64,000 nucleotides of DNA from assembly GCA_029204225.1 (NCBI GenBank), contig MU832109.1, positions 1-64,000 of the forward strand. The letters are read 5' to 3'. The notes beneath the pieces were generated by a model, which saw nothing but the letters and a program-made list of their open reading frames with translations, was not told the origin of the DNA and ran no database searches. Made by a program: the position numbers and the translations under genes. This stretch comes from Diphasiastrum complanatum. Its lineage: Eukaryota > Streptophyta > Lycopodiopsida > Lycopodiales > Lycopodiaceae. Of the stretch, positions 1 through 64,000 are shown piece by piece; positions within the stretch are counted from its first letter, which is position 1, and each line of letters begins with the position of its first letter.

Positions 1-1467
1 GTTCTAAAAATCATCAGAAAAGGAAGGTAAAATATATAGTTTGAAAAATAAATTGGAAAATCTAACAGACAGCAGACTACATATGGGATCTTACAGGCTC
101 AAATTTGAAACTGAGGGCAGCAGGCCTAGAACCCGACATATGCATAGTCATCATATTTGACACATCAACTTTCCAATGCTACAGGTTTGAATTGTAAAGT
201 GTTTAAATTAGTGTTGGCTGTTTGCTGCAGGCTTCTACAATATTTTTTAGGATCATATACATTTCAACATACTGGTATGACAAACTTTGGCATGCTCAAT
301 TATTTGCACATGAGTGAGACACATTGGGGAGGTACGATGGCAACATTGGTAGGGGATAACATAAGCTGTGTTGGCAGTGTCTTTAACCAAAGAATAAGAT
401 TTTTGTATTCAAAACTACAATTGTAACGTCAAAAACGTGTGCTTTGACAATTTGAAAACCGTGAAAAGATGTGGATGCCTTTGCCAAGTCCTACAAAAGA
501 AAAACACATTATAAAATCACAACATATTGCATCGTAGTTTACATAATTTCTGGTTCATTACAATCAAACCTTTGTAATCCATGTCAGGGGTCTTAACATT
601 CAAGAACAGTATCAAATAAGGTCACAAGTAACCTTTAAATTGTTAAATTTTTAAAGCTCATTACCACTGACGTCATTGCACGCAATAAGGTAATGGAAGC
701 AGTTTCAAAATCGACACATGGAATCTTGGCCTGTAGAGGCATGAAAATGGCTCTCGAGTCAACAAACTTCCAAGAACTAATTGTCCTTGCAACTACAATA
801 AGAACAGACTTCACTAAATTAAATACAGAATTTCTATGTCATTTTAGGCTTGCCAACAAAGCATCAATAAGTGTAGGCCATTTCGAAGCCATACTCAAAG
901 CTCATTCTCGTCACAGGCAGCAAGGTTTTGCAGGACATTATCTTTTATGATTAAAGCTGATAAAAAATGAGTCTAAACTGTCCTAAACTGTCTCCAGCTG
1001 TTGAAAAGAGCAATAAGAATTATGTACAAAGTGTAGGTGCATGCGCACATGTATTTGTACAGTTGTATTTGTGTGTGTGTGTGTGTCTGTATCTGTGTAT
1101 GTGCACGTGCACTCACATGCCCTTTCAAGCCATTTCACATGATGGGTGACATGTAAGAAGACACATTGTCAAACAAGGCAAAAATAACGGTGCGCACCAA
1201 ACGGCAACTCAGGTATCAGCCTCATACGTCAAGATTCCTGATTTGAAAAAAAGGCTAATGTTCACTCAATTCTGCATAGTTACGCGTAGAGGAACCTAAT
1301 AGTGTATAGAACAATAGTCCTGCTTTGAAACATATACAACCAAACGTTGGCGCACTAGATCCTTGCTTCAACTTGGTCACTATCAGTTATGTTAACATAT
1401 GCCTTTCAGCCTCAAAGTAGGCTTTCAGCATGGAATGAGAATTTTAAACCCTACAAGAATCCACCAA
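1..1467. other. 3' flank of the BAR-like gene; no gene recognised
   Basis: AT-rich sequence downstream of the minus-strand gene, presumably holding its 3'UTR. The only visible structure is a short GT run at about 1071-1088. The small open frames here lack codon structure or family features. Confidence 0.4.
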
Positions 1468-1671
1468 CTACACAGGCAGCTGCACCGTTGATTGCTCAGA
1501 AGATACAGGTATAAAAGGTGACGAAGAAACTTCATCTCCTTCCATTGGCTCTACCACTTGTGGATATGTTGCTGATTTAACATGCTGTATGTCCCATCCT
1601 CTCTGAGGGGGAACTTCAAAAGAAGGTTTGACTTTAAGATATCTGCGGTGGTAGGGGAAGAGGAGCTGCAT
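1468..1671 (-). other. Possible frameshifted C-terminal tail of the BAR-like gene
   Basis: An open frame offset by one base from the last exon. Its peptide segments KPSFEVPPQ and SSSPFIPVS resemble the family tail that normally follows the LP-PP motif ('RSFSIP' and 'SPPLTPI'). No GT-AG intron that would join the frames is visible, so I read it as a small indel near 1640-1660 or a shortened allele. Confidence 0.45.
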
Positions 1672-2611
1672 GTGACAAACTGGAACCAGAAGGAATTTGA
1701 ACAGATTTTATTGGTACTCCAGCAGCTGAAACAAGGCTTTGCTTTTTCGACTTCTCAGAATCAGAACAAGGAGGGGGAGCAGGAAGCTTATAAAGTTCAC
1801 TTATATGAGGAGGTGAACAGGAAGGAGGTGTTCTGGGTAAAATGAAAGGATGAACTCCGGCAGGCAGACCTAAAGGGCCTGACTTGAAAAAAGCCTCTAA
1901 GTGCACATTTGATGTGGGTGGTAGCACAATAGGCTTTGGTATACTGACCTTGCCAGCAGACCAATAATTCCCCATAGGAGTCAATGGTCCTGATTGGCTG
2001 TATCTTTTATTAAGTAGACGAGCAGGGCCAGAACCATGTCTCTGGGAAACCTGTGACAGGATAGGACCATCAAGCTTGAAGGATGCCAATTTTTCGTGTG
2101 CCAATAAAGGTGGCAGAGGCACTGATGCACTTACAGAAAATTGTGGTGGAAGGGGTTGCAAATTATGTCCTGACATGCTGACGTGGCTCTTTATGAGAGC
2201 TGAAGAAGTACCAGATTCAGCCTTGGTTAACATCTCTGTATTACAGTCTTCTGCCACTGAGCGTTTAACCATGCCTTGATCCTCTGGGTACTCTATGTAA
2301 GAAGTCTCGAGCTCACCAGGCAGCTCTCTTATGGTTCTTCTGATAGTCAAAGGAGATGCAGATGTGCCATAAGTGGTAATAGAATGTGGAAATTCTTGGT
2401 CTCGTTTGGGATTTGAACTCACTTGTGTAGAAGATTTTAGATCAGAAGCCTTGATATTCTGGAATGAGCTTTCTCTCAACAAGTTCTGAAATGTCTTGAC
2501 TATATCACCTTGAGGGAACTCAACAGAAGTAATAGGAACGGATTCGCTGCCATCATGATCCAACCAAGCTGCTAGGGACTCATCGTCAATGATCTTTTCC
2601 TGAGTAATTGT
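1634..2611 (-). CDS. BAR-like gene, last coding exon (proline-rich tail)
   Basis: Encodes residues about 279-603, starting TITQEKIIDDESLAAWLDHD, rich in Pro, Ser and Leu. Late blocks such as ISELYKLPAPP and APLPLPP match the family's 'ISELHELPRPPP' and 'ASPLPIPP'. The frame stops with TAA at 1636-1634 just after PLPLPPQIS. A second frame, open from about 1695 to 1468, continues in family-like style (PSFEVPPQ, later SSSPFIPVS). The true C-terminus may therefore lie at 1468 after a one-base frameshift, a sequencing error or unseen splicing. Confidence 0.75.
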   Translation of the reverse strand, partial: TITQEKIIDDESLAAWLDHDGSESVPITSVEFPQGDIVKTFQNLLRESSFQNIKASDLKSSTQVSSNPKRDQEFPHSITTYGTSASPLTIRRTIRELPGELETSYIEYPEDQGMVKRSVAEDCNTEMLTKAESGTSSALIKSHVSMSGHNLQPLPPQFSVSASVPLPPLLAHEKLASFKLDGPILSQVSQRHGSGPARLLNKRYSQSGPLTPMGNYWSAGKVSIPKPIVLPPTSNVHLEAFFKSGPLGLPAGVHPFILPRTPPSCSPPHISELYKLPAPPPCSDSEKSKKQSLVSAAGVPIKSVQIPSGSSLSHAAPLPLPPQIS

Positions 2612-5600
2612 CTGCAACAGAAAACCCAAAACTATCAGTTCTGACTTCTAACATATAGAACTGGCTTAGGGCATTGCAAGCTGTTGGATAGCTTGTTTGG
2701 AAAAGATTCATAATTTCAACAGCCAGATCTAGCTGCAACAGTTAAGGGCATAACAAAATTTTCTACTCTGTTATAGAAAACTTTGTGAAAAGTAACTGAA
2801 GTGAAATGAAATATTCCTCAGCCTTTCACAGAAAACTTAAACAAGTATAGCTCAAGGAAGCCAGGCTACAGAAACGTCTGAGCAAACTGACAACTAGATG
2901 CTTTGCCCAAAAATGAAAAATAATGTGAAAAGCCATTTGAGGAATGCCTATCATAGCAGTAGGTTGAGTAGCTTATCAGTTTCACTAGATAGCCTTCAGT
3001 TGTACGGTAGGCATAAATATCCTGGTACTTAGAAAATTCACATGTACAAATAAATCAGGAGGTTCAGAAAGGCTTACGTAATTTTTGCATGCATTTGTGT
3101 ACATGAGAGGGGCAAAGAGAGAACCTGCTCCAGGCTACTCGAGCTTATTGAGTCATCATGTTCATTTGAAGTTGCCATCACATTGCCAGTTGGATCCCTC
3201 CCATCATCCGAATCGTTATTATGGTTGTTGAAATAGATTCGGTGATCTATCTTGCTTTCTTGTGCCACTAAATCGATGTAAGGTTCAATTTTACTCACAG
3301 ATGCAAAAGCCTTCCGAAATAGATGCACCTGCACAACATATCCTATGTCAGACATCAATGCCGAATACATATGTTTTGGCTAAGGAGTTCTCTAAGGCAA
3401 AGTTAGGTGCTCAAGCGCTTGACTTCCTGGTGCATAATCTACTTCTACAGGCTAATTTGAAAGCCAATAATTTTCTAGATTTTTTGATAGTTAGTTACTG
3501 CGAAAATTTATGGGTTCCACTCTCTCGAGTACCAATTCATGCCCTTAAGCATTCAAGGAAAATGAGTTAGTTCAACCATGGGCATAAATGTAAATGTGAC
3601 ACAGACATACCACACATTGATTCTGTTCTTTATCCATATTGAAAGAACAGCGATGAAGAATTAGGAAATCTTCACCTGATAACTTGTGGAAGTTGACAGA
3701 TAGTCATGCCTTCAAAAGTAGCTGAAGTTTCAATGTAATTGTCAACCACAAAAACATAAGGAGTTTCTTTTTCAAAATTAGGAAGAGAAAGCTTGCATAA
3801 CAAACAATCAATTTGTGTGACGATGTACAGTTGACTAGCGAACTTATAAATTTGTATAAGATTGGCACATGCCATGAACAAGTACTGAAGAACCCATTGA
3901 AGGTTCTTTAACAGAAATGCCTTCACCTTATTTGCAATGGTAGGTTAAGACTGAAAAATGGATAGAGAAACTATGTTCAGCTGTCATTCAAAGAGATGGG
4001 CTAGCCTTGAAGACTGATCTGTGCATTCACTCAAAGAAACAGGCCAGAAAAAGATTCATGCAAATAATAAACCTAATTCCATTGCAAATGAGTGGTCAAA
4101 CGATCAGTCACTTCTTAAGTTGCACCTCTCAAAGGAACTGTGTTCCTAAATTTGACCAAAGCTCCCCAGCTCCTTCCCATTCATTAAAGTTACAAGAACA
4201 AAGACGTACTGGAAACAAGCTACAAAGGTTATCTGAGTGACCGCATGAAAAGTATAGCTGGCAACAACAGGAAGATTGCTTCAACAATCTTTTCTGTGTG
4301 AAATATTTTTTAAGTAACATCAAAAGGGAATAGTCTCAAGTGCTTGTGCCAGTAGTTATTGATGTTTCGATTAAACGTGTGAAACTTTTATTGCTATGTA
4401 GCTAAAACATGCTCACTGAACAAATGCTGGCAACCAAGTCTATCAACTAGCAATAGTAATATCACAGTTGCTACATTAACATACTTTGGCTTATAAGTTT
4501 TCAAATTTGTCACTTGAAAGTTGAGCCGCTTCATTTGTGTCTATTCTGTTCAGACTTCATAGCCAATTCTTGTTGAACCAGATCATATATGCTAATGTGA
4601 TCACTGTATGAAGTTTGAACTTGCGACAGAAAAAATATTTTTCAAGCGGGAGCTCCTTAGACAGTTCACACATTCTTAAACTTTGACATTAGCAAAGGAA
4701 TAAACTCCATATACAAAGAAAATGGATCTACGTTGATTGCAGGTTCGGCATTGAATTTTATCAGCAATCATCAACAGAAACGAACCAGCAAGTAAACCAC
4801 GAATAACATGAAAACGTAGTTCCCATCTATATGTAATAGGTTCATTTCAAACAGTGCATTTGTTTCTAATCTATTGAAAGTGAAAAATAAAAAACCACAA
4901 GAATTGATTGAATGTTCCACGCCTACAGAATGTGTTTTGCTTTGTATGTACAGAATAAATGTGGAACCAAAAAACCCTAGAACAGGTATCAATAAAGAAA
5001 ATGATCTACCTGAAGCTGTTAAGTAATGATAAGATCAGTCAACTATTTGGAAAGTAGACATATAGCTCTAATTGGCTTGCTAGGATTCTAACCTGTGCAG
5101 TATGATGCCGTGACACCTTTGTAATGATGTTGTGGAATCGTCCCTGTTCCAGGGAGAGCACACGACAATCCACAGACATTGCCAGTTCATCAAACTGATG
5201 CTTTGCTGTCTGTAATTGCTGTTCAGCAAAAATTTCACTCTTTCGATTCTTAGGTCTCCCCTTCGTAAGTTGCAAACGAAGATGATCATAAACACCCCTG
5301 CAAACATTCTAGTCAACGACAGTACTAACTACATGTATCCAGTTGCTTCCTAAAGCCAAATACAAGCATGGGCTTACCAAAATGGATCAAACACACTTTG
5401 CTTAGGAAATTTTTTTGGACTGACCTTTTTTCATCATACTTGAGCTTTGTTTCCTGCAAAATCATAATGAAAGTTCAATAAAACATAGGAAAGGCGGTAT
5501 TTCAGAAAAAAAGCCACAATGTTGGCATACTAAACAGCCAAGATCCAAAATAGCATGCTTCCTTGCCGGAAGCATAAATTCTAGCCATTCTAATCAAGGA

Positions 5601-8600
5601 TGTTTCAAAATGTTCCATTCTAAACTCTGTAGACCCACCCCTAACATTCAAACCAACTTTCTCTTATTTTAACTTAAGTCAGTCTAGATTCAGCTGGTAC
5701 TACTTCATTGCATGACTAAATAGTAGAGCAAGAAGCATGGATACAACTTTTAGTACAGTTTAGACTCTGAACAGAAACTGAGCATGTCCATAACTTGAAA
5801 GATGTGCAGCCACATGGAGGTTGGTATGTATATGACAAAAAAAAACCAGCCAATAACAGAGAATGGGACATGTGACCAGTGGCATGGAAGTCTGCCATTA
5901 TAAGTAGAAAATCATAGAAGCTAAACCAACTTGTACTGCTCCTCACAATAACATACCAAAAGCAATAGTTTCATAGCATTGGAACATCGTTCCGTACACG
6001 TCCCATATCTACTTCAATTTATTTTAAGTTCGTAACAAGCTGCATGTGTCCATGATCATCCACGCTAATGGATTGTGGGCTTCTCACCTACCCTTGGGCC
6101 TCGTGCAAACCCAGTTTATCATGGGTTTGTTTTTGGCAGAAAGCTAATCACCACTTCAAATTTTCAAATAATGAATCTTCCTAAGAAGCCTTCATCTTTG
6201 TTCATGCAGCAAGAAATGCCTCCACACACTTCATCAAAAGGGTTGAGAGATTCGATTGTATGGAAAACATGGAGTTCCAAACAGTCCTATGGTGTGCAGT
6301 TCAGAGCTTCTTCAGCTAATGGGAGACAATCAACATGAGGTACTTCTTTGTGACTTACAGTTTGTTTTCAATGACTCTGCTTTCAATAATGTGCATCATG
6401 AAATTAAAAATTTAGATGTTTTGTTAACTGAATTTAATGATTTTTTTTTATAATCTACCTAACAATCAACATGAGGTACTTCTTTGTGACTTACAGTTTG
6501 CTTTCAATAACTCTGTTTTCAATAATGTGCATCATGAAATTAAAAATTTAAATGTTTTGTTAACTGAATTTAATGATTTTTTTTTATAATCTACCTAACA
6601 ATTTGCCGCCCAATAGAGAAGTAGATCATGCAATTAACCTAGTAACCAGTACAACACTTACAGCCAAGCCACCTTATCGGGGTTATAAATAACTAAACAG
6701 TTAATTGAATATCTAAATAAGGGTGAAATTAAACCAAGTAGTTCACCTTGAGTAGCACCCCCATCCTGTTAGTTAAAAAGAAAGGGTGGGGGTCTATGTG
6801 CTTATGTGTAGACTACATAGCTTTAAACAAAGTCACAATTAAGAATAAGTACCCTATGCCTCGGGTAGACGAGGTATTTGATCAACTCGATGGGGTTAGA
6901 TATTTGAATGAAATATATTTGAGGTTGGGATATCATCAAGTCCACATCAAAGTGGAAGATGTCCCAAAAACAGCGTTCAGAACTCGTCACGGTCATTATG
7001 AGTTTAAGTTGATGTCGTTTGGGCTCACCGATGCTCCGACGACGTTTATGACCATGATGAACAATGTTCTTTAGAGATATTTAAGATGATGATACTTTAG
7101 TTTATAGTAAAACTAAAAAAGAGCATCTGGCTCACCTCAGAAAGGTGTTCCGTTTGCTCATAAAGCATAAATTTGCAAAGAAACCTAAATGCAAATTCTT
7201 TACCAGAGAAATAGCGTATTTGGGTCATATAATCTCAAAAGATGGGATTAAGATGGATCCTAATAAGGTCAAGGCCATATTCAATTCGCCAAAACCGACT
7301 AGTATATCAGACGTTCAGCTTTTTCTTGGTCTTTCGAGATATTACCGATGATTTGTCAAGGATTAAGCTCAGATAGCAGTTCCCATAACAAATCTTCTCA
7401 AGGGGAAGGGAAAGGAGTTCATTTGGGGGCCAAAGCAACAAGAGAGTTTTGACGCTCTCAAAACAGCTTTGGTTACGACACCAATACTCAAAGTCGTAGA
7501 CCCAAGTCAGCCTTTTGTGGTCAAAACATGTGCTAGTGACTTTGCGGTATGTGCGGTGTTGAACCAAAACGGAGGGCGAATGGCGTTCGAAAGTAAAAAG
7601 CTCGAGCCAGCCCAAACTAGATACAACGCTTATGAAAAAGAACTTTTTCCATAATTCACGCCCTTAAGACTGGAGACACTATTTGTACGGGCTAAATTTG
7701 AGATTCTGATTGACCATGAAAGCCTTTGGGAAAAGCTCGATGGGCTAAATTAATGCAAGAATTTGACTTGTTTGTCAGATATAAGACGAGTAGAATTCAA
7801 CACAGTGGCATATGCTCTTAGAAGAATGCCAATGGTAAATGAATTAAGTTTTACCCAAAAAGTAATGAGTTACTCAAGTCCTTGAGAGGGAAATGTAAAA
7901 ATGATGTGTATTTCTCCATAGACTAGGAAACAATCCAAGACAAAGATGTACAGACTTCTACACCAATTCCTAGGGCTAGGAAAGATTCATATGACAACTT
8001 TCGTTGAGGATGGAGAATACGCCATATTGCGTTGAGGATTCTGAGTCTATAGGACCCAAGCATAACATCATGGTTGAGGGATCTAGTTCTCAAGGATTTG
8101 AATGGAAACAATATTCCATTCAGGATGAGTATCTAGTTTACAGAAACAAAATATGTGTTCCCAACTCTGCTACACACTACAATCTAACCTCTTCCAAGCT
8201 ACTGACTGACACTGCAATTCTGATAATAAAAAACAAACAGTAGACAATGTTTAACAGCATACAACATCTGAAAAACAACGGAACTTGTAACTATTGTAAT
8301 CAAGCTTTACATCATTCACAGATTGCACACGTCGGGCAGAATGCGGAAATCATCTATTATCATCAATAAGTTTTACATCATAACTTTGGAGCGCTATCCA
8401 CAAGAGAGTCTCTCTCTCTCAAGAATAGCGAGTGTCGCTTACTAGCTCACACTCCTCTTTCATCTCATCAAGTTTCTCTCTCTCGTTGATCCTATATATA
8501 AAGGAACGGAGAGATGATTAATTTAATCAGCAGTAGTCAAAAGAAGTGTTTTACGTTAATCCTAACTACTTCTTGTTGCCCGTTGTTGTCGTCCGTGCTT

Positions 8601-11600
8601 CGTGTTGCTTGCTCTGGTGCTTCGCTGTCCATTCACGTACTGGGAGAGTGAAGATGCGGTGCTATCGCAACCACATGTTGACCGCAGCTAAAGCCATTGC
8701 GGTTCCTTCGGCGTCGTGAACTTTTGCTGCGTGAGCGTGAAGTCTTCATTGAAAGTTACCACAACTGTATACTGACCGCAACTGACGCTTGTGCGGTGCC
8801 TGGGCGGTCCATTTCCTTCATGTGTTGAAACCGCACGTAGACCATATGGGTTGACCTGCGGTGTCCCGGCGGTGCCTCGGTGGTATGTCCACTTTGCATA
8901 GTGACCGCAGATAGACCGAATACGAAACTCCTACGGAGTCTGAGCGGTGCCTCGACGGTGTCTTGCGGTGCGTTAGCGGAGCCTTGGCAGTATCTTGACG
9001 GTATTGCCAATGTAGAAAAATCAACATCTACTCCATGAAAGAGATGCAAACTCAACAAGAACATGAGCAAACATCAAACATAAGATATGATGCTGTCGTA
9101 CAAAAACAGTAAGCTACTGTATTTCACATGTGTGGATCCGAAAATAGCATAAAATAAGCATTCTACACACAAGCTTGCAAGATATCACAAATATAGTGCA
9201 CCAATGGATAGATGAACCCAAGAGAACTCATGTATAAATAAGCATGAAGTAAGATAAGAGAGAGAGAATGTGTCTCTTCCCATGAGTGTACAACTATATA
9301 TAGCAGATCCATGACTCATTAATGAGTTTGGTTTCCCTCCATAACAAAAACCCTAGCATTAATGTGGACTAGATTCAAATGTCTCCACATTCAAATTGAA
9401 TCTTCTAAAACTTGTGTACTACACTTTCCCACACTTTCAAAAAGTGTTTATTGAAATGCTTTTAGACTAATATAACTTTGAAAAGTCAAACTCTAAGTCT
9501 AATAAGAAAATTGGCCTCAATTGCCAAATATACAAATATGACCAAAATAGCAAAACTAGTTGAAATTTCTCACACTCCCTCTTCAACTAGTTTTAGCATA
9601 GACTTTGAGAACACTCCAAGTGAAGTCCTATGCTTCATGAACAAGTCCTTTCCCAATGCTTTGGTAAAGACACAAGACTTTGCATCTACCATATGAAATC
9701 TTTCTAGAATAAAATTAGCATACTTCTCTTGACAAATGAAAGTAGATTGAGAAGATCTAATCACTTCTATTTCTAAAATGTAACGCAAATGACCAAGATC
9801 ATGCACCTCAAACTCCTTGTTGAGAGCACTCTTGATATCCTCCACATCTTGGTTGTCTCCACACTCAAGATGATATCATCCACATAGATTAGCAAAATGG
9901 TAACATCATTTCCAGCAAACCTATAATAAAGTGAATGATCATACTCACTCATAACAAAGCCTTGAGAGAGTAAAAAAGTGTTAAGCTTAGCATACGAGCT
10001 CCTTGGTGCTTGCTTAAGGCCATATAAACTCTTTTGTAAAAGAAACACATGATTTGGCTTTGTAGGTGAAATGTAGCTCTCGGGTTGCTCCATGTACACT
10101 TCCTCCTCAAAATCACCATTCAAAAAAGCATTTGTGATATCCAATTGCCATAGATCCCATCCACAAAGAGTAGCAAGAGAGATGATGACCCGAATGCTTA
10201 GGGTGAAAAGGTTTCATCATAGTCAATACCATGTTCTTGAGCATATCCTTTTGCCACCAACCTTGCCTTATGCTTATTGATAGATCCATCTTGGTTTGTC
10301 TTCACCTTGAAGATCCATTTACATCCAATAGCTTTCTTGTCCTTAGGTAACTCCACCAATCTCCATGTTTCATTCTTCATAAAAGCTTGATACTCAAGAT
10401 CCATTGCTTGGATCCACTCCTCTTTGTTCCTTGCTTCATTTACACAAGTAGGTTCATCAAAAGAGGAAAGCAAAGTGTGTACCTCCAACAACTTGCTTAC
10501 CTTTCTCATCATATGTGAGCCTCAAAGGCATATGTTTTTTCCTTGATGTTTTCCTTGGCTTTGGACTTGATGAAGGTTCTTCATCATCACAATCTAAAGT
10601 AGGATCCTTTACATCATCATCAAGAATGTTAGATCCATCCACACCATTATCACTTGAAGACACCTTTGGAATATTCTCCTCATAAAAAAAGACATTTCTA
10701 CCAATAATCACCTTATTAATAGTAAGAATGTAAACCTTGTAGGCTTTACTCACCTCACTATATCCAACAAATATACCTTTCCTTGAAGATGGATCCTCCT
10801 TTGTTCTATCATCAAGAGTTATATTGACATAGCACGTACATCCAAAAGTTTTAAGAAAGACACTCGGCCTCCTCTTGAATAGCATCTCAAAAGGTGTCCT
10901 TCCATCCAATATAGCACTCGGCCATCTATTGCATAGAAAGTTAGCACACAACAAAGCTTGATCCCAAAATGGTTTTGGAAGATTAGCACCTAACCTCATG
11001 GCTTTGGCACTTTCACATAAAGTTCTATTCTTTCTCTCGGCCACTCCATTTTGTTGTGGGTGTCCTTGGAGTTGTGTACTCCCTCTCGATCCCATGCTCA
11101 TCAAAAAAAGCCTTGAACTTGGTAGATATGTACTCTCCACCATTGTCACTCCTCAAGCACTTGATCTTTGTCGAAAATTGGTTCTCCCTTGCATTCTTGA
11201 ACTTCACAAAGACATCATACACTTCATCTTTGTTCTTTAGTAGAAAATCTACTAAAATCATTAATGAAAGTTACATACATCTTAGCTCCACTATTGCTAA
11301 TTGTAGTAATTCCATGAATATCCAAATGTACAAGGCTTTGTAGATCTAGATGTAGATCTAGTATAAGGTAGTCTATGTGACTTTGACAAAGCACAAGACT
11401 CACAAACATGATTGATGCTAATTAAGGATCTTGGAAGATCAATCACAATTTGCTTCTTAGCTATTACCTCCAATGACTTGAAGTTGAGGTGCCCCATCCT
11501 TTTATGCCAAACTTCTTGAATAAGTATTTGCTCACTTGCCACAAATCCAACTTAGTTAGCAATAACACAAGAAACTAGTTTGAACAACTTCTCTTGTCTT

Positions 11601-14600
11601 TTACCTTTTGCAATCAAGACATCCTTCCTTTTGATCATGCAAGCATCTCCATCAAATTCAACTTTGAAACCTTTACTTAGCAATTGACTCACACTAAGTA
11701 AATTCTTGGTAATGGAAGGTATGAACAAAACATGAACATTCCTATTTGTAGAGAGAGAACTAAGAATTGTGCCACTCCCTTTGATTGCACACTCACCATC
11801 ATTGGCCGTGTAGATCACCTTCTTGTCATCTTCATATGCCAACAAAGAAGTGAAGTACTCTTTGTGAAAGTCATGTGTGAGCTTGCACCACTATCAATCC
11901 ACCATGGATCTAGATCTCCATCATTAGCAAGCATACATGAAAGCATCATCATTTGAATTTTGAACATTCAAACCATCTTCATCATGAGTAAGATTACTTT
12001 GCTTGTCTCCTTGATCTCTCTTCTTCTTGTAGCACTCACTTGCAGAGTGTCCTTTGATGCCACAATAGAAGCACTTTAGCTTTGACCTATCTTTCTTTTT
12101 GCCATTTGAAGAAGCCTCCCCTTGATCTTGCCCTTTAGACCAGTTACTTTTGCTTTTGCCCTTGATGAACATAGCCTCCTCTCCAACTTGAGATGTTGAT
12201 GTAGATCCACCTCTTGCTTGAAGCCTATATTCTTCATTGATCAAGATTTCTTGAGGATCCATCAAACTTAGCAAAGTTCTTTGAATGCCAAGACTTTGTA
12301 CAATGTTAGCATGAGCATGCAACAAACCATTAAGAATAACTTGAACAAGCTCTCCTTCCTTAATGCTTTCATCAATTCAAGATTACTCATCATTCAAAGC
12401 TTTCATTCTCAAAACAAAATTATTTGGACTCTCTTCATTCTTTTGTAAACTTTGAAAGATTTGTTTTCTTAGAGTCAACGCTCTAGAAGTAGACTTGGAT
12501 TCATAAAGCTTTTTCAAAGCTTCCCAAGCCTCACTTGATGAAGTACATTTACCAACTTCTATAAGAAGTTCATTGGTAACATTCATCTTTATCATGTGTA
12601 GAGCTCTTTTAGCTCTCTAATCATACCTCAATTGTTCTTGTTGTGTTGATGGCCTCTCCTCCAAACTTACAACAATATCCAAAACATCATTCATCTCAAG
12701 AAGTGATTCCATCCTCACTTTCCACAATGAATAGTTGCTTGAGGTAAGCCTATCAACATGTATCCACTTGATGTAGCCATGTTGCAATGACTTGATCCTT
12801 CTCTTTCAACCTGATCCACTGCACAAAATACTCTTTTGAAATACAACAAATGTTTCCAAAAAGAAATCACAAAGATATGGAACCTCTCAATTCTCTTCTA
12901 GCACTTATATCTAGCAAATCAACACATAGAATGTAGAAATCTTGATCAACCTATGATCTATCCTCAATCTAATGACTCTTGCCACTTCCTAAAATTGAAA
13001 CACACTCTAATGAAGTTCAATAACCTCAAAAAATAGAGATAGGGTTTTGACAAAATCACAAAAGGTTGATTATTTCAAATTCTACATGCAATTGCTAAAA
13101 ACTTGATATAAAATCTTGCCTCAAGTGAGACCTTTCTAATGCATCCAAAATCGGCTATTTCCAGCAACTATGGTGTGAAATCGGAATTCCTCAAGTTCTT
13201 TGAACTGAAATGAGTTTTGATCTACAAAAGATCCAATCTACATATGCAAGAAACTTGATTTTTGAGTAGAAGTCAATCTAGCATGCTCTAGCATTGATAT
13301 TGTTGGAATGTAAATGGAATTGCTTACATTACCATAAGTTACTTTGACCCAAAAGGTCGAGAGTTGTGTAACCATGGTCATTTACTATATTAGGCCTACT
13401 AAACTTAGAGTTAGCTAAGTTAGTATGAAATTAACTTGGTAGGGACTCATGGGTCCACTAGGCCTAATTGTGACACTAAGTACCCCAACTTGACATATTG
13501 GAGGTACCTTATTCTTTCTATGTAACTTATAGAAAGTAGGATAGTCAATAGTCAAGTAGTTGGATAGCCAATAGTCATGAAGTTAGATAGTCATCTTGGG
13601 CTATATATATGTGTGCATCCCATTTGTATGAGACACTTTTGTAAGCAATACTGACTATTCTCCTTGGCTATCCACGAGTTTCTACAAGAGGGTTTCTAGC
13701 CATCTCTCTCTTTCTTTTGAGAATGCTTTGTGTGATTGAATAGTTAAGATCCTGGATCCTTAGGCTTCTATTTCCTACATGGTATCAGAGCCTTTAGGTG
13801 ATCATATTGCTTGCAGGAGGGCGACCAAGAGGAAGCTATCTTCTTCCCCTTTTGGTAGCAGAAAATCATCAAGCTGCTGATATTTGCAGGAGAAGAATCT
13901 GTTCATCTTCTTATAGCTTTTTTGCAGAAAATTGCAAGGCACCTTCACCTATTTGAGAGCTAGCAGTAGGGCGCCCATGCTCAAACCAATTGCATGTGAT
14001 CTTGACTCAATTACATGCTGAAAATTTCATATTTACTTCTTAAATGAAGATACATGTGTTTTACACACATTTCTTGCTGAAATTTCCCTGTTGGTGAGCT
14101 TGGAGTAGGGCGTTACCATTAGCTCTATATGCATATAGTGTGTACTTTTTTTAGCCACAAATTTCTGGTTTTGGTTTTGGCTTCATTCGAAGTCTACCTA
14201 TTTGTGAGCATTCTATTTTTTGTGCAAAAATCAGCCACCTACTTCATTACTTGTTGAGAAAATTGCATGTGGAGTATTGCAATCTATTGTGCTCATACTT
14301 TCAGCTGTGAGGTTGCTGCCTTTAGTAGATTTTGATTTGAAAAGTCTATTTCCTATTTACTACAAGCTGATTTTTCTGTTATGGCTAAAGAATCGGAGTC
14401 TATTGGTTCTTTATTTAATGAAAATAGGCTAGATGGCACAAACTATTCCTTGTGGTGCTACATGAAAAAGAACCTTCTAATTGCTAAAGGTTTGTGAGAA
14501 GTAGTTAAGGGTGACGAAGAGAGGCCGCCTACCTTGGCACCTATTACACCATCTAGAACAACTATTTCATCATCTACGGAGGTGTCTTCCGATGAGCAAA

Positions 14601-17600
14601 AGAAGTGGGATCGACGAGATGCACAAGCACATTCCGTCATTGCATTATCAGTGAAGAAAACTATCCTTCCTCATATTAAATCATGCAAGACTTCCAAAAG
14701 TGCTTGGGAGACTCTTGCCAAGATGTTTCAAGTAAAGAATGCGGCAAAAGTGGTATATCTTCGAAATCAACTTTCTATCTTGAAGATGCATGAAGGTGAT
14801 TTGCTTACAAACCACTTGACGAAGATCAAGGATCTTCGAGAGGAGCTTCTTAGTATTGATGAGGTGTTTGAGAACTCACAAATACTCTCAACTCTCTTCC
14901 TAATTCTTACCTTTCATTTGTGTCATCATTGAGCATTTCTCTTAGGGGACAACAAATCTCCTTCGACGAACTTGTTGGCTTACTTATTCAAGAAGAGCAA
15001 ACAAGGATCAACTTTGGTGAACAAGAAGATCAAGCTTTCTTTGCAAAAGACAAAGGCAAAGGCAAGTGGAAATGGAAGCCTTCTTTCAAAACTTCCAAAG
15101 ATGATCAAAAATCTAAGGAAGCTCAAGATCAAGGCTCCAAGAAAAAGGGTAAGTGCCACTATTGCAAGAAGTTTGGGCATCACATCAAAGAATGTAGGAA
15201 GAGGCTTGCAAAGGAAAAAGAGAAAGGTAACGATACAAGTACCGCAATCATTACTTTGGAACAACAATTTGGAAAGAAGGATAATCTTTTCAATAATGAT
15301 TATGCTTTGTCACTAATAATCTCATCTCTCCTCAAGACGAGATTTCTGCCACTTCAAATCTTGCTGGTTTTTTAGCAGGAAACAACTCATCTTCAGCTTT
15401 ACAAGTTGCGGTTTTTTCATCTATTGATTGGGTGATTGATAGCGGTGCCACACGCCATATGACTTATCACAAAGAAGTCTTCACAAAGCTTAAAAGTGCA
15501 TGATGGAAGCAAAGTTCAAGGTGTTGATAACACCTCTTATCCTATCAAAGGTATTGGAGTGATCCCCATTATCTTACCCAATGGTGAGGAGAAGTACATT
15601 CGTAATGTACTTTATGTTCCAAAAATAAAAAAGAATCTCATTTCGGTGTCTACAATTATGAACCAAGGATTGGTTGTGGAATTCAAAGAAGACAAATGTC
15701 TTATCAAAGACCCAAAGAGATCTCTTATGATCATTGCTTCGGAAACATTACGTGGTGGATTGTTCCTTATGGATACCTATGAGCGAAGAGCTTCATCATC
15801 TTTTTGTCTTGTTGCATCAAGTTCACATTCTTTGGAGTTGGCTGAATTATGGCATGCTAGGTTTGGATATCTCAACTTTGCTAGCTTGAAGATGTTGAAG
15901 AGATTCAATATGGTTAAAGACATTCCTAATATTGAGCATCCCGAAGGACATGTATGGAAAGGATGCATACTTGGAAAATTTCAAAGGCAAGCTTTTCCAA
16001 TTGATGGAACTATTCGAGTTGATGGCAAATTTGATTTGGTTCATAGTGATGTATGTGGTCCAACGAGGACCGAATCCATTGGAAGGTGTAAGTACTTTGT
16101 TACTTTTAATGATGACCTTTCAAGATTTACATGGATTTATCCTATGAAGGCAAAATCTGAAGTTTTTCAACGCTATAAGGATTTTCTAGCAATGATAGAA
16201 AATCAGTTTAGGCACTCTTTGAAGATCTTACGTACCGACCGAGGAGGGGCAATATATAAAGAATACGTTCGGTACTTATCTTCAAAGCAAAGGTATCCAT
16301 CATCAAATGACAACCCTTACACACCTCAACAAAATGGTGTTGTCGAAAGAAAGAATCGCACTATCATGGAGATGGCTCGATGCATGCTCAAGGCGAAGGG
16401 CCTACCTCACAAGTTTTGGGCTGAAGCGGTTATAACGGCGGCTTACATTAGTTATCGGTGTCCTACTAAAGCCTTGAAGGTATTAACTCCTTATGAAGTT
16501 TGGTATGGTAAGAAGCCTACTGTTTCGCACTTACGCATCTTTGGTTGCACGGCTTATGCTTTCATTCCCGATAAGCTAAGAACCAAGCTTGATGATAAAG
16601 GAGTTAAATGCATATTTGTTGGCTATAGTAGCGAAAGCAAGGGCTATAGGTTGTTTAATATGGATACTAATAAAATCATAGTGAGTCGTGATGTTCATTT
16701 TGATGAAAAGACCTCCAATGATGTTGCGCCCACTCATGTCATGAAAGGGGACTTCCCCCATGATGCATATCTTGAAATATTTCTAGATTTGGTTTTGCCA
16801 TCTGATCATGAAGATAAGGGACTGCTATCTACTTATAGTGGACAGCCCACTGGGCATATGCTACACATCCAAAGATGCGTACATGAGCCAGACTTAGCTT
16901 GTTGCCCCACCACACTTCATGTAGAGTAGTATAGGGAATGCCAACTTTCCCTGTCCTGTTTTGCATGTAGTTGGCTGTAGCTACTGCCTTAGCCCATAAC
17001 CATTTTGATGCCTTTGAATAGGCCATCATGCATCTCGCAGCCTCCATGAGAGTGCGCTTTCTCCTCTCTGCAACACCATTTTGCTGTGGTGTGTATGCGC
17101 TGCTGTCTTCAAATGAAGGATGCCTCGACTGGTACAAAACTTTGGAGATGTACTCGCCACCTCTGTCTGTCCTTAGCTGTTTGACTTTCTTGTCAGTCCA
17201 TTTCTCAGCCCAATTTACAAACTTTGTAAACTTGTCCAGTGCTTCTGACTTGTTGTGAATGAAGTACACAGTTGCAAACTTGCTGAAGTCATCAATGAAG
17301 GTGACATAATATCTTGAACTTCCCAAAGAGACTACATCAAAGGGTCCACAGATGTCTGAATGTACGAGCTGCAGTAGTTCTTTAGTCCTGAATGAGTTCC
17401 TGGTAAAAGGTGTAGATGACATCTTGCCTTTGTTGCATGTGTCATAGGACTTCAGACCTGTTGCATCCTTGATGCTAACGCCTGTGAATCCTCCATTCTG
17501 GCTAGCATTGTACAAAGCTACTGTATTCATATGACACAGTCTCCTATGCCATAGAATATCCATTGTCTCATGGATCTGATGAGCTTGTTGTAGGAACTCG

Positions 17601-19459
17601 TATCTGTAGGTGATACAGATTGCTCTTGCACTTGCCTTCTGTAATAAGACGAGTGGTTTTAGATTCAACCACTGTACATGAGTCACCTGTGAATGTGAGA
17701 GACATGCCTGGATCTACGATTTGTGCCACATATAGCAGATCTTTCTGAAGAGTAGGCACGTATAGGACATCATCGAGTATCCGAGTACCCTTTCTTTGCT
17801 ATTGGTGTCAGCAACAGTACTCTTGTTCCATTGACTTGATGTCTGGAACCATCTCCTAAAATTATATATCTGGAGGAGTCTGTTTCCTCAAAATCAGCAA
17901 TTATATGCTTTGTTGTCACGAAATGTGACGTAGCTCCTGAATCAAGAATTACTTCTTGTATATCAGCTTGTGATGTGGCACACACATTAGCGCACAAATA
18001 AGCAGCTGGATTTTTGTTGACTCTTTCTTCAGCCAACTCTGAGGATTCTGGTTCCTCTACGTAGGATGAGTTGTTGGAGTTCTCCCTTCTGCTTTGTGCT
18101 TTCTTGTTTCTTGGATTCTGATAGCAATCCACGGCAGCATGACCCATCTTGTGACAATGTATGCACTCTATCTTGGGATTTAGCCAACATGTGTCAACTG
18201 TGTGACCATCACGTCTGCATCTCATGCAAGTCTTGTTCTCACCACCTTGTTGTTTGTGCTTGCTCCTTCCTTTCCATCTGCCTTCCTGATCTCCCTCTTT
18301 CTGCTGACTCCGTTCTCGTCTCTGATCTGACTCCCTCTTAGGTTGAAACTTGTTCTTCTGTTCTTTGTTGCTGTAGAGAGCTTGATCTGACTCGTTCTTG
18401 TCATCATAGTGCTCACTAGCCTCTACTTCTTCTTTGATCTCAATTATAGCCTTCTCAAGAGTCATGTCAAGATCTTTGGCTAGTAGCGTCCGGGTTGTCT
18501 GGAACGATCTTGGTAGAGCACGCAGGAGGTATGTGAGCTGCTTCTCTTGTGAAACAGCATGTTTTGTTCCAGCATTGTGTAAGGAGAGGAACAGATTCTT
18601 CATCTTCCTAACGAAGGTTGTGAGTCCTTGCAATCCCATTGTAGATAGGTAAGCTGGTCTTCCAAGTGCATGATCTGATTACGTGACTAGGTTTCAAACC
18701 TTGCTTGCAGTGCATTTCACATATCTCTTGCATAATGATAGGAGCGAGGTCAAGAGTGATGCTATCTTCTATTGAAGATGATATGACAGCTACTGCTCTC
18801 TCATTTTTCTCCTTCCATTCACGAAGTTCTTTGCTTGTGCTGGCAGTCCCGTCTACCCGGGGCCATAAACCTTCTCCTCTCAAGATGAGGGAAGTCTTCA
18901 CTTTCCAGGCCAAATAATTTGACCCGTCTACCTCAAGAACTGTGCAAATCTTCAATTGGATGTTGCTGATTGAAGCCATAGTTTTGAATAACCAGGCTCT
19001 GATACCACTGAAGGAATCTTTTTGCAGCGCTTTGGCGTTTATGCTTTGATACCACTGATGGAAAGCTTTGAAGTGCACTGCTCTGATTCCTGATGTAAAG
19101 ATTAGATAGAGTCGATATTGGAGTTGCAGCTACTGCTACATACTACAACCTAACCTCTTCCAAGCCACAAACTGACACTGCAGTTCTGATATTAAATAAC
19201 AAACAATAGACAATGTTTAACATCATACAACATCTGAAAAACAGCGGAACTTGTAACTACTGTAAGCAAGCATCACGTCATTCACAGATTGCACACATCG
19301 GGCAGAATGCGGAAATCATCTATTATCATCAATAAGTTTTACATCAAAACTTTGGAGCGCTATCTGGATCCCAAACAGTGCGTTACTGCAAGAGTGTCTC
19401 TCTCTCTCACGAATAGCAAGGGTCGCTTACTAGCTCACACTCCTATTTCATCTCATCAA

Positions 19460-19546
<87 letters not shown>

Positions 19547-22500
19547 ATCCTATATATAAAAGAACGGAGAGATGATTAATTTAATCAACAATAATCAAAA
19601 GAAGTGTTTTACGTTAATCCTAACTACTTCTTGTTACCCGTCGTCGTCGTCCGTGCTTCGCATTGTTTGCTCTGGTGCTTCCCTGTGTCCATTCATGTAC
19701 CAGGAGTGTGAAGATGCAATGCTTTTGCAACCGCATGTTGACCACAGCTGAAGCCATTGCAGTTCCTTTGCGTTCCTTCGACGTCGTGAACTTCTGCCGT
19801 GTGAGTGTGAAGTCTTCATCAAAAGTTACCGTAGCCGTATACTGACTGCAACTGACGTTAGTGCAGTGCCTGGGCGGTCCATTTCCTTCATGTGTTGAAA
19901 CTGCACGTAGACTATATGGGTTGACCTACGGTGTCTCAGCGGTGCCTCGGCGGTATGTCCACTTCGCATAATGACCGCAGATAGACTAAATATGGAACTC
20001 CTGCGAAGTCTGAGCAGTGCCTCGGCGGAGTCTTGCGGTGCGTTAGGCGGAGCCTTGGCAGTATGCGGTGCCTCTGGCGGTATCCTGGCGATATGCGGTG
20101 CCTTGCGGTGCCTCTGGCGGTGCGGTTGCGGCCAAAGCCTGTTGGGCTTTTGCGTGTATTTCTGTAGACTGGTCACAAGATACGAAGGCTTTGACATTAG
20201 AAACCTTTAGTTTCTTCAAATTCTTCTGGCCCAATATAAAAAGGGACGTCCAACTATATGTAACTAGTTGCCACAAATGTCAAATTAACAAAGCAAAGCG
20301 TCTAAAGGCAAGCGGGTGGGTTGTTATAGCCATTAAAAATACCAGCTGGTAAATGGGAAGGTATTTTCATGAATTTTATAGTAGGTTTGCCCAAGACCCA
20401 AAAAGGTTATGATGTTATATGGGTCATAGTTGACCATTGACCAAAATGGCTTATTTTATTCCGACCAAAACAACCGTTACAGCTCCAAAGTTGATGAGGT
20501 TGTTTATAAACGGACTACTATCCCAATCATAATCAGTGATGGAGATAGTAAGCTTGATGGGGTTTTTGGAGATCAATAATCCATCACCTCCACACCAAAC
20601 TGAATATGAGTACTATAGACCATCCACAAACAAAAAGAGTAAACCAAGTGTTGGAAGATATGCTTCGAGCATAGATTAGCAAAAAGCAGACTAACTGGGA
20701 GTAATATCTTCCAATATTAGAATTTGCTTATAACAATGCCAAACATTCAGCTACGGGATACAGCCCATTTATATTGATGTCTGATTTTTAACCACACTCA
20801 CCCAACTATAGGGTTCAAACAAGAAAAAGTTGAAGCAACAAAAAACTTTTCGTAGAACATGCTAAAAGAAGCATTAAGCAAGCCCAGGATCAAGCAAAGC
20901 ATTATGCAAATCTACGTAGAGGGGATATTTGGTTCTCTCTTGGCGAGAAAGTCTTCCTTAGACTTCCAGCTAACTCTTTGTAGATTCCCTAGGTTGGCTA
21001 GCACATCTCCCAATATTCAGTTGAAAAGCAAGACAGATCAAAAGGTCTGCCGACCTCATAAAAGTTTTTAACTTTGCAACTATATATTTAATGAAGCAAT
21101 TCAATAACTATTTCTGGTTTATATGGGGTACAATGATTTGCCTAGGATGGCCAACCTTCCATTCGCATTGGCATGGTCATCTATGGAGATCTAGCAATCG
21201 TACACCCAATAACGACTATAGTACTACTACGTACAAAAATGCCAGACTATGACTTAAAGACATTAGCACTCAAGAGGATTTGTCAAACCAAGGAGAAATG
21301 TTTCTTTAAAAACAAAAAGCGTCACCCCATTAGTTTTTTTTAACAAATTTTCAGCAATATTGAATTTGATTGATGTAACTTCACAAGTAGAACCAAATCA
21401 CAAAGATTGTTTTTGTGAAAAGAATATAATGCAAATAAAAGAGTCATCGAAACATCACAGGCTATTGAGATCATCATACATAAACTTATGGGAATAAGTC
21501 TTAACTAGATGTAGCCACCTAGACAGGAAGAGAAGCTTCGAATCTACGTACTACTGTCTACATATGCTTCTATAAAAGACCACCAAGGACCTTAACTAGA
21601 AGGCTGAACTACAAGAGGACAATAAGGATCTTATGGTGGAACAAATCAACCCAACCAAACCTAGATCAATCGAATCTAGCCCCCAAGCTATAGACAACTG
21701 GCAATAACTCAATGGCAATAGGAGTGTGACCGCACTCTAGGAACATCTAGCCACCAAGCTCATCCCAATGATCCAAGTGAGAGGGTAACACCCAAGATTC
21801 TCCCTAACTAGAAGTGAACCAGGAAACATTTGTAGCCTAACTAGGCCACATCGGCCACTACCAGATGAGTCACTGCCAGTTCTATGCAAAATACACCATC
21901 ATAGGTTTTATGCCTCCACAAGCCATTAGTTAAGATAATATGTCACAAGGGCCCCAATCCTCACATCATCACATTTAATATAGAGGCTGAGGTGGCCCCC
22001 AATCACTTATAGGACTAACTCCATGGTCAGGTATGGCTAACTACGGTTAGTGCATGACATATTTCCCCCCTTAAACAAAGTTTTCTCCTCATAACCTAAA
22101 GTTAGAAGTTGTACCTAAGGCCATTCCACTGTTCCTTGAATCATCACTATTCAAATGGTCCTTCCATCAAACCAAATACTTGGTAACTATACAATTACTT
22201 AGTCGTTTATTACATAAATCAAGTATCCTTTCAAGTTCAAAAGTGATCCATTATTTGATTCCTCTTACAGGTCCAATTGATCTCCATCAAGATGGTGCTC
22301 TTCATGTAGATTCTTTTCGAATCTGTTTACATGAAAAACAAGCTCACTTGAGTTCCAATTGGTAAGCCAAAGTTTTGATCACGAGTTGACAATTTGTAAT
22401 GCTTGTTGATACACATTACTCTGAAATCCTTCAAAATTTTCAAATACCCAATTTTCATCAAGTCTAGCTAATCCACATTAGTTTCAATTTAGAATACATC

Positions 22501-25500
22501 TAGATAACTTCACCCTAAAGTTCCAATCTAGAACAACTTAAGGTTTCCCAAAATTTCACTACGTGAAGCTTTGAATTTTGGTCTGTGCTAAATATCCAAC
22601 TCCATCTGAGTTTGTAGGGAGTGTAGATTTATTGGTGAGCAGCCCTCCGCCTGTCAAAAAAAGTTGGAACAATAGATAGGTACCTAACTATGCCAAGTTG
22701 CTAGATTTAGATGCTTTCTACTCTTTTTCCTAACACTACTCCACTTTAACACTACCCATTCCTACACTAACCACACACACATCATGATTTTGAGTGAAAG
22801 AGAGGAAGAGAGATAGATAGAAACTATGGTTAGTTAAGGGCATGACACTTTCCTTCTGCTACAACCTGTTTTCCAGATGACTTGATCAATGTTTCAGCCT
22901 ACAACCAATGAAACATGCAACTTTCTTTTTTGAACGACCCTTTTTCTTTCTCAAAAAAGCTTTTCTCTCTCTAAACGTAGCTTAATTCTTGGGCTTTGAT
23001 ACCATAAGTTGGAAGCCTGTCCTCCTTCACTCATGAAACCAAAAGAGCCATTGCAAAGAATAAGACTCCTCCCTACCATAGCTCCCTCTGAATTTTGAAT
23101 TGTCTTATAGCTCTACCTCAGACCATATCAATGTTTTTTCAACCCGTTTGGTACATAGTTTTGAAACGCGTTTTGAAAAACGAGAGTTCCAAGTTCGAAA
23201 CAAGAAACGTTTTTAGGGTTTTCTTTTTTTTTGAGAATGTGCTTTTATGGGTTTTCGAGGTTTAGACATGTCATAGAAAGACTAGTACTAAGTAGATACA
23301 TCCAATTTCTATCTCCAACTTAGTGGCTTTAGTGCTTCCTGCGATAACGTTAAGTCATTTATCTTTTTAAGAAGCATGAACTTCTGGAGGGTTTTTTTTC
23401 GTTTTTTTTATATGTATCTATTTAGACATGGAATTTTGAACCATTTTTGTAACGTTTCCGGTTGTAAAATTTGTGTACTTGTTTTCTGAATTGGGGCATT
23501 CATACAGGCATTTTTTGGGGTGCTAGCTAAGGGGTGGGAAGGTGAGAGCTTGATAAAGACTCTTGGGCTGGAAAAGCCTACCCTACTAGCTTAGCAATGC
23601 TGCTGCACACGAGGAATGAAGTACATAAAGCACTGTAGCAAAAGGAATCTTTGTTTATGATTTTCAAGTTTCACCAGTCTTATAGACGAATCCTTGCTTT
23701 GGTGTAGATTGGGTTAAACGCATCCATGTTTGGTATTTTCTCTGTTGATCCGAACAGCATATATAGTCCCTCTCGGAGGTTCTCATTTCAATTGTTGGCC
23801 TGTTAGTTGCAGTTTTTGCATGTGTCATTTCCAAGTCCTCCTGAGTACTTTGCAAGCAATGTGCATATTTCTTGTTGTTACTAGTGGTTTCCCATTCATT
23901 CACACCTAGTTTGATGTGCTCAAAATATACGAGAGGTACCTCTGTGTCCTTTTTTTGGTTTGTCTATTTTGGCTTTGCAAGTTGCAATATTGCCTCTAAC
24001 TTGAGGTCGTATATGGTCCAATGTTGTATCGAAACGCGTTTCGAACAATGAAACTCGTTCAAAAGACCACGTTGGGAACGGGTCCGTTTTGAAATGTCAA
24101 ACAGACATTTCAAATGACTGGAAAATAAACGAACTTTTTTGCATTTCCGCGCGGTCCCGAGAGGTGAGTGTGAGAGAGTGTTTGCAGGATAGAGATAGCT
24201 CATATACTTTTGCACAGTCTCCTTTTTCTTAACTCAAACTCATGCTGATTTTGAATTACACGTTTCACAACAGACACCTTGTTTGCATGGCTGAATTTGC
24301 TTTAATATCAACATCACAATAAAACTTCAACAAAACATTGATACCTCAGCAACCTGAAGCTCGTGCAGCATGCTTTCAGTGGGAATTGTTAGGGTATTTG
24401 AAACATGGGCAGCCTGCATCGTCAAACTGGAAATTAAGGCACTACATTCATATAGAAAACCCAACAACCACTACACCTAACAAAAAACCCACTATCAAGT
24501 TTCAAATTGGTTCAAATTACAGACATAAAGATCAAGGGATTGGGAAATGTCGAGTTGCACTTTGCCAACCATCCTCAAGACGTTACCTGAAGGCACCAAT
24601 CATAACTGTGTTAACAATACTCATATACCAACAATTAAGGCACCCAAGTCCTCAAAAGTTGTTTTCATAATGACATATCTCAAGCATGTCATTTCCAAAC
24701 ATTTCATTTAAAAATGATCTCTTGCAGAAGATTATGGGCTTGCCATTAATTCATAAAGCATACTGTCTTACAGCTTACCAGCATTTTCATCATCCATCGG
24801 GCCATAATTGTTTATGAGATATTTCCCCATGTCTTGAACAGCCTCAGCGAAACCTGTAAATGTGAATAGTTAAGCGTTTGAGAGAAAATTTCTGCATGAT
24901 GGACTATAATGCATAAAAACATTTACTCTCTACAAAGATGAGAGAAAACTACGATATGATTGATATCCCACGACCACAGAAACAACTGAAATATAAAGGT
25001 GAATGACCACTTTTGCTAGAGCATGAACCAAACCAAGTACTTGATTGGATTTGATAAGGTGAAATAAGATGTTTTAATACAATTGGCACCCTCAAGAAAT
25101 CTCCATATTTGAGAACACGGAAACATCATATCAAAACTTCAAAAAGCACATAGATACACCTACATTCTACGCAAGAGTTTCAAGCTAAGAGAGGAAAGGA
25201 ATCATCTTGCCCTATCTATGAACATTGTGACACAAACATGAAGCACTAGAGAAATCCCATAAGGAAATAACAAAAGAGAAATGATACAAGATTACTAACT
25301 ATACCAATGGTAGGCACAAATACTTGGCATATGCACCCTTAGAGATGGGACAATCTACTTGTAGAATCAAAAGTAGAGAGCAACAGAATTCCTCCTCTCT
25401 AGCACACTCTTTCCTCACCCTGCACTTAGATAGGCACAAATACTAATGTGTCTCCCTTCTCCCTAAACCCTACATATATAGGTAGATAGGAGGGATGAGC

Positions 25501-28500
25501 TAGAGCATTGATTGTGTAACTGAATAGAACCGTAGACATCATGGAGAAGTGGGCCCTACTATGCTAGTCCCAAACATGCATTCATTTTTAGCAAAGATGC
25601 CCTAGTTTGCAAGAACAACATATGCAAAGTTGTTCAAATGGCCTAAACATAGCACTTTCAGCCATATCTTCATCTCATCTATGATTACCACACATGACAT
25701 GCGAAGACACATTAAAAAGCTCTCAAGCTTCTCTTTCCAACAATCTATAAGTCACTCTAATACAATTTCAATTAATGGATTCTATTCTCCTAAATGACAT
25801 TCTTTTACATGCTTTATGGCACAAACCCTAATAGCATAAAGTGCCAACTAGGGCATCGGGTCTCTCAAACTCTAAAAACATCTGAATGATCAATCCCTTC
25901 GATAAATTTGATGTCCCATTGAGTAGACAATCCCGTCATTTATTCAAGTAGTCAATCCCTTCAACTACTCAACTATCCTACTGAATAGCCAATACAATTG
26001 TCTACTCTAGATAGTCAATACAATTGACTATCTAAAGCTATTAGAAAGATAAACAATTTATAGTCATCTATTTGTGTAGTCAGTACAATCGACTAATAAA
26101 GTAACCAACAAAAGTCCTTGGCAATGTGGCAAGGATTTTTGTGCATACACACCCTTATAATTTAGGGCATTGCCTTTGATGTCGACTTTTGCAAAAACTC
26201 CATTGACCAACTTGGACACATAATGTTGCCTTTTGCAAGGCAATGACAAAAAGTGTTGAAATACGAGATAATTGAATTGTATTAAATATTTGAAGAAATC
26301 CATAGGATACCAATAATATCTTCCTCCAAGCAGATTACTAGTTGTTTCAGCCATATTTGACTTGAGTTTAAGTAGCTCGCACAATAGGAATGCTGCTACT
26401 TCAACCAAAGGCATTGGTGGAGACTGATTTTACATTGCAAAACTACCTATAAGTAATTGAACTGTTGTTGCAACCTTCTTTAAAAGATGACCTAAAGGAT
26501 GCTAGTAAACTAATCGTCCTTTGCCACAAAACCCCCAAAGTTTCTTCTACTTCAACCTATCATTGGTTTTCTTCTCTAGGATGGAAGGAATCTCATCACT
26601 TCACAGAGTTTATTGCTCCATCTAGTAGTAGTAGCCTAAATATTCTTCTACATAGCCAATATATCTTCTTCAAGAGCAGGAAATCTCGTTCTCCTAACAT
26701 AAGACCCAATTCTCCCAAATAGTATCTTGCAAGTTGTCTTCTAAGCTCAACAATATCAACTCTCATTTAGTCAAGCAGTGAGTTTCTCTCTTTTTCCATT
26801 CTTGTGCAACAACCTCTGGCATTCTACATAGGGTGAAGGGGAATCACATGCAAATTATCTGTAATTGCAAGTAGGTACAAATTGCATGTGCTTGCATGTA
26901 GATTTAGAGAACAAAATAGAATCAATTAGCATTTCCCAGTTGCTTATGAAAGTGAATTGACACGAAGTTATGAGTTGAATCATGGATTTCGGCATTGGTG
27001 AAGCATAAATTGACAATATATGAAGCGATCTCACAATCTCCCATACAACATGGCAAATAGTATCACATAGAACAAATGGCTAAAGCTCTACACAAGCAAT
27101 AGAAAGGCAAGAGTCACCCCATGAAAATACCAAATCATAAGCTAAACAAATGAATGCGTCTAGGGACTATTGAAGCTTCTAGACAATTAGCATACGCTTA
27201 TCCACAAATAGGGTTATAAGAGAGAGAATAGTGTGCCCTTTCAATAGGACCCCTAGTCGAATATCAAATACTAATAGTTGGCCAGTCCTGAATATAAATG
27301 ATAGAAAAGGCTTTTAGGCATGTATACCTTAGTTGCCCGTTGCGAAACGGAACGCGTTCCGGAACGTGGCCTTGAAAAAAAAAAGTATTTTTTTTACAAA
27401 GGACTATCATGTATGGCTGATTTTGGTTCGTGCTTCTTGTTGTGCATACTTATCAATGTCACTGGCAAATCCCAAGGCATCTAAAGACAGGAACTCTCCA
27501 ACCTCAAAATCACGATTCACTGAATAGAAAACATCTTCTATTTTTGGATCTGAAAGTGGAGGTGCACTTGCTAAACCCTGGGGGCAATTAAGAGTGCCAT
27601 GTTGAGAACTGCCCTGAGAACTATTTAGTGGAGCAGGTGACACCAATGTCTTCACTTCAGTAACTGCGATTTCTGCTGGTAGTTTTGCCCCTAGTTGGAA
27701 ATAATCTGGTCTATCCACTTGAGCGGTTGGGGCAATAAGCTCAACGGAAGGATTCGAAGACTTTAAGTACTCAGAAAGCACTGGGTGAGAATGTTCACTT
27801 CAGAAGTAGCACGATCTTTTAGGAAGCGTCCAGTTAATTTTCTGATTTTTAGAAAGATCTATGCATGTAGGCGCACTTTCCCTGCTCGCTACCTTGCTCG
27901 CTATCTGTGAAACTCAGAAGTCGTGGGCCAGCAGGGTCGTATATCAAATTTTTTTTTAATTTACATTAACTCATTCCGACCCAGTACATTCCGGAACGTA
28001 CGGAATGGACGGAACGGAACGTTCCGACCCTTTTTGCTTGGAACGAGCTTCTAAGATGTATACGAATAAAAGGGTGCATGGCCAGAAATGGATATGAATG
28101 AATACAGGCTCCATAATCCATGCAGTCTATGGACCCAGTAGTCTATAACTCATCAAGGTAAGCAAAACTAGGTCAAATGCTTTTTCGCACCAATATATTT
28201 AGAATGCGTAGAATGTATCGAATAGAGACAATATATCCAGAAAAGTTATTTTCTGATACAAATTGGATGCCATAACCAAGACTTATGTAAGTTGTTAGCA
28301 GATCTGCTTATTAGACAAGATTCCGTATTGCAAACAAGAGAGCATATCCCAAAAAGCACATTAGCTACATAACTCACCATAAGCACAAACAGAAACATGC
28401 GACGACAATTTGTGGAGACCCTCATAAAAATTGCGCATTTCTTTCAATTTCTGCAATATTGCATACATTTAGTGCCATCAGTTAATGTCCAACTATATTA

Positions 28501-31500
28501 ACATGTTAATTGAAAAGATAATCGTCAAATACATTAAAGCCAAAACCTAACAATACTTTTTCCATGTTTCGTACCATTGGCTCAACAATTTGTTTTGTGG
28601 CAACAACCAATTTCTCCAAGTAATAACGATTAATAATTGTTCACATCATATTCAAGAGCACATAAAAAATGTACAGTTTTCTTATGGCAAAAATCAATAT
28701 GCATGTGCAGAAACATATGAGCCGAAGATAAGATAACATGCTCGCCATAAGTCTCTCAAGTAGTTTTGAGGTCTAAATTACAAAGGTCTCCAAGCCACAA
28801 AAACTTGAAGGAAGCCATGCTAGGCTACTAAAACCTATAGGCTATCAAGCCTATGTCAGCTTTTGAAACTTATAACGATCAAAACAAGCTTCCAAACTAA
28901 TAATCGAACTAAGATCAAAAGAAAATCTTCCTAAATCAACGTGAGCACAACACAAGAAGGATTGGCATCAAATAGCACAATCAAAGTTCCCCCTCATCCA
29001 AAGTACTTGTTCCTACTTAGCTACTACTAACTAGCTATTGGAGCATTGAAGATAGATAATAAAAGTCTATAATTTTGACATGTTATCAATTACCAAATGA
29101 GTAAATGATGTGAAATAAGCATAATAGTATATATGGCAAGTTTACCTTCAAATGCCAGTTTCTTGACAGCATCTCTTGGTCTAACAAAACATGTTCCTTC
29201 GACAAGGTCACACCTCTTCAATAGTGGGAAAAGGATCATACTCTTTAGTCAACAAACATGTCACTTGAAATGTAACTACACAATAACATGTCCCTATCAT
29301 GCCCCTCTAAGCCTCCAAAAAAGACCTTTGGGCCACAAATCTTGTTATACTGCATCTATAGCTACTTTGCCCTTGTTATAATTTCATTGCAAAAACTCTT
29401 TCTTCTCCATTCTTTGTCTAGCTTAACTACATTTGCTAGAACGCAAATCAATAGTAGAAATTTGAAGCAATCTAGCTCTAAATATAAGAAAAAATATGTG
29501 AACATGAATTTCCATTTTGCAAGATGCGAACGAAGCGACTTACAAAGGACTTGTTAATGTTGTGTGGAACTATGTAAACCTATGCACATGCTTAAACCCA
29601 AGATCATCGACTCAAAACAGAAAAAGTTGAATATAAATTCATTTAAAACATTTCAAAGGTGGAAAAAAGTGCTTATCAACCTTGACAACATAGGGTTTAT
29701 TCAATAGCCCTATAATCCATACCTTTGATGTTGGACTAATAAAATGTCAAAGCAAAATTTTACTGAGATGATATCCTTGAGGCCTAACAAGAAGTCATGT
29801 GCTCAGTTCACTTTGTCTTGACTAACTATTGATTTATATAGATTGTCGATGACATAAACGAGGGGATAGCAATAACAAAATTTATTTGTGCACAAAGTTA
29901 ATGGTCTCGTACTTTGTGCATGGAAATTAGTAATCAAATAGAATCAAAATTGATATTAGTGTGAGAACATAAACAATAGAATAATCTATGCTACACATAA
30001 TGGAATCAACCATCTATACTTTAAGGAAACTTGGGTATCCTCCATCTCTTAAAGAATGTAGGTTATGATGGTTAAAACGCGATTCTTACATTTGAGTCGT
30101 CCATCCAAATTAGGGTTTGGACTTACTTTGACCATTGACTTATCTTGACCATAAAATGAAGTATTGTTTGACCATAAGTGAAGTATTGCTAATTATGGTT
30201 TTGACTTACATTAAGCATCTTCACTTTCCCAGGCTGCCCCAATATGGAGGACGTTGCTTGTTCCTTCGTAGCCCGTATAGTATAAGGGCTCCTTCGTGGT
30301 TGGTCCCGCCTCAGAATTGAGCCAATCTGTCAGAATACTTTTAGCTTGTGGCGCCATCCGCATGAGTTCTCCGAGGGATATGTCCATGCGACTAGCTAGC
30401 AAACTTGCAAGCACTCCCGATTGTGGAACCTCATGCTCACCCATGTGAAATTGTTTTTCGTGATGGTGCAAACAGTCGTTTTGATCTGATTGCAATGGGA
30501 AGTCGACTGGTGTTACTGGTACTTCTGATGGTAGAGGCGCTATCGATTTTTGTCAGTTGAGAAAGAGAGACTACAAAGAGAAATAAGAAATGGAGCACGA
30601 AGCTAGGAAATATGACGTTACATGTATATCAAATGATTGCTATAACCAATGTCGCAACTTTTGAATCAAACCCGAGAAACTTTTGACGAGCATCCTACTC
30701 GATATGTATGCAGAAGACACACTAGCAAGCGACCTTGCAAATAAAAACACCATGCATTCAATTGAGAAAATAATAATGGTTTGTGGAGTGGCTCTCAAGT
30801 TGTAGAGTAATTTGCAATTTCAAATTCTTGATCTTGAAGCTATAAGCATACAAGTTGTTCCTTTTTACCGAATTATTCTACTTTGATGCTTTGCTAGAAG
30901 AAATTTCAAGTGTTTTTCACCCACCAATTGAACTAACAAAAAGTAGTCAGATTTTTTTCGTGTTCTTACAACTTTGAACTTTTTTGTTCTTACACTTGAG
31001 AACTTTTTGATGTTCTTAAGACTTGCTTTTTCATTTGAATTTTCCTTCTCTTTCTATTGCATTGCATTCTATGAAGTTCTTAAGAGCGGTATAGCTTGTA
31101 GTATTATTTCAAACTGACTTCTTTGAATCAAATAATCACTTTCAAGGCACATATTCTAAAGAAACCTAATCAAAAAGATAAATCAAGTGGGAATTAAAAG
31201 GGTTTACAGGATAAATCTAGCTATTGAAGCTTTTGATAAACATCTTGTACATCAAAAGTAAAAAAAGACACTATCACTTCAGCGTAATGATATGCACTAT
31301 GCACTAAAATTATAAATTTTTCAAAAATACCTAGAAAAGGTGGTTCTTTTTAGCCAAAATCTTTGAAAATAAGTCACAACTCTATGCTTTGGAGGTTTAA
31401 TTAGATACTATGCACTTTGTGTGTTAGAAATTGATGTTTATTTGCACCCCTAATGTTGGTTTGGCCATGCTTGCAAGCTAATTTAGGACCCATTGTTTTA

Positions 31501-34500
31501 TTTTTAGTGATTCCTAAAGTCAATTTAGTTGTTCATGCATGTAGGCAGGCGCACTAGTTATAGGATAGAACTTGGTTTTATTACCTAGTAGTTCATTATC
31601 GGTCTTTACCCAAAATAGGTAGCAATAATAGTAATCAGCTATTTGCCTTTAGCTTTAGTTGTATGCTTTTGGCTTTTCACAAGGAGCAAAGAAAGTATTT
31701 AAGAAGGCTAGCGCCCCACCACAAATCCATTCCATTATATGGAGCTTTGCTTATTCCTCTACAATTAGAGTTCTCTTAATATGTTATGCTGGTCTTGGTG
31801 TGTGTGATGTAGGAAATAGAAGCCTACGGATCCAGGATCTTAACTATTCAATCACACAAAGCATTCTCAAAAGAGAGAGAGAGATGGCTAGAAACCCTCT
31901 TGTAGAAACTCGTGGACAGCCAAGGAGAATAGTCAGTATTGCTTACAAAAGTGTCTTATACAAATGGGATGCACACATATATATAGTCCAAGATGACTAT
32001 CTAACTTCATGACTATTGGCTATCCAACTACTTGACTATTGGCTTTCCAACTACTTGACTATTGACTATCCAACTTTCTATACGTTACATAGAAAGAATA
32101 AGGTACCTCCAATATGTCAAGTTGGGATACTTAATGTCACAATTAGGCCTAGTGGACCCATGAGTCCCTACCAAGTTAATTTCATACTAACTTAGCTAAC
32201 TCTAAGTTTAGTAGGCCTAATATAATAAATGACCATGGTTACACAACTTTCGACCTTTTGGGTCAAAGTAACCTATGGTAATGTAAGCAATTCCATTTAC
32301 ATTCCAACACCCTCCTTAAATGGAAATGCATAACATAACATGAAGTAACTTCTCGAAAAAGAAAAATGCAACTTGTTGTCCGAACTTCATGTCGCCAAAT
32401 AAACTTCGCATCGAAGTAGTCGAAATCTCATCCCCAATCATGTCCAACATATAAAAGGAAAAGAATGCGTAATAATGAAGCATCAAGTCGAAGGGTGAGG
32501 ATTTGCATGCTCCATCCGAAGTAGGGAACCAACCTAAACTCGGCAATAAGTTGAAACATGGACTTGTAATCCATCATAGGCTCCCACATTATTCGAAAAT
32601 ACTTCTTATCATAAGGACAATAAAAAAGAGTACCAAACTCTTTTGACATCACATCCTCCCGAACCTTACCATCAATGACTTGCTCACATAGAATAGGCAA
32701 TGTACCAACATCATGATGAAGAGTAAGTGTAGAACCAAAAATATCAGCAAGAGGTACTGATTTTAAAGAGGCATGTGCCTTCCTTCCATAGTAAGACATT
32801 TCTTTGCTGTCCTGCAAAGTCTCCAATAGCCGACAAGGAACTGTTATGGGCTGTTCAACACTTTGCTGCCCAAAAGTGTTCCCAACATGGACCATGTTGT
32901 CCATAATCTTCCGCAGGCTGTTCCTGAAGCATAATGGACTGCTCATGATGTAAAATGGGCTGTATGTGACCAAAAGAAGATGACTGAACCTGCTGTCCAA
33001 CATCTTCATCATAAAAATTTAGCAAACTATCAAGAGATGCATCAACGATGGCGTCATCAAAGCTGTCCCTTGAAGAGGCATGGGATGACATAGAAAATTT
33101 CAAATAATGAAAAATTCTCTCCAAACAAATGCTCACTCTTAACACTTTGAACAAAAGTACTAATTGAGACTCCCTCCTCGATTAGTACAAAAAGGTTCCA
33201 AAGAGTGCTTGAATTTTTCAGCCTTTGCTAAAACATCAAATTGAAAAGGTTTCGCATGAAACTTTTCACTAATGCATCCATCATATGCATCAACTTGCGG
33301 TGACTTGAAAAAAGAAGATTGTTTCAACATCTGCTCAATGTATCGTTGTTGAGAGATGAAGATTCTAGCCCCATGTGGAAGATCAACAAGAACCCAAGTG
33401 TGGTTCTTCATGAGTGAGTTGTACTCCTCTTGCATCGCATCCTCCCAACATTTTACTCCTCTGGCCTGCTCATAAAAAACAAGTTCTACTGCACCATCCT
33501 CAATAGAAATAAGAGCAAAATCAGAAAAATCAGCAAATTCTTCTGATTTAGTAGAGGCACGAGTCTTCCCTTCATAGAAATGATCCACTTTGCTGTCCTG
33601 CAAAGTCTGCAACAACCATTTAGGGACTGGTTTGGGCTGTCCAACAGCCTTTCCTTCGTCAACACTTTGCTGTCCAAAGTGTTTCAAACTTGGACCTTGC
33701 TGTCCAATGTCTTCAATAGGCTGCTCTTCACCATAAATAGGTTCTTCTTGATGAACTATGGGCTGCAAAATTGAAAACGTAGTGGGCTCTCCACTAGAAG
33801 TTGATGGCAGTCCCTTATCTTCATGATTAGATGGCAAAACCAAATCTGGAAATATTTCAAGATATGCATCATGGGGGAAGTCCCCTTTCATGACATGAGT
33901 GGGCACAACATCACAGGAGGTCTTTTCATCAAAATGAACATCACGACTCACTATGATTTTATTAGTATCCCTATTGAACAACCTATAGCCTTTGCTTTCG
34001 CTACTATAGCCAACAAATATGCATTTAACTCCTTTATCATCAAGCTTGGTTCTTAGCTTATCGGGAATGAAAGCATAAGCCGTGCAACCAAAGATGCGTA
34101 AGTGAGAAACATTAGGCTTCTTACCATACCAAACTTCATAAGGAGCTAATACCTTCAAGGCTTTAGTAGGACACCGATTACTAATGTAAGCCGCCGTTAT
34201 AACCGCTTCAGCCCAAAACTTGTGAGGTAGGCCCTTTGCCTTGAGCATGTATCGAGCCATCTCCATAATAGTGCGATTCTTTCTTTCGGCAACACCATTT
34301 TGTTGAGGTGTGTAAGGGGTTGTCATTTGATCATGGATACCTTTGCTTTGAAGATAAGTACCGAACGTATTCTTTATATATTTCCCTCCTCGGTCGGTAC
34401 GTAAGATCTTTAAAGAGTGCCCAAACTAATTTTCTATCATTGCTAGAAAATCCTTAAAGCGTTGAAAACTTCAGATTTTGCCTTCATAGGATAAATCCAT

Positions 34501-37500
34501 GTAAATCTTGAAAGGCCATCATTAAAAGTAACAAAGTACTTACACCTTCCAATGGATTCAGTCCTCATTGGACCACATACATCACTATGAACCAAATCAA
34601 ATTCGCCGTCAACTCTAATAGTTCCATCAATTGGAAAAGCTTGCCTTTGAAATTTTCCAAGTATGCATCCTTCGCATACATGTCCTTCGGGATGCTCAAT
34701 ATTAGGAATGTCTTCAACCATATTGAACCTCTTCAACATCTTCAAGCTAGCAAAGTTGAGATGTCCAAACCTAGCATGCCATAATTCAGCCAACTCCAAA
34801 GAATGTGAACTTGATGCAACAAGACAAAAAGATGATGAAGCTCTTCGCTCATAGGTATCCATAAGGAACAATCCATCACGTAATGTTCCCGAAGCAATGA
34901 TCATAAGAGATCTCTTTGGGTCTTTGATAAGACATTTGTCTTCTTTGAATTCCATAACCAATCCTTGGTTCATAATTGCAGACACCGAAATGAGATTCTT
35001 TTTTATTTTTGAAACATAAAGTACATTACGAATGTATTTCTCCTCACCATTGGGTAAGATAATGGGGATCACTCCAATACTTTGATAGGATAAGAGGTGT
35101 TATCAACACCTTGAACTTTGCTTCCATCATGCACTTTCACAAGCTTTGTGAAGACCTCTTTGTGATAAGTCATATGACGTGTGGCACCGCTATCAATCAC
35201 CCAATCAATAGATGAAAAAACAGCAACTTGTAAAGCTGAAGATGGGCTGTTTTCTGCTGAAAAACCAACAAGATTTGAAGTGGCAGAAATCTCGTCTTGA
35301 GGAGAGAACAAAAGCATAATCATTATTGAAAAGATTATCCTCCTTTCCAAATTGTTGTTCCAAAGTAATGATTGTGGTACTTGTATCGTTACCTTTCTCT
35401 TTTTCCTTTGCAAGCCTCTTCTTACATTCTTTGATGTGATGCCCAAACTTCTTGCAATAGTGGCACTTACCCTTCTTCTTGGAGTCTTGATCTTGAGCTT
35501 CCTTAGATTTTTGATCATCTTTGGAAGTGTTGAAAGAAGGCTTCCCTTTCCACTTGCCTTTGCCTTTGTCTTTTGCAAAGAAAGCTTGATCTTCTTGTTC
35601 ACCAAAGTTGATCCTTGTTTGCTCTTCTTGAAGAAGTAAGCCAACAAGTTTGTCGAAGGAGATTTGCTGTCCCCTAAGAGAAATGCTCAATGATGACACA
35701 AATGGAAGGTAAGAATTAGGAAGAGAGCTGAGAGTAATAGATACAAATTGTGAGTTCTCAATCACCTCATCAATACTAAGAAGCTCCTCTCGAAGATCCT
35801 TGATCTTCGTCAAGTGGTTTGTAAGCAAATCACTTGCATCTTCAAGATAGAAAGTTGATTTCGAAGATATACCACTTTTGTCGCATTCTTTACTTGAAAC
35901 ATCTTTGCAAGAGTCTCCCAAGCACTTTTGGAAGTCTTGCATGATCTAATATGTGGAAGGATAGATCTCTTCATTGATAATGCAATGACGGAATGTGCTT
36001 GTGCATCTCGTCGATCCCACTTCTTTTGCTCATCGGAAGACACCTCCGTAGATGATGAAATAGTTGTTCTAGATGGTGTAATAGGTGCCAAGGTAGGTGG
36101 CCTCTCATCGTCACCATTAACTACTTCCCACAAACCTTTAGCAATTAGAAGGTTCTTTATCATGTAGCACCACAAGGAATAGTTTGTGCCATCCAGCCAA
36201 TAGACTCCGATTCTTTAGTCATAACAGAAAAATCAGCTTGTAGTAGATAGGAAATAGACTTTCCAAGACAAAATCTACTCAAAGGGCAGCAACCTCAAAG
36301 CTGAAATTATGAGCACGATAGATTGCAATACTCCACATGCAATTTGCTCAACAAGTAATGAAATAGGTGGCTGATTTTTACACAAAAAAACAGAATGCTT
36401 ACAAATAGGTAGACTTCAAATGAAGCCAAAACCAAAACCAGAAATTTGTGGCTGAAAAGAGTGCACACTATGTGCATATAGAGTTGATGGTAGCGCCCTA
36501 CTCCAAGCTCACCAACAGGGAAATTTCAGCAAGAAATGTGTCCAAAACACATGTATCTTCATTTAAGAAGTAAATCTGAAATTTTCAGCATCACATGCAA
36601 TTGGTTTGAGCATGGGCACCCTACTACTAGCTCTCAAATAGGTGAAGGTGCCCTGTAATTTCCTGCAAAAAAGCTATAAGAAGATGAACAGATTCTTCTC
36701 CTGCAAAAATCAGCAGCTTGATGATTTTCTGCAACCAAAAGGGGAAGAAGATAGCTTCCTATTGGGCGCCCTCCTGCAAGCGATATGATCACCTAAAGGC
36801 TCTGATACCATGTAGGAAATAGAAGCCTAAGGATCCAGGATCTTAACTATTCCATCACACAAAGCATTCTCAAAAGAAAGAGAGAGATGGCTAGAAACCC
36901 TCTTGTAGAAACTCGTGGACAGCCAAGGAGAATAGTCAGTATTGCTTACAAAAGTGTCTTATACAAATGGGATGCACACATATATATAGTCCAAGATGAC
37001 TATCTAACTTCATGACTATTGGCAATCCAACTACTTGACTATTGGCTTTCCAACTACTTGACTATTGACTATCCAACTTTCTATAAGTTACACATAGAAA
37101 GAATAAGGTACCTCCAATATGTCAAGTTGGGGTACTTAATGTCACAATTAGGCCTAGTGGACCCATGAGTCCCTACCAAGTTAATTTCATACTAACTTAG
37201 CTAACTCTAAGTTTAGTAGGCCTACATAAATGACCATGGTTACACAACTCTCGACCTTTTGGGTCAAAGTAACCTATGGTAATGTAAGCAATTCCATTTA
37301 CATTCCAACATGTGAGTGGTAACATAAGATCCAAAGAGAGAGGGAGAGATTGTTTGAAGATGTGCAAGCAGATTATTCAAGGAGCTGAAGCTGCACCATG
37401 TTGTTAGGAAGAGATTGTGAGTTGCTTTTGACATTGACATCTTCTGATGACTTCTCGAATCTCGAAGGAAGAGGCGTGTTGGTTTATTGAATCAGGATCG

Positions 37501-40500
37501 AAAAATATGACACCTAGGCGAGAGTGGTTGTCTAGTTTTCATTAACTAGATGATGGAACATATTTGACATTGGGAGATAGGGAGTTGAAAAAGTACAGAT
37601 TCAACTACCTTCAAGGAAGATTGTAGACATTGCAGACGTGCTTTATGTATCAAGAATTAGAAAGAACTTACTCTCAGTATTGGCTAAGCAACATATGGTT
37701 GTGCAGTTTGATGAAAAGTGGTGTCTCATCAAAAGGAAAGACAATGAAGTAGTAGCTGAGGGCATACTTGCAAGAAGGTTGTACAAACTTCAGGCTCAGT
37801 CATTGCGGAAAGGAAGAACCGGCCTATTGTGGAAACTGCGAGGAGTATGCTCAAAAGTAAGAATCTTCCAAATATGTTTTGGGGTGAAGCAGTTAAGACG
37901 ACGATTTTCTTTTGAATCGAAGTCCTACAAAGGTTGTAGAGAATCGGACTCCAGAGGAAGCTTACATTGGTCAGAAACCTGAAGTGAGTCATTTGAGGGG
38001 TTTTTGGAAGTATTGCATATGCTCACATACTTAAGGATTCGAGGAGCAAATTGGATTCAAAGGCGACCAAGTGTTTACTTCTTGGATATGATAATCAAGA
38101 GTAGGGATACAGGTTGCATGACTTGGAGGATAAAAAATTCATCATAAGCAAGGATGTGATCTTTGATGAGGATGGATCTCATAAAGATACAGAGTTATCT
38201 TATGATTGGAAGCAAGATGGAGGAATTCCTATCATGTGTGACAAGTCATTACAAGAGCCTGAATCAACACGTGTGCCGCCTACACCAATCCAAGTATCTA
38301 GAGTGACCATTGATGAGAAAGGAAAAAGGAAGGAGAGATAAAGTACATGGGATACTTATTCACCTCCTACTTCACCAGGTAGGAAGCATCCTACTTCAGA
38401 TACTGGAAGATTGCCTAGATGGTACTATGAAACTATCAAGGATAGTGTCATTTTGGAACAGGGAGACTCCAGTACAAAGGAAATTAGATCTACCAGACTT
38501 GAAAAACATCATGAAGATCAGGATGGACAGGAGGATCATCATGTGGATAAGGATGCACACTTTGCATATATGGCCACAATGTTGGAAACCAAGGAGGCTG
38601 AAAAAGAGGATATGTGGAGGAAAGCTATGGATGAGGAATACAACTCAATCATGAAGAACAAGACTTGGAGACTTGTTCAATTGCTTACAGGTGAAAAGGC
38701 CATTGGATTCAAGTGGTTCTATAGAACTAAGTATAAATCAGATGGTTCTATAGATAAACATAAGGCAAGGTTGGTTGCAAAAGGGTATGCTCAATAGGAA
38801 GGGATTGACTATGAAGAACTTATAGTCAGGTTGCTATGAGGATGGTTTTGTTACTGGCAGCTCAGTTTGGATGGGATATTCAACAAATGGATGTGAAGAG
38901 TGCATCCCTAAATGGATTTCTAGAAGAGGAAGTCTACATGGAGCAGCCAGAGGGATACATAGTAGCAGGACATGAAGACAAGGTTTGCAAGTTGGACAAA
39001 GCATTATATAGACTTAAGCAAGCACCCAGAGCATGGTACACAAGGATTGACACATACTTTGAGGAGCTTGGTTTTCAAAGGAGTATTTCGAAGCCTACAC
39101 ATTATGTTTTGATCAAGGGCGATCATATTGTGATTGTAGTGATGTACGTGGATGACCTTGTTATCACAGGTTCGGATCATCGTGTGATCCAGAATATCAA
39201 GAAAGATCTCAAAAGTTCGACATGAAAGATCCTGGTTCACTACAATACTTCCTTGAGATTGAGGTATGGAGAGTAGCACACCGACTATTTATTTCTCACT
39301 CTAAGTATGGTCATGAACTTTTTGAGAAGCTCAATATGTTAGTGCAAGCCTATTTCTACACCATATGATAGTGGATGTAAGCTTACTAAGGCTCAGGATG
39401 ATCAGGATGTAGATGAGACGTTATATAGAAAGCTTGTTGGAAGCTTAATCTATCTAACTACTACGAGACCAAATATTGCTTATGTTGTTAGTATGATTAG
39501 ACAGTTTATGGCTAAGCCTAAGCAGGTCCACTGGAGAGCTACTAAGCAAGTACTTGGATATATCCAGGGTACATTGAGGTTTGGTATTCTCTATGGGAGA
39601 CAAAATGTTTTGCAATTACAGGATATGTGGATGCTGATTGGGATGGAGATGCAGAAGACTAACGATCTACTACAAGTTATGTTATTAGTCTTGGTTCCGG
39701 TGCTATATCTTGGAGTTCAAAGAAACAACATACTATTGCATTATCATCTACAGAGGTAGAGTATCGGGCTACTATGAGTGCGGCAAGTGAAGCAATATGG
39801 TTACGAAGGATTCTACAAGATCTTCATATGGACATGATACACCTACAATACTTCAGTGCGAATATCAAAGTTGTATTAAAATGGCAACGAATCCAGTTTT
39901 TCACAGCAGCACAAAGCACATCGAAGTACAACAACAGTTCATCAGAGAGAAGAGAAGATTCAAAGTGATGACATGGAGCTTATATATTGCCCTACAAAAG
40001 AGCAATTTGAGGATATCTTTACCAAAGGACTTGGTTTCAGAAGTTTAGAGAACTTCTAGGAGTGATAGATAACAAAGTAAACATTAAGGGGGAGTGTTAA
40101 AAATTAATATTTATTTGCACCCCTAATGTTGGTTTGGCCATGCCTGAAAGCTATTTTAAGGGCTATTTTCTATTTTTTATAATTCCTAAAGTCAATTTAG
40201 TTGTTCATGCATGTAGGTGGGCACACTAGTTCTAGGATAGAACTTGGTTTTAATACTTAGTCATTCATTATGGGTCTTTACCAAAAATAGGTAGCAATAA
40301 TAGTAATCAGCTTTTTGCCCTTAGCTTTTGCGTTATGCTTTTGGCTTTTCACAAGGAGTAGAGAAAGTATTTAAGTAGGTTGGCGCCCCACCACAACAAA
40401 TCCATTCCATTATATAGAGCTTTGCTCATTCCTCTATAATCAAAGTTCTCTTAATCTCTTATTCTGGTCTTGGTGTGTGTGAGTGCTATTATGATTGATG

Positions 40501-43500
40501 AACTCCTTTGAGGAGTTTATGCTATTTCTTCTTGGCTTGAGATTTTTGTTCTGATTCATCTTTTATTAGTTGGTTATTGATTGAAAACTTATATAGGTAC
40601 TTTCATGAACACAAACTATATGACTACCAAGTAGAGCTCCTAAATAACCAAAGGAAATATTGAAGACTTATATGGGTGGAAAACTAAGAAAAATAGATGG
40701 TGGAAATGTGGGAGGTACATGTAGGCAAGGCGATACTTTAGTTCTAAAGGGCTAGTCGAGGACTTGACATGCCTATGTACGAATCATCTACCCGAGGGTT
40801 AGCCCACCATAAGCTACATTGACGACAGGTAGCCACAACTACTACTTGGCCCAAGCTAGGTCAAATGTGTCACTAGCTAAGCTTCTCTGATGAGTTTCAA
40901 GAGATCCAAGTTGGGGATGACAATCATAGATCTAGTCGTTAGAGCAAAGTTAGCAGGTACACGACGAGAAGCTAATTAACAACTTGTCAAGCAAGTCAAA
41001 TTGACAATTGCATCATGCAAGACTTGGAGTGATCATTTTCAATTGCCATAATACTATAATGCTAAGTTAAGGACATGCGTAATTGATTACTTGAGGACCA
41101 AAATGAAAGGTAGAGAATATAAAAAGCAATCTAAGCTAGAGAGGAGATTCATTCTCACCACCAATTAGTTGTAGTTCACAAGTTTGGAGGGCATAGTCCT
41201 CAAATAAGGAATCGTACCTTTGTTCTAGAGAGGAAGCCATGATCTCCACAAAGAGACTTCTTTTAGGAGAAAACTTCGCATTTAAGTATTTTGTTGAGAA
41301 CCTGATGGAATCCTCAAGCAGAAGACTAACTTCTACTCTTTAAGAATTCATAGCAATGATTTGCTAACTAGAAAATCTTCATTTACATTGTTGATTGGAG
41401 CATATCATTCATTGAATCGCTTTTTCCCCCACCTTTAAGAGATGAGTGCATAATTGATGCTCCTCATAACAAAGTTAATTTTTCATTCATGTCATTATCT
41501 TTCTATATCACTAAAATAATCAAAATTCTTTTCCTGTTATGGTTTATTTCTATCAAATGTCAATAAGATCACATATTGTAACATGCTACAAGAATCATCA
41601 TCAAATTAGTTAATAGCCATTTATCACTAACCTTGATTTGGTCAATAGAATCAGCGGCTTGTACTCAATAGGATTCAACAATTTGACAAGCTCAAATGGA
41701 GGGCATAGGAAGATCAATTAGTTCATAACTTCATAGGAACCAAATAGACCACTAAGAATCCTAAGGTCAATAGATCGAATATATCAATGATAGTAATTGT
41801 ATCAAACGTATTATGCTATTAGTCCAAAAGAATGTAATTGACACCATCAAAGGATTGATTAAGCATCTCTTCGAATGACTCTATTTTCAAACTTAACTTC
41901 TCAATAAGTTCTTATCCAAATAATATAAGAGATGGCTTCAATCATAGTTGTTTTTATTACATTCTTTCTAATAAAAAACATGCCTTGTGAAAGTAATCAA
42001 ATCATTGTACCTCTAGTCAACTCATAGACATTATGTAGCATGTTTTCATGAAACACAGTGCTGCAAATGTGCGCCTATCTAATGCAGAAGTGCGCTACTC
42101 AATGCATTTAGTTTATTGGATCTAGATACACCAAAACAAATCACAGACAATGGAACAATTAATCAAGCAATAATGGATGCAACGCCGAAATCACAGTTGG
42201 AAGAACAGAATAGCCTTTGTATTTTGTTTCTCAGAGTAAGTTGGTAGTGCAACAACGCGACATGGCGGCCTGATGCTCCTCTTACAATCTCGCTTATCTT
42301 CTATATATCATCCTCACCTATTCTATTGATTCCTGGTCTATACTTATGTCCCGCTAGATGGGATTAAAAGATAGTTCAACTAATCGTTACAAGAGAGAAT
42401 TACGTTAAACAATAAGTTAACTACATTCTCTTGTAACGTTCCTTTACGGCTGAGCGTGACAGTTTCAAGCTTCACGTCCGACAGGCTAAGGCCCGATAAT
42501 TTGAGTCGCCCGACGGCTCGTTTGCCCCAAAGTCAGTCTCAGCACTTGCATTGGAATTCGATAGTTCGGTTTCGATGCTGCGCCGATTTGTCGGCCGTTC
42601 AGGGAATGCTGGAGAAAAGTTGCATGAGTTCACCATCTCTAACACATAGAATACGATTTGTTTGCAAAATAAAATCACCTTTAACTTTCTCTATGTTATG
42701 GACATCATGTCTAGATTGGTACCCTTTGTTGATTCATCTTGTGCATATGGGTGCTCATTTTATGCATGTGTTGGCCAGGCACCCTTTTTATTCATGTAGA
42801 GGCTTGGAGGCCTTTTTATCATTTACATTTTATTCTAGAACTATTACTAATTGATTAGTTGAGGAGGTGACATACAAGAGGTGCACTTTTCTCTCTCTAC
42901 ATTTCCATTGTGGGACTTTATCTCCTCTAGTATTTAGAGGCTTCCATTTTAGGGCCTTTGTTGGGTATTATAGGGACTAGAGACGCTCAATGTTTAATTT
43001 TTCACTTTAGGAGAAATCATTGCTATTGCTTGTAGGGCATTAGATTTTGATTACATGGCATCATTTGCCTTTCTACATGGGAGATTGCTATTGATTCTCA
43101 TTCATGGTCTTTTATGCTTGATTGTTTTCATAACTTGGTATCAAAACACTTCTTGAGCAATGGGAAGACGTCGACTTGTAATTTTTGTTTGTCTTTCCTC
43201 TCTCTTTGGCCAATTCCCTCTCTCAACACCTAAATCGACATTTTGCCATTTTTCGTATGTGATCAAAATTGAATTATGTCAATCGCATTGGTTTCCTAGT
43301 CATCGGACACCTCTATAGTTTTCAAAAGACTTTGATTTTATACTTTAAAGAAGGTTATTCATTTTGTAATTTTTGGCGACAAAAGTTGGAAATAAACACA
43401 TCACTGGAAGCGAAAGACCATGCCACACCTACAGAAGGAAGCAACACATTGAAGATCTTGAAGGTGAAATTTTGGTCAAAATAGGAAAGTATTATGTTTT

Positions 43501-46143
43501 ATGCAAACAAATTTTTCTTTGATGTTGAGTGGATCTTTACATTCTTTGCTAACCAACAAGTGCAAAAAACTTTATGACTCATCAATCAAATGTCTCTATC
43601 TGAAGATATCCTACTTCAAAGTTCTTGCATCAAAGAAAAGTTTGCATCACAAAGGACAGCCATCTGTAGTCATTGGTGCCAAGTTTTAAAGTGATTTTGG
43701 ACTTTGTACCACCTACATTGCTCACTGATTTTTACAACAGTAGTGCACAATCTATATTGGCATCTCCAACACTTACCTTTTTGAGGAATTCTCACACTTT
43801 TATTGCTCTATTTGCATGCCAATATTTACAACATGTGAATAGTCTTTAATGCCAAGTAGCGCTAGGATTTCTATACTAATTTTGCTTCATATATGCTTGT
43901 TGATTGTCAGCATACATTTATCATCTTTAGGTAGTCCTTTTCAGCCTATTAGTTTTTGTGTGGACCTAAGATCTACTTGGGGACAACAAGAGTCCAAATT
44001 CTCACTAGCTTCGTATTGCATACTTTTGCCCTAATTGTGCTTTTAATCCACTTATTGAAATTTCCACCTTTTCAATATTCTCACTTGTTTCTCTCACTTT
44101 TTGTCACTTTATTGTTTATTTCGCTTGTTTTTTATTTTGTTCACAACATTTTTGTGCATGTCAAAAAAGACAAGTTGACGTTTCCCACTTGCATTTTCTT
44201 ATGGCATATTCTAACTCATGTAAAGGACCTGTCTAATATGGGTCCTTTGGGGACACTGAATTGGAAAACTGGTTGAATAGATTAGAGTCCTATTTTAAGA
44301 TCTATCCGACATCATGCTTTCAAACTTACATTGATTTCTTCATTCTAAATCTTGGAGAGAGGCATATAGACGTGATGCCACCCCTTCCGATAGGGATACT
44401 TTTCTCGAGCATGTTATTCATGCTATGTATCAAGTAGATGATTCACAAGACGTTCCCAATGTGGTACATGACTAGGATATATCTCATCCACCACTTAATA
44501 CTCCAGGTTCATGTAGATGAGGTCACAAATGTATGTCATGCTTAGAAGATATTAAAAATGAGATTTTTGTACATAATCTAGATTATGTAGAGTTTCTAGT
44601 TGCAGCACAGGTTCAAGCTAGTACATAAGATGTTCCATTTTTGGCAAGGGTTACATATCCAGATGAAGAGGATCTTCAAGATTCTTTAAGTTTGTTCTAA
44701 AGCTCAAAATCAAGTCTACTTGGATACATCATTTCTTCAGCCTTCATCTCCGAGGTGCTTAGCTCTCCAAGCTCCTCAAGAAACCAACTAGCTTGATTCT
44801 TGACTCTTCTTCCATCCATAGGCAATCTTCACAAAAAACCAAATCACCCACTTCCAATTTACTATAGGTACGATGCTTGCATGCATGACTCTTTGTGCCT
44901 GAGCCTTGAAAAGGTTTAGCCTCACAACCTCAAGGATGTCTTGCATTTGAGTTTAAAACTCGACGCCACTCAGTACCTTCCAAGGGAGGCTTACAATAAT
45001 TGGACACGTCAACCAATAACCATAAATCAACTCGAATGGACTCATAACAATGGACACATGTTTATTGTCATTATACACAAACTCAACTAAGGGCAGAGAT
45101 ACTTTGCCCAATCAATTTGTACCTCACTAACGTATGTTTTAAGCATGTCCTCTAAAACCTGGTTAACCTTCTCTATTTGCCCACCTATTTTGGGTGCTCA
45201 CTACTTCTCTTCCGCAACGCAATTCCTAGACAAGAAAACATTGTGAACCAAAAAATTCCCATGAACTTAGGGTCTCTATGTTACGTCCATGTCCAGTTCA
45301 GAGGATTCGCAATAATCCTTGACATGGGTATTCGGCACTCCAACGTAGGTTTATTGGTTATGCCTCACCTTTTGGACAAGGCCAGAAATATAATTAATAA
45401 CCTTGTGAGCTCCTAGGCACTCCAATTAGGACATGTGGAGTAATGCATGGTGATTGACCACGTTTTATGCATGTTGAGGAGATAAAAAACAATTGGATGA
45501 GAATTGAGATCCTGCAAGGAATATTCCTAGGCATCAGGGGTCTATATTTCTCGGCCTCCTCCACTTCCAAACTTCGATTTCCAGTTACCATCATACTGCC
45601 AACCTTACACATCCTAAAATCGACAAAAATTGTGCCACATTATCTAGTTAAGTGTTTTGTCTACATATTTCCCACATCTACTCATGCCATCAAATCTCAC
45701 TGCTAGATTTTACAATAAAAAATTCAGTACTCTAAAACGCAACAGTTAGAGAAGGTTATCTCAAGCCTTCAGAATTCTATAATATTAGCATCCTTGTAAG
45801 TCGTTTCTTAAATGACCAAGTTGCAACTAAGCATTCGGCTCTGGGACAATTGGATTGCTATTTGGATGGGACTGCCATAGGCTTCTAACTACGAGAGTCT
45901 CATGCATTGGGAAATGAAATTTTCATTAACAAGCTACGTGAGCGGTATGTACTATGCACATCCAGCCAAAAAAACGATAATCAACAGGTGATAAAAGGCG
46001 AAGTCAAGTGAAAGTCTTTTGCAAACCTCCATCCTTTTGGCAACCTCTTCAAGATCCTCTGTCGGTTCCTCATAGCTAGACGCTGTCTTATCCTTAGCAC
46101 GGTGTAGTGCAAATTTCCTTAATTTGTTCCAGGAGGATTTCAT
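1634..46143 (-). CDS. BAR/IMD-like, proline-rich protein (9 coding exons, ~603 aa)
   Basis: Joined from nine exons at 46143-46027, 28450-28378, 24853-24779, 24586-24525, 24413-24345, 5453-5425, 5297-5093, 3328-3125 and 2611-1634. Every junction is GT-AG and the reading phase is kept throughout (834 nt before the last exon). Residues about 1-240 follow, block by block, the plant family labelled 'hydroxyproline-rich glycoprotein' (Arabidopsis At2g33490/At3g26910 type). Landmarks are an MKSSxxKLRxxALH start, LTIPTESMLHEL, YDEKRGVYDHL, and an SRHHTAQ-to-HLFRKAFASV block near residues 204-219. This region is predicted to be a helical BAR/IMD-like membrane-binding fold. Residues about 280-603 are Pro/Ser-rich and probably disordered. 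The molecular role is not established; membrane-curvature or trafficking work is an inference. The Met at 46143 was chosen because it matches the family N-terminus. The last exon has a possible frameshift at its end. Introns 1 and 5 hold most of the window's retroelements. Confidence 0.8.
3125..3328 (-). CDS. BAR-like gene, coding exon 8
   Basis: A 204-nt exon, exactly 68 codons, beginning VHLFRKAFASVSKIEPYIDL. It finishes the helical domain and passes into an acidic, Asn/Asp/Ser-rich linker. Acceptor TGCAG, donor GTTCTC. Confidence 0.85.
3329..5092 (-). other. Intron 7 of the BAR-like gene
   Basis: A 1.76-kb intron between exons 7 and 8. It is AT-rich, with no transposon protein or RNA gene seen. 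Confidence 0.6.
5093..5297 (-). CDS. BAR-like gene, coding exon 7
   Basis: A 205-nt exon encoding residues about 142-210, from GVYDHLRLQLTKGRPKNRKS to SLEQGRFHNIITKVSRHHTA. Acceptor TGCAG, donor GTTAGA. It carries the basic helix-linker and the conserved 'RHHAAQ' element of the family. Confidence 0.85.
5425..5453 (-). CDS. BAR-like gene, coding exon 6 (29-nt microexon)
   Basis: A 29-nt exon encoding ETKLKYDEK plus two bases of the next codon. Acceptor TGCAG, donor GTCAGT. The following exon restores the frame to give DEKRGVYDHL, the family's 'CDEKRNVYEGML' block. Confidence 0.8.
6327..6598 (+). repeat. 136-bp tandem duplication inside gypsy G1
   Basis: Two head-to-tail copies, 6327-6462 and 6463-6598, with only a few base differences by eye (for example tttgttttcaatgactctgc versus tttgctttcaataactctgt). 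The unit codes for part of the pro-RT linker just before the PPNREVDHAINL block, so this protein stretch is duplicated. Confidence 0.9.
6748..7074 (+). pseudogene. Gypsy G1 reverse transcriptase fragment
   Basis: An open stretch of RT fingers and palm, with CVDYIALNKVTIKNKYPMPR and the FRTRHGHYEFKLMSFGLTDA motif. It terminates immediately before the catalytic YLDD segment, which follows after a stop. Confidence 0.85.
7145..7735 (+). pseudogene. Gypsy G1 RT connection/RNase H fragment
   Basis: Open segments give FTREIAYLGHIISKDGIKMD, FLGLSRYYR and the RNase H core FVVKTCASDFAVCAVLNQNG, typical of Ty3/gypsy pol. They are interrupted by stops at about 7350 and 7652. Confidence 0.85.
8168..9016 (-). 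repeat. Copia A left LTR
   Basis: Starts TGCTACACACTACAATCTAA and ends TGTAGA on the plus strand, giving short TGCTACA/TGTAGA-type inverted ends. It matches the right LTR over hundreds of bases (for example gcggaaatcatctattatca in both). Only a few short CT runs stand where the right LTR has a long CT tract. Confidence 0.7.
9117..9574 (-). repeat. Copia C 3' LTR
   Basis: Right boundary is TCTCACA at 9574, next to the reversed polypurine tract ctccctcttcaac (9575-9587). The left boundary near 9117 (TGTATTTCACATG) is an estimate. A TATA-like element (CTATATATAG on the minus strand) lies near 9295. Confidence 0.55.
9570..10512 (-). pseudogene. Copia C reverse transcriptase
   Basis: Segments in order: NEARNKEEWIQAMDLEYQAF, NKHKARLVAKGYAQEHGIDY, MDITNAFLNGDFEEEVYMEQ, KSLYGLKQAPRSSYAKLN, and the catalytic YVDDIIL, then LGHLRYILEIEV. 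These match the copia RVT_2 domain. Frames change at about 10200 and 9800. The final open frame runs straight into the polypurine tract and LTR, so RNase H has been deleted. Confidence 0.9.
10457..11542 (-). pseudogene. Copia C pre-integrase/integrase
   Basis: Shows VWHKRMGHLNFKSLEVI, CESCALSKSHRLPY, RSDNGGEYISTKFKAFF, QQNGVAERKNRTLCESAKAM and LKTFGCTCYVNITLDDRTK. Broken into at least three frames. Confidence 0.9.
11552..12779 (-). pseudogene. Copia C gag, zinc knuckle and protease-region remnants
   Basis: Gag segments (KLYESKSTSRALTLRKQIFQ) at 12595-12383, then a Lys-rich tail with one CCHC knuckle, CFYCGIKGHSASEC, near 12030-12080. The protease-to-pre-integrase stretch follows (DGECAIKGSGTI, ITKNLLSVSQLLSKGF) at 11845-11552. 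Confidence 0.85.
13301..13779 (+). repeat. Copia B 5' LTR
   Basis: Begins TGTTGGAATGTAAATGGAAT and ends GCTTCTATTTCCTACA, next to the primer site. It matches, in reverse orientation, both LTRs of element D. It contains GGGCTATATATATGTGTGC, a TATA-like element at about 13599. Confidence 0.95.
13780..13792 (+). promoter_or_regulatory. Copia B primer-binding site
   Basis: TGGTATCAGAGCC directly after the LTR, complementary to the 3' end of initiator tRNA-Met, the usual copia primer. Confidence 0.95.
14381..15375 (+). pseudogene. Copia B gag
   Basis: Starts MAKESESIGSLFNENRLDGT. It is interrupted by a stop soon after (GL*EVV, about 14497), then stays open with the gag core (KSAWETLAKMFQVKNAAKVV) to a frameshift near 14925. 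The following frame holds the knuckle CHYCKKFGHHIKEC at about 15154-15195. Confidence 0.9.
15420..16929 (+). pseudogene. Copia B protease/pre-integrase/integrase, fused to copia A sequence
   Basis: The protease site VIDSGATRHMTYH is at about 15433, followed by a frameshift. A long open frame from 15496 then gives the pre-integrase finger, HSDVCGPTRTESIGRCKYFV, RTDRGGAIYKEY (one residue off the usual RTDRGGEY), PQQNGVVERKNRTIMEMARC and HLRIFGCTAYAFIPDKLRTK. The last ~26 codons (from GHMLHIQ) come from copia A read on the wrong strand. Confidence 0.9.
16829..17759 (-). pseudogene. Copia A GAG_pre-integrase and integrase core, truncated
   Basis: From a short frame at 17759-17568 into an open frame ending at 16829. 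It shows the pre-integrase HH-type finger (LWHRRLCHMNTVALY ... CNKGKM) and the integrase core with HSDICGPF, FIDDFSKFATVYF, RTDRGGEY and PQQNGVAERRKRTLMEAAR. It ends abruptly after VRIFGCVAYA, where sequence of copia B in opposite orientation begins. RT and RNase H are absent. Confidence 0.9.
17770..18639 (-). pseudogene. Copia A gag C-terminus, two zinc knuckles, protease
   Basis: Reads through the gag helical region (YLLRALPRSFQTTRTLLAKD), a charged Lys/Arg/Glu stretch, two CCHC knuckles (CMRCRRDGHTVDTC and CIHCHKMGHAAVDC), then the aspartic protease active site DSGATSHFV. It ends near 17770, where the frame shifts. Two knuckles rather than one is a feature of some copia lineages. Confidence 0.9.
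18608..18979 (-). pseudogene. Copia A gag, N-terminal part
   Basis: Starts at ATG 18979 (MASISNIQLKICTVLEVDGS), just downstream of a tRNA-Met primer site. It contains the NYLAWKVKTSLILRG segment typical of copia gag (UBN2-like). The frame breaks near 18640 and gag continues in another frame. Confidence 0.8.
18995..19054 (-). promoter_or_regulatory. Copia A primer-binding sites (duplicated)
   Basis: Reverse complements of ggctctgatacca (18995-19007) and tgctttgatacca (19042-19054) give TGGTATCAGAGCC and TGGTATCAAAGCA, both tRNA-Met-type primer sites. They lie 47 bp apart and 80-140 bp from the apparent LTR end, instead of directly next to it. Confidence 0.65.
19134..20168 (-). repeat. Copia A right LTR (5' LTR), with (TC)40 and GCGGTGC-rich tract
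   Basis: Starts TGCTACATACTACAACCTAA. It is longer than the left LTR mainly because of the 80-bp TC run and extra GCGGTGCCTCTGGCGGTATC-like units near 20035-20125. Its promoter would drive element A on the minus strand. Confidence 0.7.
19463..19542. repeat. (TC)40 microsatellite
   Basis: Eighty bases of uninterrupted TC repeats within the right LTR of copia A. The matching site in the left LTR (about 8474-8485) has only a few units. Confidence 0.97.
20169..21060 (+). mobile_element. Ty3/gypsy G1, 3' part (integrase)
   Basis: Resumes immediately after copia A's right LTR. It shows the end of the zinc-binding domain (FFWPNIKRDVQLYVTSCHKC), the catalytic-core region (MNFIVGLPKTQKGYDVIWVI), RVNQVLEDML, YNNAKHSATGYSPF and a C-terminal LPANS-type block. 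Many stops. No 3' LTR was recognised. Confidence 0.8.
21061..24344. other. Intronic stretch without a recognised gene
   Basis: AT-rich intron 5 sequence. At 22991-23004 the reverse complement of gggctttgatacca is a tRNA-Met primer-like site on the minus strand, hinting at the leader of another copia remnant. Two AACGCGTT-centred palindromes occur near 23163 and 24030. No protein domain was seen. Confidence 0.4.
24345..24413 (-). CDS. BAR-like gene, coding exon 5
   Basis: A 69-nt exon, exactly 23 codons, containing SNTLTIPTESMLHELQVAE. Acceptor TGCAG, donor GTATCA. It is one of the best-conserved family blocks ('ITIPSESLLNELRIVE'). An 18.9-kb intron follows. Confidence 0.8.
24525..24586 (-). 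CDS. BAR-like gene, coding exon 4
   Basis: A 62-nt exon encoding NVLRMVGKVQLDISQSLDLY. Acceptor TTCAG and a weaker donor, GTCTGT; phase 1 to 0. It aligns with the 'VLLMLGKLQFELQKLVDKY' block. Confidence 0.75.
24779..24853 (-). CDS. BAR-like gene, coding exon 3
   Basis: A 75-nt exon encoding FAEAVQDMGKYLINNYGPMD plus DENA. Acceptor ACAG, donor GTAAGC; phase 1 to 1. It aligns with the 'SESLRDMGACLLEK' block of the family. Confidence 0.75.
27340..28045. repeat. Possible small element with GGAACG/CGTTCC-rich inverted ends
   Basis: The left end (near 27345-27368) reads gaaacggaacgcgttccgga. The right end (about 27990-28028) has ccggaacgtacgg and ggaacggaacgttcc. The ends are imperfect inverted matches, unlike the AT-rich flanks. 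Between them is a 124-codon minus-strand open frame. It could be a small non-autonomous transposon; no target duplication was verified. Confidence 0.35.
27407..27781 (-). CDS. Orphan ORF, 124 aa, unknown
   Basis: Peptide with PLSDPKIEDVFYSVNRDFEV and EVGEFLSLDALGFASDIDKY; acidic and Pro/Ser-rich at its N-terminal side. It has coding-like composition but no recognised domain. It lies in intron 2 on the host gene's strand and inside the GC-ended block. It may be a retroelement gag/linker fragment or a captured exon piece; its start codon is not supported by context. Confidence 0.25.
   Translation of the reverse strand: MLSEYLKSSNPSVELIAPTAQVDRPDYFQLGAKLPAEIAVTEVKTLVSPAPLNSSQGSSQHGTLNCPQGLASAPPLSDPKIEDVFYSVNRDFEVGEFLSLDALGFASDIDKYAQQEARTKISHT
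28378..28450 (-). CDS. BAR-like gene, coding exon 2
   Basis: A 73-nt exon encoding KLKEMRNFYEGLHKLSSHV and a few more residues. Acceptor TTGCAG and donor GTGAGT are strong; phase goes from 0 to 1. The peptide aligns with the 'DMRDCYDSLLSAA' block of the plant family. It is separated from exon 1 by a 17.6-kb intron. Confidence 0.75.
28451..31421. other. Intron 1 segment without a recognised gene
   Basis: AT-rich; apart from the orphan frame at 30211-30545 I see no domain, RNA gene or clear repeat ends. Confidence 0.4.
30211..30495 (-). CDS. Orphan ORF fragment, possible gypsy gag-protease linker
   Basis: The frame stays open upstream of the first ATG to about 30545 (IAPLPSEVPVTPVDFPLQSD). 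It contains LASRMDISLGELMRMAPQAK, whose style resembles the short helical 'SLGELL' segment before gypsy proteases. No catalytic Asp motif follows. It lies in intron 1. The assignment is an inference from motif style only. Confidence 0.3.
   Translation of the reverse strand: MQSDQNDCLHHHEKQFHMGEHEVPQSGVLASLLASRMDISLGELMRMAPQAKSILTDWLNSEAGPTTKEPLYYTGYEGTSNVLHIGAAWESEDA
31422..31807 (+). repeat. Copia E 5' LTR
   Basis: Matches 40095-40483 over its length (for example tttatttgcacccctaatgt in both), with numerous differences, so it is clearly older than element D. It ends at the D insertion point in ...gtgtgtgtga. Confidence 0.9.
31808..32309 (-). repeat. Copia D 3' LTR
   Basis: Left copy of the LTR pair, next to the polypurine tract TTTAAGGAGGG (minus strand). 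It shows an internal near-repeat, tatccaactacttgactatt, occurring two to three times. Confidence 0.95.
32428..33154 (-). pseudogene. Copia D second, divergent linker/RT-start block
   Basis: Two overlapping frames carry a weaker copy of the linker at 33740-33380: EQPAEDYGQHGP, GQQSVEQPI, LLETLQDSK, GRKAHASLKSVPLADI and REDVMSKEF echo EQPIEDIGQQGP, GQQSVDEGK, LLQTLQDSK, EGKTRASTKSEEFADF and WEDAMQEEY. It lies between the truncated RT and the 3' LTR, where RT/RNase H should be. Confidence 0.7.
33160..34326 (-). pseudogene. Copia D integrase end, linker and RT N-terminus with core deleted
   Basis: Open for 388 codons: TPQQNGVAERKNRTIMEMAR, HLRIFGCTAYAFIPDKLRTK, a Gln/Pro/Glu-rich linker, then RT start CWEDAMQEEYNSLMKNHTWV. 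After VLVDLPHG the frame passes at once to RIFISQQRYIEQMLKQSSFF, which is the RT C-terminal segment. The catalytic palm with YVDD is missing, with the joint near 33368. Confidence 0.9.
34443..35240 (-). pseudogene. Copia D protease and pre-integrase/integrase start
   Basis: Protease site VIDSGATRHMTYH near 35200, pre-integrase LWHARFGHLNFASLKMLKRF and CEGCILGKFQRQAFPIDG, then HSDVCGPMRTESIGRCKYFV. Frame breaks occur at about 35070 and 34443. Confidence 0.9.
35205..36220 (-). pseudogene. Copia D gag with zinc knuckle
   Basis: ATG at 36220 (MTKESESIGWLDGTNYSLWC). Gag core KSAWETLAKMFQVKNATKVV, knuckle CHYCKKFGHHIKECKKR near 35410-35460. The frame shifts at about 35840, so gag is not one open frame. 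Unlike copia B, the early TGA is a Trp codon here (GLWEVV). Confidence 0.9.
36798..36810 (-). promoter_or_regulatory. Copia D primer-binding site
   Basis: Reverse complement TGGTATCAGAGCC abuts the 5' LTR, complementary to initiator tRNA-Met. Confidence 0.95.
36811..37310 (-). repeat. Copia D 5' LTR
   Basis: Right copy of the LTR pair. It lies directly beside the reversed primer site ggctctgatacca at 36798-36810. A TATA-like TATATATA lies near 36980. Confidence 0.95.
37603..38340 (+). pseudogene. Copia E pre-integrase joined to integrase C-terminus
   Basis: Reads VSRIRKNLLSVLAKQHMVVQ and the pre-integrase segment to about 37800. It then goes directly to a frame resembling 'VETARSMLKSKNLPNMFWGE' (37820-37890) and, frame-shifted, 'SHLRGF' and YRLHDLEDKKFIISKDVIFD. 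The D,D-35-E catalytic core is deleted. Confidence 0.8.
38411..39290 (+). pseudogene. Copia E reverse transcriptase
   Basis: WRKAMDEEYNSIMKNKTWRL, KHKARLVAKGYAQ, then after stops QQMDVKSASLNGFLEEEVYM, KALYRLKQAPRAWYTRID and the catalytic VMYVDDLVITGSD. Near-complete RVT_2 domain with stops at about 38797 and 38833 and a frameshift at about 39215. Confidence 0.9.
39400..40050 (+). pseudogene. Copia E RNase H region
   Basis: Segments DETLYRKLVGSLIYLTTTRP, MIRQFMAKPKQVHWRATKQV, then frame changes into AASEAIWLRRILQDLHMDMI and a late 'KHIEVQQQFIREK'. Typical copia RNase H order, with at least three frameshifts. Confidence 0.85.
40095..40483 (+). repeat. Copia E 3' LTR
   Basis: Begins TGTTAAAAATTAATATTTAT directly after the polypurine tract AAGGGGGAG. 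Similarity to the 5' LTR fades after ggtgtgtgtgag. It contains a TATA-like AGTATTTAAG near 40366. Confidence 0.85.
40484..43100. other. Intron 1 segment without a recognised gene
   Basis: AT-rich. A locally GC-richer stretch near 42440-42620 supports overlapping open frames on both strands but no domain. Short TATA-like and LTR-like sequence near 42050-42320 could be a solo LTR; the ends were not found. Confidence 0.35.
43130..44420 (+). mobile_element. Decayed retroelement leader and gag-like remnant
   Basis: AACTTGGTATCAAAACAC at about 43134 resembles a tRNA-Met primer site on the plus strand. At about 44260-44340, NWLNRLESYFKIYP resembles the 'NWLxRLExYF' start of gypsy gag. Many stops. 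The two may not belong to the same element. Confidence 0.35.
44700..45190 (-). mobile_element. Ty3/gypsy G4 integrase remnant
   Basis: On the minus strand, starting near 45180: a RVNQ-type block (VNQVLEDMLKTYVSEVQIDW, AKYL), then frame-shifted 'LVEFVYND' and 'SPFELIYGY' blocks and a C-terminal tail near 44720-44780. This is the C-terminal half of a gypsy integrase core, with several stops. Confidence 0.65.
45191..46026. other. Intron 1 segment next to exon 1, nothing recognised
   Basis: Mixed open frames on both strands with no domain. It contains the intron 1 donor at its right end. Confidence 0.35.
46027..46143 (-). CDS. BAR-like gene, coding exon 1
   Basis: Encodes residues 1-39, starting MKSSWNKLRKFALHRAKDK, a short basic family-typical N-terminus followed by an acidic stretch. 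The exon ends after GAG in phase 0 with donor GTTTGC. An in-frame Met lies 22 codons upstream, but a likely 5'UTR splice acceptor lies between the two, so the downstream Met is preferred. Confidence 0.8.
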
Positions 46144-46176
46144 TGAATTCTTCAACGCAGTACAGCATCCGTAAAT

Positions 46177-46430
46177 CTGAAACAGGCTATTAAAACCGCT
46201 ATGTCGCAACCGGTAATCAGATGAGATGCACCAGCCTTCCTCTCAAGATTAAGGAGCAGGAGTGATACAATAACAATCTCAAAGGATGTTCTGAAGCGCG
46301 TCACAATTTAAACCGGAAACAATGCAGCCTGTCCATCTATAATTGCTAACCGAAGGCACCTCTTCTAAAGTTGTTCCTTCTCAATTGCCTGAAATCACCA
46401 ATCCAGCGCCAACTTTTCAGCTTCGAAAAC
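46177..46430 (-). other. Probable 5'UTR intron of the BAR-like gene
   Basis: On the minus strand, AAAACAG|GTTTTCG at 46430 could be the donor and CCTGTTTCAG|ATTTACGG the acceptor, 33 nt upstream of the start codon. This would join a GC-rich leader at about 46431-46860 to coding exon 1. It is inferred from splice motifs only. Confidence 0.4.
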
Positions 46431-46900
46431 CTGTTTTCAATCCAGTCAGATAAATAGGATCAATCCGCTCACTCGTGCGTCTATTGATTATAATTTCACT
46501 TATGCTCGGAAATGGATCAGCGGTCCTTTGTTGTTGGTGCTGCTCTGCCTCCTTTTCCTTGAGGCGGTGGTGCGTGCCGGCTGAAGGCAAGAAAGAGCTC
46601 AAGGAAGAAAATTCTTCAAGTATAAGCAACACGTAGTCGAAATTATCAACGGGGTTTTTGACGAAACCGCAAGCGACCGCCTCAAAGCGGAGCACAAAAG
46701 AAAGCATTATACTGCCCTGCCGTGCGGGGGGCCTGGGCCCGCGCCATGATCTTCCTGCATCACCTACGACGACACGCAGTAGCTCCAAAAACGGGCCATC
46801 GCCGAGGCTGCTGGCGCCCACGCTCGGATTTTGCAGACACGACAAGCCCGCCATAGCCTACGAAATACAAGAAGAAGAAGACGAAGAAGAAGAAAAAGAG
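46431..46900 (-). promoter_or_regulatory. GC-rich 5' leader/promoter region of the BAR-like gene
   Basis: This stretch is markedly more GC-rich than the AT-rich surroundings and lies directly upstream of coding exon 1. It contains a 145-codon open frame (46854-46417) with no recognisable domain, which I treat as a by-product of GC content. A GAA/GAAA-rich purine run lies at about 46868-46912. No clear TATA box was identified. Confidence 0.35.
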
Positions 46901-47158
46901 AGAAAAGAAGGCTTTCATTTTTGGCCTTGGACTGAAAGCTGGAGAGCTTCCACTCCACGAGCACATGCACATGAGTATCTTGGAGGGTGGGGCCTGGGCC
47001 TCCCCAAATACAACGGGACCCTCCCCTCCAAAAACATGTTACAAGCAAGAGTGAGAATATACCATATAATGTCATCAAAATGAGTATCCAAAAAAAATTT
47101 AGCTTCCGATCTAGCATGTGACTCACTCTATATAAAAAAATTGGGTTCTAATCTATCG

Positions 47159-47417
47159 TGTGGATTCACTCTAGGGTTGGTAATACGCATGTGCTATGTT
47201 TTGGTTGTCAAGCTTTGTCGTCGTAGCGATAAGCTGTTGTGATGCGGATTCACTCCATGGTTGGTTTGATAATACGCATGTGCTATGTTTGGGTTGTCAG
47301 CTTTGTCGTCGTAGTGATAAGCTGTTGTGATGTGGATTCACTCTATGGTTGGGTTTGGTAATATGCATGTGCTATTTTTTAGTTGTTAGCTTTGTTGTGA
47401 TAGTGATAAGCTATTGT
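47159..47417. repeat. Tandem array of three ~84-88-bp units
   Basis: Units start near 47159, 47243 and 47331, each beginning tgyggattcactc and ending aagctgttgtga or similar. A shorter, more diverged copy seems to precede the array (from about 47110). Not coding. Confidence 0.9.
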
Positions 47418-49400
47418 TGACGATTTACCAAAAGCGGAGTTGTCACTCTTAGATGATTTTGAGCATTAGAATGAGTCTTTATTGTTATTTTTATTCTTTC
47501 AAAATAATATCATTGTTTTTTTAGTTCTTAAACTATTCATATGTACCTTGAGCTCACACGACAAAGTTTATCGTGATAATTTAGATCACCTTGTTCTTTA
47601 CTCATTTGGGTATAGTTTAAGATTAGATTCAAGAGGACTTTATCCCATGTGGAAGTGTTGCATCATGGCGTTTTTTTGGCATGAAATCATAGCAAAGTCT
47701 CTTGTTTTTTTAACAATTTTTCACTTTGACACCATTTGTCAATCTACAAATTGCTGGAGTTATAAATTTCTATAAAAATCGTTATTATGGTTTTATGTTT
47801 GTTTTAGATCTATTTTTCATTCAATATCCTATTGTAATTTACACTTGCTTTTATCACGTGTTTATTTTAGTATTTTGTCTTGGCCTTCAAAGCTTGGTCC
47901 ATTGTAATCATAAAATCTATAGCATGCTTGATATTGGTATTTATATTATACATTCTTATTTCATTTCATTTTCAGAAAGAGGCCACATATGCATTCTTAA
48001 ATAAATTCGAGTCATTATGGAAATGCAAAGAAAAAATTATTGGAGGAGAGAATGGGTCTTGCTAGCGGACATGTGCAAGACTTATTCTATGTGTGTTTCT
48101 TATTCCTACTTTTCCACATTGTCTCCATGCATGGCTTCCTTGACATGGCTTCCTTGGTGGACGATCTTCCCTTTGTGTTATGCTTTCATACTTTTGTTGA
48201 AATGAGGGTGTTCTTATTTCTACTTTGACATTGAATATCATAGTAGGGTTCTCATGCTATAGAAAACGTATCTGTCACGTTTTTCTAAGTCGTTGATGTG
48301 GGTAGCTTAAACTCTCTACTTGTTGACTTACCAAATTTTACCATAAATGATCTTAGTTCATTATCTATATAGTAAAGCGCAAAAAGTCAATATTTGAATC
48401 TTTTGTATCGCCAAGTTTATAAGAGTTGATCTATATTTTTATAGCAATGCTCAAAGAGTCAAAATCTATCAATGAAAAAATTCTATCTTCTAAATTGAAT
48501 TTGTTGAGTTACATGCGAGTATCTCTTGTTGTTTTCATTTGTCATATGAAAACATTTTATAAAGTGTTTTCCACACTTTTTGGACCTCTAATCAACTATA
48601 TACAATGAAAATAGTTATAAACAAGTGAACTCAAGATGAAGCAACACAATACGATGATTAAAATGCGAAAAACCTTTGAGATTGATGTAGAAAGAGTGTC
48701 TAGCACCTTGACAATGCCATCAAATATTGCACTAATCTTTGCAAACTATGGATAGCTTGCACAAATGAGTATGATAGTAAGGGGTGTTGTGTGGTGTAGG
48801 GTGAGAAAATGAGAAGCCGTTTGGCAAGCTTAAATCACACCAAACTCACCAAGCAAGTAGAAAATGAAAAGCCTATGCACAACAAAATGGTATGAATATT
48901 AGAGAAGATTCAAGCATCTCACTATCTCTTTTTTTTTCACCATCACTAACTACAAGTATGGTTTTCACCAGCTTCCTTACTAAGTGTACACAAATAAGCT
49001 TTTGTATGGGAGGTAGAAATGCCATCATTTGGTGCATAAATTGAAATGTGTTTAAAAGGTCTCGTTCAGAATTATGTTTTATTTAAGTGATTTTTTTTTA
49101 AAAATGTTAATATATGAGTTTTTACTTATATCAAACTCCAATTTATTAGAGTAGTTTGTCGTTATCTTGAATGAATCTTGTGTTTAAAAGTAATTTGTTG
49201 TTTTCTTTTTTACTATATTTTTGTTTTGCAACTTGGGATCTCCATTGCACTCTAAGAAGTGCTACTCCCATGTTTGAAGTTATCACATTTGAGGTCAATC
49301 AGATGCTTCAATGTTTCTTCTTTTTTATTTTCTTAATAACATAGGAACAAGAAAACAATTTCATTTGCATGATGGAAAATAGAAGAAGAGGATAAAAATT
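47418..49400. other. AT-rich intergenic stretch, no gene recognised
   Basis: Many short hydrophobic open frames typical of AT-rich DNA; no domain, RNA gene or repeat ends seen. Confidence 0.4.
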
Positions 49401-49429
49401 GAATAGCCCAAGGTAATCTACTTCCTCTC

Positions 49430-49810
49430 TTGTTGGATGCCATCAGAGTGTGGTTTGAGGAGGTTTGAGGAGGTCTGCAGAAGTTTTCTCTGGGGGGCAA
49501 AGTTTGATGGCAGTGGGTATGTGGGGGTGGCTTGGAGTACATGTATTCTACCTAAGCATTTTGGAGGTTTGGGTCTCCTGGATCTGAAATAGTTGGCTAC
49601 TAGGAGTATTGCCAAGTGGCTTGTGAGAGCAGTTGTGAGAAGGGAGGAGACCTGGGCTTGCCTTCTCCAAGAGGCAGCAAATTGTTGGGCCCCTGTGAGA
49701 GCTCCAGGCTGGAGAAATTGGATTAGAGCTCCCATTCTTTGGTCCCTCTGGAGATGGAAAAATTCGCAAATTTTTGGTAGTCCTATGCATCGTGTCTCAC
49801 ATATGAACAT
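49430..49810 (+). mobile_element. Non-LTR retrotransposon (LINE) ORF2 C-terminal fragment
   Basis: On the plus strand, split frames give a 'FxWGxKFDG', 'VAWSTCILPKHFGGLGLLDL' and, after a stop, LATRSIAKWLVRAVVRREET plus WACLLQEA. This matches the plant LINE pattern after the RT domain ('FLWG ... V.W..VC.PK..GGLG..DL..MN.ALLAKW.WR'). 5'-truncated; poly(A) not seen. Confidence 0.6.
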
Positions 49811-50199
49811 GATAGTAGATCACAAAGATGGTGAAGTTGGTTGATTATATAAGAAAGGTTTACTCAAGAATGATTATCAACCTTATACTGATTTTGTTAT
49901 ACTTTATCATGTGAAAAAGTCACGTGGCACGCCTCACCAAACATTGCTACCATTTCAAAGTTCTAAGTTCTCAAGGCACATGAAAAAGGAATCATGGATC
50001 ATTGTAGAAAATCTAAGAAAGTGTCACATGGGACCTTTGAAAAAGATTTAGAATAAACTAGACCTTAGTGCTCAAATAAACATCTTGTGACATAGGTCAA
50101 CTTACAAAAGCTCATTGAATCAAAATAGGAAAACATCTATGTAAGGGGACCTTGGAAAGAGTGTTAGGACAACCAATAATCTAGGATATTCTAGATGCG
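49811..50199. other. Intergenic stretch between LINE and gypsy fragments
   Basis: No recognised domain; possibly decayed retroelement sequence. Confidence 0.3.
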
Positions 50200-51460
50200 G
50201 TGTTGTTCTATGTGGTGGCGATACTTGAATGGGCAGCTAATAGTGTTGAATATCTTATTCATAGAAAGCCAAGTGAATCATTGACCAAAGTACATCAACG
50301 CAAGTTGATTTTGAAGTCATGATTGTATCAATTGATAGTAGGGCAATTGTATCGAAAGGGAGTTTATGACATTCTATGAAGATGCATTTTGCCACATGAA
50401 GCACCAATTATTATCATGCTATCTCATGATGCTATGGGTGGAGGTCACTTTTTAGCTAATATGACGATTCAAAATTTTCCAATCAGGATAGTGGTGGCCA
50501 ATCGTTCATAAATATACAAAGAAGTATATATACAAACTTGTGATGTTTGTCAACAGGCACGACATCCTACAAAAGCAAATTATGATCCGTTACATCTAGT
50601 TTTGGTGCAATCATCTTTAAAAAATGGAGAGTCGATTATGTGGGATCGATACATTTGGCCACAAGGGGCACCTAGGCATGCTACATTATCATGGCTATTG
50701 ATTATATGACCAAGTAAATTGAAGCAAGAGAAGTGCAAGTAGCAAATGGAAGGTCAACCACAAAGTTCTTATGTGAAAATATTATGGTCAAATTTGGATC
50801 TTTAGTGAAAGATGTGAATTTCGACACTCATTTCATCAATGAAACAATCAAGGTTCCGTTGGAGGAGCTCTTTATCATACATCGATTTAGTACACCTTAT
50901 TACCCAATGTAAAAATGAACAAGCTATATCTCCCAATAAGATATCATTATGGATAGTGGCAATAGAACATCTAGATGAAGCAAAATCAATACAATTACAT
51001 CATGAAACTTTACAATAGTTATGTTGAGCAAGATTGGTGGTAGTTCATGTGTTAGTAGTAGAGAAAGCAGTAGAGAAATCTCAACAAAAAGCTTGGCATT
51101 ATAGGACATTGCATAAGAGGGATTTAAGAGAGGGTGACTTGGTGTTGATGTATAAAATAAAGCTGATAAAAGAGAAGCTAAAGTTCCCCGGTTTCACCAG
51201 TGAAGGAGCATATTGTGATAAAGAAACTATGTCCTATGGAGTGGTCATTTTGAAACATCTAGATGGAACACAATTTGATACTCCAATCAATGGTTACCTC
51301 GACTTATTATGCACAAATGCTAGTGGAGCTCATGCCAAAAGTTTCTTGAAACTTTTTCCAACTTTCAATCCATCCTACTTTCAAACATTCCAGCCTTGTT
51401 CTCACACTTGTGATCAATTCAAAACAAATCATTTGTACTTAGTCTTCTTTTGAGCTAACG
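50200..51460 (+). mobile_element. Ty3/gypsy G2 integrase remnant
   Basis: In order: the pre-integrase stretch EWAANSVEYLIHRKPSESLT, QLYRKGVYDIL, RCILPHEAPIIIMLSHDAMG, GGHFLANMTIQNF, TCDVCQQARHPTKANYDPLH (HHCC finger), then core pieces ('IDYMTK') and the C-terminal domain at 51034-51453. Confidence 0.85.
51034..51453 (+). pseudogene. Gypsy G2 integrase C-terminal domain
   Basis: WHYRTLHKRDLREGDLVLMY and YGVVILKHLDGTQFDTPING form the gypsy post-core domain that ends 'GPY.V......VKL...DG......VNG..LK'. Frame open for 139 codons. Confidence 0.8.
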
Positions 51461-53230
51461 AATAACCCACTCTCAAATCAGTCATTCAGAGGTCTATGCC
51501 TCTTAAACATGATATTTTGGTGTTTCCTAGCAAAGAAAGGGTTACTAAATGACTTCAAATTAATGAGCCAAAGCTTACTGAGCCTTCATGCAATTGTTTT
51601 TACAAATGTAATCAATTTGAAATTGATATACATGGCATTTGGTACTTGGGATGAGACCAAAAACCATTGTTTCATTCAATAATAAGAGGTAACACACAAG
51701 GTGCACATTTCTGAGGCCATCCTTGTAGCCATAGGCATAATCACAGGGACACATCATATGCCATCCCATAGGTTAGCCATAGCCAACAATGGCTATCTAA
51801 TCGATGACATCACAAAACCGGCTGTAGTGCATCTGATCAACCAATTCATTGTAGTAGGCAACCTCAAGAAGGAGCGGATCACATTATTCTTGCTTCATCA
51901 ACTAGTTGAATCTCATTTGAAGTTTGTTGTTGGAACAATGGTGCCCTAAAAATGGCTTTCAACCATTATAGTGCAATTGAATAAGGTGTTTAAGCCTAAT
52001 ACTTGGAGGAAATTTGATGCAAGCCCACTCTTATTCGCCTTGGGACTTTGTAGAAATATGTCCAACAATTGCAAGCTAGCCTACACAATGTGCAAGTGCA
52101 AGTAAATCAGACCGCCCTCGAGGCACAATATCATATCACATTACTTCAAGGTCATTTGGACATGGCCCAAACTTTAGAATAAACGAATATTGAAAGAATT
52201 AGTTGATGTGAAAATTGAACAAGATTCAATTCTAGCAATCCAAGCCAAGGATAAACTTAGATTTCAATTTGAATTCATTTTGACTATTTCAATCATTTGG
52301 ATGCATTTTTTGACCCATTCTGCAAATTGTCATCTTCGTGAGTGAATATGCAAACCTACAGAGACCGGTTTACAATTTCAATCCCACATGGGATTAATTT
52401 CCATTATCTACTTGACAAATGACGTCTAAAAGTAATTAGGCTTATTGGTGTAGCTACATACAATGCATTTGCAAAGGTACTAAGTGAAAAATATGTAGTA
52501 TATTGCTAACAAAGAAACTCCTAGTGCTGTAGTGGTATATTGTGTGACTCATAGGCATGCTTTACCTAATTTTGATGCATCAAAAATATTTTCTAGATTG
52601 GCATTTACTGAAAAAGTTTTCAATAGGGTGTATTTGTGGGTGAATAACTTGACAAAGAAAAAATTAGAACTTATCGCATTGATTGAAGAAATCGGCTTTG
52701 GATAGCCATGGCATGTCCGACACGTATATGTAGTTAAATAATTATCTAGGGGTAAACCTCTTAATTACTTGTGAATCATATGCACTGTGAAAAAAGGTGA
52801 AGATGGGATACTTGTTATGAATTTGAAAAAATTATTTTCAATTTATGCAACATATTCTTGTAAATTTTCAAAAGGAGCTCAATAAGCTCAACATTTCTTT
52901 TTGAAAAGATCATGTGTATTTGAAAATTCTTGGACTAACTATTGACAAGGTAATTAGCAAATCAAACATTATCAAGGGACTAAGCATCCACACAAGCTAT
53001 TTTTTACATACAAAGATTCAAGGAGCTCCAAATGTGGGTATTTAGACTTTTAACATAAAGACTGCATTGTACATCATCTTAAGTTGTTGTATTGTCAAAC
53101 TTTAGATAAAGATGAAGATAGTGGGGAGGGAAAATGTCAACAATGTCAATAATAGAGGGATATTTGAAAAGCTATATCACTTTGATTTGCAAGTTTTGAT
53201 CAACAACTTCAATGTGTGATTTATAGACAT
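51461..53230. other. Decayed pol-like intergenic stretch
   Basis: Between the two gypsy fragments. Isolated open pieces, such as 51701-51949 and around 52560-52860, show no firm domain. It may be old gypsy sequence beyond recognition. Confidence 0.35.
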
Positions 53231-53239
53231 ACCTCTATT

Positions 53240-53730
53240 TGACGCAACAAAGCTAATTTGCCCAATTTACGTCTCAAGGTATGCTGAAGCCAAAACAAAT
53301 GCGATGACAAAAACTTCTCTCGAAGTTCAACATAGATATTGTGCACACAGCGGGAAAGAAGAACATGGTTACAGCAAATGCGTTAAGCAGACAACAACAC
53401 CTAATGGCAATGGTGGAAACCCACGTGACTGGTCTACTCCAAGAAATCAAAGAAAGTATAGTGTAGACCCATTGGCTAAGAAACTAATGATAGAAATCCA
53501 ACTAGACAAACTGCTCACACAATTCACTTGGAAGGATCAAATGGTTGTTTATAAACAACACAGAGTTTACATCCTAGACGACATCAACCGAAGCAAGAAA
53601 ATTTTGAGAAAACATCGGACACCTAGGGGTGAACCACATGAATGAACTTCTCAAGAGAGGCTTCTATTAGCCAGATATGTGGGCAGATACTGAATCTTAC
53701 GTACAAACTTGCGTCCTACATTCAACCAAA
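53240..53730 (+). mobile_element. Ty3/gypsy G3 RNase H end and integrase finger remnant
   Basis: One frame reads NIDIVHTAGKKNMVTANALS (RNase H end, like 'VRYRAGKENVVADALSR'). The next gives QFTWKDQMVVYKQHRVYILD and the finger start 'HRTPRGEPHE', then 'RLLLARYVGRY' and 'YVQTCVL'. It belongs to a different element from G2, because its integrase start lies downstream of G2's integrase end. Confidence 0.8.
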
Positions 53731-54205
53731 ATGTGCATGTGCTATATGATAGCCTATGATTGGCTTTGGAAATGCACATTTTGCAAAGTGTGCAAGGCTC
53801 TATGTGTCAAATGCTCATCGTGATGTTCAAATAGGCTTAAATTCTTAGCACGATAAAAAAATTTGTTTCTAAATGTAACACCAAAATACAACAAAAAAGA
53901 ACTAGTAATGTGCATTGCAATAAGTTGTCATTTTTTTATTTGTAGAGCTAGCGGGCCGATGACATTTTGCTCGGAAATGAATCACGGGCTCTAGGCTCGG
54001 CCTAAACATAATCATCTTCTCTAAAACATAAAGCGAGGGTAACATGAGTGCTGCCTCTTCTGCTTTTTAAGTAGTCTAGAAAAGTGGGCAGGAAAAAGTC
54101 CTAACTATCCATCAAGCTTACAAGAATATGCTCATGAGTTCTAGCCTTTTGTTTGAGAGATGTCCTGGATAATGAATTCAGACTCGAGTCAAACAATTGA
54201 CGGGG

Positions 54206-54318
54206 GGGAAGGTCCTGCTCCGAGGCCTTTCCGCCCTGGAAGAGTGTGCGCCCGAGGGCGGAGGCCCGAGGGCGCACGGTCTTTGGCGGGCGGAAGGGCC
54301 GAGGAGCCGGCCCTTCCC
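54206..54318. repeat. GC-rich foldback (48-nt imperfect inverted repeat)
   Basis: Left arm 54206-54253 (gggaaggtcctgctccgagg...) pairs with right arm 54270-54318 (...gaggagccggcccttccc) around a 16-nt loop that is itself GGGCGGAGGCCC-rich. Much richer in GC than its surroundings. Possibly a small foldback transposon. Confidence 0.85.
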
Positions 54319-54359
54319 TTTCGTGAATTCCGTTTTTACATTTTTTTTTCTTCTTTTTT

Positions 54360-54440
54360 TGACGTAAATTTTTTTTTACACTCACCTTCCGGGCGGAAGG
54401 TGCATGTGAAAAACGTAAATTTTTTTACGTGCACCTTCCA
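54360..54440. repeat. Cluster of short perfect palindromes
   Basis: caccttccg-gg-cggaaggtg around 54382-54402 and acgtaaattttttttacgt-type pairs around 54411-54440. Together with the foldback to the left they suggest a decayed MITE-like insertion. Confidence 0.7.
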
Positions 54441-54512
54441 ATGTCCAAAAGGTGCCTGTAAAAAAAAAATTTGTCAAAAAAATATTTGCCCCAAAGATTA
54501 CGTTCAGTGAAA

Positions 54513-54584
54513 CATCACCATTTCCTTTGTAAAAATTTAAAAACTAAGGCATCACCATTTCCTTTGTAAAAATTTAAAAACTAA
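54513..54584. repeat. 37-bp tandem duplication
   Basis: catcaccatttcctttgtaa-aaatttaaaaacta occurs at 54513 and again at 54550, head to tail and nearly identical. About 240-310 bp upstream of the first upstream ATG of the acyltransferase gene. Confidence 0.9.
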
Positions 54585-54821
54585 TTTCACCTCAAGATGA
54601 GGTATGCGAAGTCGTTGCCAATCCTCCCTGCACTCATTGATGGAGCACGAGTATATACTAAAGCTTATTGCTTTGTACTATATAGTAGGATACGGTATGG
54701 TGGGTGCTATGGTGATCTTTTCAGAACAAAGAAAAATATTTCTGCTATAAACAACAGTTATATAATAATAAACGTAAGAAAGAGAAGGGAAACAGATCGA
54801 GACTAGACTCTGGTGTGGGCG

Positions 54822-54950
54822 ATGGCCGCCTCTGAGACTCAGTCCACCGTCAGCCCTCGATCCATGGCTTTCTTCCTCTTCTCTCCTCCACTTATCACGA
54901 GCCAGTGTTTAAGTGCTCATTCGGGAAACATTTGGGTGATACATAGTTAG
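54822..54950 (+). promoter_or_regulatory. Upstream ORF 1 (42 codons) in the acyltransferase leader
   Basis: ATG at 54822 sits in a strong plant context (GCGATGGCC) and starts MAASETQSTVSPRSMAFF, ending TAG at 54950. If transcription starts upstream of it, scanning ribosomes would meet it before the main start at 55073. The transcript start is unknown, so its role is inferred. Confidence 0.5.
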
Positions 54951-54990
54951 TGATCTCTAAGCTCAAGAAGGGAGGTTTTTGCTACTGTCG

Positions 54991-55032
54991 ATGCAGTGAG
55001 AGATCGTGTTTCTGATGATCTTCGGTTTTTGA
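54991..55032 (+). promoter_or_regulatory. Minimal upstream ORFs 2 and 3 in the acyltransferase leader
   Basis: ATGCAGTGA at 54991-54999 (two codons plus stop) and ATGATCTTCGGTTTTTGA at 55015-55032 (five codons plus stop). Both end before the main ATG. Confidence 0.45.
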
Positions 55033-55072
55033 CTAACCCAAGTGAGACATCTGTTTGCAAACATCTGAAACA

Positions 55073-55378
55073 ATGGTGGACAATATTGTAGCTCAGTCAG
55101 AGAATTCGAGTTTAAGGCAGCGACACGGATCCACTGTTTCTAGTGCGAATGGATCTAAGCCAGGTTCTGCTGAAGAGATAGATTTTGGGCTGGATTCCTA
55201 CGTGGATGATAATTCATTTTTGGCAATTGTGATTGGCGTTTCGAAAGTGGTTTTATGCTTGTTGGTGCTAGCTATCAACACCTCACTCTGGTTTGTTGTG
55301 CTGCTGCTGCTGCTCCCTTGGCCGAATGCCCGTCTTTACCAGGGCAATCTGTATGGCCGTGTCAGTGGCAGAATGTTG
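55073..55378 (+). CDS. LAT2-type acyltransferase, exon 1
   Basis: Residues 1-102: a polar N-terminus, membrane segment(s), then PNARLYQGNLYGRVSGRML. Donor GTAAAT. Confidence 0.9.
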
Positions 55379-57527
55379 GTAAATCTTTTTGATCCAACAC
55401 TGCAGACAAATCTATCGTTTAACTAGCTTTTAAGCCACGTTCTTTAGGCCTGCTTTGAAGTTACACGTGCTTTGTACATAAATTGATTGCATTGCTTACA
55501 GTAGGGGTCGAACTCTCCATTTTAATTGGCATCCTCTTCATGATCAGTTCCTTTTGAAGGAAGTTGATTGTCTTTTAGTTGATATCATGTTGGTTGCATT
55601 TAATCACTAGAGCTTACATGTCGTTGATCTTTGAAGCTATGCCTGTCCAAGTTCTGAGAAAAATGCCAATCCGAGTTTCTTTATCCTTAAAATTTCTGTA
55701 CAGATGTGGATCTGCGGAAATCCTCTGACGATCAGGGGACAAGAGTATGCAAACGATAAGGCCATTTACATTGCAAACCATTCATCGATAATGGATGTGC
55801 CTCTGATGCTATGGCTGACTCCATTGCGGACAGTTGGAATAGGGAAAAAGGAGGTATCAAGTCAACTTCCTATTTGGACTAATATTTTTCGGTTTTCTGG
55901 TGGATTAGTTTTTGCATTGTTTGCTGTTTCCGTTCTGCAGTTCTTGCAAAAATGTAAAAGAATCTTCATTTCTTTTTGCGCTTCACTAGTCTGCAATTTC
56001 TTGTTTATCTTGAAGTGCTACTTCACAGCTTTTACCAAATTGTCGAATACATGAGATGTGTTCTGTTAGGTTGATACTTACAATCTTTCCGGGAAGTAGA
56101 TAACTAGCTCCTTCTTCTGAGAATATACTCCTTACTCATTTGCACATCAAATTTTACAAGCACAAACGAAAGATGATCTGAGAGAACAGTAGCTTCAAGA
56201 GTTGATGTTTGTGTGTAATGGAATCAATGATGTTCTGAGAACCCAAATCAGAGGTATCAGATTATTTATTACTAACTTAGTTATAGGCAGATACAAATGA
56301 AGAGGGCTTCAATTGCAACAAGCTTGTCTTTAACTGTTTAAGCTTCTGGCTGCAGGTGATTTGGTTCCCATTTTTTGGAATTTTATTCATGATGGCTGGT
56401 CATCTAAGGATAGACAGATCAAATCGAGAGTCTTCACATGCATCGATGACCGAGGTATAAATGATATGTCTGAAGTGTCTTTGCAAATCTAGTCAGAAAC
56501 AAGCATGTTCGCTGGTCATGTTTGTGTTCTGATTTGAGGCCTAATTTTTGCATTGACGAGTCTTGTGTTTCAGAGTCAGCTGCTCAAATGGGTAGGTCAC
56601 GGTGTATGCTTTACTGAACTAATTGTATACTGCAAACATATGAATTCATATTGTCAAACAGACAAATGGCATAACTACCTTTTTGGTGCGAAGACCCCTG
56701 ATCTTTATGATGTTCATGGACCCAAAACTCTTGCATTAACGGCCGCTTTTGCATTCCTGCACTGCATTGTGTAAAAGTTGTTGCAAGATGAGCTGAGATT
56801 CACGTCTGGATCAAAAACATGTTTTCCTTGTTTCTTTGAAGCAAAAAGAATAGCTCATAAAAACCATTGGAATACGTGAAAACAAGAAACTGTTGTTGAA
56901 TTTGCCATCTGTGCATGTCAAGAATAGAGAAAATGGCTACTGTTGAAGTGTTGACATACGTTGTAGATTCTTACATGAGTCAAAGCATGCTTTGCTTAAC
57001 AGATGAACTTGAATTCCATCTCATTGAGAAATCTCAACATAGAATTTGCTTTCAACAGGTAGCAAAAGAGATAGTCGAGAATGATCTTTCTCTTGGTATG
57101 TTTCCTGAGGGCACAAGGTCCTCAGATGGCAGGCTGCTGCCATTCAAAAAGGTGGTTATCTTTTGTCAATTATGGACCTTACATTTTACCCAATTTCATC
57201 TGCTGTTACTTGTGCATCCAAATTTTATTTGAGTTGACGATTAGTTTTATTTTTCAGGGATTCATTCACCTGGCTTTACAAACAAAACGCCCAATAGTAC
57301 CTGTGGTTCTGACAGGAACATACCTTGGCTGGCCCAAACATAGTTTTCATGTGAGACCAGCTCCAGTGAGTGTTACTTTCTTGCCACCAATCAAAACAGA
57401 TGATTGGACTATAGACAAAGTAAATAATTATACTGAAATGATACATGACATATACGTGAAGCATCTTCCTGAACGACAGAGACCTTTGGAGATGTCTCCA
57501 ACTAAAGAGGGCCTATCCATAAACTGA
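55073..57527 (+). CDS. Lysophosphatidic acid acyltransferase, LAT2 type (5 exons, 305 aa)
   Basis: Exons 55073-55378, 55704-55853, 56356-56454, 57059-57151 and 57258-57527; all GT-AG and all in phase 0. The enzyme (1-acyl-sn-glycerol-3-phosphate acyltransferase, EC 2.3.1.51) converts lysophosphatidic acid plus acyl-CoA to phosphatidic acid in membrane-lipid and oil synthesis, usually at the ER. Residues ~49-83 form one long or two close membrane segments ending LLLPWP. The PlsC domain shows NHSSIMD (127-133; His128, Asp133), IDRS (171-174), FPEGTRS (200-206) and the VPVVLTGT block (230-237). The overall pattern, including DDWTIDKVNNY and MIHDIYVKHLP, follows Limnanthes LAT2 and coconut LPAAT rather than the plastid LPAT1 type. 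Length is normal (LAT2 about 281 aa). The gene looks intact. Start: first ATG of the frame; a TTG 18 nt upstream was rejected. Confidence 0.93.
55704..55853 (+). CDS. LAT2-type acyltransferase, exon 2
   Basis: Residues 103-152, with the catalytic NHSSIMD box and TVGIGKKE. Acceptor TACAG, donor GTATCA. Confidence 0.95.
56356..56454 (+). CDS. LAT2-type acyltransferase, exon 3
   Basis: Residues 153-185, VIWFPFFGILFMMAGHLRID and RSNRESSHASMTE. Acceptor CTGCAG, donor GTATAA. Confidence 0.93.
57059..57151 (+). CDS. LAT2-type acyltransferase, exon 4
   Basis: Residues 186-216 with the substrate-binding box FPEGTRSSDGRLLPFKK. Acceptor AACAG, donor GTGGTT. Confidence 0.95.
57258..57527 (+). CDS. LAT2-type acyltransferase, exon 5
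   Basis: Residues 217-305, GFIHLALQTKRPIVPVVLTG to the TGA at 57525. Acceptor TTTTCAG. The last ~15 residues are a polar tail. Confidence 0.95.
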   Translation, partial: GFIHLALQTKRPIVPVVLTGTYLGWPKHSFHVRPAPVSVTFLPPIKTDDWTIDKVNNYTEMIHDIYVKHLPERQRPLEMSPTKEGLSIN

Positions 57528-58762
57528 GTGCTGATTCACAGGATGGTTGATCCTTCACTGATGATTGAAGGACTTTTTCGTTAACTTTGGTCAACAGATA
57601 CAGTAATGTGCTGTGCTTTGTACTTGATGCAACATATTGGGCTTTTGAATCTGTTTATGTAAGGCTGCTGAACAATTGCCGTTGTTTTGTTGATTACCAA
57701 AACTGAATATTTCATGAATGAATGACATTTGAGAATATTATTCATTGTACATTAGACACATGACGAAAGTACATTTGAATCTTAATATATATATATCAAT
57801 TCTTGTATGTTCTCATTTGTGCTCTGGATAGGAGTTGGAACTCTTGATCTCAAAGAAAGGAAAGGAAATCCTATCAAATTCACAGCTTATTGGAGGACAA
57901 ATCTTTTGATTTATTGACTGCGTGATTTTTTAAGGCAGCTTTTCTTTTCTTTTCTTTTTTCCCTTTCTTTTTTTTATTTTTGTGGGCAATATCAGTATCA
58001 AATTAAAGCGTTAAGGTCAATACATTTATGTAGGTTGCCGAATGTTTCGGGTAAAATGTGGTCCAGTACATCAATTCCTCCTGGAATCTGTCAATCCTTA
58101 CTGATTTTTTAATATTTGTTTTTTCTTTTTTCGAGATTTTGAATTTAGAAACGCGTTTCTAAAAACTTTTTTTTTTTTTTTTCCAAAAGTGAGTTTATGT
58201 GCAACTATGGGTTTGTAAACAATGATTGTGTTTTGTGGTTGGTGTTGTACCCAAAGGTTTAGAAATCTCATGGTATTTGATCTTGTCAAAATAATGCCCC
58301 ATGTCAGTAGATCTAGTTCATTTTGTGCCAATGCAATGCAATATCAGTCATCATACTACAAAAGACTTAGTATTGTGATGGTGATGTTATTTATGCTCCA
58401 ATTGCAATAAACATTTGTTGCAAGTAAATAGACATTTTGTTTGCACTTCATTGACATATTTTGTTTGCTCAAAAAACTACAATGCTCCCAGCATAGATAT
58501 AAATTTCTTGTTGAGGTGCCTTGTACCCATCCCCTTCATGCCTTGGTGCTCACTTTGCTTCGTGGACATAGTTTACAAATGGGTCTCCACCGACCAACTG
58601 ATGTTCACATATAATTATTTTCCATGTTCATTGAATTTCCCGACCGAGTGGTATTGCCAAATCTAAGAGGGCAAACAGTCATGTTCAATCTTTTAGCAAC
58701 TAACTTTGAAATCATTAGTACTAAAATGATTTTGTAGCCAAACATTTTAGAGTGCGAAGTGA
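57528..58762. other. 3' flank of the acyltransferase gene
   Basis: Presumed 3'UTR then AT-rich intergenic DNA with poly-T/CTTTT runs near 57945-57980 and a 16-T run near 58167. The palindrome agaaacgcgtttct is at about 58147-58160. No gene seen. Confidence 0.45.
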
Positions 58763-59953
58763 TGTTTAGAATATTGAAGTATTCAACAGATCAGACGAAA
58801 TAATAAGAGATTTATTAATTACAAATGATTACAGAGAAGCATACAGTCTAACATGATACTGAACGCAATAAGAAGATCGATTGATTCAGTAAGTAGCATG
58901 TACAAATCAGATGATGAGAGCACAAAGCAATAGCAGATGAAACCGCGTACTCAAGTTATCTCTGAAATAATTGAAAACTTTATGTGATGCACTTCCGCTA
59001 ATAAGCAGTAAGCACTAATAGCAATACTCTAATAGAGCTTTGAAAAACTTTCTAGAGACCATAGAAATCTTTAATGATCAACTATATATACTAAAGTAGT
59101 TAAAGCTCATCCGGTAGGATAGCTAATCAGGTCGTAGATCGCAATTGGCAGTTAGCCGTAATGCGTTGTCATCCATCCAGTTAGAACTTCCCAAATATTT
59201 ACTTGCAACGCAGTTAGGGCAAGTCTTTAGCTTCATATCAGGCGGAACAACAACTATCATCCTTCGACATGTTTGACTCCTTTGACTTTCATCGGAGTCA
59301 TCCGATATGTCGGAGGTTGTCCGATATGTCAGAGCCACTTGTTGAGCAATTCCCGAGTATTTTTGCAGACTGTGTAGAAACACGAATAAAACTGTAGAAC
59401 TGGATAATGAATGGATGTAGATTAAAGATCGATTATTCGGATGAATCACTCGCGATAGTAGAATAATCCAATACTCCCCCTTAATCTGAATCCATGAATG
59501 CCTTGACCCTCAAACTTAGTTCTGCACAAAATTTTGTGTATCCAAGCTTAGTGCCTTGGTAAATACATCAACTGTCATATCTTGCGTTTGACAATACTGC
59601 AAGTTTACCTCTTTGTTGAGAACTTTGCTTCTGACATAGTGATACTTCATTTCAATGTGCTTACTCTTAGAATGGAATCTAGGATTGGCTGATAAAGCAA
59701 TAGCACTTTGATTATCAAAAAATAAAGTTGTCGAAGCATATTGTTTCAGACAAACATCTGAAAGTAAGTTTCTCAACCATATTGCTTCCTTTGTAGCTTG
59801 AGAGGCTGCGATATACTCTGATTCAATCGAAGATAGAGCTATCGAAGTATGCTTGCGACTGTTCCATGAAATAGGACCGTTGTTAAGGAAGAATGTAAAT
59901 TCAAAAGTGGATTTATGAGTGTCTATTTTTTTTTTTACATTGCATCCTTGCAT
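58763..59953 (-). mobile_element. Ty1/copia element F, 3' remnant (RNase H plus LTR)
   Basis: RNase H frame at 59953-59516, the reversed polypurine tract ctccccctta (59474-59483), then an LTR from 59473 down to roughly 58763 (end estimated). A TATA-like TATATATAG is at about 59083-59091 on the minus strand. Everything upstream of RNase H is missing or unrecognisable. Confidence 0.75.
59516..59953 (-). pseudogene. Copia F RNase H domain
   Basis: PISWNSRKHTSIALSSIESE, YIAASQATKEAIWLRNLL, LFFDNQSAIALSANPRFHSK, KHIEMKYHYVRSKV and DVFTKALS form the C-terminal half of copia RNase H, open and well preserved over about 130 codons. Confidence 0.93.
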
Positions 59954-62900
59954 CTAATCTATAAGCAACTTGTTGCTTTGAGAAACCAAGTTGTTGCATT
60001 TCACTACATCATGTAATAACTTCCATTTCTAACAAATCAACATCATATTAAACTTCTCATGTTACAAAGTCGTTTGCAAACTCACTGCTCATTGAAATCA
60101 CATTTTGACAATCACCTATAAAGTAACAATCAACTCGACATACACTTATTCCTTTCTCACGTTCTGTCTATGATAAAACCATTACTAATTGATCAACAAA
60201 TCTTATCAGTTTGTCGTAAGTTTTGAATGTCTATTCAAAACTATCAACAAACCAATATCAAATTTTTAATTATACATTACAAAACTTCTGAAGATTGTGC
60301 ACATATTTAAAAATCAAAATATAAATCCATTGCACAAAATAATTTTTCTCACATTATTAAATTTGATTTTAACTTATTATTCTCATATTATGGCAACGCC
60401 TTTGTGGCCCTCCATACCACATCATACTTGTTTATGATTTGATTAGACTAGCTTTCTATTATTTTTCTCTGCTGTTCTCGGCTCCCCCCCTCTCTAATTC
60501 AATTTTTTTTTGCGCATTTATCAACTTGCTTTCGAGACCAATAAGAATATTTTGTTTTTTGTTGTCCTTACGAGATTCGTCCAAGTTAAGGACTTTGGCT
60601 ACTTTTGTGATTTTTTTGGGAGTCCTCCACTCCGTTTTGTTGTTGGCCTCTATGACATTATTAATTTCTCTTAGGATCGACGCTTCCATTTGTAGCTAGA
60701 TCACATGCAAGATCCCCCTCTCTTCGTTCCACCCTCGTTGATCCCTTCACCTTCAAACACGCACAGGTATGATACGCATCTGAGACGTACAAGCCAACAG
60801 TGTCACTAGAGCCATTATCATAAGCCCTCACAGAGCACATCAAGAACTACCGCACAACCGTCGTTGCCCTTCCAGATACCCTCCGCCTAGCTTACAATGA
60901 GCTTCGTGCTCTATACTACAATTGCCATCAGTATAACTCCACCACCCTCATCCTCTGCTACAATGCGGCAATGGCACACTATAATGTCATCGTCTAAGAT
61001 CCATCCATCTGCCATCTCTGCACCATCTCCGACTTTCCGTTCATTGAATCCACCTCTACCATTGATTACAAGCAACTCCATCTCACGTTTTCCCACTTCG
61101 ACCTCCAAATTGGTGGAGATAGTAATTTCAACCAAAATCTCCAGTACGTCGCCCAGGCCAAAGCCACCTCCACACTTTAATGTGACCCACTTCATCTCCT
61201 TCAAAAATAGACCTTCCATCCACCTCCACCATCCCACCTCGCTCTTATGACACTTGTGACCTATTGCGGTACATCAACATTGGTACCAAAAGTTCTACAC
61301 CGTACCTGATGCGGAACAATTGGTGCTCTTTGTCAAACAATATCCAGATATCATGACAAGAAGCGGCTATACATTACTAGGCAAGGTCGAAGACCTCCTA
61401 AAGCTGACATTGACGAACCTCATATCCCTTCTGCATCCCCAACCAGAATGGTGGAAGGTGGTGCTCATGCGCATCCCTGAGTTGATTCGGGAATATCTCA
61501 TGGCTCTGACAACAATAAGGGCAAATCCAGCATTTCATCCAATGCCCAGAAGAAGAGCATGGATAGCACTGAAGACTCCAAGCGTCGTGGTCTATAATTG
61601 GCCCGTAATAAAATAGGCACATGGTTGGAAGATAGCGGTCGACATCACCAGGGCCCTTTTCTGATCGATGCAGCTAACTCACCAGACCTTATTATTATTA
61701 AAGCCGATTACAACATGGAGACTCTTCTGATTGTTGCAAAAGTGATACCAGATGGAATCTCTGCTTTGGATAGTACTTCTTTAATCCCAATAAAAGCTTC
61801 AAGTCAACGACCAACGAGGACCAGATCCCTCTATACCAGACCTACCATTGCTTGTCCGCAACATCTTTTGTCAACATAGTGAGGTTGGAATGATGGTATA
61901 CGAGATGGACTTAATGGGAAATATGCACTTGACGTTCGGTCCAATCCGCTTGCAATCCTTAACCTGTAGCTCATTGTGGTCTCAATTCATCCGCTTGGTC
62001 GCTGCGACCCACCGACAAAACCGAGATGTTGAAGATAAGAAAGGCAAACATATTGAACAGGCCCAATGAACTGTTGATCCATCATCTATATTCAAAAATG
62101 AAAAAAAGCATAAAAGAGACTCACTTTTATTTTCCTTGTTTTTCACCGTTCTTTTTGCTTCTCCTTTCTTATTTTCTCTTTCATCTTCATAACTACTTTA
62201 GTACATACACCCTCCTTGCTTCCCCCCTCTTCTGTGCATAATTTGTTGCCAAACTTTTTCCCTCACTTTTTTTTGCCATTTCTCGTCTCCCTATCTTCCC
62301 TCAAACCCCTTCTTTACGACCTTATGGTTCCACATTGCCACTCCCACCAACGTCACAGACATACCCAGGTGCCAAGAGACTTTTACCAAATTCGTAGTGG
62401 AGGCATGTAAAGTGTAGATCTAGTTCACTTACGTAAAACCTGTGTAAAGCTGCAACTTTAGTTAAATTACTTAGACCCCATGAAACAACCAATGTTAGAA
62501 GATTCTTCTAACCGGTTCCATCCATACTAAGCGTATGAGGGATCTCAAAAAGCAAATTCGAGCCACCAAACTACAATGGAGAGCATCACCAAGTCATCAA
62601 CTTAAGGAGCTCCAGAATCTAAACATACCAGGAGCGCCAATACCAAGAAGTCGACAAGTAGTGGACTGGCCAACGAGCGAAAACAAAGCCCAATGCCTTA
62701 CAACCATATTCTACAGCTACGGAAATAAAATCATGGCCAGGTCGACAAAAATCTACATAAAATGTAATGTCAGACACCCGTAGAAGGTGCATTGTACTCG
62801 CAAGTCTACGGTGCGAGAATTAGAGGTAGATTCACTCTCAAATGGGCCCAAAGTGAAAGGAACCCAAGTAGTTAAAATGCAATTGGGTTTTAAAAACTTT

Positions 62901-63690
62901 ATAGAGTCAAGTTGTTATGGCACATGGTTTTGGGTGAACCAAAAGTCTTGACCCTAGGAATGTCTATATAAGGGCATGTGACACCATTTTTGAGCAACTT
63001 TTTTCATTTGACCATCTGAGTAAGTCCCCATGCATGGTATAGCTTGGAGGAGATAATGTTCACTCCAGATCCTCCATCCACTATTGTTGATTGTCATGGA
63101 AACTCTCGATGCGTAATTGGGATCGTTATGTGCTTTGCATCATTTTTCCATCCTACTCCTACTTGGTGGATGGGTTGCAATCCTTCAGCTCCATCTGGCA
63201 TTAGGTTGGTGGGGTGTGGGTTGGTTATGTCATTGCTCGGTCCATCCACGTATGCTTTTAATCATTCCCAAAGGGTCAGATGCATTTTGAGCAAGGTGCC
63301 CAATGGACATCTCCTCTCAACAGATCAACCAAAACAGATGTATGATCTTTTTCTATCTCCTTGCTCTGGAAAGGGATCTCCATACCATAACGTTCATGTG
63401 CATCTTGTCCGGTCTCACTGATGAACTACAGCAGCTTTGGATTCACCAGGGAGTGGGGGGAAGCTTTCGGTCGTCGATCATTTTCACCCTCGGGCTAACC
63501 CTTGTCATGCTTATGGGCTGCCTCTCTGGCTTGATCTAGGGCTTCTCTTACCCATTCCTTCATGCATTTAAAGTTTTCTTGCTCACAACAATGGGATTGG
63601 GGTATTTTTCCAACGTATATAGAACCTAATGAGCCACTACTAGGTCTTGTAGTAAAGAATTTGGCTGGTTATTTTTTTAGTCATTTTTGC
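59954..63690. other. Intergenic stretch, no gene firmly recognised
   Basis: 60.0-60.4 kb is AT-rich. From about 60.8 to 62.1 kb the plus strand is less AT-rich, with several coding-like pieces in shifting frames (for example RLAYNELRALYYNCHQYNS near 60890, and 61598-61879), but no domain. 62.5-63.5 kb has further short open frames of unknown meaning. It may be one or more decayed elements. Confidence 0.35.
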
Positions 63691-63990
63691 CCTCTGGTCT
63701 AGATGAATACAAGCATCATAGATGTCTTAGGTTCTCCTACCACACTCATCAAGTGCAACGGGATGGAAATCACACATTGTTTTTCCTTTCTCATTGGACA
63801 CATTAGATATGGGTTTCTGTACCGACAATTACAACAAAGTGGCACAAAGTTGTCTTGTGGCTTGTTAGGGCACTCGACAATTCTATGATTGCTCCACATC
63901 CATAACATTTAATGGGAGCTCTAAATCTAGTACCATGAAGCTGGTTCGCGTAGATTGGTATCAACTCACCATTCACTCCATCTGTAAAAT
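63690..63990 (-). pseudogene. Retroelement-like zinc knuckle fragment, frameshifted
   Basis: On the minus strand one frame reads RAPIKCYGCG and an overlapping frame continues NHRIVECPNKPQ. Together they make a C-x2-C-x3/4-H-x4-C knuckle broken by a small indel near 63885. A further Cys pair (LCCNC) follows. It resembles a gag nucleocapsid region but lies at the window edge. Confidence 0.45.
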
Positions 63991-64000
63991 GCACTGGGAC

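Follow-up and report, generated by a model that had tools for sequence, protein, structure and literature searches.

A nine-exon gene with 1.8 kb of protein code extends over 44,510 bp on the minus strand of the Diphasiastrum complanatum window (46143 to 1634), and its excess length lies mostly in introns 1, 2, and 5, of which the first and the last hold nested copia retrotransposons. The window, i.e., the stretch of DNA analyzed, consists of the first 64,000 bases of contig C591 (86,839 bp), which belongs to an assembly of 1.745 Gb in 5,176 contigs. The locus is, in all likelihood, a protein-coding plant gene; its predicted product of 603 aa carries a BAR domain at the N-terminus, followed by a long C-terminal region rich in Pro and Ser. 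Two paralogs of like architecture, hereafter B and C, occur in the same genome, the window gene being designated A. The locus represents a clear but ordinary case of transposon-driven intron growth, and the general picture for large plant genomes is unchanged by it.

Gene model and predicted protein

The nine exons of the minus-strand gene join in phase to a coding sequence of 1,812 nt including the stop codon, in which the codons upstream of codon 603 are free of stops and frameshifts, and all eight introns are bounded by GT–AG. Exon 1 (46143-46027; 117 nt, 39 aa) opens with the start codon at 46143-46141 and corresponds to C2:53909044-53909160 in paralog B and C17:24662992-24663108 in paralog C. 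Counterparts in both paralogs are likewise present for exon 2 (28450-28378; 73 nt), exon 3 (24853-24779; 75 nt), exon 5 (24413-24345; 69 nt), the 29-nt micro-exon 6 (5453-5425), exon 7 (5297-5093; 205 nt), and exon 8 (3328-3125; 204 nt). The donor of exon 4 (24586-24525; 62 nt) reads TTAT followed by gtctgt, a junction common to paralog B; ends at 24521 or 24524 were rejected because they break the frame, which an end at 24525 keeps. Exon 9 (2611-1634; 978 nt including TAA) encodes the Pro/Ser-rich C-terminal half. Introns 1–8 measure 17,576, 3,524, 192, 111, 18,891, 127, 1,764, and 513 bp, respectively.

The sequence-only reading that preceded this analysis had proposed a single in-phase gene of nine exons with GT–AG introns, a span of about 44.5 kb, and two introns of more than 17 kb. 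The 603-aa frame, the splice sites, and the two paralogs support this model, the earlier exon coordinates are right, and the two long introns are introns 1 and 5. The exon sizes given there (29–205 nt) apply to exons 1–8 and omit the last exon of 978 nt.

The N-terminal 252 aa match the Pfam model BAR_3 (PF16746) over residues 28–233 with 34.4 bits at a cut-off of 31.7; the full-length protein, at 31.4 bits, is marginally under that cut-off. At E ≤ 0.1, BAR_3 matches all three paralogs (best 3.6e-11) and the BAR model PF03114 matches two of them, while no IMD model is found among the seven families matched by any of the three; the label BAR/IMD-like, which had been attached to the protein, is thus retained in its first half and dropped in its second. 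Two sequence searches of the PDB returned no BAR structure, one being empty and the other yielding five matches that are weak or of the coiled-coil type: designed coiled coils, a chimera, and the arm chain of a dynein. Judging from its domain family, the protein would bind or bend membranes as a BAR dimer. A relationship with the At2g33490-type plant proteins, an uncharacterised or hydroxyproline-rich glycoprotein family, is plausible. The likeness would consist of a BAR-type domain at the N-terminus, a tail rich in Pro and Ser, and a similar protein start along with several motifs. The label "uncharacterized protein At2g33490-like" is used in PMC8585624.

The C-terminal end differs among the three proteins. 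Protein A stops with TAA after PLPLPPQIS, whereas B is about 20 residues longer and C more than 60 residues longer. Downstream of the stop of A, the minus strand at 1468..1633 is open in another frame and resembles the in-frame tail of paralog C with a score of 60, which none of 1000 shuffles reaches (best shuffle 50); the allele on contig C16, described below, is identical to C591 in this region. Unless the frame is regained through one more splice, a conserved tail has probably been lost from the C-terminus of protein A; the 3' end may be decaying slowly, or a last splice there may have gone unrecognised. Paralog B also ends early, with the rest kept open.

The surroundings of the gene include an acyltransferase-like gene at 55073-57524 on the plus strand, arranged head-to-head with the BAR gene, which has at least three exons and matches PF01553 with 33.1 bits (cut-off 23). 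A tandem repeat of 89 bp in 2.7 copies (47177-47417) lies upstream of exon 1 at a distance of about 1 kb.

Paralogs and intron sizes

When the whole genome was searched with the 603-aa protein, 27 matches were obtained, located on the C591/C16 pair, on C2 and C21 (exon 1 being matched there on C2 and on the small contig C4677), and on C17. All nine exons are found in order in paralog B (C2:53909044-53967648, 58.6 kb) and in paralog C (C17:24662992-24702008, 39.0 kb); both sequences were read apart from 53948501-53954500 (intron 5 of B) and 24690501-24693000 (intron 7 of C). Exons 1–7 are of equal length in all three paralogs (117, 73, 75, 62, 69, 29, and 205 nt), and exons 8 and 9 vary. When exons 1–8 were compared with B and C, none of 100 shuffles reached the real score in 15 of the 16 exon-paralog tests, the exception being the 10-aa exon 6 in paralog C, where one of 100 did. 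Exon 9 matches B with an E-value of 6.5e-107 and C with 1.6e-27. Protein identity is 64% between A and B and about 42% for A–C and B–C.

The BAR part of the protein is under purifying selection. Over residues 1–235, dN/dS (NG86) is 0.335 for A–B, 0.131 for A–C, and 0.159 for B–C, while in the part after residue 235 it is 0.678 for A–B, indicating weak constraint, 0.393 for A–C, and 0.479 for B–C; Ks is saturated for the pairs with C. The synonymous distance between A and B is 0.42.

Several observations concern the copies themselves. The donor of exon 6 in paralog C carries GC in place of GT (C17:24689690). The exon 9 region on C21 (C21:35310901-35316000) differs from that of B on C2 at one of 1,153 bases, so this copy is either the other haplotype of B, through a haplotype mix-up, or a very recent duplicate, though the two lie on different chromosome-size contigs. 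A segmental duplication that included the neighboring gene was considered and rejected, as acyltransferase-like matches occur on C591, on C16 (two places), and on C11, and none lies beside B or C.

The intron sizes of the paralogs are similarly ordered. Introns 1–8 measure 5,981, 22,451, 194, 131, 25,113, 141, 1,831, and 945 bp in B and 9,990, 15,542, 260, 145, 336, 189, 3,187, and 7,388 bp in C, the last value being a best guess because the exon 9 acceptor in C was picked among several AGs. Introns 1 and 2 together total 21–28 kb in all three paralogs, and introns 3, 4, and 6 do not exceed 260 bp in any of them; intron 5, giant in both A and B, comprises 336 bp in C. The rank correlation of intron size over the eight introns is 0.976 for A–B, 0.714 for A–C, and 0.738 for B–C.

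Myosin and chaperonin genes of the same genome provide a baseline of 41 gaps that separate adjacent matches. Their median is 262 bp; four of them reach at least 5 kb and one at least 15 kb (19.8 kb, on C12), whereas five of the 24 introns of the three BAR genes are of 15 kb or more. The baseline counts gaps with a profile gap of at most 12, leaving aside 32 wider ones, and draws on 50 of 81 myosin and 40 of 65 chaperonin matches. Set aside were matches on small contigs, those of a second, almost identical myosin copy on C21, and matches that occur singly or in pairs on large contigs; among these are another two adjacent gaps of short length (C6 near 52.85 Mb and C9 near 50.37 Mb). The 41 gaps include two from a pair of near-identical chaperonin loci on C2 and also cover a third, similar locus on C21. 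Two further myosin gaps of 21.5 and 17.0 kb span 20–21 profile positions and may hide a short exon. In addition, the acyltransferase-like relative on C11 has a gap of 20.4 kb between adjacent parts, at the place of a first intron that measures about 0.3 kb in the window and at C16:23.30 Mb. The three BAR genes are therefore in the upper tail of intron size in this genome, not alone in it. The view of A as an exceptional single gene is not supported, because giant introns recur at corresponding positions in its paralogs (introns 1/2 in all three genes, intron 5 in two) and gaps of 17–21 kb occur in other genes.

Retrotransposons and probable haplotypes at the locus

The stretch bounded by a recognised copia complex accounts for 52% of intron 1 (28451..46026, 17,576 bp), and 69% of intron 5 (5454..24344, 18,891 bp) lies in recognised repeat or between copia complex ends; these fractions rest on hand-drawn intervals in which everything between paired ends counts as repeat. 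The best-delimited element, F (31808..37310, minus strand, sense to the gene), lies in intron 1 and has the features of Ty1/copia elements, namely two paired LTRs of about 500 bp at a Kimura distance of 0.016 and, on both sides, a 5-bp target duplication, TGTGA, identified by eye. It is nested in an outer copia element on the plus strand (31421..40482), the LTR-like ends of which (31421-31806 and 40094-40482) are separated by a Kimura distance of 0.122. Intron 5 contains an outer nested copia complex on the minus strand (8167..20064), with LTR-like ends at 8167-8993 and 19133-20064 (Kimura distance 0.107), and a partial copy of F on the plus strand, antisense to the gene (13301..16851). For the outer elements of both introns, the paired ends are the LTR evidence, with no target duplication established.

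The coding content of the two introns agrees with these assignments. Of 12 open frames scanned, seven exceed the cut-off of copia-type models, three fall below it, and two have no match, the models representing reverse transcriptase, integrase-associated, and gag domains. RVT_2 is matched over its cut-off at 9773-10213 and 38815-39225, SH3_retrovirus at 10457-11152, 15463-16929, and 33160-34425, and Gag_2 at 14498-14932, while a zinc-knuckle match at 11924-12376 remains just under its cut-off. On the minus strand, the SH3_retrovirus frame at 10457-11152 precedes the RVT_2 frame at 9773-10213, which is the integrase-before-reverse-transcriptase order of copia elements.

Allowing at most three mismatches, a 47-nt tag of the LTR of element F is found 743 + 721 times in the genome, or about 0.84 per Mb, and the reversed control does not occur. 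Two copies in one gene of 44.5 kb exceed the expectation of an even spread, although this is a post hoc observation and transposons cluster. A further copy is present in intron 2 of paralog B. The three LTR-paired elements of A are younger than the A–B duplication, because their LTR distances are smaller than the A–B Ks and because F occupies different introns in the two genes (introns 1 and 5 in A; intron 2 in B). An older component is suggested by the repeat at 6245..7470 in intron 5, which recurs in intron 5 of B as two copies in inverted arrangement (C2 near 53942077-53943199 and 53954728-53955853; 76–81% identical), one of which shares its orientation relative to the gene and lies farther from exon 6. 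This repeat may be an insertion that predates the A–B duplication and was inherited, in which case intron 5 would have been growing already before the split, and part of its bulk may be inherited rather than acquired separately in A and B. Long introns may grow because a large silent target would take further insertions cheaply, with partial deletions trimming it, as the four stretches of 55–1,277 bp missing from C16 (see below) would illustrate. Transcription would run through the copia-filled introns, and splicing would probably proceed normally as modeled, by analogy with other transposon-filled plant introns.

The two F copies in introns 1 and 5 are inverted relative to each other, and the partial copy at 13301-16851 aligns with 37310-33781 at 93.8% identity over 3,592 columns. 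They enclose exons 2–5, a stop-free block of 279 nt (93 codons) that runs from phase 0 to phase 0, and they supply the long reverse-complementary flanking repeats that are looked for around circRNAs. Opposite orientation of such copies could favor back-splicing or inversion. Pairing of the 3.5 kb of about 94% complementarity in the pre-mRNA might yield a back-spliced circle of exons 2–5 whose open frame has no end, or the in-frame loss of BAR residues 40–132 by skipping, so that retrotransposon orientation would tune the amount of working protein; we consider this outcome unlikely. The reading is weakened because reverse-complementary flanks are seldom seen in plants according to a study of tea circRNAs, in which the flanking introns are long and LTR-rich (PMC9861842). 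In mammals, circles are linked to young transposons (PMC8516420).

A second copy of the locus is found on contig C16. C591 is collinear with C16 over bases 1-85,202 of its 86,839 (compared with C16:10,540,001-10,640,000), the counterpart of window positions 1-64000 lying within C16:10552592-10640000. In alignments longer than 1 kb, 218 mismatches are counted in 83,882 columns (0.26%), a stretch of about 1.3 kb that C16 carries twice being counted twice. Eight of the nine exons are identical, and exon 9 shows one synonymous difference. C591 is thus most likely the second haplotype of the C16 locus; a recent gene duplication is less likely, as the collinearity makes another haplotype the simpler explanation. 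The gene on C16 is shorter, at about 42.5 kb, mainly through four missing stretches of 166, 1,277, 424, and 55 bp in introns 5, 2, 1, and 1, respectively. Short microhomology is present at their junctions, and in one case most of an LTR is gone along with its flank, which favors deletions in C16 as the likelier direction. For the 1,277-bp stretch in intron 2 (26776..28052), a transposon insertion was also considered and rejected, and a deletion in C16 appears likelier, as no recognisable element boundary falls at its ends and the junction has microhomology.

This stretch contains an open frame of 130 aa on the minus strand (27407-27799) without a Pfam match, which belongs to a family of 57 matching genome pieces, itself included, with GTTCCG-rich borders that resemble element ends by eye. 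At window position 60994, C16 carries about 0.86 kb of extra sequence relative to the window haplotype. Other small contigs also repeat matches of chromosome loci, e.g., C481, C903, C1424, C3646, C4746, and C4995.

Alternative readings of the locus can be weighed against these data. The locus might comprise two or three genes or fragments, with transposon blocks between genes in place of the giant introns and the full protein made from B and C only. The loss of the C-terminal tail in A and the sense-oriented copia sequence in introns 1 and 5 would be compatible with this, since copia LTRs can serve as poly(A) sites, as described for COPIA-R7 in RPP7 (PMC7529245). However, open frame, phase, and splice sites are kept in all exons, with haplotypes that differ by one synonymous base, and exons 1–8 jointly encode one conserved domain with a like arrangement in B and C. 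As exons 5 and 6 of C lie just 336 bp apart, they belong to one gene, and a split of A is accordingly very unlikely. A recently decaying pseudogene, as the transposon load and the displaced tail could imply, is no more probable: the tail relic is out of frame and the A–B comparison indicates weak C-terminal constraint, but the BAR region is constrained between A and B, the frame is intact up to codon 603, the one exonic difference between haplotypes is silent, and B also ends early with the rest kept open. Misjoined repeats as the source of the giant introns are the least credible option, for although the assembly contains many duplicated small contigs, C591 among them, C591 and C16 carry the same introns collinearly, with differences that are mainly indels, a comparison of partial independence as both belong to one assembly.

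A single gene with transposon-filled introns thus remains the preferred reading. Overall, the sequence-only reading was correct as to the gene, its nine exons, the transposon-swollen introns, and the BAR-type protein, and it went too far in the IMD label and in the exceptional status, which the similar paralogs contradict. The probable second-haplotype origin of the contig and the apparent truncation of the C-terminal end were beyond the reach of a reading from sequence alone.

Comparison with known systems

The three paralogs offer an example in which the exon structure is fixed while particular introns, and not others, are swollen by retrotransposons. The gene could be useful for testing transcription and splicing across tens of kilobases of transposon in plants, and it calls for care in annotating the Diphasiastrum complanatum genome and in purging its haplotigs.

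Among described systems, RPP7 shares with the BAR gene a copia element in a long intron that must be read through for a full transcript; its intronic copia LTR is reported to act as a premature poly(A) site kept in check by EDM2 (PMC7529245). In contrast to RPP7, the BAR gene is not an NLR. The swelling of a few introns by LTR retrotransposons is also a feature of MSH1 and of conifer genes. A few introns of MSH1 have grown by LTR elements to an extreme of 101 kb (PMC10487979), and conifers conserve exon number and size as well as the positions of long introns between Picea and Pinus (PMC4108047). The introns of the BAR gene are smaller than the MSH1 extreme, and, unlike the conifer comparison between genera, the present one is made among paralogs of one genome.
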